From positions 2,838,001 through 2,902,000 of the forward strand of contig CANUEZ040000117.1 of NCBI GenBank assembly GCA_948099385.1: a stretch of DNA of 64,000 bases, written 5' to 3'. Positions 1 to 64,000 of this stretch are shown here, piece after piece (position 1 is the first letter of the stretch; the number at the start of each line of letters is the position of its first letter). The translations under genes and the position numbers were made by a program. The notes beneath the pieces were generated by a model. That model was not told the DNA's origin. It was given only the letters and a program-made list of their open reading frames with translations, and made no database searches. The stretch is from Fasciola hepatica (taxonomy: Eukaryota > Platyhelminthes > Trematoda > Plagiorchiida > Fasciolidae).

Positions 1-39
<39 letters not shown>

Positions 40-56
40 GTATATATATATATATA
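1..56. repeat. (TA)n microsatellite
   Basis: Alternating TA from the first base to 37, a short TCTG interruption, then TA again at 41-56. It begins at the window edge, so its true length is unknown. Confidence 0.97.
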
Positions 57-2009
57 ATGTATATATACGCACCACACTTGGTCGCAAACACAGTAAGACG
101 TTAGCAGGCCAAACTCAGACCAATCGTATTGTTCAGTTTCCCAACCGGCAGTTACAAGTTGCACTTGGGGCAAAAGTACACCCACTTTGGAGTGAAACGA
201 TACTATAAGAGTGGTACTTTTAAGGAAGAGTGGCAGGCAATATCGGCCTTGTTGGCGTACTGCTGTACACTTTGTCTACCTGGATGGTTGGCAGCTTCCA
301 GACCAGCCGTGAACCTAGACTACGGCGACTACGATCAGCCACTTAAGTGGCACGTACGAGTGCTCACTGCCAGTCCGCTAGGCAAAAGCAGCCCGCGTGC
401 AGCTTCTCAGCTGCTTCAGAAACCGCCACCTACGTGCTTCCTCGTGCTGATGGTGTTCGATCACTGCCACAACCACAGTACACCAGCCCCATTTTGTGCA
501 AAAAACGCGGAGTAAAGAAGTTTGTCGGACAGACCACCGGGAAGCATGACAACCTGTCTACTGATGGCCTCAAACTGCGGTCATGGAATTCGAGTGGCCT
601 GACCAGCATATATCATCTAAAGCCGCTCGGTCAAGTGCATCGAGCGATCCGATACTCACGCTACCATAAATTACTCACAGGGAAAATATAGAAGTTAGCC
701 CATCAGAATAACCAACAGCACTGGTAACGCGAAGTGGCAGTCCTGTAAGCCAACTACAAAACCACGTCCTTTTCGTTGACTCCGAGACAATTTTTAGAAC
801 CTACTGTTAGCACTGGGTTGTGAAACTTACCATGGAATACACAGTCGGCGGGCCAGATAAATTACAACCAGTTTTCATGATTCTGATTATTCTGATCTTT
901 TAGGGGCTACAGCTACACCAACGGTCGTTTATAAGTTTGCTATCATGATCCAAAATCCGTCGGAGCCCTCAGGCACCACTTCCTCCAGTTTGTTTTGCTA
1001 TCTCTCAGACGGGTTCACACTGTAACAGTGGCTACTTCCGTACACTAGCTGACCAGCAAGTACGTTCATTTAGCTAATCACACATTAGACGACGGGGTGG
1101 CTATTCAATGTGACCCTGAAGAAGGTAACTAGACACTTTTTGGATGGATCTGACGCTGCATGTTTGGGCTGGCGAGCATATGATTCCTGTGGGTGTTGGA
1201 AAACATTTGGACGGACTCACATCGGACATCTAGGGTTCAGATGTCATCAAACTCTCACTCGCAGTAGTTCGACGTCACCGACAATATAACGAGCTATATA
1301 CAAGGAAATCATGCACTATCAACACCCACGGTCTACCGCGAAGATCGAAGCCCTAAGCTGCTCGACCTCTGGGATAAGCCCTCCTGAGCAACAATCATCG
1401 TCCCTCATAACTCCGACACTTTTCTTTTCTAACTGAACAATGACTGCCATGCGCTTTTTCCACTGTATCTTTACTCCTGCCCACGCCCTTAAAAGCACGC
1501 TGATCACCTTCACACTGGTTTGCTCTCTCGTCCTCACGGGTCATTGGGAATACCCTTCTGGTCAGCGTATTTGTTCAGTGCCTAGCATAGTATTAGCGGG
1601 CAGGTGTCCCAAGTAAAGAGAAGAGGGGGAGAACACCTTTACCAAGGGTATGCGAGATAAGATTCAGTCACCTGCACTTCTACTTCTAGGACTTCGTTTG
1701 CCATCTATTGAAAGACCGACATTCTCTGCTTCCAGCAACTGAAATGAGCAACAAGAATTCCGGGTCGACCGGTTTTATCGCGAAGAAGAAAAGGTTCCCC
1801 GATGTATTTTTTCTTCACCGAACGGTCCTGTCTATCTCTTCAGTCGTCCTGCTGGTACATCCATCAGCAATGCTTCAGAGTGCAGGGACACAGTATCACC
1901 TGCTTCTGGCGACGATCAGCGAGCCCTCGTGTCGTAGCTTTGTTTTCATTGTAAACCGCTCCTCCATAATTGAATTCGAGTCAACTCGCATGCCTTGATG
2001 TGATTCCCT
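57..2009. other. Unrecognised non-coding stretch
   Basis: No domain or RNA gene recognised. Short open frames occur at 129-515 (plus), 1319-1537 (minus) and 1708-1998 (plus), but none shows a familiar motif. The right part (about 1.7-2.0 kb) lies directly downstream, in element orientation, of the Gypsy integrase and may be its decayed C-terminus or 3' region. Confidence 0.5.
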
Positions 2010-2169
2010 CTGTGTCTTACCACGCGGTCTGGTACCCCCTTAGGTAGCCAAAAAATGTAGTGTGTTAGAAGATCATAAAGAGTGAACTTTGTCCTTCCGG
2101 TCCAGAGGAAACATGGTGTTTGTCCCGACTAGGGAAGTAGAGTGCTCGTACACGCTGTCGGGCATTCCC

Positions 2170-2444
2170 TCAAACATTGAATACAGTTTTCCGTTTTTGC
2201 AAGGAAGGAAATGAGTGGCTTTTTATGGTGAAGTTCATCCTTTCGACCAACTCTTTCACCTCCAGGTTGATGTTTGTTTGTTTATTTTCATCAAAATGCA
2301 ACAGCTTGCACAATTCGCAGACACCAATTTTTTCACAACCGCGTACTCTGTCCAAAAGCGTCTGGCTAGGAGTCCTTTAGGTGCTGACCAAATTTTCAAA
2401 AGGAGTTCTCGCGTCAGTGGCTGCATCCGTGACAGGAATTCCAC
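2170..2444 (-). pseudogene. Gypsy integrase catalytic core, frameshifted
   Basis: Two overlapping minus-strand frames share this core. One frame (2256-2444) covers the upstream part. The other (2170-2355) reads CELCKLLHFDENKQ and then ELVERMN, the conserved end of the Gypsy integrase core (family pattern: LCxLLxIxKTRTTxYHPQSxGLVERxNRTL). The normally invariant HPQS/G-LVER block is only partly kept. In life this domain would carry the DDE residues that join element cDNA to host DNA. The frame switch between the two halves shows a frameshift, so no active integrase is made. Confidence 0.75.
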
Positions 2445-2584
2445 AGCCTCTGCCCACTTCGTGAAAAAGTCATTTAATCAGTGATACATTTGCTACGTTT
2501 TTGGACTTTCTAGTAGCCGTCCCGTAATACCAACTCCGACCAAATGTTTGGGTATACTATCCGTATGGGTGCTCGTGCTGCTCG

Positions 2585-2680
2585 GCCCCCGTGATCAGGA
2601 TAATTACAGGTAGCACGGGAATGGCAAAACTGACAGAAATTAACTGCCTCATTTCGTTGATTAGGCCACCAGTACCTGGA
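2585..2680 (-). pseudogene. Gypsy integrase HHCC zinc-finger fragment
   Basis: The minus strand reads RYWWPNQRNEAVNFCQFC followed by HSRATCNYP. This fits the second half of the integrase zinc-binding domain, where a YWPGM-like motif is followed by CxxC and a short basic linker. It lies about 140 bp upstream, in element orientation, of the core fragment. The histidine pair was not located, so the N-terminal half is lost or diverged. Confidence 0.6.
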
Positions 2681-3130
2681 ACGGACTGCTTAATTTGGTC
2701 CTGACCGGAGTGTCCCAGACTTTAAGAATGTGTTTTCACGACAGCTTTTGCTTTCCATTTTAGGTCCGTCAATCATCTGAGATGGTTAGGACCCTGCTTA
2801 AAAAAGCGTTAGTCGTCTCATAACTTGGTTTTGTCCCATAGTGCCCAGCAGCGACGAGTTTCATAACGTGGTCAGGCTAGGTCTTCTCCGGTCAATCCTC
2901 TGCCTCCCTCATCTATGCGTTGAAACAAGGTAGCCCAACCAGGATCTTCAACATGCCTCCTATCTTCAGTTTTCCAGACTTGAATCGAGGTTGACCTGCG
3001 CCACATACTGAAAGCCAAACAAGAGGCAATCGCCATGACTTCCGCTAGCTTTAAGCAACATTATATCCAAATCTTCATGCCGTTTCCCTGGTCGGCATAG
3101 GAGGGTGTGGAAGTATTCCAGAAATCGTTC

Positions 3131-3406
3131 TTACCACTGCAGTACTTCGTCTTCAGGGTTCTCAAAGTTGGCGAGCCACAACAGTGCTCGGTTATGAGTT
3201 CGGACAACGAAATAACACTTAAGATGCTGTAAGTAATGTCCAAGGTGTCTCCCTTGGGCTAGCTTTTCTTTCTGCTGAATAGAGTAGTTCTCTTCGAGCC
3301 TGCTCGGGTTTCTGCTTTCAAATGACCTCATGTACTCTTTACCTCCTCGATTTCGCCATGATGGCACGGCTTTGAAGCTCTTTTTACGCAGATCTGTGTC
3401 CGTCAT
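3131..3406 (-). pseudogene. Gypsy RNase H fragment
   Basis: A 91-residue minus-strand frame carries the Gypsy RNase H pattern: ASRSL-like SFESRNPSRLEENYSI, then KEKLA, then a GHYL(Q)HLKCYFVVRTHNRAL segment and WLANFENPE. In live elements the last parts read H-x-R-Y-L-x-G-x-x-F-x-x-x-TDHxAL-x-W-L-x-x-F-x-x-P-E. The TDH catalytic aspartate is replaced by THN here. This domain degrades the RNA strand of the RNA/DNA hybrid. It sits between RT and integrase as expected. Confidence 0.82.
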
Positions 3407-3745
3407 GGGTCCTCTGCTGTTACCTCCGGTGTCTGCGAATGCTAATACTGGGGCCTGACAAAGTTGTACACGAATGTCTCAAAATGCCTTTGGGTAGGTG
3501 ACACCCCTTTGAAGCTGTCAACTAGCCTCCAGTTAGGTATTCAGTGGGACGTCGTAATGGAGAAAACGCAGACAAAATGTCGCTAAAATGATGATACCCG
3601 TAGGACACTTTGAACTTCGTCGGCCGTCTCCGGGGCCGGCCGGTTCTTGCTCAGCTCCGTTTTACAGGGTCTGTTTGAGTCCCTGTGCTGGACGCGAAGG
3701 TCCGTGGAGGCGACACCTGTTGTTGTGTTTTTAAGGCTCCATTTA

Positions 3746-3927
3746 GGAACACAGACTACGCGTCTTATCGAATACGGGAATCAAGTTGAGAAGAAGTTTA
3801 TTTACCGTCTCCTCTTTTGCAACTAGACCATCCAAGTGCATCAAGCAGTGCTTTTGGATTAAGTCAATCAAAACCCTGTACCTTATAGGCTGGAAAGTGG
3901 CTGGTGCGTTTTTCAGACCCACCCTTA
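3746..3927 (-). pseudogene. Gypsy reverse transcriptase fragment (palm region)
   Basis: The minus strand reads GLKNAPATFQ, a hallmark of Ty3/Gypsy RT, then KHCLMHLDG at the position of the YLDD active site (HLDG at 3827-3838), and then an EEH-like stretch. The second catalytic aspartate is glycine and the tyrosine is histidine, so the polymerase is dead. A stop follows at about 3745. The N-terminal RT fingers were not found to the right, where sequence is unrecognised up to the purine-rich block at 4.1 kb. Confidence 0.8.
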
Positions 3928-4095
3928 ATGTCTAGAACTCGTACGGGCCACTCAGGAGTGCAAAAGCCGTTTTTGACGATCTCGCTTCCCTATCTTTACT
4001 TTTCAGTACCCAGAGGCTAGATCCGGCTTACCAAACCCAGTCGATCTTCTCAGAGGCTTCATTAGGTCAGCCGTCTTCGACATTGGAAAGTAGTC

Positions 4096-5260
4096 ATGTT
4101 TCAGTGGAAACAGCGGGATGTCGGAAGGAATGACTGGCAAGGAACTGGAGAAAACAGAGTGAATATATGCTCAACACAGACAAGGGAGCGTGAACTGTCA
4201 GTGGAAACCAAGAGCTGGAGGGAAGAGCATGGGAATAAAAATGGCCGGAAGTGTGGGAGAGAGGTGAACGTAGTATTAATCAGATCGGATGGTTTAGAAT
4301 TACTTAATAAAATCATATATCGCTTTCTTTGTGACAGGCGGGACGTGTTTGATCAAATGAGAACAGAAAGGGGGCGAAGTACACCTGGAAGCGCTGAAAT
4401 AATGGCAGCTGTGGTGAACAGTCCGTTCTGATGGGAGAATGGGGGGGGGGCTTGTCGAAGAAAACGGGTGGCAGTAGATCGATGGAATTGTCTAAATGCT
4501 GGTGCATCACATGATGGCAACGAAAAAAGAGAAACGTTAGTAAATGGACTTCCTTCATGGGGCACAAGGATGGCGATGATGGAACTGGCTGGCGAGTTCA
4601 GAGCAAATATAGCTCTAAAGTGGATAGAACAGTGTGTACTATCAGCAAAAGAGGAGCCTGGGGGTGAAAAGGTCTGGGGCGTGAAAGTAGAGCAGTCACA
4701 ATAGCGAACGGTGAAAGAAATAACTGAATATACTAAATATCAGAGGGGTCAGATAGTGGCAGTGCTTGTGGTATGGAATTGCCCATGATGATCAACGTGG
4801 ATCGTTTGACGACAATCGGAACACGGTGGGCCAGTTGGAAAAGCATGGTTGGAAAAGTAACCTGGGAGGAGCCGAAATATTGACGGCTGGGATGAGCTGT
4901 GCACAGCGCGGGAAAGTTCAGGGAAGAGACCGAGGAAAAAGGTGGGAGTAGATCGATTGAATGACTCAGGTGCGAGTGCTTTTGTTGATGACGGCTGAAG
5001 CAGAAAAGCATCGTGAAAATGAAGTACAATATGAGAGGGCCCGAAAGTAGACGGCGATGTAAATGACCGGGGAATGCGGGGCAAGCGTAGAGTGAAAGTA
5101 AACGGTGAAAGTTGGGCATTTACCGGAAACATTGAATTCTGAGTTGAAACGGGCTGGGACGCAATAGTACGGAAATAGCAAAAGCAAATAATGTGCGAAA
5201 AAAGAGTGCCTAGGCTATAGGGTAAGTCAGGTAGGAGTGGATCGTGTGTTTCAGAACTTC
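4096..5260. repeat. Purine-rich tandem repeat, unit about 480 bp
   Basis: Two diverged units are visible. GTAGATCGATGGAATTG near 4475 recurs as GTAGATCGATTGAATGA near 4948, and the flanking stretches (GAAATAATGGCAGCTG near 4397; GAAATATTGACGGCTG near 4875) keep the same spacing. Translations of the minus strand of the two units also align (both contain SIDLLPP). The plus strand is strongly G/A-rich, which keeps several reading frames open by chance. I therefore do not call the overlapping open frames genes. Confidence 0.6.
4441..4450 (+). repeat. Poly-G run (10)
   Basis: A run of ten G inside the purine-rich repeat. Comparable runs occur at 43275-43283 (nine G) and 48176-48185 (ten C). Confidence 0.9.
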
Positions 5261-5477
5261 ATGGGGTAAAAATATTGTAATGATTTTCTTTTATGATAGT
5301 TAAAAGTTGAAGAAACAGGGAAAGAAATAGGCATACCAGGCAGCCTGGAAAGCACAGAAAATGTCTGTGGAGAACAGTTTGTGAAAGAGAAGATAAAAGA
5401 ACTGGTCGAAAAAACGTAAGAAACGACCTATTTGATCGTTCTAGAAAACGTAATGTGGTGAACACAGGTCCATCTTT

Positions 5478-6401
5478 TTGGTGCTTCTCCCCGAGCGGGT
5501 GCTGTACACGGGCAAAGTTTTCTCAGCCAATCCGAAAAGGTACGTTAGAAACCTGACGTCCGTTGAGTCGGAAAAGGTTAAACTTGAAGATCAACCGCTT
5601 GACCACAAATGTCGCCTCCCAAGTAAAGGGCCTTCATCTGAATATAGGAGTTCAGATGGAGGACACGCTTAGCCAGCCAGCAGAGCTGAAACCCAGAAGA
5701 GACAGGATCAGATCAATTGAAGTCGGCGGCTGTTACTTGCTGCTCCCTCAACACCACAGTGTATAGAAAAAAACACTGACAAGGGAACATCTGGGAGCGA
5801 TTGGAAACTGTGAGATAACCCACCGGTTTTTATTGTACCCGTTGATAAAACTTCAGGAATCTTCCTCGTGGACAGAAACGATTATCTTGAGAAAGTGGTA
5901 GAAAAATCGGGCGACTGAACCACGTTCTCCTAAGGTAAAAAAGACAGGGCTATGGTTGTTTAAGGGCACATTCTATACTTTAATCTACTACTAATTAATT
6001 TGAGCAATAGACCCATAGGATCAACAAGCACAATATTCTATAGTCTACCAGTATCACAAAACAGGTACATGCGCGGGAACTTCACTTCGCATGTTGGTTC
6101 ATCATACCACAATCTAGCACGATGTCTTGCAGAACTCCCGGGACCGATAAGAACGAGACTGTCACCACATAGCCTTCGCAACCCATTCCAGTTCTTCGTC
6201 TTGATTAGGCACGTGATTGCCAAATCCCAAGATATGCTCTTCTTCGATGTTCACAAATGTACGTCTAGTCAAAACATGGACTACTTCTGTAAACAATATT
6301 CATCAGAAGACACTAACATGGATATACTAGTCGATTTAGGCAGAAAGCTTCCAGAAACTGTGCAATGCCACCACCTCACCCTTATCTCCCAAAGTGACTA
6401 A
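5478..6401 (+). pseudogene. Penelope-like element reverse transcriptase remnant
   Basis: Reading left to right: ERVLYTGKVFSANPKR (about 5495) matches the LSLGPKF start motif of Penelope-like element (PLE) proteins. FIVPVDKTSGIFLVDRNDYL (about 5826-5890) matches the ADKGGxxVVxxxxDY block. NRPIGSTS then resembles the RPIGS motif, AELPGPIRTRLSPHSLRNPF matches the WL-x-x-L-x-P-x-x-x-x-LS-x-H-x-x-x-D-x-F block, and MLFFDVHKCTSS matches the SFDVxSLFTN RT motif (the first catalytic aspartate is kept). Stops and gaps separate the blocks. The GLPKVHK block, the second RT aspartates and the GIY-YIG nuclease were not clearly found. PLEs carry an RT related to telomerase and are common in flatworms. Confidence 0.72.
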
Positions 6402-7880
6402 CTGTGTCACGTATGAGAGAAACTACTAAACCGCACATTAGACACCATCATACACCAATAAAACCACAAATCTTTCCGAGTGCCTTTCAAGCTGCCCACC
6501 CGGTGTCATCAGCTTTTTCAGCTTGCTTCAGTGTACACACAAAACAAACTATAGCCTACTTCGTCAGTGGTTCACCCTCCAAACTTTTGCTGGTACAACT
6601 TGTAACTCAGAGTCCCGACCAGTAAATACAGCATGCGCCATCGACCAGGAGAGTGAAGCTTTCTCGTCGAGTTTGCACAAACACACCCTGTTCAACGCAT
6701 ACTGCCGTCATTTGTCATCATGACGTACGGCTGGAACAGCTTTCAGACTGCATACCTTTCCTTTTATTCGCAGTCCCTAATAATCCCTCGTGGCCCATTT
6801 CACCAGTTGATCAAGTTCCACAACCAAAGCTTCGGGCTATTCTATCTTGGGTTGATTCTTGGATGCTTTATTCCCTTTCGACTCCTACCCTTCAAAATTG
6901 ACTATGGTGGGCCTTGGTCTGTCCTACCTCTTACGGTGCTCCTCTTTCCATCTTCACACCAGCCAACTCCCCCTTCTGCGCATCTGTTGAACAGACTTGG
7001 AGCCCATATCCCATTTGGCACGCCCGGACTCAAAACCCGACTACTACAGTGGTCCATGATAACAAGCCACTCGCAAGAGGCCCTTAACAAACCATCACTC
7101 TGAAGGAGTTTCCTCAATAAGGCGACCAACGGCATGCACCAACATACTTCATCGTCCCACCTCACCAAGGTTTACGTGTTTGCACAATTAGAAAGTGTCA
7201 AATTATCGGAACACTTGAAGACACTGTACTAGACAACTTTCGTCGTATTCTTTCTCCTCCTTTTCTATGCAATAATACTGTAAAACGTCATCCCCGCGGC
7301 TACTACTCCATACGTGGCCATTACTTTATAATTCTTGCGACTTTTACCTTCCTCCCCCGATCAACGGAACCCGGCCTTATTTCTCCACAGTGAGCTTTCT
7401 GATATCCCAGACTTTCCGTTTCCCGTTAAGAGGATATTTATTATAGTTGGATAATCGGCTTCCTTACTTGGCTGACTGTTTTATACAGTCATCGGTAGAA
7501 GCAACTTTACGAGTATCGTTTCCTTCACCCCTCTATGTATCGACCCTCCTGCTTCCCACAAAAACTCTGTTTTCAACAGGATTTCAAACCGCCGATTTCT
7601 TATTACGACTGGCCCCGGAAATCGAAACCCATTCATACGTACGACATAAACTAGCACAGTTTAACTCCGTTCAAAAGCATTTCAGCTCTCTTACACGGGG
7701 TCTAAATTTTGCTACTCCCGCTTTGCCGTTTTGCAAAAGTATTTTGCCTTCTCTATCACATTTCAAAATGTGCTATCGCCTCTACTCTTGCCTCGTGACC
7801 ATAACCGGGAGATATACTTATATGATTTATTAATTTCTTCCTGACATTCCAGAAAGTCATCTGTTCGTTTTTCTGGTCGA
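6402..7880. other. Pyrimidine-rich stretch, possible decayed PLE 3' half
   Basis: No firm domain. The plus strand is C/T-rich, with several short open frames on it (for example 6720-7103 and 7447-7833). Its position just downstream of the PLE RT makes it a candidate for the decayed RT C-terminus and nuclease region, but I could not identify the catalytic motifs. This is inference from position only. Confidence 0.35.
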
Positions 7881-7889
7881 TTTGAGTTG

Positions 7890-8800
7890 AAATGGAGGTG
7901 GTCCCCTGGGTCCATCGTATGTATCCACTCAAAGTTACTTTTCAGTACCTCTGCTTCTCAGTCACTTGTCCCCGTGGGCTCCCGCCACCTCCAACTACGC
8001 CTTCTACCGAAACTCTCGGGATTGGCTCCGATTGCACGTAGCCATAGCAAACCTTTCGATGGCACTTGGCCTTAATCGCTGGTTCCTTTTCATCCCATGA
8101 CCGACAGATTTTCTGTGTACATGGTGCCACGGTGCTATCCTTTTCGGACTGCAGCAGCCTTTGGTGGTCGCCACTTTGCTTTGGCTAACGCCGTGCCTCT
8201 TTTTTCGTTTTTTCTCTCGCCCTGCTCGGGGCTTCTGCCAGGGTGGACTACCCTGTATTGTAACTGCTCACAGGAGCAAAAGCCCTAGTTAGCCCCACGA
8301 CGGTGTCCCTGAAAAGCCCCCATACTTCTTCTACAGTATCTTCTCGTGGTCCCATTTCAACCGCGCAGCAGCATTTTCCAGGGCCTGAATATCGGTTTTG
8401 TCAACATTTTGCCATATGGTCTCTGAGACAGCCATTGACTCGGTCCTGACTGTTGATTTGAGGATTCCAAGATCACTCCTACATAAGGGGCCGTCACTCT
8501 CAGGCTATCCAAAGCGTTTGGGATTTTCATTGCGACCATTTCGAGTAGGCTAGGATTATGCCCAAGTCCCAACCTAGTCGCATCTCGTACATTCTGTATC
8601 AGGGTTCGGCCGACGACGAAATCCAATAGACGGGCCACCAGTCCACCTCCGTTAGCCCACAGGGCTTCTCGGCCTATTTCCGAGCAGTTCGGATCCTCAA
8701 ATACTGTTATCCTTCCGGCCCTCGAGGTTTGTTCCCACAAATGTTGTGCGAGCACGGTGTCCTCATGGTTTTCCGATGGTGGGCTCCTTCATAAGCAGTT
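7890..8800 (-). pseudogene. CR1-like LINE fragment: endonuclease C-terminus and linker to RT
   Basis: On the minus strand, 8755 leftwards reads ATRLGLGHNPSLLEMV, matching the end of LINE apurinic-type endonucleases (family: TR-x-x-G-x-x-PSLLDLVxT), followed by a stretch placed like the LPPLGxSDHxxL motif but degenerate. Further left (about 8350-8270) another frame gives EDTVEEVWGLFRDTV, the typical linker helix before the RT (family: VEExWxxFxxxxxxLxxxFVP). Stops break both. No RT of this element follows to the left, where a plus-strand PLE lies, so it is truncated or interrupted. Confidence 0.62.
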
Positions 8801-10498
8801 AAGCCACAGCTTAGAATAATTTCGCACGAGACCCCCTGGACACTGCCTGCTTGCACTTTTGCTCAATGAAAGCCATTACTCCCCCGCCATCTTGTCCGCT
8901 TGCTCTGTTAGGGTGATGAATGAGGAGGCCTCGAGGTCCCATCGGTGTAACTTCTTCCGGATCTTTGACCAGGTTTCCGCTACTGCTACGCAGTCGACGT
9001 TAACTCCCTCTGAGCAAGCTGCTCTCATTTGTTTCCAATGATGCTGGAGTTAGTACTTGGCACTACCGTCTTCCCCGATTTACTGGCCTGCCTTAGGTGC
9101 AATCGTAAGTCAACCCTGAGTGCCTACCCCGGTTTTCGCACTCACAGGGTAACGAACGGCCGATGAGGTGACTGCAGGTCTAGTACCGTGTGGGAAAGGA
9201 GGCACTGGGTCTCAAAACTTTAATGGTGTTTTTGTCGGTGGTGGCTTGGTTGGTTTTACCTTCAGTGCCCTCCGAATTTGGTCGGCACATGTGTTTCAGT
9301 TCATTTCAGTGCAGTTTGCACAGAGCAGGTAATATCCACGGCCAACTGCCGGTCCAGAATTTTTTCGACGGTATTTACACCAGTTGTGCACTGACTATTG
9401 CACGGCTTGCGGTGTCATTAAAACTACTTTGGTTTAGGGCATCATGTTGGAGCCAGCTAACTCCTCATCGCCTGCCCTAATGCCCACTCCCCGGAAGTTT
9501 GTTAGAATATATTTCCCAGGCTTGGGTTTGTGACGTCTAACGGGACCTGCCCTAGGCCCGACAACCGGTCCCCCCATTTAAGCAATCTGGAAACTCTTTC
9601 GCCCCCTCCCCTCCGATTATGGAAATAGGTGGTTTTCTGCTTGAAGTACGTGGCCAAGGCCGTTGCAGCAGAACTTTCCATTCTGGAACACCCACATCCC
9701 GGTTACTTGTCCAGTCGCGCGTGTTGATCTGACGCATAAACCAATCCAAAAATGCGCGGCGGAACATGGAATTTATCCACCATTATGTGTGGAAATAATG
9801 AATTCAACTACTCCGCAGCCTGTAGTGTACGCATTTAAAGCAGAAAGTTAATGGTCTCCGGCACCGAGAGTAGGTAACAAGTAAGCAAGGCGAGGGTCAC
9901 GACATGATCCGGGGCGCAAGGTAGCAGTTTTCGTTGAAAAACTTTGACCGGCGGTGTAGAGAATATTTATTGAAAATCCCTCCACGCTTCCTACATGTTC
10001 TATGAGCCAATTGTGTTCAACAAAACCTTGTCGAGCATTTCTATGCCCAAAGCTTGCACTTACTTTTGTTTAGGCAGGACTTTTGAATTTAGCCTCGAAA
10101 TGTTTTCATGTGCTGCGCGTGAACTGAGGAACCTTTAGCCTCTAGATTTTACTGGCAAGTTTATTTTGACTCGTAGTTGAGGTTAGTGTTTATTCGCATC
10201 TCTTGTGATCTTCAACTAAATGCCGTTAAAACTACTAATCAGTTTTGTTTTCATTTTGGAATTCGTGTGAATTGACTGCGTCTTGCTCGAGCCGCGGTGC
10301 ACTTCACTTACCCATATTGCTACCAACTGGATGGGATCATTGGAAAAGGTTTAGAGTGGTAGACTTTGTTTGACGTGGAGACCAGTTCACTTCGCTTCCG
10401 TGTCCACTGTGCTCAAAGAAAACCGCTCTTTCATTTCTCCACCCCAAGGCGAACATTGCATCTGTGTTGATTGGTAAAGCGAATCTGCTCTCATTCGG
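8801..10498. other. Unrecognised stretch between LINE and gag fragments
   Basis: No convincing domain. The minus-strand frame at 9552-9767 could be a decayed endonuclease N-terminus of the neighbouring LINE because it lies on the correct side, but no catalytic motif is visible. The rest has only short, interrupted frames. Confidence 0.4.
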
Positions 10499-11107
10499 CT
10501 AAACGCAACGATGTGCTGCTTGCATCCACTTCGGGGTGGTCCACACATGTGGCATTCCCGGGGGGTTCAGGATGAGGACACAGAGCTTCCAGATTCCTTG
10601 TGATCTCCAGCGCCTTCTCAGGGTCGGTGATGTTCTCGGGTCGAATTCCTGGCAGATTTTAGGCACAGAGGTGCAATCCCTTGGTTGTTGCCGTGAGGCT
10701 GTTTCGGAGTCATTGGTCGCAAGAGCAGAATGGGCCATTCAGCTCAAGCTTAGAAAGGTCCTTGCGGATTCCGGAACAGATTCCCTTGGCCTTTTCGTCC
10801 AATCACGGAACTTGTGTTATTGAGCCACCAGCAGCCTCGGAGGGTCTGATAAAGGCCTGAAGCCACCAAGCTTGCTACCGTAAGCGGTTTTGAAGGCCAT
10901 CCGGGTGTTCTTGATTCGATCGTAAGTTTGATCTTCCAACAGGCTAAACAATCGTTTTTCTTGCTGATCCTTCGAAACATTTTCACGGTTGAGCAGCACT
11001 TGCTCTTCCCACTGCGGATAGCTTTCATCCAAACTGAATTTTGCAGGTATTTGAATGAGTGAAGCAAACCGATTAGCCCTTGTAGAATTTTTGTCTACCG
11101 ACTTCAT
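10499..11107 (-). pseudogene. LTR-retrotransposon gag fragment
   Basis: The frame at 10817-11107 reads KFSLDESYPQWEEQVLLNRE and then KRLFSLLEDQTYD. This fits the flatworm Gypsy gag pattern F-x-x-x-x-x-F-x-x-W-E-x-x-x-x-x-Y-x-x-x-V-x-x-x-x-R-x-x-x-LL-x-LLDGxAYD. The second frame (10499-10738) continues the capsid-like region with ALEIARxLEA-like ITRNLEAL and ends in ILNPPGMPHVW. The two parts are in different frames. Gag would form the cytoplasmic particle in which reverse transcription takes place. It cannot be the gag of element B, whose own gag lies at 15.7-16.3 kb, so it belongs to another element whose pol is missing here. Confidence 0.6.
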
Positions 11108-12119
11108 GGCTTAGTAAATGACTGCAATATAGAATACTGGAAGGTGGTGGTTTTCGATTGTTTGTTTCCAGTTTCCCTTCTCAGGGAGTCAGTCAGTGGG
11201 GCTGTATTTTCTTCTCCGATAGACCACATAGGCTCAGTTTTCCGGCCTCGTTCCGTCTTATTTTCAGAGCCCTGTGGTTCGTCGCAGGATCGCCTACGTG
11301 TAGTGTGGAAACCTAAGCCCGGTTAGGCAGAAATGTTGTATGTATTGAGCGATGCTTATTGCGGCAATATATTAGGTGTGAACATAGAGGTACTTCCTGG
11401 TCAACCGAATCTCCAAGGTGGTTGAAACATTCATTCGCTGTATCCAACCTTTTCTCGAAACAAGTAACGAGAATTACAAACAAGAGACTTGTGTACAATA
11501 ATTCCACCGATCGCATATCAAGGAGATAGGAAACCACATTCACAGAGTTTCTGCTCCACAATGGGGTAATCTGACCTTGATAAATTTTTCCCTGAGTATT
11601 CTTCCGTACCATCTGTATACGTTCCACATTGCGTCTTGTGCGTATATCTCGTTTAGTATCGGAAAAATCTCATTGTGTCTCCGTTGTGTCATATTATCAC
11701 GCTACCATGGGGATGTCCGCGTGAATAATACTTGGGATTTTCTAGCTCCATGGCATATTTACGGGATGGATTGCTGAGGTAGCGAGTTTGGAAGGGGAAA
11801 AGGATGCAAGGGGGCAAGGTAGAAAGGGAGAATAAAAAGAAGCCAAAAACGAATCGGTGACTGAGTAGAAAGGCAAATGGTGGTATATTAAGGAGGAAGG
11901 GTTGAGCAGTAAGACATTTCACCGGGCTATGGTGCTACCCACAAAACGATACAGAAACTAATCGAAGCTACATGCTCAGCGTGAATCCAAACGAGTTCGG
12001 AGCCTTTGACATTTAGATTACTTTTAGGTTTCAATTTTATACGTTGTACGATGAAAAGGAGTCAATTCTTCACACAGCTTTGCTCAAGTGGTGATTCTGC
12101 TTATTTTCACTCGTCTTCT
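11108..12119. other. Unrecognised stretch
   Basis: No domain recognised. A minus-strand frame at 11313-11627 (104 residues) has no familiar motif. The plus strand is purine-rich at about 11.77-11.92 kb. The LTR of the Gypsy element to the right could lie here, but I could not find a matching second copy. Confidence 0.4.
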
Positions 12120-12147
12120 TTTCTTAGCCTCAAGTCTTAGGTCCCAC

Positions 12148-12557
12148 TCATCCTCGGCTCCCAATACAGTAGGGCGATCTATCTGGTACAAGTGACTTTG
12201 CAGCTTCTCCCGTAGTAGAACTTAGGAAACCTATGGACAGTGGCCAGCTACTGCAATGATCTACGTACGTGACAATGTAGACTTGACCGCTAAAAGGTTG
12301 ATGGGCCTTTAAAGGCCCACTGGACCGCTGTGAAGACAAGCTTCCGGCTCAGAGAACGTGATTATTGCAGATCCGGTGTGGTGATTCACCTCATCACGCT
12401 CGGATCGAGAACAAGCACGAGCCCATAGATGCCCCTTGCGTTTGACTGGAGGCCGGGCAAATCGCCAGGTGACTAGTTTTACTAAGGGGACCAGGCCAGG
12501 GTGCGATAGTTCGTGGAGACCGATTAAAACTTGCCGGGGAAAATTGGCGAGAACCAC
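12148..12557 (-). pseudogene. Gypsy B integrase: zinc-binding domain and start of core
   Basis: The frame 12309-12557 reads LHELSHPG (H-x-x-x-H of the HHCC finger), LVTWRFARP, WARACSRSERDEV (family WxRxCxxCQRxKV, second cysteine changed to serine) and ends in GPVGL, a relic of the DIVGPLP motif that opens the catalytic core. The core continues in another frame (12148-12339) as VYIVTYVDHCSSWPLSI, matching YLLTCVDRFTRWPEAIPL; the aspartate of CVD is kept. The switch of frame in the middle shows an indel. The remaining DDE residues were not seen to the left. Confidence 0.82.
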
Positions 12558-12572
12558 AAGTCGGAGTTAACC

Positions 12573-13023
12573 TCATGACTTATCGCAAATAATGGTTACG
12601 TTCAAAGTTGTAAGCACCGTCAGAACTAAATGCAGAGAGCCGTTGTGTCTGGGCTGCTTGACCTCAGGATCTGCTTTTTGAGCTGCACCGATTGCTTCTA
12701 GATTTTTGCTCATGCGCAGTGAGTCGTAGATATCGTGACTATGAATCCACCTTGGGATCGCTTGCCCCGTAGAACTGTCGAAAGTCCGTATCAAACTGCA
12801 AAACAGTCTGAAGGGCGAGCTTCACTCGGCGAGTATCGATCAGAGGATAAATAGAGGGTACACCAGTGGTTCGTGACCCGTAAACACCACGAACGTGTGG
12901 CCCTCTCACATGTGCCGGAAATGTTAGGTACACAAATAACTTACCAGTAATTCTCTGTAGAACATGCTTCATCGGAAGTTTGCAGGTTGGAGACGCACAG
13001 GGAGGAAAGCCATTGTTAGCCAT
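12573..13023 (-). pseudogene. Gypsy B RNase H C-terminus and linker to integrase
   Basis: The frame 12739-13023 ends in LQFDTDFRQFYGASDPKVD, which matches the end of Gypsy RNase H (family I-x-x-F-T-T-D-I-x-H-x-x-G-x-x-N-x-V-A-D-A). Upstream in it, PLIDTRRVKLALQ takes the place of the DHKPL segment. The next frame (12573-12794) covers the RH-to-integrase linker and includes LTTLNVTIICDKS (family LTTGNGTxLCDVS). Frame changes and substitutions show inactivation. Confidence 0.75.
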
Positions 13024-13040
13024 AAGTTACCGGCAGACTG

Positions 13041-13229
13041 CTACGATATCTCTTTAAAAGCTGTGTCTGAAGAGCTTGGCCGCAATGCCAAGAGAGATGG
13101 ACAGTAAAAGCCTGCAATGGGCACTATCTTGGAGATAGATTTTCTGATGGAAGTAAACACTGCCTGTATCTTGTCGTAAATTATGAACTTTCGCTTACCT
13201 CCACGTAGAAGCTCTCTGAATGGTTGCAT
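13041..13229 (-). pseudogene. Gypsy B RT connection / RNase H start
   Basis: The minus-strand frame reads MQPFRELLRGGKRKF, then KIQAVFTSIRKSIS and LRPSSSDTAF. This is the standard passage from RT thumb into RNase H (family: P-L-x-x-x-L-R-G-K-K-x-x-F, F-x-x-x-K-x-A-L, L-x-T-D-A-S-D-x-A). The first catalytic aspartate of RNase H (TDASD) appears as PSSSD, so it is lost. It lies directly between the RT and RH C-terminal pieces. Confidence 0.8.
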
Positions 13230-13380
13230 TATTTTGGCTTAGCTAGGGATAAACCGGCGATAAATGTTTACCAAGCCAAGGATCCGGCCCAGTGGCTGGT
13301 AAAAGTGAGGTTCAGGATAGTCTCAAATCACCTAACCTCGTCCAGCGGGTGTTGTTTGCCCGAGGTTGAAATGTCTTGGC

Positions 13381-14098
13381 CTAGAGATATGATGGTGGAC
13401 CTAACTGGTTCGCCCTTGACGGGGATTTGACTACGTCTTGTTTACTTAGGCTACCAAGAAGGGTGTGAGGGTGTGCCGCATGTTCTTTTCCCAAATAACT
13501 TGCGAATAAAACATTGTCTAGGCTGACGCAGACAGTTTTCAGACCGCGAGTCTCGTTGTCTGTAAATCTTTGAGAGGTTAACTCTGCTTTGCCGAGCCCA
13601 AACGGCTTCCACAAAAACTCAAAAGATCCATTTAAAACAGAAATGGCGGTCTTGGATATGACCGTCTCGACTCCCGGGACTTTGTGGTAGGCTCTCACTA
13701 GGTAGATAAGCCTAAAAACAGATCAACAAGACAGGAAAAACCTTTGGTATGTGTAAGAGGATACCTACCTGGGGTAGTGGCTTAAGTGAGGGCCCTGCAA
13801 ACTCCACCGGGGGACCAGCCACTACCAGGACTAGGAACCAAGGTACAAGGTGGGGCCAAACCGCTACTGCATGGCAGTTCTGCGCCTAACTCCAGCAAGT
13901 GTCCAATTCAAGCCGGTGCAACTCGGGGCCCGTCTGGCGCCAAGCATCCGGGTCTACGAAAAGCTGGGGGCCCCTTAGGGCGACATGAAGGGTTACATTT
14001 GCAGTCACGGCGGGAGGTGATCCGGACCGCCTTGGCTTTACCTGGTAGGCTAAAAGGAGTTCTACAAAGCGGTGTTTGACTTGGGGGTAAGAAGTCAT
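13381..14098 (-). pseudogene. Gypsy B reverse transcriptase with upstream linker
   Basis: At 13886-14098 the linker reads VTANVTLHVALRGPQLFVDP, equivalent to the V-x-H-x-I-x-T-x-G-P-P-V-x-x-R-P segment before Gypsy RT. About 13.7 kb begins the palm: LVRAYHKVPGVETVISKTAI, FEFLWKPFGL, then CVSLDNVLFAS where YLDDVLVAS is expected. The active-site tyrosine is serine and the second aspartate is asparagine (SLDN at about 13513-13524). EEH is nearly kept as KEHAAH. A stretch between linker and palm (13.75-13.89 kb) is out of frame. Confidence 0.88.
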
Positions 14099-14109
14099 TC
14101 GATCCGCTG

Positions 14110-15200
14110 GTGGATTACTGCTTGGAAGGGCACGCGTGAGGTGACAACATGGAGGTAGGGATGTGATGAAAGCCTTATAATGTAAAATTAGCCAGGGCTA
14201 TTATAGAGACCAAAAGCTACGTAATAGTGGTTGTAGAGAGTAGGACGCACAAAGAGGGTAAGCATACACCGGGTAATAAACTGTTCTATGGGGTGAGGCC
14301 TCCATGGCGTGATCATGTGACATAAGCCAGCAGTAAGTCTGCGTGAGACTGACCTGTGGCAAAGAACGGAGATGGGAACCTCATAAAGAAGTGGGGCAGA
14401 AGGAACCAGTTTACGGAGCAGAATAACTTCTGTGTGTATAATCAGACAAAATGAGAGATAACTTTTCTGTGGGTAGAGGAGACTGGTACAAAACAGGGGA
14501 TAAGGACTGCCGAAGGGAAACCTAGATAGCAATAAACGCAATATAGTTTGTTGGCCGTTATATAACGACAGAGGAATGGTAAAAGGTCAGTGTTAGATGT
14601 GGAGCCACCGTGAACAAAGAGTCAACGGCAGGTAAACTAGGTAGTGGGGTGCATGGAGGGGTGATAGATGTTATAAAGTGAACATTTTGTGGGCGAAACT
14701 TGCATCGGTATCACAGGGATAGGATGCAGTTTCTAGGAATCTACACAAAAAACGTGGTTTTGGTGGTGGACAGAAAAAATGAATCATCCGACGAAGAAAG
14801 TATTACTGTTCGGCTGCTCCATGCGGATATGGTTGAAGGCACAGAGGAACGACCCATCTGGGGATAGAGAGCGAATTGCCAAAGTGAAGACAAAGAAGAT
14901 TGCCGGAGGAAAGTTGGTAAATGACCCGAAAATCAATCACTTCCTGGTAATTACTTGCAGATATTCCGTATGAAGATGGTGGCTTGGGATAGGAAAGTCC
15001 GGAATGCGCAGCAGCGGCATTCGCAAAGTCCACTGGCAACCAAAGGTGGTAGTGAAGAGTTTGGGAGATAAGCGCACGCCTATCGATGATTATTTAGATG
15101 GGTATCATGTAATAGAAATAGTGAGTTAAAAACGCGGGATGGATTCAACTGAAGTATGCGCCCACTGTGGGGATGCGGTGAACTGCGAAACCAGAATTAG
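14110..15200. repeat. Purine-rich insertion inside Gypsy B pol
   Basis: About 1.1 kb of G/A-rich plus-strand DNA separates protease (ends about 15213) from the PR-RT linker (starts about 14098), which are normally nearly adjacent. It shows no retroelement domain. Its style resembles the other purine-rich blocks at 4.1-5.3, 52.6-56.4 and 60.3-61.5 kb. Exact ends and target-site duplications could not be fixed by eye. It is best read as an insertion that postdates the element. Confidence 0.55.
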
Positions 15201-15204
15201 GCGA

Positions 15205-15620
15205 CGGAAGAGCTATGTAGTAGAGGAGTGGACTGATGGGGTTGGCGGACAACCGTCTGTCACATCGCTGGCAGCTGACTGATGGTGGAAGCGTGTTTCG
15301 ATGTACAAAGGCGTGAAATTATTCACGGAGCAGTGCGAACCTATTACAGAAACGGAAGTCCGCCACTCGACCACCTTCCGGTATGATGCTTCAAGCAGGA
15401 GGTCGGAGGAATCAGGAAAATCGGTACCTATTATGGAATGGGGGATATCTGCTACCATATCCACCCAGATTAAGGTGCGATGTAGGCCTAACTTCAGCCT
15501 TAGTAAGATGCTGCTGTGAGTAGCAACTAGAGTGCCGTTGGAAGCACAAAGTTGTTGGGTTGATGAAATGGTTGTATCGTCTGTTTATTTTGGTAGGACA
15601 CTTACCGCTGCACTGGTGTC
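15205..15620 (-). pseudogene. Gypsy B aspartic protease
   Basis: On the minus strand near 15575-15610 the sequence reads LIDTSAAVSVLPK, the retropepsin active-site motif LVDTGAxVSVxP with the catalytic aspartate kept but glycine changed to serine; a stop follows. After further breaks, frame 15213-15464 reads MVADIPHSIIGTDFPDSSDLL, matching the flap-to-C-terminal motif VIADVxxPILGxDFLxxFxLLVD. The enzyme would cut the gag-pol polyprotein. It lies between gag and RT as expected. Confidence 0.85.
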
Positions 15621-15719
15621 AATTAGGAACAGTTTATTCAAAATTTAATCTCGAGCATGCAACAGAAGACTGCTACTATTGCTGCCGACCAAGTTAGTCG
15701 TCCGAACGCGTTGGTATAT

Positions 15720-16270
15720 TAGTTTCCCAGTTTGGCACCTGTGAAGGTGCAACCAGCTTCGCTGCGCCGGGGCTTCCCCCCAAACCATTTGTGATATCGA
15801 CAGTACCCTGAGAGATGTGGACTAAGAGGGTGATTAGAAGAAGGGTTCCTGAGGCATCTACTTCATTCGGAATCGTGATAAGGTTTCTGGCCTCTACAGT
15901 GGGGACAAATAGGCTCGGAATAACATCTGAAAACCCGCTTGAGAGCGGCCACCAGATTGTCCTAATTGTGTTTCTACGATGGAATCTGCCATATGGACGC
16001 TGCCCGGGTTTGTTACGGCAGTAATTTGCGGATGGTACCGTTCCATGATATCATCTGCCAATGTTGCCATTTCCTTAAGGCCAAGATGACTAGAAACCTC
16101 GAATAGAGCCTGAATATTTATTGCTAATCGCTGTGCCCGCAAATCCTTAAGGTCTTTCTCCTCTGAAGGTTGCCCTGCTAGCTGTCGTTTCCATTTCAGT
16201 AATGAAAAGGATTTCTTAATTCCCAGCCCCGTTACTTGGGCCAGCTGTTTCGTCCTTGACGATTCAGACC
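15720..16270 (-). pseudogene. Gypsy B gag C-terminal fragment
   Basis: Frame 15894-16142 reads MRAQRLAINIQALFEVSS followed by LKEMATLADDIMER, matching the capsid end of CsRn1-like gags (family: LR-x-L-x-L-QRLP-x-x-x-x-x-IL, LEKLAEMADKIxE). Further left, about 15.72-15.79 kb, the minus strand keeps a trace of the nucleocapsid: GLGGSPGAAKLVAP resembles the RFGxxAxxCxxPC knuckle with its cysteines lost. It lies immediately upstream of the protease. Confidence 0.75.
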
Positions 16271-17500
16271 ATAAAACAGCAGATTACCGAGTCTTCCGCG
16301 ACTGTTTACGGGGAAACATGCAACACCATGGCTCGCTTCTGAGCGGCAAGCCTAAAAGGAAAGCAACCGACAGTCCACCAGTAACGAGTGCACTAGCTCG
16401 CAATCCTGTTTCTCAAACCGTGCTTCCAAAGTACAAAACCAGAGTGGCAGATCACCAATGAAATCTCGCAAACTACTAGAAAATCTGTTAAAAATGACCG
16501 TTTTGGATCAAGCCTTTGGTTGTTGCTAGCCGTTGGTACAATGGTATATCCGGTGTAAAATGGTAAAGGAAGCTGAATCGAGCCACCTCGAGAAGTTGCT
16601 TACGATATTCGTTTGCTAATATTTAAAACAAGAATATTGTACCTCTAGTGGAACCCAATCTTTCATGTGACCAAATACGCAAGTATATGAGCGAATAAGC
16701 GTGTTTCAAGTTTTCGCGAGGGTTCCCGGCCGGGCGAGCTGGTTGTTCGTGCTCAGTGGCTTGGAATTCCCTTAAGTAAAGTCAGGACCTGCTACCTTTT
16801 GATGCTTACAGCCCTTGATCCTCAGTTCGTGGCAAGATGACGACCTTAATTGGCGGCTTGAAAGGGAGAAGCATCTGGAACACTGGGTTGGGATAACACG
16901 CTCAGTGGAGGAATGCAAGAGAGTTCCGACAGTATACACAGGAGCAATAAGCAGTGCCACTAAATTCTGTGATCTTTCGGGTGAACAAAATTGGTGATGT
17001 ATGCAAAGGTGTGTCTCATCATTGGAACTATGAGCGTGATACTCTGTTTTCGTTGACCTGCTCGTCGGGTATTGATGAAAACCTTTTCTGGAGCGAGGAG
17101 ACCGCATGTGTAGGGGCTGTCTGGAGCGTACCTAGTGTCAGCTTTTCTCTTCTGTTTTCTTCTTGGCAGCCTCTCATCAAGCTAACGGCAGTCAGCCTGT
17201 GTTGGTATTCTAGGCTATAGGCGCTGTACCAATCAGTCTTAGGTTGCAAAATGGGTTTAATTCCTTCCCGTTTGGTTGTACCTTAACTGCCTTAAGCTTC
17301 CTGGCCCTGTGCTTGGCCATGTGTGTTGTTATCCGTGGTGGCCTCGTCGAAAGTTCTAAAATGTAGGTTTTAGGTGTGCGGAAATAAATTCTTATATTCA
17401 AGGTCCACTAAAGAGGGAAAGCTTCAAACGATTTTGCCGAAGGAGTGGGAAAGAAGATAGGTTTGAGTATCACCTGAACCAAATAATCTTCGAGTGGTAT
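16271..17500. other. Unrecognised stretch between Gypsy B and LINE C
   Basis: The left part may be the rest of Gypsy B gag and its 5' LTR, but no motif is secure. A minus-strand frame at 16772-17107 (111 residues) has no familiar motif. No second LTR copy found. Confidence 0.4.
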
Positions 17501-17511
17501 AAATATTCGCT

Positions 17512-19011
17512 TCATTGATGGGCTATGGACAACCCTAACGAGGCTTGTTCTATTCTGTGCTTGAAACCAGGAATGGTAATATAAGAGGTGTCTTTTGAAT
17601 ACGGCTTATTCCAGAATTTTGCGGGCAGATTTCTAAAGAATTTCTGTCTACATTCTGGTCTTGAGCTTTCACTCTGCTGTTCGGGTTCGTGACCCTCCGG
17701 GCCGTCCATGGGTGCGCGATGGAAACTTGTAAGTGGATTGGCCGTACCTACATCCTCTCCAAGCTGAAACGTTTCAGTTGGGTCACTCATCAGCTTTTTG
17801 ATTTTCACAGGAAATAGATTGCCATAGGCTGGTCATTCTTCACACTGCTTGTGCTCGTGGCCAGCCACTATGTCGGTGACAGTCCTTCGCACTCGTTCTG
17901 TGCAGTTTATCTACCTCTACAGGTACGGTGACCAAGCCTTCAGGCAGTGTTCCGCTTGGGGCCAAATCATCACTTGGCATTTTGACGAAGTGTCTTGGGA
18001 TTTGGTGAGTGTCAAATGCCATCGAAGTTGAGAGGGTTTTTTCTGTGTGCTGCCTCAGATGTCTTGAGGTGCTAGCAAGATGGTGTCGAGTTGGTCATGG
18101 CGTTGACCTGTAAGTCTTACATCGCCTTTGCCGGTTTTATCTCTAGTGAAGCTCCGGTGGTTTCAACTGAAGATGGGACTGGGGTGACTGTCATTAGTTG
18201 GCTGTCGAAGACTTTTAGGTGGAGGTCCCATTTCGGGGTCTGTTTTCGTTAGCCCTTACCTCGAGGTCATCCGCGAATTTGTAACGGAAATTTTCGGTGG
18301 CCGGTGAAGTGTTTGATGTAAAAAAGAGGCAGAAGAGGAGTTGGGAGTGATCCCTGTGGAACTCCATCGGCCACTTCTCCCGGGCTTGGTTGTTCGTCGC
18401 CATCCTCACTTCTCGTATTCTACCTTAAAGCATGTCAATGATTCGGGAACATATCTGCACAGCTGTGCTGCTATTGGCCTTTGGTTTATGTCATCCAAAG
18501 CTTTGCTTAAATCTGAGCAATAAAGTTCGGCTAGTATTCTTCTGTCGGGGTATCGAGTGACATCGTCCAGGAAGCATATTCGGGATTTGAGGCGGCAGCA
18601 TCCTTTATATAAGACCAAGCTGTGTATCACTAGGTAAGCCCGCTTTCCGTGACGTGCAACAATGCGGTCCCTGAACGGTCTTGCCGTGCATTTACCTAAT
18701 ACTCTAGTTAAGCTGATAGGTCTGTAGTTTCCACGTCGGCTCTGAGGACCGCAGTCGTGCCCGGCTTTAGGTAAGGTTTTTTCCGGTCTACTGGAACCCT
18801 GGCTTCGCGAATGGAAGCTGTGGAGGACATTTGGATAGGATATAATATAATATTGGTATATTTCTCGGCCATGGTCGAGAGGCACGCGCTGACGCATGAT
18901 CATGGTGTAACATGTTACTCGATATGGTGAAATAATTACAAAATTCTGAGTATGAAAGTCGAGAGTATCAGAAATGGAAAAACATAGACAGCAACAGTTT
19001 AAATGGATCAT
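17512..19011 (-). pseudogene. CR1-like LINE RT and C-terminus (remnant C)
   Basis: The 201-residue minus frame 18406-19011 holds RT blocks 1-3: GNYRPISLTRVLGKC, FRDRIVARH, RICFLDDVTRYPD and LYCSDLSKALDDINQRPIAA (family D-F-S-K-A-F-D-x-V-x-x-x-L-L). The first part of this frame (about 90 residues) is not recognisable RT. The next frame (18215-18409) keeps FADDLEV at 18266-18277, the RT active site with both aspartates intact. After a broken stretch, frame 17512-17808 ends with FFRNLPAKFWNKP and TIPGFKHRIEQA, the usual CR1 C-terminus (W-N-x-L-P, FKxxLDxxL). Frameshifts and stops show it is inactive. Confidence 0.85.
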
Positions 19012-20700
19012 TTTGATAATGGTTTGCGCGGCAGTTTTGAACCAGTTTCGAATCCGGGCTAGGCAGTGGTGCGCGGTGGAGATGTCGAAGAAATCGTTAA
19101 CGCAGTGCTAAGGAGGCATTATGAACAAGAATGATGCAAGCCAAGGAAACCGGAGGCCAACTAAGGTTCTGCAGATGGAGTGAATTTTTAACAAGAAGAA
19201 GAGGGGGGAAAATTGATGCATGCGAAGAGGATAGCGATCCATGAAGACCCTGACTGACGGATTTACCGGAGTTTGAGAAACGGAATGAGCTTTGAATCAA
19301 GGGGACATGAGGCCAATTTCGTGAAAGTGAACTGGTGCGTGTGGGAGAAACAGCAGTCCATGAAAAGGTAAGTTTAGATTCATGGCCAATAACATGTACT
19401 ATTCAGAAATAAGAAGGCGCAACTGGAAGGTTCTCGAGAAGTGGAGAGTCAATTTCCAGCCGGCTACGGTTCGGAGGAAGGATAACCTGTGGTAACGGAT
19501 AATAAAGTGGGAAAATCTCCGCATGGACTTCAGCGTTATTATGCTGTTTCACTGACAAATATATGTGTGTTGATGCATTTGCCTTCAGTGTTATTTAGCG
19601 TCATTTCTGGCAATGTACGGCTTTGAATGCGTAAGTTTCGTCTGGCAGGGCACGGTATGTGTCGGTCGATCAGCCGAGTGTGGCTGTATATTATCGGCAT
19701 GCGCGTGGAATGGAATTCGTGTTCGTTGCGTTAGAAAACGCTGATTGATCTGATAAGCAATTAGGGGTATCTCCTGTTGTGTGGTTTGATTTCAGTCTCA
19801 GTTGCTATGGTAGGTTCCACTTGAGTCTCTATCCGTGCGAGTCAAAGCGGCATCCTTGGTTAGCCAATTTGGCGGCTGAGATGGTGAGAGACAACGAACC
19901 TGAAATAAAGAGAGATTTCAGTCTGGACGTGGTTCCAGCTGTGGGTTATGATAATATATGAAGACAATAAACAATGGATTGGTTAGGTCTATGTGAGTAG
20001 GGCATGGGTAAAATAGACTCGCAGTGGATTTGAGCTATACTGCTGCAGGCCGACGAAGTTTCGTACACCGGCTTGGTAACTGTATGCGTTTAAAAGGATT
20101 TGTGATTTGCCCGTGAGCATGGCATCGCTGGGATACTAATAAAATACCTAGGGCTTCCCGGTTATGATTGGTTAGTAATGATAACCCTCGATACCGTTTG
20201 CTTACGCAGAACGTGGTTAGGCAACGAGGCGACAGGATAGGTTTGAAGTGACAGACTGAGCGAGTAGGACTGACGTACTGTTTGCGTGGCTCTATGCTGT
20301 TACTGTCTCTTTCTGTATAGTGGTTATTCTATACTGAGGAGTCAAAGTAGAAGGAACTATTGGGGTGACAGTAGTGATACATTAGAGGTAATTGGTCACT
20401 TGTCTTGGAACATTGACGCGAGTTCATCTATGCTCTTCCTCGATAGTGCAATCGTACTGAGATTAAGCTCCAATGTGAGCAAGGAAATCTGATGCGGATA
20501 TGATTGCATGGTTACTGTGGTATCTTTTTCGCTGTTATCGTGCTGCAAAGCAGGACTACACCAATGTGAGGACTGGTTTGGGGAACCGTGAGAGGTGGGT
20601 CCGAATTTTCGTCAGGGAAGCAAACTCTAACGGTCTACATTTGGTGCTCATGATAGGCGGCACAAGGGCCAGCTTCAGGTAGAGAGGTAGCACGATGACA
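19012..20700. other. G/A-rich non-coding stretch
   Basis: Plus strand rich in G and A to about 20.3 kb, with short frames only (19779-19961, 20286-20492, 20500-20682). No domain, no clear tandem period by eye. Confidence 0.4.
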
Positions 20701-21600
20701 AGTTATGTCTGCTGGAAGATCCCACCATTGCCGGGTAAATTTCATCCGACTACGCCGGTGAGGCCCTAAAACCGGCCGTGTTACCAGTATTATCTCCGGC
20801 ATTTATTTTAAAAATCAACTCCACATTGACTTTATTTTTTGCATAGGGGTTTCCTCTTTTCAGTGATTGATATTGAGGAGCTAAAGTTGCACTGAATATT
20901 GTGTTCTGGTAGTGGTCACACACGAGGACTTTATTTGAGTCCCACACGCTCATTAGCTTAGCGGCTGAAGCTCCGTCTGATGGATCCTCAGTACACGGAC
21001 TAAAACGAATCTTCTGGATGCCTAACATGAGCATAGCCGCGAACGAGTTCCACCGTAAGCTCGCCGCTGAAGACAACGCATGATTCATCCCACATGGTTC
21101 GTGGCCTACCGGTTATCCCTTTAGTTTCCTCAGCTTACGCAAGTAAGTTTCCCGACTTCAACCTGATAAAGCTTGCCGCCCTAGAGGACTGTTGCCGATT
21201 GTGCGGAAAGAATGTGTGGCCGTACTATCCCCTTCCATATCCGAAGTCTTCAGTCACTGCTTGACCCGTACGAAAGTCCCTGACGGGGGAGAGTGGCTTC
21301 CACCCATACTAGGCAGGTAAAGTAACAAGCTTCGTCCAGTAGCTTGCGCCTACGTTATCCTGGCGGTGTTTTAAGCGATCATTACCACTGCAAATGCCCC
21401 CTAGGCCTAATGTGTCTGACCCCAACCAACCTGCCCTAGGTCGTTTACTTCAACTCCGGATGCACCCTCCTCCCTCGAGCATTCCGTCTTCCGTCACTTG
21501 ATCAGAAAAGTTTGATGGTTATGGTCTGTTCATCTGACTGCAGTGATACATTCTGCTGAGTGAGTAGATCCAAGTCTCTAAAGAACCTGACAGATAGCAG
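20701..21600. other. Unrecognised stretch
   Basis: A minus-strand frame of 112 residues (20750-21088) is present without a recognised motif. The composition is balanced. It could be another decayed retroelement piece, but I cannot support a family. Confidence 0.35.
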
Positions 21601-23990
21601 AACTCAGCCAAGTATTTTGTGGCAGCTGCGCAAATATTTCTGCCTCCGGCAACAGTTTACATACCCTCGTGGTTAAGCCTGCTCCGTGCTTACATCCAAG
21701 CAAGATGTCCCACTAGAAATAATCCCCTCCCCAATTATGTCTTCCACGTTTACCTTTATTCCTTTTCAGGAAGATTGGATGAGGAATGCTGCGATGATGT
21801 GACCCTTGATGTGCCATGCCGTGGTCCTTACTGTCTCTTATACAGGACAGCATATCTGAGATTGCTTATTCGTATTTCATGTACAAACCTCAAATAAATC
21901 GATCAAAATCTTCCTATATGTTGCTTTGTCATTTTAAGGGGATCAGGTATTGTAATCTTGTAGAATCCATTTCCTCATCATTCACGAAAGGTAAGTGCAT
22001 CTGGGGCAATGCATCGGTAGAATACCCCGATGTCATTTGCAACAGCGGCCCTCCTTGATCTGCGCACTTCTCCGTCTTTCTGAAGATAGGACGGTTTTTC
22101 AGAGATATAAGGACTCAAATCCTTTCGTATTCCGCTTTATACTATCCAAAAAGCTGTTTACTCGTGTGATCTACCCCACTGGTTCTATGCTCTCCCTGTA
22201 AAATTCTATGGGCCGATTTTTGTGTACCAAACGAAGTTTATCCAGAGGTGACTTTACATGGTCAGCCCCACGCACCAGCAACGGTTGCGGCAAAAAACAT
22301 TTATACACCCGAAATGCTGGAAATATGGAACTATCTCCCCAGTTATCACCTATTTTCCGTCTCCATCTTCGCCATCTCAGCTTACCGCTCCTTAGGCCCG
22401 GCAAAATCTACTTTCCTTAGCACATAATTATCGCGGGGTTAAAAGACGATTTCCGTACTCGTCTCACCATTCATGATCCATTTTCCCGAGGATTCGTGCC
22501 AAACCACCCGCTTGTCCCATTCGCAAACTTAACCAATCCCCAAGATAAAACTCGCCCTTTTTTATCACATTCACCGATATATTTGCAAAAATTCACATTT
22601 ACTTTTGCCATACACTTCCGTCCCACAAAGCCCAAACGGTGTGTTTCACTGAGAAATACTTGTCATCAGAGCATCCTAACACTCGACGATACTGTGACAG
22701 TTCGCTCTCTCTGTCAGTACTTCTGTTCGCCCACACGGCTGTAGCATTGCAATATCTTCACCTTGCAATGATTCACGCCTTCCCCATATATTCACATCTG
22801 AAAGACATCTGTATCGCAGCGCTTTGATCTGTCGCCATCACATGGTCCGTCTTTTGCAAAGAATACCAACAGATAGTATTTTACCTGTCAACTACTTCAC
22901 CGCCCAACTTCGCAAAAGTGTTCATCGATTGTTTGGTGCTTTTTAATATCTGGTATTCTATCTTGGTAAATCCTCTCAGACAATTTCGATCCTTGCTTCT
23001 CTCTGGTCATCATGTTCAGCCCTCAGATAACGATAAGCAGCCGTAAATACCTACTTGTTATTCGAATACTCACCTTCGCAAACCGTGTATCTGCGGCTAT
23101 CATGGCCACGCATCACAAACTGATTTGTCGTCCAGTTCCCATTTCCATCTCGATGCATCACATTCCACCTTTCCGAAAGTTAACAATGTGCTCAACGATT
23201 ACATGTTTACATCCGGCTACTTACTTCACCGTCACCCAGGCAATCTCTCTACAAACGAGTCCTTCACTGGGTATTTAACCGACTCAGCCGGTATTTGGTG
23301 GCTGAGTGTTACAAGGGTAATCTTTGAAAGACTTTGCCTGTTTTTTGCCTGCAAATTCATTCCTTTCATCATCTGATTTCCAATCCAAAGCCGTGCTATA
23401 CTCCGCGGAGCGCTATAGCTGGTTCATGCCTCCCTTGGAAATTTCTTTTTCTTCAGAGTGAACAAAACTTTCGTCAATTCTGTTTGATTCTCTCGTTGCA
23501 TAGTCCCTCTTTTTGTAATATTTCATTTAGGGTCCACTACCTCCGACCAGCTCCTCTCTGACTTCGGCGGGCTGGCCACCCGATTTCGAGTTCAAGTTTG
23601 CCGGGAGCCGCCTTAAAGAGTAAATTGATTACTTTTTGCTTGTAAAATATCTAGTGCCCATACTTGAATCATCCTCTTGGAATTCGGACTCCACGTCTAA
23701 ATGTACCGTTTGATCTTGCGTCCCAGCATGCCTCCAGGTTATCTGAAATGAACCATGATCATTATCATTACCACCTCAAAACCAGCTGACCCACTTTATA
23801 ACTAACCACTGACTGAAAAATCGCATCTCTTTAAGCTCAATACCAGCAAATGTTTCTCTATGGCTTCCACACAGTTCTGCTTCAAACACCCATATGCCTG
23901 TACAAAAACTTACCATTTCTCCACAGCACTACATCTCGCCTGTTTCCTCGACGACCCTTATGTTACATTTTCAGAACTAGACTCCATAAT
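21601..23990. other. Pyrimidine-rich block
   Basis: The plus strand is C/T-rich over roughly 2.3 kb, with many overlapping open frames of 60-100 residues only on that strand. None carries a known motif, and the openness follows from the composition bias. It resembles, in mirror composition, the purine-rich blocks elsewhere. Confidence 0.45.
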
Positions 23991-23999
23991 GATGTTACA

Positions 24000-24230
24000 C
24001 CACATATCATCATTTGTGTCGTTTTGCAACTGGAAGTGATCATGCAGCTGCTAGATATCCAACTTTGGGTTTGTGGAACGTCCAGTCGACTTGCGGTATG
24101 TGGGTTGATGCCCTCCAGATACTCAAAACCGCCCATCAGCTGACCTCTGCCTTCTCTAGTTTGAGTAGCTGCCGGAAGGGAGACACAACCTCCGTCCAGT
24201 TATCAACCAGGTTTACACTTTGAAAGAGTT
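24000..24230 (+). pseudogene. Possible LINE endonuclease N-terminus
   Basis: Frame 24014-24223 reads YPTLGLWNVQSTCGMWVDAL. This resembles the start of LINE apurinic endonucleases (family: L-x-x-x-T-W-N-V-R-T/S-L), with the metal-binding asparagine of WNV kept. The following residues fit poorly, and no downstream ETR motif was found. Weak call. Confidence 0.35.
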
Positions 24231-26630
24231 GGAGTAAGACGTTTGAATTTGCAAACCTGCTCGCAGCTCAGCTGCCATCCCCCGGGTATAGTTCTCCAGC
24301 TTTCCCCTGAGGACTGCCTTAGACTGTTTATATCTGTGGAATCTATTCTGCTTTGGCTTCGTTTACAATGCTAGATTTGGCTTGAATTCACATTTCGATA
24401 AAAGTCGGGCCTTGATGACAAGTTTTGATTTTTGTTTCTATTTTTCCCATGATTTTTAGCCACGAGAATCTAGGTGGCCCTGCAAAAAACAGTTTTGATG
24501 TTAAAAACCCCATTTAGTCGCGGGTTCTCACTAAGCGGGTTTGTTATGATTTTTCGCGCTTTTGGCAGAGGACATTCATCCAAGGATATCAGGAAACCTC
24601 CCTTTGGAGTTTGCTCTCTGATTGACAGTTTATCTCTAAGACCCCTGTTAGAGAGCTGCTTTATCTATTCGCCATACGTCTCACAAGTTTCTTTCATTCC
24701 GGTTAATTAGGAAACTTTTATTTGGAAGTGGACGGCGCAATGGTCACCTTCACCTAGCGGTGGTTGGGTCCTCGTTCTATCTACTTAGGGTCTGCTAGTG
24801 TTAAATTCTGATAAATTGAGGGTTGTGCCTGACGCGTAGAGTACATGGTGGGTTCGTTTATATCTTGTTCTGTGTTTCTGGGCCCTGACTATTTCAAAAG
24901 GTCCTCTCCAACTCGGCAGCAGGCCCTCTGTGCTCCAGCTGGTTTGAGTTGTATGCTTTTAAATCACTCATCAGCACCGGGTCCGGGGGAACATGTCTGC
25001 CTGGACGTCGAACACTGACCTGATTTCTATTTTCTCTGGCATTGTCCGGACCGCGAAAGACGGACGATCATGCCGTCTCCGTAAAACTCGTTTGTGAAAT
25101 GCGTAGCCAAATTCGCAACAGATCCCGAAATCAGAAGGGGACTATCCGTGAAATTCTACTATACAAGATTATTAGATGAACAATGACACGAAACAGGTGC
25201 CAACCTGAAAGACTCAAAAAACGAGAACCAAATTTCGGCATGCGAGGGAGGAGCACGTGCGTCACGCGGGTCCAGAGCAAGGATATGACAAGTCAGCGCG
25301 CCGGGCGCGAACAAATATACGTTGGTTCATAAAACAACATGCAGTGCATAAAACAAGTCAGTAGAGTAAATGAGTGAGCGATGTTGAGGAAAACATGGAA
25401 ATGCAGTGGTCTTTGGGGGATTTTCCACGACCGGTCATTTCAATCTTCCCTTTTTATTCGTATAATACAAGGAATAGCCTATCTGCATTCACTGCACAAA
25501 GGGTCTGTAAAGGAGCTCGGGAAACCCTATTACGTTCAACAACATCCATATATCAAACAACATTAGTTCTTTTGTATGAACTATCATTGTTGATATTTGG
25601 ACTATTTATTTCACTGCCCGGAATCATTGTCACTCACCGGACACTCCCCGTTGCCTCGAGAGTGAGTCGCTCGGCTTGAATCGTTGTTGTGACTGTATTC
25701 GGTAACTTCATCTTCTGCTTCTAACCTCCTGCCGTAATTCAGCTGCAGTTGTCGATTTGTTGTTCAATTTTGAACATGAGAGCCTGGAAGGAACAAGGTT
25801 GATGTTATAGTAAAGTTATCTAGTTTGTTGTGTGCAGTAAAGCAGCTTTTTGGAATCGACTTTGCTTCTGAATGTGTCGAATTTCGTTGATACGCATTGC
25901 TCGAACGTTTTCCTGGCTAGACTTTACAGGGTCCGAGGGATCCCGCCGTTTGTACTCAGTTCCAAGCAGCTCCGCAACATCTTGCGGTCATATGCTCGGG
26001 TGTTTTCGAGCAACTGCCTCCGTCAGCCAAACAAGACACCTAGGCCTTGGAAACCTGCATTCGATGGAAAGCCACTAGTTGCAGCCAACACAGAAGCCTG
26101 GCCCATCCCCAACTCAACTGAGGCTAGAATGTTCACCCCGAGTTATTTCATAGTTTAGCAGGAATCTAGTTGAGATCTTGCTCGTAGATTTGTCATGCAC
26201 TCCGATAATCCTTTATTCCTGCTACCATAATCAGAACACCAAAATTCCCATATTTTGGTTCTTTTTCGGCTGCCATTATACTTGCCAGGACAAACTGCAT
26301 GCTCCTTGGCGCACTCTGTCGCCCTCCAGCATGTAACTCTACCTATACGCCAGGGCTCCAAATTGTCAGGTTTTGGGGTTATCCCAGTATCAAGGATTGG
26401 CAACCTGGCAAGAAACGTTCAACGCTTAGAATCCCTCAGTCCTTTAATTTTCTCTAGTATGCGAAAATTCAACAGGATTACTTTTAAAAGTATTCAGAGA
26501 AGATTTGCGAAGCTGCCCATTGGCTGGCCGTGAAAGGTGAACTACAGGTAACGATGTTTATATCTCATTATCAGACCTTTATTGCTTCTTGGCACCAAGA
26601 ATAATCTGGTATTTATGTATAAACCACTGA
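24231..26630. other. Unrecognised stretch
   Basis: Several plus-strand frames of up to 102 residues (for example 25374-25679 and 25850-26158) without familiar motifs. No RNA gene or clear repeat seen. Confidence 0.4.
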
Positions 26631-26639
26631 CTAAGGAAT

Positions 26640-26835
26640 TTTATTCCTACAGCTAGTTTTGCTACACTCCGGATACCGAATACTCGCTCCGTAGTCGACG
26701 ATATACTACCACACCCTTCGCCGGGACTGTTCTGCGCTCTAAGTTCTCACTCTTTACGTATTCCAGAATTTGGAATAAACTCCCATCACACATCAGATCT
26801 CCTCAGTCAAAATTTTGCATTCTTGAATGATACAG
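26640..26835 (+). pseudogene. LINE ORF2 C-terminal scrap
   Basis: The plus strand reads EYSLRSRRYTTTPFAGTVLR and then SRIWNKLPSHIRSPQS. The pattern R-x-x-x-x-F-x-x-R-x-x-x-x-W-N-x-L-P-x-x-I-x-x-x-x-S is the usual carboxyl end of jockey/CR1 and related LINE proteins. No upstream RT was recognised, so this may be a 5'-truncated insertion, the common fate of LINE copies. Confidence 0.5.
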
Positions 26836-27300
26836 ATAGATTCCTGTCTGTCCCAGCTATTTTGCGCTTATTCAAAGTTTGCGTAACCTCTAGTCAAGCT
26901 GACGAAAAAAAGCCTCGACTTTAAAGCAATGACTCTGATTTTTGAGTTACCTTGCCTCCAAAGACAATGCGATATCTTTCCCTTTTTAGTGTTGACAGTT
27001 TTTGAATTATAAATGCTCTATCTGACCGCTTTTACCTAGAATTTGCTATCGACCTGTAAAACGACATGACAGCGTCCACTAACTGTTTTTTCACACCGAC
27101 TTATCGAATCCTGCCGATTGCACTGTGAAATAGGTCTTTTCGGGTGCATTCACATTTTGAGAATGCCACCGTAGTACTCCTTACGCCCCGTCCATATGCC
27201 TTCTCTGCTCTACGATGTATCACCGTCATTTAGTTAAATCACGCCTGCTACCACGAAACCAACCTCAATGGGGCTATGTGAACTGCATCGGGGACTAAAA
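26836..27300. other. Unrecognised A/T-richer stretch
   Basis: No coding or RNA feature recognised between the LINE scrap and the flank of the large inverted repeat. Confidence 0.4.
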
Positions 27301-27790
27301 TTGGTCAATGGTATATATGTATGTATGTGTATATTCATACATATCCTACTGCCCTCTAAATAGTAGCAAAGGCATGGTAGGTAACTCAACTCTCCTCGAT
27401 ATCGTTTTACTTAAGTTGCCTCTTTTCAAATCCAGGCCCCTCTACAAATACTTCTATCTGTCTCCCAGCAAATTGAGACTGGAAAATTCACTCTCATTTC
27501 TCCGACCTGAAGTGGCTCACTAAATGCGCTCAACATCCAGTTATGACGTAACGCATTCTGCACCCGTAATGTCACATAATCTAGTTTCTTTCATGACCCC
27601 ATGCAGTTGTTCGTCTCTTCTGGTGAACGACTACTTTAGGTCAAATATTAACCGCCTCACTGTGTCTTTTAGCTCTTACCTATCCGTTTCCTTTGTTGGC
27701 CCTGCCTCTCATGGCATCACATTTTCTTGCGGACCTGCCACTTTGATTGGCCCGTACTTCATTTTTGTTCCTTTTACCGTTAACCGCTGG
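27300..27790 (+). repeat. Diverged outer flank of left inverted arm
   Basis: Just outside the near-identical arm, the sequence still resembles the reverse complement of 55472-55990 but only at roughly 70%. ATTAACCGCCTCA (about 27650) and AGCTCTTACCTATCC (about 27670) match the reverse complement of about 55560-55600. CAACATCCAGTTATGACG (about 27533) matches the complement of both 55.7 kb and 56.2 kb. A (TATG)-like microsatellite lies at about 27310-27345. Confidence 0.7.
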
Positions 27791-29209
27791 TCTTCGGCCG
27801 GGCCATACCCACACTGCTTTTCTCTATCTCACTTCCCTTTCCACTGATCCTCGATGACGGTCAACCACCTGGGGCACTAAACTGATTATCTACCTGGTTG
27901 GTTTACCAGCCTAATGGTGCTGTTCGGCCGTCTACCACTCTCCGTTCCCGTTGGCTAAGCTGTCCAACATCTCACAGCCCGACTAGTAGACCCTGGAGCA
28001 TATGCCTCTATCGCGGTTTCTCAGCCTCTGTACAACCATCAGTGATCACTCACTCCAATCCCAACGGTGAGAGGCGCGGTTGGATCCCCGCTTTGGCCAG
28101 CGCACATCGGGCGTGTAGGCTGTTTGCGGTGGTGTGCGAGCGCAAATAGGCTGGTGGATTACACCTCCTGTGTCTACTCCATGAAGTGGTTTCAGGTTGG
28201 GTGTCCAGCGCACGATCAGCCCCACCCACAGGCATCGGTTGCTGATTGCACTCTCTAACCATCCCCGCCCTACCGCATCCATCCTCGTCGGTTGCAGACC
28301 ACATGCTTATACCAAGTTTCCTCCGCCACGGTTTGCTCATCTATCGTTCTTGCCAACCCTCTCATCAACTCTCTTTCTTGTCGTTCTACCTCTGTATACA
28401 CACCTATGAATTTCGCCCTTGTTCCTACCGTTTCTCACCATGACAATCCCACTCATGATGTCACTCTTGCCTTATCAATTTCACTCCGCCCAAGCCTGAA
28501 GTATTTCCTTTTCCATCCGTGTGGCACTTGTCGGCTCCTAATCTCTATTGCCTTCGTACCTCCATATACTCATAAAGCTCTTTGATCACACACCTCACTA
28601 GCTGCCATTTTGCTGCATCATTTTGCCCATCTTATACCTCCCACCGTTACGCACCAGGCACATCCGTAACCGTGACCAATCGCCAAATAAGTACTCGCTT
28701 TTCCGCCTCTGCAGTTTTTACGAACAATTTTATTATCTTTCCACCGCCACCATATTTTTCATCTCGGAATCAGTAATTCTTCTGTGGATCTTCCTCTTTG
28801 GCAGTATCCTGATTAGCAACGTGTGGCTCAATCCATTTGTGCAATCGCCTGCAAGCACGCAACTCTTCTGTTTCATTCTCCCAACAGCGACGGACACATG
28901 TTTGTTCCATCACAGGTTTTACTGACTTAGTACCTCTTTTTTCTCTGGGTCTTGATCTTATTTCACCTGATCTGAATGTTCATCCCTTACTTGTTTCTGT
29001 TCTGTCAGTACTCTCATCTGTTTCGTATACTTCTTGCCACTGGAACCTTCAGTTTTCCTTTAGGCTACTTTGATTTTCCACGCACCACCTAATGTAAAGT
29101 CATCGTTACTTTGTTATTTTCAAGTACAGCTTCAAGCCATGTGATCTGCCCTTACCTGATCTTTCTGATCCTCCACTTTCTCAATTCTCTTTCATGTTAT
29201 TCACTGTTG

Positions 29210-29580
29210 CAGTAAGCAACAATTACTGGAAATCCCTCCAAGTGTTCCACGCGCTTTATAAATCTGGCTATATTTACATTACTTTGAAAATGTCATCCTT
29301 ACTCTACACTTTTGCACGCTTGTTTATATGTGTGAGACACTCGAATTTGGCCTTGAACCGTTTCTGGCCGTCGTGCATCAGCGACGGAGATTCGAACCTT
29401 TGGGTTTTATTGTGGAATCTATTAAGCCGCACACTTGAGGTTTGTATATAATTGTGCCCCTTGTGAATTTCATTTTAGTACCGTAGAAGCCACGAATCAA
29501 TCGTTTCCTGGATTTGAGATTCGTTGAATTGGCTACTCGTTGCTTGATTTGCAAGATTTGGCTTACAGGTGCAAATGCTG
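29210..29580 (+). repeat. Dispersed repeat of about 365 bp (copy 1)
   Basis: Shares long blocks with 44615-44975 (minus) and, less closely, with about 62.15-62.40 kb (plus); its arm partner is 53682-54052. Shared landmarks: TACTGGAAATCCCTCC, TTTGGCCTTGAACCGTTTCT, GAGGTTTGTATATAATT and TTAGTACCGTAGAAGCCACG. The copy directly before the BEL gag raises the possibility that this is a solo LTR; alternatively it is a SINE, because its minus strand has a B-box-like GGTTCGAATCT. Confidence 0.7.
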
Positions 29581-30039
29581 CATCATTGCGTTACTCTTCT
29601 TCATACGTAAGTCACATTTTTCTACTGATATTTTACACTAATCCGACCACTCTGTTTCTTCGTTTGTTCTGCTTTCTCGGGAAACTTCCACAGCCATCTT
29701 CTTGATACATAAAGTGCATCCATTTATTAACGCTGTACTCGTTTTTGATTTTCCCCAAATGTCATACTTGCAATAATCAGATTGTCAGGTTCATTATTGC
29801 ATGTTTTCTCCCAATTTTTCCTTCATATTCCCTCATTTATCAACTTTTCCCCACAGCCGTCACTTTTGTGCTCCCAAAATCGTTTCCCGCTCTCTTTGAA
29901 TCACCCGTATTCACCTGTCATAGACAGATTTATCAGGACCTAGTCAAGTTTATTCTGTGCCATTTGGTCTAATCCTACCCGTCTCTTACAAGCACTGCTA
30001 CCTCCGTGTTCTATCCCTTCATTGCTGTTTGCCCCTGCC

Positions 30040-30080
30040 TATACATATATATATATTCATGTATGTTTTTATATATCCAC
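30040..30080 (+). repeat. TA-rich microsatellite in left arm
   Basis: Alternating purine-pyrimidine tract with ATACATATATATATAT; partner in right arm at about 53182-53222. Length is the same in both arms, notable because such tracts mutate quickly. Confidence 0.85.
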
Positions 30081-30719
30081 CTATTTTCTCTGAATCCTCC
30101 AGCTGCTTGCAGGCCAATTGCCTCACCACAATGCCACTGCCCCTCAGATATGCATCCATTTCGTTCATATCTGTGCCTCATATTTACCGTATCTCCATCA
30201 GTCCGCACCATTGCTGTCATGTGAGCCACTCTTTACGTCTTGCATTGGCTGATCCCTGTCTTCAAATTGTCACCGTCCATTTGTTGCAATGAGGCATAGC
30301 TGAAGGTTACATAACTCTTAGCCATACAACTCAAACTTTCGTTCTCCCTTTCTCCCGTTCTCCTTTCTTTTTTTCTTCATCGTTTCTCGTACCAATAAGT
30401 TCTCATGCCGATTTTCAGTCCTCCTCATGTAAAACGCACACGTCCCGATCTCCTCCACATGGCTCGTTCCGTTCCTCTACCTCATCTTGACTTTCAAATT
30501 CACCGAGCATATATTTGAATCCATCCCTGGGTTCACTAAAACTCTCTCCATTATTCCTAGGTTTGCATTCATTTATCTCTCTCATCTGTTCTCTAGTTCT
30601 ACCTACCCCTAGTTTACCTTGCATAACTCCAGGTTTTCTCGACGTTTTCTGTCTATTTTTTGCTCCGAAATAAACGATGATTAATATTATAGTTGTTATT
30701 CTCATCAATCAAATCATGC

Positions 30720-32760
30720 ATTCCCAAATTTCGCCGGGAAGGTCCGAGGGTTTCCGATAACACTAGGAACTTCTGATCGATGGGGCAGCCGGAAAACTCC
30801 CTCTGATGAAGCTTGCTTTGTTAAATCTGTGTGCTTCAATAGGTTAATTACTTGGTGCCCCGGGTGCCTGCCTCACTGCTCAGTTAGCTTTTGGACCGGC
30901 TCAGCTATCCCTCTGAAGGAGAACTTTCTTTAACCCCAGCCGTAACATCCCTCGCGTTTAAAGGCTTTGTCATGTTCACAACCCATGGTCGAGTGGTCTC
31001 AATTCTGCCTTGTCACTGTCTTTGGATGATGTAATCCGGCAGCCCAGAGATCGTACGCACAGCGGTTAGCCTCAAGCTTTTTGGTCCAGCCCTAACTCTT
31101 GTCAACCTCGTGCCGGCTTCCCCTTCCAGCTGGCCACTGTGAATGACTGCCGTTTCACTGCTGTTGGATAGATCTTTTCATTTAAACCTTTAAAAAGCCG
31201 TGGTGCGCACATTCTTACACAGATCTGTAATGGCCAGGTCGTCAGCCGCCACATTGTTGCTCGAGTAATGTAAGTGTTGGTGCCGTTGATACACTTACTG
31301 AGCTTCGGCTCATGAAAATGTTTCTTCTCTTGTGCTTTTGCAGATCGAACACGCTCAACTCCCCGGCGGAATATCACTGCCGCTTGCGTGTTGCAGATCA
31401 CACACGCCCACCTCAAGCGGCGAAGTTCTACGTAAGGCTTCTGGTCACCAGGATAGATCTCGTTGTACCTCCAGTGAAGTCATTTGTTGCAAGACATGCA
31501 GCGAATAATTTCGTTCGCTCCTTTCTAGTGCAGACTAATGTCTTCTCCGGAAGCAGAAGGCCCCACAAAACTTTATCCCCCTACTGAGTAAAGGCAACAA
31601 AGTTTTGTTCTCAAAATCTAAAGCGTTGAAGAAAAGGAATAAAGTGCAAGATGTAGGGTTACTTAAACTCAGAGCTAATGGCTGAATGATACAAAAGCCG
31701 GGTGTGCTTTACATCAAGAACGACAGATGAGTTATGTCCGGCTGGAATTGTGAGTATCGCCACTTTCTGCCAAAAGATAGTATGGGCTCATCCTTTTTTC
31801 TACCTTCCTTCACTGTTCCCTTCAAAGTGCTTGAAGACCAGTTGGTTCTTGAATAAATATAACTTGCGTCGCCAGTAGGGAAGTTGTACTTTCAAGCTCC
31901 AGTTAGACTTAAGCCACAATATGGCGCAAAACTTTGATTGCCTGGTCTGTCTTGAAGTCCTGAAGCAATACGCAGGTGCCGGTCCTGATTTCAAATAATT
32001 TCGGATGCTTTGTTGTCGCAATCTGAATACTGCGGGCGAGATAGACGGTAGTTCACTGGATACTGAGACAAAGTTAGGGTTGGGGATACGAATGCTGACT
32101 GCATCTAGCCTCATGCATCGCCGGTGAGCAGGATAAAGAGCCACAGAAAAACAAAAGCGGGTCCAGTTATGTGACGTTTCCCTGAAAGTGTCAACAAAAA
32201 ACAGTTCGTTCCTTCAAATCTTCCAGAAGTCCTGTGGCAAGCTTCTAAGCCACGCACGTTGTGCAACGGAAGGGCCCTAACCTTTAGGCCAACTCAATTC
32301 AGGTCACAGGGCGCAGACGGCTGCTTATCAAGTTTGCGGGGGATTTCGCTTTGTGAAATCCTCAGATCACTCGGTGCCGAACACGTGGGATGGCTGAGGT
32401 TTCTTCGATGAGTTGTTTGAGGCAAGAGAAACAAGTTACATCCCACTGTGCTTCAATCCGAGAAGACTTCCCAAATCACTTTCTCCTGCAGGGTTTTGGA
32501 CGGCTTCATGCCTTTGCCAAGGGCAGTATTTGCGAGGGTAGGCGGGTTTGATGTGACGGAAGACGAGAAGAGGAGCCGGAAATTACCAAAGAAAGGGCGT
32601 AGGAAACGTGAGGATCCGAAGATGAGGTACACGGCCCAAAACCGATGAAAAATTCAGGAGTGTGGACGAAAGTGAACCGGGGAGTTTCAACATGCACATT
32701 GATGGCAAAAGCCACCGAGGGGAATAAAACAGCCAGCTGGGCCACAGGCCTATTTGATGG
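30720..32760. other. Unrecognised part of left arm
   Basis: Open frames of about 90-115 residues occur on both strands (30415-30708 minus, 31102-31416 minus, 31312-31587 plus, 31800-32144 minus), each with an identical translation in the other arm. None has a recognised domain. Exact conservation between arms says nothing about coding, since the non-coding DNA is equally conserved. Confidence 0.5.
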
Positions 32761-32762
32761 TT

Positions 32763-34000
32763 TGAGTAAACACTAATCCAGTTGCTGTCCATCCGATGCT
32801 TGAATTCGACAAAAATTGAAGCTGTTTTCGCTTCAGTCAGAAGCCGGTCTAAGCCACTCAATAAACTGGTCGCAAATAAATTTCCTCTCAAGTGACTAGA
32901 GACTGTTTTATTCATCAACTTCAATAGGCTTCTTATTGTCCGATTGGAAGAATGAAATAATGACAGTCAACAAATCAGTTCGTAATCTTGATGGTTTTAC
33001 TTCCACCGCTTCTACTCTTTCCGTCCTCGGGAGGCAACAAGTACAGTGCCTTCAGTTTAAGTCCATAGTCAAGGTCCCTCAGGCTCCCGAACCGCTGGAA
33101 GTGCAGTAGCAGCTCAGCACCCCTTGCAAAGTAAGTCCAACAAGCCGGAACACAAGACTACAGATGTAACCGAATAAGCGTTTTGTTAAACCACAACGCA
33201 ACCGGAGGTTTTCCAGATTATAGAACTTTTTTCAGCATGTGAAACTCCTTGGAGGCCTTTTGAGTAGCCAAGCGAAATCGGACCCCTGATCAAAGGTCGC
33301 CCGATATGGTCGACCCTATGTTCGCGACTGCTTCAACATTAGCCTCGCCAAGACATCAAGTCGGCTAATAGTTCCGCTGTCTACCGGGTGGACACACTTA
33401 GTGACAATAAATGGCGAGTCCCACACTGTTGATGGGTTTCACACCGCTTACAGTTTCCGACGCTGAGAATCTTACTCTACCGAGTCTACCAACTTTGCTC
33501 CGTCCGCAATTGTCCAGAACAGGTATAAAAGACCAAATTCAAGATGGCTGTGAGTGCGGTGGACAGGATAAGGGGCTGAACCGTGGACCATACAGCAGCG
33601 CTCTGCTCTCCCTGGGATATAATATACTCCATCTCGACCTGAAAGGTTCTATCGATGAAACACATAAGGACCCACTCAATAACTTCCGGAGACAGGCCAG
33701 AAGCACAAAAATTAGTCAGCAACAAACGACTATATACTGAGTGGAAAGCTTCATGGAGGCGGAGGTGCAAGCGTCTATTCCATCTCTCTGATTTAATTTT
33801 TGGCAACCTCATACAAACCGGAAGCATTTTGACAGGCTGGATGACTGTGTTCCCTTGTCATGGGGTTTGTATCTGTCCAGCCAGTCGTATGCAAATAGAT
33901 GGCTCATAAGTGGGCTATGAGCACTAACGAATGAGAACTCCATACAGAAATGACAGGGAAGAGTTCTGTTTGACTCGGTCGATACAACCTCGTTTATATT
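32763..34000 (-). pseudogene. CR1-like LINE RT and C-terminus in left arm
   Basis: Frame 33486-33827 reads AFHSVYSRLLLTNF and then GLSPEVIEWVLMCFIDRTFQ, matching D-F-S-K-A-F-D-x-V-x-x-x-L-L-x-K-L, G-I-x-x-x-L-x-x-W-I-x-x-F-L-x-x-R of LINE RT. About 33.0 kb keeps LDYGLKLKALYLLPPE (family ExRLxxLxLxxLxxRR). Frame 32583-32924 ends with HLRGNLFATS, LDRLLTEA and FVEFKHRMDSNW, the C-terminal W-N-x-L-P/FKxxLD region. Several stops intervene and no active-site FADD was found. The same decay is present in the right-arm copy, so the element was already dead before duplication. Confidence 0.8.
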
Positions 34001-35074
34001 CAGAAGCATTTACTCTCTGACCAGGCACAAAGCGATTCCATTGTGTTCACACTCTTTACTGTCGACCGTCAGTTTTACCTGATCTGTTGGATGAAGAAAG
34101 CAAAGCTCCAGCTTACTGGAGCGGTCGGAAGGCACTGGAAAAACTAGTTGTCGTGGCCAACCGATGAACGGTCAAGTGGGTGTCAACCTTGACTTGCAAG
34201 ACTCTCTCTATTACTCCTAGCAACAGCCGAGCTCGAATAGAGGGTCTAGAGCTAAAACAAGTTCCTCCATTCCAGCTCTGTCGATTGAGGCGACCGACGG
34301 CTTAAGCAAATACTGCTGTTGAGCATTTTCGTTCATTTCACTCCGGAAATCAAGGTCATAGAAGGTGCCATAAGCTCCATCAGGAGTTGAACAATAGCTG
34401 CATGGATAACATCGGACCTCGGTGCCTTGGTCCTTGCCAACCAATTAGCTCTATGAGCCTTCTGAGTCACCGTGAACGTCCTAGGTTCGCGATTCAGCCT
34501 CAGTGGAGGTCAGTTAAAGTCCTAAAGCCCAGGTGTCCTTCAAATACACCTGCTGGATTTGCTACCGAAAGGATTGGTCCTTCTGGAGTCTGTCGGCGAC
34601 TACCCGGCCCTGAAAATCTCTGACAATAATTACGCCCACCCCGGATCAGCTCTGAACTTGAAGTTATTGTTGCGTCACTTTCAGTTGGTTTTGCCCCTTG
34701 AAGTCATGCGGATTTCTCCCTCCGAATAACCTGCCCGATTCGGCTGGTCCACCATGCCTGTAATAAAAAATGATGTGCATCTGAGTCCAAAAACGATAAA
34801 CAGGTTCACTTCAGACTGAGCGAACGATTAGCCGGTGATCTTGGAGACGTGCATTGCCAGGTCACCCGTTACAACCTTTGCTATTCTGTTTTCACCAGTG
34901 ATCGCACTATTCAAGGTCGTCCATAGGCATTAATGGTAAACGATGGTAATCAATAACTAATTTATGGACAATCATCACGCCAGCTTCAGTGAGAATGAAG
35001 CCTTGGGATTCTGTGACCGCTGAGCGGTTCATGGACAACAATATACACTGACATTCGGCAAGATGATTTTTCAC
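34001..35074. other. Inner part of left arm, unrecognised
   Basis: Possible upstream RT of the adjacent LINE, but frames are heavily broken and no motif is secure. Open frames at 34217-34444 (minus) and 34387-34623 (plus) are identical in the other arm and have no recognised domain. Confidence 0.4.
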
Positions 35075-36550
35075 CCCTCAAGAAAGCAAAATAGTGAATA
35101 AAATCTTGGAATGTTAATTCAATAGGCACCGTTTTATACGAATACAAACCAGGGCGACACCTTAAAAGCAGAGAAAGCACTTTAAGAAAATCCAAGGTTT
35201 TTTAACTTTCGTATTCGCCACTCACTATTCTCCAAACTCGAAGGCAGAAAGACGAACTGTAATTAAGTATAGTAATTAGCGACAACTCTCTAAAGGCTAA
35301 GTGGGCTCCACCCATCGTTTGTTCATTGTTGGCTTCAACCCAACCACTATCGACGGCAAAGTGCTGGCAACCCTGAAACACCCTTAGCAAGCCCTTTCTA
35401 GATTTCCTCCTAACACCTTTTGAGTGCAAAACGTAAAGGAGCCAACCAAGGAGCGCAGACATACTCTCTCCTTACCGGATTTCTTCATCTCTGCTGGATG
35501 GCTCCAAAGCAATTAGGCGCTCCACTTTCCATTTATTGGTAAAAGGGATCAGGTTCTCATTAATTTCGAATGTTTTGTGAGTTAATCTCTACTTCTCCCA
35601 GAACTCAAACATTTTCGAACAATTGAAGAGACCAGTTCTGACGAAGCCAGCGCCTTCATGAACTCCCACTTGGAATCAGCCAACCTCCACAAATCTTCTG
35701 ATGAGATGGCAGAAAGTCTCGGAGGTTTGATCTTCTCCGCTGACAGGCTAGTCTTCAATAAAACTTGTCTTCCACAGCCGAATAAAAGGCCTCTCTCTTG
35801 ACTCCGCAGAGGCATCCTAGAAGAACTTGCAAGTACTTTCGTGTGTGAAGCCACAGGTCCCACAGGTGCGGAAAACTTCGGGATCATCCGCATCAGACGT
35901 GAAAACAATACCAAGTCCCATCAAAAGGGTAGTCCAGCAGTGGATAACTGCTCCTGCAAGGATGAACAAAACATTTTTTCTTTCATTGCGTGCTTCGTTT
36001 GGGGGGCACTACTCCGACGCCTCCATCTGTCAGAGACAATGCAGGATCCTTAGTCATATATCCATCCAAGTGCATGAACCCTTTAGCCCTATTTTTGTTG
36101 AATTTTCAGATCTATCCCCGTATGTCGAACTTCCGTGGACCCAGTACCTTTGGTCTTCGTTCTCATCCATACCACTATTTCTATTTTTGCAGTTATACAA
36201 GGTTTCTGTTGGTTCAGCGAACACCAATGGAGGTCTTGACTTGATCGGCCCCTACATTTCTGAGGAAGGGGTGGCCACATTAGTTGCTCTCTATGCACCT
36301 CATTTTCAGTGATGTTTATAGTGGAATTTTCTTCAGCAGCCGGAACAATGCAGTTATCGCACTCATCACGGAAAAGTGCAATAGACACCTTGCTCCGGTT
36401 TATACACCCACAAGTCGGACTAGCGTCACTGGCTAACTTTCCGGGCATATCCTCAGCAGTGCTGTTCTTTGCCATTTGCATAAAGAAAAGATCTCCTCCC
36501 CGTTCTAACATGAGTTTCTTTTGGCCGATCGTGCATCACCATTAGGCCTA
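35075..36550. other. Unrecognised stretch at start of spacer
   Basis: Overlapping frames on both strands (35827-36312 plus, 161 residues; 36089-36511 minus, 140 residues) lack secure motifs. By position it may be the endonuclease and linker of the plus-strand LINE whose RT palm lies at 36.56-36.95 kb. Confidence 0.4.
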
Positions 36551-36555
36551 CTGGC

Positions 36556-36950
36556 GTGGACGGTCTGACAAAGGTCTACAACGATGGTCATCCCTCGCTG
36601 GCTTTATTCATTTATTTCTCCAGGGTCATCGCCAAGATCCTGCATGCCACTCTTCTTTATAAGCAGCACGTTTACGAGCTCACAGGTTCCTTGCTTGATA
36701 CCTTGCACACTTTTCCTGCCGAACGCACCTTCGTTAATAAAATACGGAAAATATCTGTCTCAAGGTTCGGCAGTAATCAAGGGTGTCCCATAAAGTTCAG
36801 CCATATGTCCTTTCTGTTCTTGATCTACATAAATGATCTCCCGACAACCGTTTCAGTGGAAAAGGAAATATATACGGACGGAATGTTCCGCTGGACTTGA
36901 AGAGATGAACACTCCCCAAACCGCATTTCATGGAAGGCAAAGCTGATCCG
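36556..36950 (+). pseudogene. LINE reverse transcriptase palm fragment
   Basis: A 114-residue frame reads AERTFVNKIRKISVS, SNQGCP, then FLFLIYINDLPTTVS and EIYTDGMFRWT. These correspond to the RT motifs xRTFxVK, SGCPQGSVLSP, LLFLIYINDLP and the YADDxxxW active site. The active site is YTDG (36871-36882), so the second catalytic aspartate is lost. The frame stops just after it, and the downstream thumb was not recognised in 36.95-37.9 kb. Confidence 0.78.
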
Positions 36951-38190
36951 TGGAATGGAACCTTTCAGCTTATGATAACACGTGTGGGCAAGTCATTCAT
37001 CAAAGCCACTGGTCATGTGTTCCCCTTCAAAGGAGCTGGTTCCAGGTTTCTAGCTAGATTTTTATTCATCTTTCTTCCGTGATCACCGACATGCAAGCAA
37101 ATCTGCCGCTCAGATCATGACTATGGTTCGGGTTCCTTTATCCCGCCGCTCCATGGACTATTTCTTTGCAATTTTTGGTACAAAATTCTGTCCTGTTCGG
37201 AGGTATGGTAGTCTGATAGCGGATTCTAGTCTTGGCAAAGATCGTGCGATCCTGGGAAGGCCTCAGAGAGCTTCCTCCAGCGCTGCTTAAGGATTACTCC
37301 GCCTATTTTATCCAGTCATTTTTTCGCTTCCTAATTACCATCTTCTTGATCGATTGACGCATAAAATGCCACCCGGTTTTGAAGCTGCTATTTTTAAACC
37401 AGGTCAAAACGATTGCTTCCCCCTGTTCGTTCAGGCTCTTCTCTCCGCTGCCTCGGAAGAAATGTTTTAAAACCCAACCCAGGCACTTGTCTGGGGACTA
37501 GCCGTTTCTACCTGCAGAGCAGGTACTCTGTGGAATGCCTCTCCAAATTATACTGCTTTTATGGAGCAAAGCACTCTTCAAGGAAAAGGTAAAAGTCCAC
37601 CTCAGTCCCTCCAGCATCTCCTTGTCCAGGAGCAAAAACGTTGATAGATGCCTTTTATTGCAATTTCATTCCGCTACTTCCGGAAATGTCACAGCCCTAT
37701 TCATGCTGGAGCCCTGACCTTAGTGAGAAACTGGCTGATGCCACATATGTCTAGTTTCTGTGAACTTTTCATACCTCCTCTCTTCGCCTTCCTCTGCTTT
37801 CTTGCTAGTTCGGAGAATCTAACAGACCGTCAAATTTTCATCAAGAACCAGCACAATAAGGCCTCATGCATCAAGCCCGTTTAGTGACTCCAGATTTATA
37901 TTGGAAATAAATTTTGCCTTTTAGCGTCTCGTTGAATTCGCTCTGTGCGGTCAGCATTTCTACTGGAGCTTTGTTTATTGCAATATCCTTCACAACGTGG
38001 ACAGCCGATCCTCCAGTTTGCAAGTGGCCTTGGTGGACACCAAAGTTTGGTGCAATATTCAGAATCCACTGAAGTGCCACTAGGGTGCAGCAAGAAAGTG
38101 AAGCGAGACATCAAGCGATCCTTGAGAGCAGAGAAGAGGCATGTCCTGAGGCTAACGATGGTTACTTCTAGTCTGAGGCCACAGCTACAG
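36951..38190. other. Unrecognised stretch between LINE fragments
   Basis: Probably retroelement-derived by position between two plus-strand LINE RTs, but no motif is clear. Open frames at 37535-37717 and 37648-37884 (plus) are unassigned. Confidence 0.4.
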
Positions 38191-38199
38191 TCGCAGTAG

Positions 38200-39853
38200 G
38201 GTGCGTCGTCAACGAGAACGGAGTGCAGCCAACAAGAGCTTACGAGGAAGCGCAGGCTCTGAAGAATTTCTTCGAAAATTTGCATAGACAGGACACCGGG
38301 AGGCAGCGCGAGATCACCGTAATCCAGCAGACAACCATCATGAAAGAAACTGTCATTAGTAGTAGTGAGGTTGAACTGAAGCTGAGCAGCCTGAATAACA
38401 ATAAGACTGCGTGTCCGGGTGGTGTCCGTTTTGCCACTCTAAAACCCCTAGCAATCGTACAGGCTGAACTGCTAACACGGCTGTTCAGCGTTTCTCTAGA
38501 TGCGTGGGAGCTACCGGACTGTGGGATATTGGAGCATTGTTTACCCATTCACAAAGGAGGCAAACGGGAGGCGGCCTTTAACTACAGCCCCGTAGGCTTG
38601 CTACCAATAGCCCTCAAAGTTATAGAGGAGGTGTTCAGAGAGCGAGCAACAGAACATCCATGGAATCACCAGTCGACCGGTAATCAGCAACAAGTGTTTG
38701 TTAAATGAAGGTCTTGCCCCACTAACCCTCTAGCATTTTTTAGTGGGTTAACTTGCAGATTAGACCAAGGGAAACGAGTGGAGGTATGCCGCTTGGACTC
38801 TCAAAACGCCCCCGATTCAGTAAACCACCTTTCTTACTGGGTAAATTGGAGGCACTTGGAGTAGCTCCACAGATTTCAATGTGGATCGAGGGTTATATAA
38901 GTAAAGGTGCCCTCTTCGTACTGGCAGAGGACACCAGGTCTACTACGGCCCAGGTTTGCAGTAGTGTACCCATATTTTCCGTGCTGAGGCCACTGTAGTT
39001 CCTGGTATATGTGAATGATCTGGTACCGCACAAGACTGCTCGGGGTTCCTATTTGCAGAAGATGAAAAATATTAGGTGAACCAACGTCAAGGCAATTGCA
39101 GGCCGACTTAAACATGGCTGGTGCATGGGCTAAAATATGGGAGCTGCCGCTGAATGCAGCCAAATGAAAAAAATTGCAGACAGGCAGGAAAGGCGATGAA
39201 GACAGGTACGCGGGGCTGTCCGTCTCAGTCAGGATTGGATCCGCTGCCGTGGTAGGTGACGTAGGTGTGCTTGTGCAAGACAGCTTCAAACCCGCCAAGC
39301 AGTTCACGTCAGCAGTGGTCAAGGCAAATGGAACCCTTTTCAACATAAGGAGAACGTGGGTGTTTGGAGAGGCCGAAGTAATTCTTCGTATATACAAGGT
39401 GACCGTAGGGCACCACATGAAGACCTTTTTCAAGCATGTGAACCGAGCTCAGTGGAAGACAAATAGGTATCGAAGGACTTTCAAAGGAGAATTACTCGAA
39501 TGATAAACGAAATGCAAAGAAGGTATACCAGGAAAGATTATGACGCAAGATCTCTTCCCCTTGATCTCTACGGGCCAAAGGAGGATCTGATTGAGCGTCA
39601 TACGTTACTTAAGATGATCATTACCACCGACGGACAATTACTGACTCGTTGTCACAGTCTTGCACTCAGGGGACACGAGCATTACTGGGGCAAACCAAGA
39701 ACGAATAAGAGCATCAGGTCTTGTTTCTTTTTCCACCGTGACGTAAACAAGTGGAATAGGTTGCCTCCACATATGGTGACGGCAACCCCGGTTGTTGCCT
39801 TTAAGCACAAAATGGATGCATGCTGGAAAGAGGTATACTCAGATTTATACTAA
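38200..39853 (+). pseudogene. CR1-like LINE ORF2 remnant, nearly full RT plus C-terminus
   Basis: This is the best preserved LINE of the window. In order: linker AYEEAQALKNFFENLH (38230); LSSLNNNKTACPGGV and LKPLAIVQAELLTRLFSVSL (RT block 1); HCLPIHKGG and FNYSPVGLLPIALKVIEEV (block 2); degraded CPTNPLAFF and DSVNHL (38.7-38.8 kb); FLVYVNDL at 38999-39022; LFAED at about 39049-39063, where FADD is expected (first aspartate to glutamate); DVGVLVQDSFKPAKQ (39265); then in a new frame from 39500 ERHTLLKMI, RGHEHYW, FFFHRDVNKWNRLPPHMVTA and FKHKMDACWKEVY. Several frameshifts and stops show it is dead. Confidence 0.9.
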
Positions 39854-41630
39854 CCTTCCTAGGAAGTTTTATCTTTTATTAGTCTTAGCCGTCCATTCTC
39901 CCCTCACGACTGTCTATCTTACTTTGTATCTCACCGCTCTATTGTCTCCTTACTGTACCTACCTCCATCGAAACCTTTATATCGCCCTACTCATCACTCC
40001 ATACTGACATATTTGCATTATTCGAGGACTCGGAGTACGTCCCACATCGGGATAACTTCTAGTTGTGGCGCCAAATATACATTGTCGTTTGGTGCCTGTT
40101 CCCGAGGGCCGGCCCATTTCTTTTCCTGCACTTCAGCAGCTACAAATACCGGGCCATATTGAATACCTGGAGGGCTCAGCACGGTAAGACCCCCTGGGCT
40201 CACAGTGCAAGAAACTGAACGTTCACTGGATCAAGCCGCAATTTCTATGCCTTACCTGGCCTGATCTGACCTAAATCTCAGTGAATAGTAGAATATCTAG
40301 CATAGTTTTTCAATTTGTTCCTCCGGACATTGTGGTCGTCCATTCCCGCCTATTGACTACTTTATAATAATACATTCCAGTGGTTTCCAAGGGGCATGTA
40401 CACTTTACGCGAAACTCGATTGAGAACTTTTCCTCCAGCTCCCTATTTTGCAAGTGCAAAAACTGTTGTGTTTCTGCGCAGTATCCCGCCTCTACTTGGG
40501 CTTCGGAGAGAGCTTATCGATTAACGGAGTCTTTTCCTATGCCCTGGTGGCATTTCCTTGCAGAAAGTCCTCAGATTCACCCTTTGAAACACTGAAACAG
40601 ACAGCAACAGGCCAAGTGAAACAAAATTGGGCCCATTTAAGAGAACGGATATTTTTGTATACTTTCAATTTTTCCTTGCCCAACCCAGAGTAGTCCTGGT
40701 GGTAACAGTGCAAACAGTGATCATATTAAATACCACGTTTCTCTGCAATGCCATTCGCCGATTTTCTGTATTCTGACACATGTGACATTATATCGGTTCT
40801 TTTAGAGCCAACAAAAGTGGATACGGGGAACTGAGAAGCAGCCAGTTGAGAAACCACTGCCTACTAAAACTACAGAAGCAAATTCAGAAGAAAGAACCCT
40901 TGGGGGCTTCAGTGATAACTTCAGACCGCGGAGATAATTTAGGTACAAGTACCGCGCTGCCCGGTATTTAATTGAAGATAGCGATGGCTACGACTCCCAA
41001 ATTACTAAAACTAGGAAAAGCAAAATAAAAGAGAAGCGAGCAACATGGATCCCGAGTCACTAAAACCCGAAAGAAAAGGGGCGAGTTTAGATCCACGGCT
41101 TTGACCGGCGCACATTTGGCAGGCAGGAAGTATGCGACGATAACCGGGATCCCTTCGGCCAGTGAATCGCATCACAAAGTGTTTTCCACAAATTCGGTGT
41201 CTAGCCACGATCAACTCCATCCGCTATAACCGTTTGCAAAACAAACTCATCAACTTTATTGGTTCTGCCACTGTGCCCAAGCCTTCACTGTCATATCCAC
41301 TCGATCTAGATTTCTCGTCATGTTTTCTTTTGCCTTGTGACACCAAAAGTTTCCTACTCATTTACCCTAAGTTTGAACGCGCAACTAGCTTCAGGCAGTT
41401 ATTGAGTTATTAGAAGCCACGGGGCAGTTCATTGTTCCTCTATCTGCTCTAAAGGCAGTTGGTTTTCGCTTACCGAATAACACATTTATGACCATTCTGC
41501 TTCAGACGGTTGAGCCCTAGCTACTCTAGTTATTATCACGTCCAGTGTCACTCTGAAGGGGAAGCACGACCGACGTTATCTCAGTAAAAGCATTTTTTTA
41601 CCTGAAGAACTGGTATCGCAGTCCGTTGGC
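39854..41630. other. Unrecognised stretch after LINE
   Basis: The first 150 bp may be the LINE 3' untranslated region. No domain in the short frames (40380-40693 plus, 41011-41220 minus, 41162-41413 plus). Confidence 0.4.
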
Positions 41631-41635
41631 CATGT

Positions 41636-42118
41636 GTGGATCTTTTGGCACTCTGCCCCTTACCTGGGTGGTTCTGGGGATCAGGATATTACCTGAAACT
41701 CGGGAGTACCAAACTGACCAGTCATGGCTTTGTTTACTCTTTACACGTCCGTGCGTATCGGCTACCCACATCACAAAATTCAGTCAACCGTGACGCAATT
41801 TTTTCTGTGTGTTCCATTTCATGGCACTGTTTTGGGGTTCATTCGTTTGGGGAGTACCGGAAACCCACTGGGTTCGTAATCGAGGAATGGGTGCGGAACG
41901 ATCTACCGTTCGTGGCTGAATCACCAATTCTTTGGGTCTTGGAAGGCCCATTCTGTGGTGATTTGCGCTGTTGTGTTGCGATAATCATTCGCTTAGAAAA
42001 TGTAGAACTGCTGCAAGGGACAAAAGGGCCGCACTGGGTGCAGTTTCGTGAAAGTATACCGGCAGATGGAACGGCGGAAGTTGTTTATGGCAATGTGGCG
42101 GCCGCTGACTCCCGGTAG
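41636..42118 (+). other. Unassigned 160-residue open frame
   Basis: One of the longest uninterrupted plus-strand frames without a recognised relative. It is rich in W, F and G, has no obvious signal peptide, repeat or catalytic motif, and ends with a TAG stop at 42118. It has no neighbouring exon that I can join to it. It might be chance, an exon, or an unrecognised element part. I do not call it a gene. Confidence 0.25.
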
Positions 42119-43550
42119 CTGATCGCATTTATGGAGAGCTCAGTGAATTGAGTTTGGTCCTTCGAGAGTGGCCATTTCTTCTTCACCTCCATTTTTGATT
42201 GACTGCTCCAATATCCCTCTCTTTGAGAACTGTTGGGAGACGGGATTATTGATTGTCCTGCTGCTTCGTTTCGGTTCCACCCTCAGGGTCAGCTAAGGAG
42301 TAGGTACTGCCAAGTGCGATTTGCGAAGTTCAGCTTCACCAACACTCCGTATTCTGACATAACATGATTGTTATAAACTTTTCTTTTTCGGTAGATTAAT
42401 CTAGTTGAATTTCGGCAGGTCTGGATTTGGAAGTTTCTGAAAGTCCGCTCTCTATTGAGCTTAAGGGCCATTATTACGGCCTGTAGTACAGGTGGACGTA
42501 CTCCTTATCATGTTAAAAGACACTCTGGTCATATCAGTCAGCACTGCGAGGTTCGGTTACCGTGAAGCCACGAAAGGGATGAGTTGCCTTGTCACCGCCA
42601 AGCAAGGGAGCATCTTTTTCTACTACCCAAGCTCACAAGGCCGGGATGTACGGGACTGTCGTTACGCGTGTCCTATGACAAGATTCTTTGATGCGCAGTC
42701 TTTACTGGGGCGAGTAACTGTCGGCGGATGGGCAATGGCAGCCGGTCCATGGCATGAAAGAAAGGTATGAAAAACCCAACCGGTGGATGTGGCCATATAG
42801 AGCGCGTCATTCTTCACGGGTGGGGTCTGGAGCCCCCTCACAATCTTCGGCTGGATACGCTGAAGAATATGTTTGAGTGTTGTGATCAGCGGGGCTACTG
42901 CATCCACAATTTTTCTTCATAGACTGGATTTCGTCTTCTGTAGCTCCATCACTTACTCGTCCATATTCTTTTCACATTCATTTGTTCTTCTTGGGTTTGC
43001 CGCTTTTAGGTAGCAACCAAAGCTTTCTTTTCAATGAATGGTTAATGCCGGCCTGAACCAAAATCAACTGAAAAAGAGATGTCTACTAAAAAGTTCGAAA
43101 CTACACTTGTTGCACCATCAGGTGATTGGCCATCATGGGCAAAGGAGGTAAGAGAGAGCCACAGTTCCACTACAGGAAGTTAAAAGAACTCCTTAGTTTC
43201 TGCTACACCAGTGCTTCTTAAATTTGAACAGGCCCAGAGAAGTGCGAAAGGCATTTGACTGCTATGATTTTCTTGGGGGGGGGCTTTGCTGAGCTAACTT
43301 CTACCAAAGAGACTTGGTTAGACTACAATACTCTGAACTATGACGGGGGTTTGGATGTTTGACTGTTCTCTGTATAAAAATTCCTCGTCAGTCGTGAGCT
43401 TCTGCAAGCAACTATCCACTTCCGAGATCTTCAAGAGACAACAAATCTCCCGATGAGCTTGAAAGCTGTGGACTGTCAAAAGTTTCCGATGATTTGAAGG
43501 GGAGAGCTTTATCCCGGGCAGATCATGAATAAACTGCACTGCACTACTTA
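42119..43550. other. Unrecognised stretch
   Basis: Two short frames (42492-42770 plus, 42662-42907 minus) overlap without known motifs. A run of nine G lies at 43275-43283. The right end leads into a plus-strand LINE RT fragment. Confidence 0.4.
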
Positions 43551-43553
43551 GTC

Positions 43554-43845
43554 ATGGACTTTGCAAATTCTTTTCGGCGGGGTTTCCACGCTACGCTTTA
43601 TTTCTACCTGAAGGTACACGGAATTGGTGGCTAACTACTTCCCATTCTCCAGGGCTTTTTGACTGCGAGCTCCTTTGCGGCTTGGGTAGGCCTTCCAATA
43701 TATCCACCTGTAACGATTAATTTTGACATATCTAAGGATGCAGTCCTTGGCCCAGTTCTCTTCCCGATGTACGTTACTGATTTCGCAGAGAGCACTTCAG
43801 TTAGCATCATCGCGTAAGCCTATGACGTGACCTTCTGGGGCATCG
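43554..43845 (+). pseudogene. CR1-like LINE RT fragment
   Basis: The plus strand reads MDFANSFRRGFHATLYFYLK (family LDFxKAFDxVxHxxLLxKL), then VHGIGG, LQGFLTASSFAAWVG (GxxxxWIxxFLxxRxxxVxVG), then DAVLGPVLFPMYVTDFAEST (GSVLGPLLFLLYVNDLPES) and AYDVTFW after a stop (FADDVKxW; the first aspartate of the pair is tyrosine). So blocks 3-5 of the RT are present in order, with two stops. Its N-terminal and C-terminal parts were not found. Confidence 0.82.
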
Positions 43846-44614
43846 ACGCCAAAGAAGCATTTTCAGCCTTTGATCCAGATAAGCCCTCGTCTAATGACTA
43901 GAGCACACTAGTAAACGAAGTCAAAAGTACGAGCTTACCGTTTAGTGACAGTCCGGATCATCTTTACAGGATCATCACTGCCACTGGAATCCAAAAGTGG
44001 GCAACCATGAGATCCCCAGATTATAGCCCTGTGGCAAACTCTTCCAGTTCTCACCAGCAGTCATTCAGTGGATCCAATCTGCTGGTGTTCAACCTGAACA
44101 AATTACACCTCTCTGGAGTCTCTGGAGAATTGAAGATCCCATATGGAATTTTCACTGACCCACGGCTAGAGCAAGGGAGCCAGACTTTACAGCTTGCACC
44201 ATAATTCCGGGGACGTTTTTCGGAGTTCGAGTTTTGCAACGTATCAGTTAAAAGCTCACCAGTAAGCAAGAACACGAAACTGTCGCGCAGCTTATGATGA
44301 AGTCAGCTAGGGAACAACGCAAAAACCGGGTGAAAACGGGGCAAGTTAGCTGAACTGACTCGGCATTTGGTGTATATAATTTGGTCCAGGCTCCACACTC
44401 ACCTTAAGCTAAGGAGTCACAGTTTATACAGTCCTTGTAAATACAAAGAAAAGCAATAAATAGAGAGGGTGATAGTCAGCCGTCGAGACAGGCTGATGTC
44501 TAAGGTTAAAATGAACTCTTTCACCTTTCGTTCTGGTCATTATTGTGTCTAGTCCATTCCTGCTCCGTGAAAATACCTTGGCTTTTACCAGGTTGACCTC
44601 CGTGACGCGAGCTC
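43846..44614. other. Unrecognised stretch after LINE RT
   Basis: May include decayed thumb and C-terminus of the LINE RT to the left. An open frame at 44007-44204 (plus) has no clear motif. Confidence 0.35.
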
Positions 44615-44975
44615 ATGGTAACTGTAAGTCAGTTCTCGCAAATCGAGCAATGCGCAGACAATTCAAACGAATCACAAAACCAGATCAAGGTTAATTACTA
44701 GTTTCTGCGGTACTAAATTGCAATTCACAGAGGGCAAAAATATATACAAACCTCAAGTATGCGGCCAAATAGACTTCACAGTAAGACCCAAAGGTTAAAA
44801 GCCACATGGCTCAAGCACGACAGTCAGAAACGGTTCAAGGCCAAATTCAAATGTCACATATGGATAAACAAACGTAATACGTGTGGTATATGTGCGAGCT
44901 TTTCAAAGTAATGTCAAGTATAGTGAACTTCACAAGGCACGTAGAACATTTGGAAAGATTTCCAGTGTTTGTTTT
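44615..44975 (-). repeat. Dispersed repeat of about 365 bp (copy 2)
   Basis: Reverse complement of a diverged version of 29210-29580. Shared blocks include AGAAACGGTTCAAGGCCAAA, ATATACAAACCTCAAGT and TTTCAAAGTAATGT. Divergence is roughly 15-20% by eye, far more than between the two inverted arms, so this copy is independent of the large duplication. Confidence 0.72.
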
Positions 44976-45330
44976 TTCCAGTAACTTTGCGGGAGTTATT
45001 TAAATACTATCAAAATCGGTCGCGTCTACTGGGGTATGCAACAATAAAGATGAAGTGAAATGCCCAGGATTATTTCGCGTAATTTAACACTCTCGGGTGT
45101 TCAAACACTCTCATTGCTTTGTACGTTTTTCGAAATGAGAAAAGCTGGGGCGGTCTGTCTTACCTACCTTACTTAAGTGCTCCTTTGGACGTCACTACAT
45201 GATGTGCGCTGACTAATTTATTGTTCGCTCTGTAAAAAGTAAAGTCGTCAGAATATGTACCGTGGATTGTAGTAAAGCTTTTGGTGTCCAGCACTCCGTC
45301 AGTCCCATTCACCAGCACCTATTACGGATT
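44976..45330. other. Nothing recognised
   Basis: No open frame of note or repeat seen. TTTGGTGTCCAGCACTCCGTC near 45281 faintly recalls the FDxVxHxxL motif of a LINE RT, too weak to call. Confidence 0.3.
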
Positions 45331-46920
45331 TCGTACCCTCACTGTCGTAGCCGTTCCAAACACAATAAAAATGTTTGCTGATTTTACGGTTTCATTGTTC
45401 CCGTTCTACCACGGTAGGCTCGCCCAACAACGATTTAATTGATATAACCTATTCTTGTTCCCACATCTCGCGTGCACACTCGGCATCTTTTTTCCTATGG
45501 CCACCGTCATCATTCTACCACCGTTTGAACACCTATCAGTTTCTTCCGTGCCTTTATTGTATCTCGTCAAGAGCCCAATCCGTACCCATGCCCAGTAGTC
45601 GTTAGGACTCGCCTTCTGACATTTGCATCTTTTGCTACCACATTTATTATCCATTCAATTCCACCATATATTTCATGCTGGGCCCCATGAATCCCTCTCG
45701 GTCTCTCCATCAGGGAGGGCCTCGACTGGCATCTTCGGTTCATTCCACTTTTAAGATTGTCTGCAGGCACGCAGCTCTCCAGCTCCACCGTCCCATCCCC
45801 TCCAAACATAGAGCTTACGTAATAAATGTTCCATCTCATGTTTTCTCATCCCGGAACCTCCTTCTTCCTCGGCCCATATGGTGCTCCGCCTGGGGCAAAA
45901 TAATCTATTTATTCATCACTTACCTGCTTCATCTCAGCCATTTCCCCCATCTCCTGTTTTATGGCTTGTTCCCCGTGGAAATCGTTTCTTCGCCCTGCTG
46001 CTTGCTACGTTTCTCCGCGTTCCATTGGTTTTAACAATTGCCACATCTTGAACTTCAACTGCAGTTCCAAACGATATGTTCCACCGATACTGCTGACATC
46101 TATTCTTTAATATACCCATTTCTCTCTTACGTTGTTCACCGTTATAACTGGTGCATTCTTGTACCCCAGTCAGACTCACTTTCCGGTTCCTTCACTCCGC
46201 TTTTAGTCTTCACTTCTACTACCACTAAGAAAGCATAATTTCTAAGTGTTTCCAAACCATCTCCATCGCCATTATCCTGTTGGATCATAATGTACTTTCA
46301 CTTCCTACTGCTCCTCTTATTATCGACCATCATCTCATTATGCACTAACTTCGAGTAAGGTAGTCGAATCATTCCTACCTGCCTCTTCGATCGCTTTCCT
46401 TATCATTCGTTCTCCACGAACCGTTCACCACATTCGACGTCACCTCCATGCCCCTAAGCCCGACGTTCCTTCTTGCAGGCTCAGCAGGTTCCAATTATCA
46501 AACAGATTCCCACAAGTCATGATTTTCCGCTGACATCTCACACTTCATCGTTCATATTGAGCACTATTTCGCTCCACATGCTCCGGTTTTTGACGGCTAT
46601 CTACTCAGCGTAATCCATCTGCCTCTCTTGGATTGCTTCCATTCTGATGACATATATACCTCGTGGCCATTGCATACCAACCTCTCCTAAACATTCCTTA
46701 TGTCTGACTCACTTTCAAGGCACTTTTCGCTCGCTCCATGTTCCACACTGAGTTTCCCAACCCGCTGCTGATCGTTTATTGCAGTGTGGCAATGCGCCAT
46801 TTCTATCCATTCCTTTTCCATGCACACAAATTTCTTCTTCATCGCCTTTTTTAACTCAGCCATTCCAACCATCTTTTGACTCTCCCATGGACTGATCCCA
46901 ACTTTCATCTGTCTTCACCC
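45331..46920. repeat. Pyrimidine-rich block
   Basis: Plus strand is strongly C/T-rich with recurrent TTCCACCG, CCACCGT and TTCCGTTC-like words, similar in texture to 22.5-23.6 and 28.3-29.1 kb. Tandem structure is likely but I could not fix a period. Open frames follow the bias (45675-46034 plus) and show no domain. Confidence 0.4.
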
Positions 46921-48187
46921 GGACCAGTCCGACTCCACCGCCCTGACTTTTGGATTCGCTGTGCACTAATTCCAGTTCGTCAGTGGATCTGATTAAGCTC
47001 CCTCCGCCATTCCCTGGTGTGCGGACTTTTGTCCCACATTAATCTAGGTTGAGTTCATTCATCATACCTTTTTCATACCTTTTTCCTCGTAGTCAAGAAA
47101 TATTTGTCCATGTAATCGTCCGTAACATTTTGCTTATGTGTCTGGTGTGGTTTAGGCCCCTACGAAATAAACTTTTATTATTACCACTCACTGAGTACCA
47201 GGAAGAACGTTGCGAAATACGTTAGGCGACGTGAATAGCTAGCCTCCTGTTGGAGGCCATTATTCTGGTACCTATGCCAGTCACGAATAACTGTCACATT
47301 TAGGGTCACAAGGGGTTGAACTCGGTAAACGAATCATTGGGCAAATGCGATCAATGTGATCAACTTTATTTACACTCAATGGGTTGCTTCCCTGATGCAT
47401 TACGCTAAAATTTGTTAACTTAGGTCGTGTCCAAACCATGAGAGGACAATCATCGACATATCTTTTGGAATACTGATCTGATTCTTCCATGGGTACCTTC
47501 AAAGTTGCCCTCTCAGTGATGGAGACGGAACATCGATGCAAATCGTCTGTTTCTCGTTAGTGATATTAGTTACCATGATTCCATCTCGGTCACAGATAGT
47601 TTTGAACCTTTAAATCCTATTTCATTTAACATCTTGTTATTCTCATTTTACAGCTACATCAGACCGACAAATTTGTGCGCAGCAACTGAACACACGTTAC
47701 CTATTCTGGGATTTTCTATTGATTCTAGTAATGGCCAAACTGGGAGCTTTTTTGAATGCGCTTTTTTGTCACAGAATATGAAAATATTTTACTCCAACTG
47801 GAGACTGTTCAAGGCATTACCATTTTCATATAAATTCAGTAGCAGAAAAAATTGTTTCCCCCAATGAAGAAAACGACTTTCTGTGCAATGCGATGAATAA
47901 ATTGCCGGTAAATCCTGTGTTTAATTCGGTGCGGTAGTATCCCCAGAAACCCTCACCCCTTGTCTGACATAAGGTGGTGACAAATTTCAATGCTGCTGGT
48001 ATCACGTGATATAAAGGGTGACCTGAAAGCCCAACAGATTAGTTCTCATAATGATTCTACGAGGTGATTCGAGTCAAGAAGCTTTTCTTCCTGGCTATGG
48101 ATTTGTTTATCATATGAGTGTCTTTTATGGGATAAACCGTAGAAGTTTCAGAAAAAATACATTTGGTGAAGTACTCCCCCCCCCCGC
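46921..48187. other. Unrecognised end of spacer
   Basis: A directly repeated ACCTTTTTCAT pair lies at about 47067-47090. No domain. Frames at 47281-47541 (minus) and 47634-47867 (plus) are unassigned. Confidence 0.4.
48176..48185 (+). repeat. Poly-C run (10) at inner junction
   Basis: Ten C end two bases before the first base of the right arm (48188). Such a run is a plausible break or slippage site, and also a spot prone to assembly error. Confidence 0.9.
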
Positions 48188-49261
48188 GTGAAAAATCATC
48201 TTGCCGAATGTCAGTGTATATTGTTGTCCATGAACCGCTCAGCGGTCACAGAATCCCAAGGCTTCATTCGCACTGAAGCTGGCGTGATGATTGTCCATAA
48301 ATTAGTTATTGATTACCATCGTTTACCATTAATGCCTATGGACGACCTTGAATAGTGCGATCACTGGTGAAAACAGAATAGCAAAGGTTGTAACGGGTGA
48401 CCTGGCAATGCACGTCTCCAAGATCACCGGCTAATCGTTCGCTCAGTCTGAAGTGAACCTGTTTATCGTTTTTGGACTCAGATGCACATCATTTTTTATT
48501 ACAGGCATGGTGGACCAGCCGAATCGGGCAGGTTATTCGGAGGGAGAAATCCGCATGACTTCAAGGGGCAAAACCAACTGAAAGTGACGCAACAATAACT
48601 TCAAGTTCAGAGCTGATCCGGGGTGGGCGTAATTATTGTCAGAGATTTTCAGGGCCGGGTAGTCGCCGACAGACTCCAGAAGGACCAATCCTTTCGGTAG
48701 CAAATCCAGCAGGTGTATTTGAAGGACACCTGGGCTTTAGGACTTTAACTGACCTCCACTGAGGCTGAATCGCGAACCTAGGACGTTCACGGTGACTCAG
48801 AAGGCTCATAGAGCTAATTGGTTGGCAAGGACCAAGGCACCGAGGTCCGATGTTATCCATGCAGCTATTGTTCAACTCCTGATGGAGCTTATGGCACCTT
48901 CTATGACCTTGATTTCCGGAGTGAAATGAACGAAAATGCTCAACAGCAGTATTTGCTTAAGCCGTCGGTCGCCTCAATCGACAGAGCTGGAATGGAGGAA
49001 CTTGTTTTAGCTCTAGACCCTCTATTCGAGCTCGGCTGTTGCTAGGAGTAATAGAGAGAGTCTTGCAAGTCAAGGTTGACACCCACTTGACCGTTCATCG
49101 GTTGGCCACGACAACTAGTTTTTCCAGTGCCTTCCGACCGCTCCAGTAAGCTGGAGCTTTGCTTTCTTCATCCAACAGATCAGGTAAAACTGACGGTCGA
49201 CAGTAAAGAGTGTGAACACAATGGAATCGCTTTGTGCCTGGTCAGAGAGTAAATGCTTCTG

Positions 49262-50499
49262 AATATAAACGAGGTTGTATCGACCGAGTCAAACAGAACT
49301 CTTCCCTGTCATTTCTGTATGGAGTTCTCATTCGTTAGTGCTCATAGCCCACTTATGAGCTATCTATTTGCATACGACTGGCTGGACAGATACAAACCCC
49401 ATGACAAGGGAACACAGTCATCCAGCCTGTCAAAATGCTTCCGGTTTGTATGAGGTTGCCAAAAATTAAATCAGAGAGATGGAATAGACGCTTGCACCTC
49501 CGCCTCCATGAAGCTTTCCACTCAGTATATAGTCGTTTGTTGCTGACTAATTTTTGTGCTTCTGGCCTGTCTCCGGAAGTTATTGAGTGGGTCCTTATGT
49601 GTTTCATCGATAGAACCTTTCAGGTCGAGATGGAGTATATTATATCCCAGGGAGAGCAGGGCGCTGCTGTATGGTCCACGGTTCAGCCCCTTATCCTGTC
49701 CACCGCACTCACAGCCATCTTGAATTTGGTCTTTTATACCTGTTCTGGACAATTGCGGACGAAGCAAAGTTGGTAGACTCGGTAGAGTAAGATTCTCAGC
49801 GTCGGAAACTGTAAGCGGTGTGAAACCCATCAACAGTGTGGGACTCGCCATTTATTGTCACTAAGTGTGTCCACCCGGTAGACAGCGGAACTATTAGCCG
49901 ACTTGATGTCTTGGCGAGGCTAATGTTGAAGCAGTCGCGAACATAGGGTCGACCATATCGGGCGACCTTTGATCAGGAGTCCGATTTCGCTTGGCTACTC
50001 AAAAGGCCTCCAAGGAGTTTCACATGCTGAAAAAAGTTCTATAATCTGGAAAACCTCCGGTTGCGTTGTGGTTTAACAAAACGCTTATTCGGTTACATCT
50101 GTAGTCTTGTGTTCCGGCTTGTTGGACTTACTTTGCAAGGGGTGCTGAGCTGCTACTGCACTTCCAGCGGTTCGGGAGCCTGAGGGACCTTGACTATGGA
50201 CTTAAACTGAAGGCACTGTACTTGTTGCCTCCCGAGGACGGAAAGAGTAGAAGCGGTGGAAGTAAAACCATCAAGATTACGAACTGATTTGTTGACTGTC
50301 ATTATTTCATTCTTCCAATCGGACAATAAGAAGCCTATTGAAGTTGATGAATAAAACAGTCTCTAGTCACTTGAGAGGAAATTTATTTGCGACCAGTTTA
50401 TTGAGTGGCTTAGACCGGCTTCTGACTGAAGCGAAAACAGCTTCAATTTTTGTCGAATTCAAGCATCGGATGGACAGCAACTGGATTAGTGTTTACTCA
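49262..50499 (+). pseudogene. CR1-like LINE RT and C-terminus in right arm
   Basis: The mirror copy of the left-arm LINE. Frame 49435-49776 carries the DFSKAFD-like AFHSVYSRLLL and GLSPEVIEWV blocks; frame 50338-50679 carries HLRGNLFATS and FKHRMDSNW. Compared with the left copy it has a serine-to-glycine and a glutamate-to-lysine change in the first frame and none in the second. All stops are shared, so the decay precedes the duplication. Confidence 0.8.
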
Positions 50500-53400
50500 A
50501 ACCATCAAATAGGCCTGTGGCCCAGCTGGCTGTTTTATTCCCCTCGGTGGCTTTTGCCATCAATGTGCATGTTGAAACTCCCCGGTTCACTTTCGTCCAC
50601 ACTCCTGAATTTTTCATCGGTTTTGGGCCGTGTACCTCATCTTCGGATCCTCACGTTTCCTACGCCCTTTCTTTGGTAATTTCCGGCTCCTCTTCTCGTC
50701 TTCCGTCACATCAAACCCGCCTACCCTCGCAAATACTGCCCTTGGCAAAGGCATGAAGCCGTCCAAAACCCTGCAGGAGAAAGTGATTTGGGAAGTCTTC
50801 TCGGATTGAAGCACAGTGGGATGTAACTTGTTTCTCTTGCCTCAAACAACTCATCGAAGAAACCTCAGCCATCCCACGTGTTCGGCACCGAGTGATCTGA
50901 GGATTTCACAAAGCGAAATCCCCCGCAAACTTGATAAGCAGCCGTCTGCGCCCTGTGACCTGAATTGAGTTGGCCTAAAGGTTAGGGCCCTTCCGTTGCA
51001 CAACGTGCGTGGCTTAGAAGCTTGCCACAGGACTTCTGGAAGATTTGAAGGAACGAACTGTTTTTTGTTGACACTTTCAGGGAAACGTCACATAACTGGA
51101 CCCGCTTTTGTTTTTCTGTGGCTCTTTATCCTGCTCACCGGCGATGCATGAGGCTAGATGCAGTCAGCATTCGTATCCCCAACCCTAACTTTGTCTCAGT
51201 ATCCAGTGAACTACCGTCTATCTCGCCCGCAGTATTCAGATTGCGACAACAAAGCATCCGAAATTATTTGAAATCAGGACCGGCACCTGCGTATTGCTTC
51301 AGGACTTCAAGACAGACCAGGCAATCAAAGTTTTGCGCCATATTGTGGCTTAAGTCTAACTGGAGCTTGAAAGTACAACTTCCCTACTGGCGACGCAAGT
51401 TATATTTATTCAAGAACCAACTGGTCTTCAAGCACTTTGAAGGGAACAGTGAAGGAAGGTAGAAAAAAGGATGAGCCCATACTATCTTTTGGCAGAAAGT
51501 GGCGATACTCACAATTCCAGCCGGACATAACTCATCTGTCGTTCTTGATGTAAAGCACACCCGGCTTTTGTATCATTCAGCCATTAGCTCTGAGTTTAAG
51601 TAACCCTACATCTTGCACTTTATTCCTTTTCTTCAACGCTTTAGATTTTGAGAACAAAACTTTGTTGCCTTTACTCAGTAGGGGGATAAAGTTTTGTGGG
51701 GCCTTCTGCTTCCGGAGAAGACATTAGTCTGCACTAGAAAGGAGCGAACGAAATTATTCGCTGCATGTCTTGCAACAAATGACTTCACTGGAGGTACAAC
51801 GAGATCTATCCTGGTGACCAGAAGCCTTACGTAGAACTTCGCCGCTTGAGGTGGGCGTGTGTGATCTGCAACACGCAAGCGGCAGTGATATTCCGCCGGG
51901 GAGTTGAGCGTGTTCGATCTGCAAAAGCACAAGAGAAGAAACATTTTCATGAGCCGAAGCTCAGTAAGTGTATCAACGGCACCAACACTTACATTACTCG
52001 AGCAACAATGTGGCGGCTGACGACCTGGCCATTACAGATCTGTGTAAGAATGTGCGCACCACGGCTTTTTAAAGGTTTAAATGAAAAGATCTATCCAACA
52101 GCAGTGAAACGGCAGTCATTCACAGTGGCCAGCTGGAAGGGGAAGCCGGCACGAGGTTGACAAGAGTTAGGGCTGGACCAAAAAGCTTGAGGCTAACCGC
52201 TGTGCGTACGATCTCTGGGCTGCCGGATTACATCATCCAAAGACAGTGACAAGGCAGAATTGAGACCACTCGACCATGGGTTGTGAACATGACAAAGCCT
52301 TTAAACGCGAGGGATGTTACGGCTGGGGTTAAAGAAAGTTCTCCTTCAGAGGGATAGCTGAGCCGGTCCAAAAGCTAACTGAGCAGTGAGGCAGGCACCC
52401 GGGGCACCAAGTAATTAACCTATTGAAGCACACAGATTTAACAAAGCAAGCTTCATCAGAGGGAGTTTTCCGGCTGCCCCATCGATCAGAAGTTCCTAGT
52501 GTTATCGGAAACCCTCGGACCTTCCCGGCGAAATTTGGGAATGCATGATTTGATTGATGAGAATAACAACTATAATATTAATCATCGTTTATTTCGGAGC
52601 AAAAAATAGACAGAAAACGTCGAGAAAACCTGGAGTTATGCAAGGTAAACTAGGGGTAGGTAGAACTAGAGAACAGATGAGAGAGATAAATGAATGCAAA
52701 CCTAGGAATAATGGAGAGAGTTTTAGTGAACCCAGGGATGGATTCAAATATATGCTCGGTGAATTTGAAAGTCAAGATGAGGTAGAGGAACGGAACGAGC
52801 CATGTGGAGGAGATCGGGACGTGTGCGTTTTACATGAGGAGGACTGAAAATCGGCATGAGAACTTATTGGTACGAGAAACGATGAAGAAAAAAAGAAAGG
52901 AGAACGGGAGAAAGGGAGAACGAAAGTTTGAGTTGTATGGCTAAGAGTTATGTAACCTTCAGCTATGCCTCATTGCAACAAATGGACGGTGACAATTTGA
53001 AGACAGGGATCAGCCAATGCAAGACATAAAGAGTGGCTCACATGACAGCAATGGTGCGGACTGATGGAGATACGGTAAATATGAGGCACAGATATGAACG
53101 AAATGGATGCATATCTGAGGGGCAGTGGCATTGTGGTGAGGCAATTGGCCTGCAAGCAGCTGGAGGATTCAGAGAAAATAGGTGGATATATAAAAACATA
53201 CATGAATATATATATATGTATAGGCAGGGGCAAACAGCAATGAAGGGATAGAACACGGAGGTAGCAGTGCTTGTAAGGGACGGGTAGGATTAGACCAAAT
53301 GGCACAGAATAAACTTGACTAGGTCCTGATAAATCTGTCTATGACAGGTGAATACGGGTGATTCAAAGAGAGCGGGAAACGATTTTGGGAGCACAAAAGT

Positions 53401-53681
53401 GACGGCTGTGGGGAAAAGTTGATAAATGAGGGAATATGAAGGAAAAATTGGGAGAAAACATGCAATAATGAACCTGACAATCTGATTATTGCAAGTATGA
53501 CATTTGGGGAAAATCAAAAACGAGTACAGCGTTAATAAATGGATGCACTTTATGTATCAAGAAGATGGCTGTGGAAGTTTCCCGAGAAAGCAGAACAAAC
53601 GAAGAAACAGAGTGGTCGGATTAGTGTAAAATATCAGTAGAAAAATGTGACTTACGTATGAAGAAGAGTAACGCAATGATG

Positions 53682-54052
53682 CAGCATTTGCACCTGTAAG
53701 CCAAATCTTGCAAATCAAGCAACGAGTAGCCAATTCAACGAATCTCAAATCCAGGAAACGATTGATTCGTGGCTTCTACGGTACTAAAATGAAATTCACA
53801 AGGGGCACAATTATATACAAACCTCAAGTGTGCGGCTTAATAGATTCCACAATAAAACCCAAAGGTTCGAATCTCCGTCGCTGATGCACGACGGCCAGAA
53901 ACGGTTCAAGGCCAAATTCGAGTGTCTCACACATATAAACAAGCGTGCAAAAGTGTAGAGTAAGGATGACATTTTCAAAGTAATGTAAATATAGCCAAAT
54001 TTATAAAGCGCGTGGAACACTTGGAGGGATTTCCAGTAATTGTTGCTTACTG
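53682..54052 (-). repeat. Dispersed repeat, right-arm copy with B-box-like motif
   Basis: Mirror of 29210-29580. On the plus strand it has GGTTCGAATCT at 53864-53874, an excellent match to the internal B box of tRNA-type RNA polymerase III promoters, and CGGCTTAATAG at 53833-53843, a fair A-box match. Their spacing (20 bp) is shorter than in tRNA genes. No tRNA cloverleaf forms that I can see. Confidence 0.55.
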
Positions 54053-55471
54053 CAACAGTGAATAACATGAAAGAGAATTGAGAAAGTGGAGGATCAGAAA
54101 GATCAGGTAAGGGCAGATCACATGGCTTGAAGCTGTACTTGAAAATAACAAAGTAACGATGACTTTACATTAGGTGGTGCGTGGAAAATCAAAGTAGCCT
54201 AAAGGAAAACTGAAGGTTCCAGTGGCAAGAAGTATACGAAACAGATGAGAGTACTGACAGAACAGAAACAAGTAAGGGATGAACATTCAGATCAGGTGAA
54301 ATAAGATCAAGACCCAGAGAAAAAAGAGGTACTAAGTCAGTAAAACCTGTGATGGAACAAACATGTGTCCGTCGCTGTTGGGAGAATGAAACAGAAGAGT
54401 TGCGTGCTTGCAGGCGATTGCACAAATGGATTGAGCCACACGTTGCTAATCAGGATACTGCCAAAGAGGAAGATCCACAGAAGAATTACTGATTCCGAGA
54501 TGAAAAATATGGTGGCGGTGGAAAGATAATAAAATTGTTCGTAAAAACTGCAGAGGCGGAAAAGCGAGTACTTATTTGGCGATTGGTCACGGTTACGGAT
54601 GTGCCTGGTGCGTAACGGTGGGAGGTATAAGATGGGCAAAATGATGCAGCAAAATGGCAGCTAGTGAGGTGTGTGATCAAAGAGCTTTATGAGTATATGG
54701 AGGTACGAAGGCAATAGAGATTAGGAGCCGACAAGTGCCACACGGATGGAAAAGGAAATACTTCGGGCTTGGGCGGAGTGAAATTGATAAGGCAAGAGTG
54801 ACATCATGAGTGGGATTGTCATGGTGAGAAACGGTAGGAACAAGGGCGAAATTCATAGGTGTGTATACAGAGGTAGAACGACAAGAAAGAGAGTTGATGA
54901 GAGGGTTGGCAAGAACGATAGATGAGCAAACCGTGGCGGAGGAAACTTGGTATAAGCATGTGGTCTGCAACCGACGAGGATGGATGCGGTAGGGCGGGGA
55001 CGGTTAGAGAGTGCAATCAGCAACCGATGCCTGTGGGTGGGGCTGATCGTGCGCTGGACACCCAACCTGAAACCACTTCATGGAGTAGACACAGGAGGTG
55101 TAATCCACCAGCCTATTTGCGCTCGCACACCACCGCAAACAGCCTACACGCCCGATGTGCGCTGGCCAAAGCGGGGATCCAACCGCGCCTCTCACCGTTG
55201 AGATTGGAGTGAGTGATCACTGATGGTTGTACAGAGGCTGAGAAACCGCGATAGAGGCATATGCTCCAGGGTCTACATGTCGGGCTGTGAGATGTTGGAC
55301 AGCTTAGCCAACGGGAACGGAGAGTGGTAGACGGCCGAACAGCACCATTAGGCTGGTAAACCAACCAGGTAGATAATCAGTTTAGTACCCCAGGTGGTTG
55401 ACCGTCATCGAGGATCAGTGGAAAGGGAAGTGAGATAGAGAAAAGCAGTGTGGGTATGGCCCGGCCGAAGA

Positions 55472-56400
55472 TCACCGGGTGACAGGAGGAAGAACAACAG
55501 TGGAACACTGGTCCCAAAGACAAATGAAAGCCATGGAAACTAAGACTAAAATGGATGCGGATAGGTAAGAGCTAGGAGATTCATTGAGGCGGTTAATGTT
55601 TGACCTGGAGCAGTTTTTCAGTAGAGGAGAAAAATATGTTCCCCATGAAATTAAAAATGAAACGAAGCTGGGGTTTGGGTGAAGGCGGAATCGGCAACGT
55701 CATGACTAGATGTTGAGTTTAGTTATTGAGCCACTCCAAGTGAAATAATTGAGACGGAAGTTTTCAGTCAGAAATCGCAGGGTTGGTGCTGGAAGTATAT
55801 TTGGTGGGACCTGATGTGAAAAAGGGCAACGTGAGCAAAAGGGCTTCATGGAGCTTTGAGTTAATACCCATTATTTTTCTATACGTTGGGAGACAGAAAA
55901 GGTGAAATTCTGGAGGAGAGAGACATGCATGGATCTGTAATCTGATGGGGATTCGCACAAAAATCCAGAATAACGAAACAAGGTACTATGGAATATGGTG
56001 GGGTAGATAGCAAACGGACTAAGGCAAAGCTGGGTCTATGGCCCGTAAGACTTACAAAGGAAACGGTGAAGTTTGGATAACTAAGAGCTGTAAGATTTAG
56101 TGAAGAGGTTGGCATTTGATCTAGGACGATCAATCCGTGGAAGAGAAAAGTAATTTCATCGTGAAATTATGGAAGAGACTTGGCCAGAGGATAGGGGTTG
56201 GGGCAGAATCGGTGACATCATAACTGGATGTTGAGTTCATTTATTGAGCTACACCAAGTGATAGAAATGAGACCAAATTTACGGGTTCAAAATCACAGAG
56301 GTAGTGGTGGAAGTATATGTGATGTGACCCGGTGTGGAATAGAGTCAACATAAGCGAGAAAAATATCGAGAAACTTTGGGTTACTTACCATGCTTGTGCT
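55472..56400. repeat. Tandem repeat, unit about 518 bp, flanking right arm
   Basis: At least two diverged units. TAGATGTTGAGTTTAGTTATTGAGCC near 55.71 kb (first 20 bases TAGATGTTGAGTTTAGTTAT) recurs as TGGATGTTGAGTTCATTTAT near 56.23 kb. GGTTAATGTTTGACCTGG near 55.59 recurs as GGTTGGCATTTGATCTAGG near 56.11. GGAAGTATATTTGGTGGGAC near 55.79 recurs as GGAAGTATATGTGATGTGAC near 56.31. The unit also matches the left flank (27.3-27.79 kb) in reverse complement. Strongly purine-rich. Confidence 0.78.
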
Positions 56401-56412
56401 ATTAATTACAGG

Positions 56413-56480
56413 ACCATTATATGTATATATACATACATCTATATATGTGAGCATGTACTTAGACACATACATGTATAGCT
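56413..56480 (+). repeat. TATG/TA-rich microsatellite
   Basis: Imperfect ATGTATATATACATACAT tract continuing with ACACATACATGTATAG. A similar tract at about 27310-27345 sits at the corresponding far end of the left flank, so both outer flanks may terminate at the same kind of microsatellite. Confidence 0.8.
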
Positions 56481-56663
56481 AGCGTGCCATGGTGCAGTCG
56501 CTGATGTAGTTCCCATAATTTCGTTAGGGTTGGTTTCGTGGCTGCGGAGGTGACGTATCTAAATAGAGGTAATAAGTCTTGGAGCGGATGAGGCATAATG
56601 ACTATCTTTGAGGAGTATCACGGTGGTCTTCCTAAAAATGCGAAGCATATGGAAGGACTTATT

Positions 56664-57230
56664 TCAAAGTGAAGCTGGCAGGATTCGATAAGTCGGTGTG
56701 GGAAAACAGTTATTGGACGCAGATATGTAACTACTTCCGACCAAATCAGAGGCCTCACGAATGGAAAAGTATACGTGATTTCGGACCACCACGGAAAGGT
56801 CTTCAGCAATAAACCGGGCACCCCGCCCATTGTTTGGGGGATCGTGCCCACCCCAAGAGTCTATTATAATAAACAGTGTATCTTGTGAACCGTCATGGCG
56901 AACGATGTAGTGGATGTATCGGTATCTCACATTGAAGTCAAATAACATAAGCTCACGTGGGTGGCTGATGAGGATCCTTATCAGCCACGCCAATAGCAGG
57001 GGACCGTTGATTTTCCAGTTTGCTAACTTCGATACATAGGTATAACCCGAGAGAGCGATCATAATCATCAACCTTAGGTATGCTTTGTATTGCCAGTGTC
57101 CCTTAATCCCATGCCGACATATGGTGGAAGATGGCAAGGTAACTGTCTCGTCTACGTAATGTAAGTGTAATCCAAAGCGGTACTGCATAACGCTTGCCCA
57201 AGTGGATTGGGGTTGGTTTACATTATTCAC
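56664..57230 (-). other. Unassigned 188-residue open frame
   Basis: One of the longest uninterrupted frames in the window and the longest outside recognised retroelements. Rich in I, Y, R and S, no secure domain, no signal peptide, one internal near-palindrome in the DNA (56961-56988). It begins 87 bp to the left of the TA array. Composition is balanced, unlike the purine-rich blocks, so its openness is not explained by bias alone. It might be an exon or a decayed element; I cannot choose. Confidence 0.3.
56961..56988. repeat. 28-bp near-perfect palindrome
   Basis: GTGGCTGATG then AGGATCCT then TATCAGCCAC: the two halves are reverse complements except for one pair (G opposite T, which would still wobble-pair in RNA). 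Centre GGATCC. Confidence 0.9.
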
Positions 57231-57312
57231 ATCACTGCAAACAAAATGGAGGATGCCATAACTCCCGTTTTAAATGTTGGAACTTGAACGGATAATAGTT
57301 TTCCGCTAGAAA

Positions 57313-57316
<4 letters not shown>

Positions 57317-57387
<71 letters not shown>
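57317..57387. repeat. (TA)n microsatellite
   Basis: About 35 uninterrupted TA units. Length in the living genome is likely to vary. Confidence 0.98.
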
Positions 57388-57391
<4 letters not shown>

Positions 57392-60300
57392 ATATACGAA
57401 CAGATAACAAACAGAATTTACCCACGTTTAACAGCCTAAATGAGTAATGCCTTTCGGTAGCTAAACACATTACAGCTAATGAACCCTCTTTGTGAGCAAA
57501 ACCGAGTTAACAAGCAAGCTTTGCAAACGGCGAACAGGGACAGACCCCTATTTTTGCCGCACGCACGAATAGTAACTCATTCCACGTGATTATTGATTGT
57601 TAACCGGAAGTTTAGCGGGCCCATCCCGGAGTGGCGCGTATAGAAGGGACTCATGTCCCAAATGCCTAAGCTTACAAGCAAAGAGGGCCGCAGTGGAAAT
57701 AGTATTGAGAATAGCGTGGCCCTGAATAGGGCCTTGGACTTGTTCACTCTTTACGACGTCGGCTTCAATGGGCCATACCATGTAGGCAACGGTAAATCTC
57801 CTCGTTACGAAATGCCGCCCACCGAAAACGTGTCCGTCGTCCCCAGGTTCCGTGCTGGACCCAATGAATTTCCCCGTCTTAGTCCACGTTTGGTTCGTTG
57901 CTTTTGCAGACACTACAGACATCCCAAAGAATGGGCGAGTAGCCATTTGGACTTTGTCCTTTATGTTTCGGAGGTAATTTTGAACCTTTTGTATTTCACT
58001 GAGTGCAGCTAGTCCCCTGAAATTTATGAATCATCATAGGCTGCTTTCCTGGTTGCCAAAATGGATTCCCTTTTCGAGACTGAAACGCGGACTCACCTTC
58101 TCCATATGTGACGGCTCGTGATTGCCCATTATGGCCGTGGATGGAACTGGCAAATGGAACATTATGAAATACTGCTGTCGCCTTTGTCTTTGCAGACGTC
58201 TTGGGTCTGTCCGCTTGGGGCTCAACAGCAACCGGCTGGCTGCTATTTGGCGCTTGGCACGGCAGTTTTTCCATCTGACGACGAGCCAGAATCTCGGTTA
58301 AGAAGCCTGGCTGCTTCGTATAATACCTAAAACCTTTTTCTCCCAAAACACTTGAAGCTTCAACCTTATCTTTGGCTGAAAATTCTGACTCCCATAACCG
58401 ATCACTTTTACCAATATATCGGAGACCATGTTTGATGAATCCCAACTGAAGGAAGCTGCACTGGTCTGCTGAAAATGACTTCGGTGACTGATCATCTACT
58501 CAAAGCAATTCCCTTAATTGGGCAGTATTCTCCCATGCACACTGCTAACAAATGCCTGCAGCGGGGCGCACTACTGACTGAACGAAAAGTCATGCTTTAA
58601 ATCTCCGTTGAGTTTCACTTGGTGCTTCACACCCCCGTAATTTCCGGCGCACCATGTGCTACTGATCTGCTCCATTGATTGCACAACTTCTCGACCCAAG
58701 TGTTTTGGTATCAAAACGCGTGCGTACCTGGTTATTCTCACAAGCAATGGTTCCAACCATTGCATTCGATCGGGTGCCCCATAAAAAGCCATCTGACCCT
58801 CGGCAACCCCATAAAAGCGTTTTTGGTCAAAGACGAAGACTTGGCGACTTTCTCGAAATCGTTCAGGAAGTTTGAACGGATCGACAAGCCATTTTTCAGA
58901 TGCCTTTGTTTGTTTCTGCTCTGTCTGCAGTAAGAGTGCCCAACACTAGCGCCCCACGGGTTATATATCCAGCCCAAAACTGTTTAAGTGGTATCCACAT
59001 ATTGTTCTGCTATGCAGCTGCCTCACTAGTTCTCCTTTCAATGCCGCTCTGAATCTCTTCAAATGGAGCCTAGATTGAGCTGAAGGTAGATCGTGCTTCC
59101 ACTGAAAGATGTGCCACTTTTCAGTTAGTTTTATCCCACTAAGAGGACTGCATTTATCATTCATGTCGTATATAACACGAAAGCGACAAAATGGCACACG
59201 AAATCCCGGGTAGATGTCCTCGAAATCAATAAAAGTTGCCATTCTCCTGTCAACAACAACCGTTTTGCTATTACTGTTCTCAGGGGAAATTTTCCTCATG
59301 GAATAAAGTGCTCTATCATAGATGCCACCAATCTCATTTCGGACAACGGCATAGAACGGATTACCGTCTGACTCCGTCCTACCAGCTTTATTTATGTGCT
59401 ATAGAATGTATCACTCACCGCTGAGCCGGTGACAGGACAAAACTGTCTGCCAAGAGACAGAGCGAAGAAGACAGTCTTCATCTCACGGCTATCGGAAATT
59501 ATTTCCGAGTAACCATAGACCTGCAGCAACTTTCCAACCTCTTCTACTTCACGCAGTAAATCCCCCTTGGACAGTCTCCGTTTATAACGGACCTGGAGTC
59601 GTCACTATTCAGAAGCCGATTGGGTTTCCTGAAAGTGTACTCCCGTAGGCCAGACAGGTTCCTGAGTGTCCGTTAGTTGCAACACTTGAGCATCCTGCTC
59701 ATGTGTCAGCCTACGATCTCGTACGTGGAAACCCTCTTTCCCTACTTGTAAACTATGCGAAAGCCTCACCGACTAACGAAATACAGGGTAACAGGAACCC
59801 GCAAGCCGAAGCATGACAAATGCCTATTATTCCAAACGAGGATGACTGGAAGGAACTTTCTTAGAAATAAATTATAACACACCTGGAGAATATGTCACGA
59901 TTCCTTTTGCGGGAATGTAGCCGCACCTTTTGAGAAAAATGAAGCACACCAACTGGCAGAAGGAAGCCCCGTTTCTTGTCCATTGCATACTTCTTGGAGC
60001 TGTACACGTAGAAGGACGCACGAGTTCCCATTTTGAAGCTCTCGAAAATCGGCTTGAGTTGCGTCGACGTAAAGGTATGCACTACCGACCGGAAACAGAA
60101 ACACATCTGAATGGGCCACTGGTAGGCGCTCCATTTGCAACCCGGCCGCACAACACGAAACAGAAGTACAGCCGATTATATTGAGCACAGGAAATACAAG
60201 CGGCAAACAAAAAGCTTATGGACCAAGTAACAACCACCTGTGAGATCCTATGCCAACCACTCAGGTTTTTAAGACAGAACAACCAGATTCAAGCTCGATT
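57388..60300. other. Unrecognised stretch with several open frames
   Basis: Frames of 110-150 residues occur on both strands: 57653-58012 (plus), 57590-57946 (minus), 57996-58445 (minus), 58961-59299 (minus), 59895-60206 (minus). The minus-strand series runs over about 2 kb and could be one broken coding sequence, but no domain was recognised. Composition is balanced. Confidence 0.35.
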
Positions 60301-61500
60301 ACCATCTTAGCCGTCATGTCCCATCCAAGCATGGGTGCGTTAACCAGCTCTGCCGGACTAAAGCCGAGCTTCTCCCCTCCGAAGCGGTAAAAGTTGGGCG
60401 GAACTTCGGAAGACAAGCATGAGAAAGCGGAAAGTAGGAGGCGTCAGTGAAGGGTGGGACGAAAAAAAAGGAAGCTTCAAAGAACCTACAACCGTTATTG
60501 AGAACGTTAAAAAAACGATAAAAAGCTGCCGAGGGCGAAATGAATACCGCTGGAAATTGACCAATTAAGTAAGAGGAGTAGACGGCCATGAAAAAACCAA
60601 ATGTTTTAATCAGGTAATCAGTAATGAGTGGAGAACAGCGACCGACAAATAAGCTCCATTCCAAAAACGGACACTCCTCGAGAAAGAGACTGTAAGAAGG
60701 AAGTGGAATAGAGATGCAGTAAAGTTGGGGCAATGAATATTCTCAATATGTCGATAGATAATGAAAACAAGCGCCGTTGAACATCTTGACAGGATGATAG
60801 TGACACAATAATGTCCATAATGTTTAAAAGTTATGTATGAAGGCCCACAAAAAGGGAGTTGGAGGTGGGTCGAGCATTCTTTTCTTTAAAGAACAGTCGC
60901 CGGAAGTATATGTACACCAATCTGCTGGGGAAGTAAGGCATTTGTAGTCATAAACCGACAAGACTGATGCTTTGTAAGATTAGAATAATGCAATGAAATA
61001 TCTCAGAAAAGATGAATGGTTGAAATGATGAGAGCAGGAAACATCCACCAGCTGGATCACTGAAAGCTAGGAGAATTTAGGGATGGTTATCAAGCATTGA
61101 ACGTCAACGGGGTTTTGTATTACTGCAAGGTACGACGATAGCAAAAAACGGTAAGGAATACTGTAATAAAGCAGTGAAGAAACGTTTTTAGGAATGAGAG
61201 AGTAAACAAGGACCGGTGAGCCAAAAAGAGTCCACAGAGGTAAATATTGACCTAGATGGATGAAATGCCCAGAGGTATGAGATAAACAAAGCTTCCAGTA
61301 TTTTTGGTTTTTAGATGGATCACAGGGCGCCTGCAGAAAGCAGACTCTGCAGGACCAGTTGGCAAATGTTACTATACAAGACAAGAAAAGTGCAGTGAAG
61401 AACCCTTGAACGGATCATCAGTCCAACTGGGGGGCAGATAAAAATTCGTCAGTCAAAGTATGTGACAGCTGGAAGAAAACGGGCATGGTTTCCAAAAGGT
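60301..61500. other. Purine-rich block
   Basis: Plus strand G/A-rich, so minus-strand frames stay open (60314-60733, 139 residues; 61067-61384, 105 residues) with F/L/S-rich translations and no domain. Same texture as 4.1-5.3, 14.1-15.2 and 52.6-56.4 kb. Confidence 0.45.
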
Positions 61501-62140
61501 GATCAATGTTCCCGAGTGTGCTTTTGTGCTAGTTGTAACATGTCTTCCTGTTTTACGACTTACCGCTTTCATCGAACTCCGGTAGATCAGTCATTCACAG
61601 CATGCAACTTTTTAGTATAGGTTGCGATTTTAGAGTGGTATATTACCGCTCTCCTTGGTGCTCCCACGAAAATCCGCCCCCAACTAGGAACCTAAACCTG
61701 CTTGCATTTGCCGCGCAAACCATCATTAGCTTGGTCCATTCAAATCACTGTTATTTTTGTATGTTCCTGGAATGTCTTACTCATATTCTTAAAATTCATG
61801 CATAATTCACCGCTGTGAGTAACGTTGTACTTCGTGACCATGCATTTGCGGTGGCTTTTCGACCCTGGTCGAGAAGTAAACCACCAATTTTATTTTTATA
61901 TATGAGAATGACTTCAAGTTGGTGTAAGTGGCTGTGATGGCGAGAGGCGATGAAAAATAACTTCAGTTTCATGGCAAACGGTCATATGGGGACGAAGCAT
62001 TGCTACACTGCCGTGAGTGGTTGGTGACAAGATTTGACCTACATGCGTGGAAATCCTCCCCGGTCGTTGCCACATACTGGTATTGTGGGACTATGCTCCC
62101 TGTCTTATTGACTTTCGAACAAGTACAGCACGCATCAACC
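61501..62140. other. Unrecognised stretch before BEL element
   Basis: No domain. It may contain the start of the element's 5' LTR or leader. Confidence 0.35.
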
Positions 62141-62149
62141 ACTACACTT

Positions 62150-62400
62150 GAGCATTTGTTTATATCTTTTTCATATGCCGTGGCAGATTTCTGCTTTGAA
62201 CTCGAACTGCGGTGACAGTCGTATCTGAAAGCGATCCTTGCAGAACCCTGATCTTCGTTGCTAAGCGTTTTGGTCATACAGTTGAGGTTTGTACATAATT
62301 TATATGCGTATAATTTGTTAATTCAGTGCCGTAGAATCAGCGAATCAACCTTGTTCAGAATTTGTGATTCGTAAATTGGGCTACGCTCTACTAACGATCG
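62150..62400 (+). repeat. Diverged copy of the dispersed repeat, next to BEL gag
   Basis: GTTGAGGTTTGTACATAATT (62280), GTGCCGTAGAATCAGCGAATCAA (about 62326; first 20 bases GTGCCGTAGAATCAGCGAAT) and TTTGTGATTCGTAAATTGGGCT (about 62360) line up in order with 29430-29540. It lies directly upstream of, and slightly overlaps, the first gag frame, a position expected for an LTR or leader. Divergence is higher than for copy 2. Confidence 0.55.
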
Positions 62401-62780
62401 GAATAACCGTCACGGTACTCACTTTGGGGCCCTTGCGAGAAAATCAACCTGAAATTCCAGGGAGAGGACATTTGCTGACGGAAGTTGGACAGGAAGTATC
62501 CCCGCAAGTCCCTAGAATATTTTCGGGTGATACTGCTTCTGCAGATATTCTCAGGTCCACTAGTCCTGTCAGATCAGCTTCACGTACTTCAGCCAACGAT
62601 GAAAAGTTTAAAAGTGATGACAACTATAGGTTCAGGATAGCAGAATTAGATAACCAGCTTGGGCAGGCTGAGGAAGAAGCTGAGTCAGCCAGGAAAGAAC
62701 AACTTCGCAGACTAGAAAATTCAGTGGTCTTGGAAACCACGGAGCGTGAGGCCATTCAGCCCACCAATTTAATGGATTGA
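62364..62780 (+). pseudogene. BEL/Pao gag N-terminal region
   Basis: An open 138-residue frame. Residues about 85-125 are charged and look like a coiled coil: RIAELDNQLGQAEEEAESA, then KEQLRRLENSV. BEL gags often begin with such a helical segment before the DUF1759 core. The first methionine at 62364 lies inside the repeat-like upstream sequence, so the true start may be elsewhere. A TGA stop ends it at 62780, whereas the gag core lies in the following stretch. Confidence 0.6.
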
Positions 62781-62849
62781 TTAAAACCATCTTGTGCCAG
62801 AGGAACACAAGCAGTTTAATTACCAAAGGTGGGGTTGTTCCCAATTTAT

Positions 62850-63620
62850 TGGAAAGCTGAAGGGTACTGCAAATTCAATAGCCACTACGAGCACTTTGTA
62901 GGGGGGCGAGTATCTGATCTCCGGCAGAGATTCTCTTATGTGCTACATTACTGTCTTGGAACAGCCAGGGAAACGATCGACGGGTGCCCGATGCTGGATG
63001 CCTGAGTGGGTTACACCAGAACACTATGAAAGACCTGTTTGGGTAACCCTTTAAGGTTGCTCGGAATTCGAGTGATGGCGTACTATCAAAGGCAAAAAGT
63101 TCCAAATGCAAGTCAGGCTCTCTAGTCAGTCTGGTGATGAAATTTCAGAACTGGAGCATAGCTGCCAATCCCCTGGATTATCGATCGGATCTGAACTCAC
63201 TTCACGCACTGGAGACCGTTGTGTGCGGTTTATCCACAGAACTACAAAGAAGATGGGCCGATGAAGCCAAAGGCTCGGTAGATTTTGGCGCGAAACTACC
63301 TTTGAAGACCTGACTCAATTTATAGACCGTCACGCCCGAGTAGCAAGCAGTGGGTTCGACCAAATTGTGCGCAGAACGGGCAAGCCACGTAGGACCGCGA
63401 CGACACAAAGCTGGACCAGGGAACCAGGTAGGTGGCAAACGTGGGTAAACACACAAGCTCCATCCCGCGAAGATGAAAATTTGCCGGTTTTCAGGATTTG
63501 TAGAGCGCTTCATCGCCCAGAGGAGCAACCCCTCTTTCGTAAAGTAGACGTCGGCGAACGATGGACGAAGACTAGCAGACTGAGGGCTTGCACCGAGCAA
63601 AGGCGTACCGAATGATAACA
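62850..63620 (+). pseudogene. BEL/Pao gag core (DUF1759-like) and knuckle region
   Basis: Reading right: GYCKFNSHYEHFVGGRVSDL, RFSYVLHYCLGTARETIDGC, VGYTRTL, VMAYYQRQKVP and, about 63297, TFEDLTQFIDRHARVASSG. These match in order the BEL gag pattern F-x-x-F, RLxYLxxYCxGxAxxxIxxC, GYxxA, F-x-x-L-x-x-F-I-x-x-x-A-x-x-x. Between them at least three stops and two frame shifts occur. The cysteines of the downstream knuckle could not be confirmed. Confidence 0.83.
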
Positions 63621-63779
63621 GGTTTTATTCAGGATTGATTCCACGGGGAACACCATTACCTACTGCAAAAGTTCAAGAAATTGAATGCCAAGGAAGTCTC
63701 GTAACCAAGTATGGTCTGCTCAGCGCCTTGCTATATTATTGAGCCCATCCGCCTGGGAGTAATAGAAGTCTGAGAACAG

Positions 63780-63870
63780 AAATTATATGGAGTGATGAGA
63801 GCGTCGGCTTCCGTGGACAGTGGCTTGGATACCACTCTGGTGAGGAGGCAATTTGCAGAGAGATATAGGA
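63780..63870 (+). pseudogene. BEL/Pao aspartic protease active-site region
   Basis: The frame 63792-63980 reads SASVDSGLDTTLVRRQFAER. BEL proteases have A-L-L-D-S-G-S-D-x-T at the active site; here DSG at 63816-63824 is intact. About 150 bp upstream, the plus strand near 63637 reads DSTGNTITYC, matching the stretch that precedes BEL protease. The rest of the enzyme is cut by stops and by the window end. Confidence 0.75.
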
Positions 63871-64000
63871 TCAGACAGGACCAATCATCATTAGCTGTGA
63901 GCACCTACAACTCGTTTCCTTGGTCAACAACGTTACAACAGAAAGTCCGGGAGCATTCACCACAAAAGGTCTACCGATGAGAGCACCTCAGTGAGCACCA

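What the first reader, a model, noticed from the sequence alone, without database searches (positions are those of the whole stretch)
27791..55471. 7,284-bp inverted duplication, about 99.8% identical, around a 13.1-kb spacer
Positions 27791-35074 and 48188-55471 are reverse complements with no net indel over the full arm (paired coordinates always sum to 83262) and only about 13-15 noticed substitutions. Even a TA-rich microsatellite has equal length in both arms. The arms contain an already dead LINE with the same stops, so the similarity is recent compared with the contents. Either the duplication is young, or the arms are being homogenised by gene conversion as in sex-chromosome palindromes. 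A large intra-chromosomal hairpin of this size is unusual in a repeat desert without genes.
Basis: seen in the sequence. Interest (0 to 1): 0.85.

Follow-up and report, generated by a model that had tools for sequence, protein, structure and literature searches.

The report
Young inverted copy in flatworm DNA
A 7.3-kilobase stretch of non-coding DNA in what looks like a parasitic flatworm was recently copied backwards to a spot about 20 kilobases away, apparently starting inside an old repeat present at both places; such near-identical local copies seem common in this genome.

Summary
The arms 27791-35074 and 48188-55471 are 7,284-bp reverse complements with 14 substitutions and no indels (99.81%). 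No third full-length copy appeared in a search of the 1.50-Gb assembly.

It is best read as a recent inverted segmental duplication with a recoverable direction. At the right inner junction an old repeat (47863-~48222) runs into the arm, as it does in all 10 genomic copies whose search rows crossed that point and in 8 of 12 sampled copies whose rows stopped short. At the left inner junction only its 35-bp stump remains. So the right arm is the source and the left arm the copy. The outer junction lies in register inside another old repeat ("R") on both sides, whose two flanking parts are no more alike (64%) than different family members (61-70%). That points to one recent homology-seeded copying event with a non-homologous end, rather than an ancient palindrome kept alike by gene conversion. 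Patchy differences (P about 0.009) leave room for a later conversion tract.

It is not exceptional here: copies of five repeats show 16 same-score inverted and 10 direct local pairs or arrays; three inverted pairs compared base by base are 98.9-99.8% identical. An assembly artefact is unlikely but not excluded; no reads were available.

The parts
27791..35074 (+). Left arm, inferred derived copy
   Evidence: 99.81% identical to the right arm, 14 substitutions, 0 indels; inner end cuts off an old repeat that continues on the right
48188..55471 (-). Right arm, inferred source
   Evidence: the old repeat at 47863-48222 runs across its inner junction
35075..48187 (.). 13,113-bp spacer containing decayed repeats
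   Evidence: old repeat at about 35286-35996; no Rfam match at gathering score in the window
26500..27790 (+). Outer flank of the left arm: 5' part of an old interspersed repeat (family R), retained by the recipient site
   Evidence: 60-74% identical per 300-bp bin to genomic copies L031, L032, L038 (from 26500) and L034, L035 (from about 26800); L033, L036, L037 do not reach so far (L036 only from about 27400); 64% to the right flank over 27400-27790
27791..30660 (+). Rest of family R inside the left arm (mirror 52602-55471 in the right arm)
   Evidence: 38 other genomic places at 72-76% over the first 1.4 kb, 40 of 11,927 first-look candidates scored; family homology ends at about 30660
55472..55863 (-). 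Outer flank of the right arm: family R continues in register
56075..56728 (-). Second, partial family R copy beyond the right flank
   Evidence: 66% to 27064-27685, 71% to a copy at 68.1-68.7 kb
47863..48222 (+). Old interspersed repeat spanning the right inner junction
   Evidence: 10 of 37 rows of this repeat cross 48187|48188, 27 stop short. The 10 were fetched: 20/32 to 27/33 identical over 48188-48222, 24-43% beyond. Of 12 of the 27 short ones fetched, 8 carry the 35-bp stump at P below 0.03
35040..35074 (-). 35-bp stump of that repeat at the left inner end, followed by unrelated DNA
   Evidence: no genomic match crosses 35074|35075 among 39 of 39 scored candidates, the window itself aside
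48176..48185 (+). C10 run (G10 in the direction of copying), 2 bp beyond the end of the copied tract
   Evidence: sequence; most of the 22 fetched copies have fewer C here
29206..29568 (.). About 363-bp repeat inserted in family R in both arms (mirror 53694-54056); a further copy at 44622-44985
   Evidence: 76% to 44622-44985; absent from the eight other family R copies aligned

Best explanation
A real, recent inverted segmental duplication. SHOWN: the two arms; their low divergence; that the right inner junction is the older arrangement; that the outer junction lies in register inside a family R repeat present on both sides. INFERRED: a break or stalled fork occurred in or beside the left R repeat. 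The exposed end paired with the R repeat about 20 kb away in opposite orientation, DNA synthesis copied 7,284 bp of the right side inward, and synthesis ended 2 bp short of a G10 run. The new end was then joined without homology to the left site at 35075, and whatever R sequence had followed there was lost. This is break-induced replication or synthesis-dependent copying seeded by inverted repeats and closed by end joining or a template switch. Differences then accumulated on both arms, perhaps with a short conversion tract. No function is implied; it is a by-product of repair in DNA without recognised genes.
For: Arms. Two full-length places among the scored candidates. Direction: the old repeat crosses the right inner junction in the 10 fetched copies chosen because their rows cross it, and its stump is also found (P below 0.03, 500 shuffles) in 8 of 12 fetched copies whose rows stop short; an unrelated 35-mer from the left flank reached P below 0.05 in 0 of 22. 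Against those ten copies the left junction matches only by the stump, and nothing crosses it genome-wide (39 of 39 scored). Outer junction in register within R. The R flanks look like independent insertions: left-right 64.2%, left versus the six other copies 61.4-67.9%, right versus them 61.5-70.1%. No family R remnant in 35075-37500. Mutations polarise to both arms: of nine inside the R part and its insert, five or six on the right, two on the left, one unclear. Published two-step model of the same shape: break-induced replication in inverted repeats, then microhomology-mediated replication or end joining (PMC4352052, passages read).
Against: The R flanks are only about 64-68% alike, and in yeast inverted Alus with 65% homology did not raise rearrangements even in resected DNA, while 75% did (PMC10164571 section 19). 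The core of R is more alike between loci (73-81% per 300-bp bin over 28000-29200), so pairing may have begun there, but the recipient's original sequence is gone. The cross-junction repeat extends only about 35 bp into the arm; 27 of 37 search rows of that repeat stop short of the junction, and 4 of the 12 of these that were fetched did not show the stump at P below 0.05. The clustered differences (3,048-bp gap, P 0.009) are not what one clean recent copy predicts. The homologous start is seen in this pair alone: boundaries readable in three other inverted pairs are non-homologous. The G10 stall is a guess from position. No reads were available to check the assembly.
Confidence: 0.55

Rival explanations
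1. An older inverted duplication whose arms are kept alike by arm-to-arm gene conversion, as in sex-chromosome palindromes and some nematode inverted repeats.
For: Differences are patchy: 3,048 bp without any, P 0.009. A neighbouring inverted pair (117147-122662/123360-128877) has 22 of 29 substitutions in its outer 1.2 kb, longest gap P 0.001, and its nested 630-bp repeats show nine variants confined to one of four copies. Nematode precedent PMC1803023 (abstract and discussion read).
Against: The outer R flanks are no closer to each other than to other family members, so no diverged outer rim of an old arm is seen. The inner junction is directional. One difference-free run in one pair is weak, and the neighbouring pair contains a reverse transcriptase ORF, so it may be a mobile-element structure.
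Confidence: 0.2
2. Microhomology-driven template switching or other non-homologous inverted duplication; the R repeat at the outer junction played no part.
For: Other inverted pairs have at least one non-homologous boundary: in C44, C182 and C46 family R runs past the boundary on one side only. The identity at the outer flank is low.
Against: Family R continues in register on both outer sides here, which a random breakpoint would not give.
Confidence: 0.15
3. Assembly artefact (fold-back read, or a second haplotype stitched in backwards).
For: Divergence near a plausible heterozygosity level; no reads examined.
Against: A 13-kb spacer between 7.3-kb arms is not a fold-back read. The flanks beyond the arms differ from each other. 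Differences are mostly transitions with no indels, unlike long-read error. Other local pairs span 95.7-99.8% (three inverted and one direct), a range rather than one level.
Confidence: 0.07
4. Terminal inverted repeats of one giant mobile element.
For: The outer 2.9 kb of the arm belongs to a repeat family often found in inverted pairs 9-90 kb apart.
Against: The eight inverted pairs occur in both relative orientations, four each. Pair boundaries differ from locus to locus. The inner 3.9 kb of the arm has no other full copy among the 40 of 2,165 candidates scored. The outer edge lies inside family R rather than at its end.
Confidence: 0.03

Closest known systems
Inverted-repeat-mediated complex rearrangement (DUP-TRP/INV-DUP) at human PLP1 and MECP2
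   Same: One junction lies within inverted homologous repeats, the other is non-homologous; the proposed route is break-induced replication followed by microhomology-mediated replication or end joining (PMC4352052 passages)
   Different: Here one 7.3-kb segment is duplicated, no triplication is seen, the seeding repeat is old and about 65% alike at the flank rather than about 99%, and it is part of an assembled genome rather than a patient rearrangement
Widely spaced, divergent inverted repeats interacting in single-stranded DNA (yeast)
   Same: Divergent inverted repeats, or repeats up to 30 kb apart, provoke rearrangement (PMC10164571 passages and section 19)
   Different: Homology of 65% had no effect there; the products described there are gross chromosomal rearrangements through dicentric inverted dimers, not small interstitial inverted copies
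Palindromes kept alike by gene conversion (sex chromosomes, recalled; nematode inverted repeats, PMC1803023 abstract and discussion)
   Same: Near-identical long arms in inverted orientation
   Different: No recognised genes in the arms, a long 13-kb spacer, no comparison across species, and the outer flanks do not show an old arm
Ordinary intrachromosomal segmental duplications (definition recalled)
   Same: Over 1 kb, over 90% identical, low copy, spanning repeat borders
   Different: Nothing essential; only the direction of copying and the homologous start can be read unusually well

Membership tests
Segmental duplication (intrachromosomal, inverted) | At least 1 kb and at least 90% identical | tested here: met
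   7,284 bp, 99.81%
Segmental duplication (intrachromosomal, inverted) | Low copy, not a high-copy mobile element as a whole | tested here: met
   two full-length places among 40 of 11,927 candidates scored; the inner 3.9 kb has no other full copy among 40 of 2,165 scored
DUP-TRP/INV-DUP type rearrangement | First junction within inverted homologous repeats | tested here: met
   outer junction in register inside family R on both sides, at only 64-68% identity
DUP-TRP/INV-DUP type rearrangement | Second junction non-homologous | tested here: met
   inner flanks show no homology
DUP-TRP/INV-DUP type rearrangement | Inverted triplicated segment between duplicated segments | tested here: not met
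   only one duplicated segment, two copies
Gene-converting palindrome | Arms evolve in concert (alike within a species, different between species) | not testable with these tools
   the search tool states that this genome has no relatives held
Gene-converting palindrome | Conversion tracts visible as clustered differences | tested here: inconclusive
   longest gap 3,048 bp, P 0.009
Gene-converting palindrome | Sex-linked or non-recombining location | not testable with these tools
   contig C117, 10.7 Mb, of unknown chromosome
Mobile element with long terminal inverted repeats | Further copies with the same termini | tested here: not met
   no third full-length arm; boundaries of other inverted pairs differ

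The most novel reading that the evidence does not exclude
This flatworm genome continually makes local inverted and direct duplications of a few kilobases, and the old pyrimidine-rich repeat R is a preferred seed for the inverted kind. R copies form 8 inverted to 1 direct same-score local pairs, against 8 to 9 for four other repeats (Fisher P 0.087, the present pair not counted), and a diverged relative of R forms a separate palindrome 22 kb beyond the right arm. If so, roughly a fifth to a third of old repeat loci have a near-identical neighbouring copy (6 of 30 and 9 of 29 ancestral loci, counted by hand), far above human segmental duplication content (recalled, about 5-7% of the genome).
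Probability: 0.3. Interest if true: 0.65.

Novelty: new member of a known kind. Interest (0 to 1): 0.38.

Why it matters
Large inverted duplications are usually studied in tumours, patients or yeast, where the original state is known. Here old, decayed repeats act as rulers that reveal which arm is the source, where copying began and where it stopped. If near-identical local copies are as common as these searches suggest, this genome offers many natural breakpoints for testing whether inverted-repeat-seeded copying builds segmental duplications in the germline.

Tried and rejected
Rejected: terminal inverted repeats of a giant element (both orientations and different boundaries); an old arm with a diverged rim; the equal microsatellite length as evidence (16 bp only); mutation asymmetry between arms as evidence (5 to 2, P 0.45); an overall excess of inverted over direct pairs (16 to 10, P 0.33).

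Led nowhere: a protein search with the fragment 39467-39850 found no homologue; Pfam gave nothing above its cut-offs for six decayed fragments; no Rfam family in the window at gathering score. Of the papers listed by searches (10 of 11 listed; 1; 0 found; 6 of 61 listed), none by title concerns inverted duplications in flatworms; PMC10900676, on segmental duplications and subtelomeres in Schistosoma mansoni, was seen in the listing only. PMC12249497 (Spirometra genome) was seen in passages, with no occurrence of the word inverted.

Caveats of the tally: 'same score' (bits within 5%, query span within 15, within 100 kb) stands in for near identity. Only three inverted pairs (C44, C182, C46) and one direct pair (C34, 95.7%, which failed the score test) were compared base by base. 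Most lists hold only the 40 best-scored candidates. In one search the family is young, so equal scores mean little; copies are also alike, so C183, C72 and C67 are only probable pairs. The C26 array and the C92 direct pair were counted by eye. Of the 39 other places only 8 rows, on four contigs with neighbouring copies, were typed into; a C16 inverted pair there lies 108 kb apart and falls outside the limit. Same-contig pairs that failed the score test: C34, C179 (three), C146, C62, C159, and C43 6.44 Mb (two).

The first ten copies used for the inner junction were chosen because their rows cross it; the control with 12 of the 27 rows that stop short was added later.
Full report
THE OBSERVATION. 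The window is C117:2838001-2902000 of a 1.4998-Gb assembly in 656 contigs. A reverse transcriptase ORF in the same contig has its named best relatives mostly in Paragonimus, Sparganum, Schistosoma, Dicrocoelium and other flatworms, at roughly 40-60% identity, beside many unnamed hits and a few labelled bacterial. The organism is therefore very probably a parasitic flatworm; the species was not found. The two arms are as described: 7,284 bp, 14 substitutions, no indels, 11 transitions and 3 transversions, divergence 0.19% (0.105-0.322%). A search with the whole arm gave two full-length places, the arms themselves, with 40 of 11,927 first-look candidates scored. The window has no Rfam match at gathering score.

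WHAT LIES AT THE OUTER ENDS. Homology between the two sides does not stop at 27791/55471. It falls to about 66-68% and goes on in register to 27364/55881, and a second copy on the right matches to 27064/56728. This is an old interspersed repeat, here called R, covering at least 26500-30660 on the left. It has 38 other scored places at 72-76% over the first 1.4 kb of the arm. Eight of them (five distinct loci) were aligned with both arms; five of the eight rows run through the junction far into the left flank, L036 only to about 27400, and L033 and L037 begin near it. Over 27400-27790 the left and right flanks are 64.2% alike; left versus six other copies 61.4-67.9%; right versus the same six 61.5-70.1%. 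The two R copies therefore look like separate insertions, not two halves of an old duplicated arm.

WHAT LIES AT THE INNER ENDS. The flanks share nothing. A search with the left junction gave 39 scored candidates of 39, none besides the window itself crossing 35074|35075. A search with the right junction found a common old repeat starting at about 47863 (40 of 301 candidates scored). Of 37 rows of this repeat outside the arms, 10 cross 48188 and end at about 48209-48219; 27 stop at 48121-48182, before or at the C run. The ten crossing copies were fetched and aligned: 20/32 to 27/33 identical over 48188-48222 and 24-43% beyond. Because these were chosen for crossing, 12 of the 27 others were fetched too. 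The 35-bp arm stump is found past the C run in 10 of 10 of the first set (0 of 500 shuffles as good) and in 8 of 12 of the second at P below 0.03; 4 of 12 did not reach P 0.05. An unrelated 35-mer from the left flank did so in 0 of 22. The left junction matches the ten copies only by the stump and then turns into unrelated DNA. The right arrangement is thus the older one. The copied tract stops 2 bp before a run of ten G in the direction of copying; that this stopped the polymerase is a guess.

MECHANISM. A start inside a shared inverted repeat and a non-homologous end is the two-step pattern proposed for human rearrangements at inverted repeats: break-induced replication within the repeats, then microhomology-mediated replication or end joining (PMC4352052, passages). 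The main objection is the low identity of the R flanks: inverted Alus of 65% homology were inert in yeast while 75% were not (PMC10164571 section 19). R is better conserved between loci just inside the arm (73-81% over 28000-29200), so pairing may have begun there. Nothing of the recipient's own R was found in 35075-37500, so it was lost or was never there.

AGE AND CONVERSION. Nine of the 14 differences lie in the R part or its insert. With outgroup copies five or six are changes on the right, two on the left, one unclear, so both arms have been gathering mutations; the imbalance is not significant. The differences leave a 3,048-bp stretch without any (P 0.009). A later conversion tract would explain it, but one such run is weak evidence. 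A neighbouring inverted pair shows stronger clustering, yet it contains a reverse transcriptase ORF and may be a mobile-element structure.

HOW COMMON. In 264 kb around the finding there are three inverted pairs with arms over 4 kb and above 99%: this one, 77348-81586/81781-86021 (99.79%, spacer about 195 bp, a diverged relative of R at 59-74%) and 117147-122662/123360-128877 (99.44%, spacer about 700 bp). A further 5.3-kb inverted pair at -16049 to -2666 is 91% alike and a 2.35-kb one at 94286/143371 is 95% alike; by eye both are retroelements. Genome-wide, among 38 other places of the R segment 16 lie in eight same-score inverted pairs 9-90 kb apart and two in one direct pair. Among 37 other places listed for an old repeat from the spacer, 8 lie in four inverted pairs and 5 in direct groups. 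Adding searches gives 16 inverted and 10 direct pairs or arrays in all, no overall excess of inverted ones (P 0.33). Base-by-base identities where sequence was held: C44 99.8%, C182 99.4%, C46 98.9%, all inverted, and C34 95.7%, direct. In C44, C182 and C46 family R runs past a boundary on one side only, so those boundaries are non-homologous; the homologous start is shown for the present pair alone.

VERDICT. The feature is real in the assembly and best explained as one recent inverted segmental duplication, copied from right to left. It looks ordinary for this genome. The open and more interesting question is why this genome holds so many near-identical local copies, and whether the pyrimidine-rich R repeat (63% pyrimidine against 51% for the window) favours the inverted kind.

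Noticed in passing
window coordinates 77348-86021 (outside the window; C117:2915348-2924021, loci L020-L021): A 4.2-kb palindrome with a spacer of about 195 bp and 99.79% identical arms, built of a diverged relative of family R; after its ragged outer edge it has only two substitutions and one 2-bp indel.
   Followed up: partly
window coordinates 116598-130767 (outside the window; C117:2954598-2968767): Nested palindromes with a reverse transcriptase ORF (RVT_1; by eye Penelope-like): 5.5-kb arms at 99.44%, 22 of 29 differences in the outer 1.2 kb, each arm holding a further 630-bp inverted pair; nine variants are confined to one of the four 630-bp copies.
   Followed up: partly
G000:C26:655597-1304851: 13 same-strand copies of the junction repeat, including two series of four equal-score copies spaced about 90.6-90.9 kb, suggesting a tandem array of large units over at least 0.65 Mb.
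   Followed up: no
G000:C48:1426228-1448283 and C1:1333082-1353193: Direct local duplications: three equal-score copies 10.0 and 11.5 kb apart on C48; a 14.3-kb spacing on C1 seen with two different repeats.
   Followed up: no
window 31221-31402: About 170-bp piece with dozens of genomic copies at mostly 86-91%, often as same-strand pairs about 490 bp apart, as if part of a short tandem or terminal-repeat element.
   Followed up: no
window 57317-57387: Perfect (TA)35.5 tract outside the right arm.
   Followed up: no
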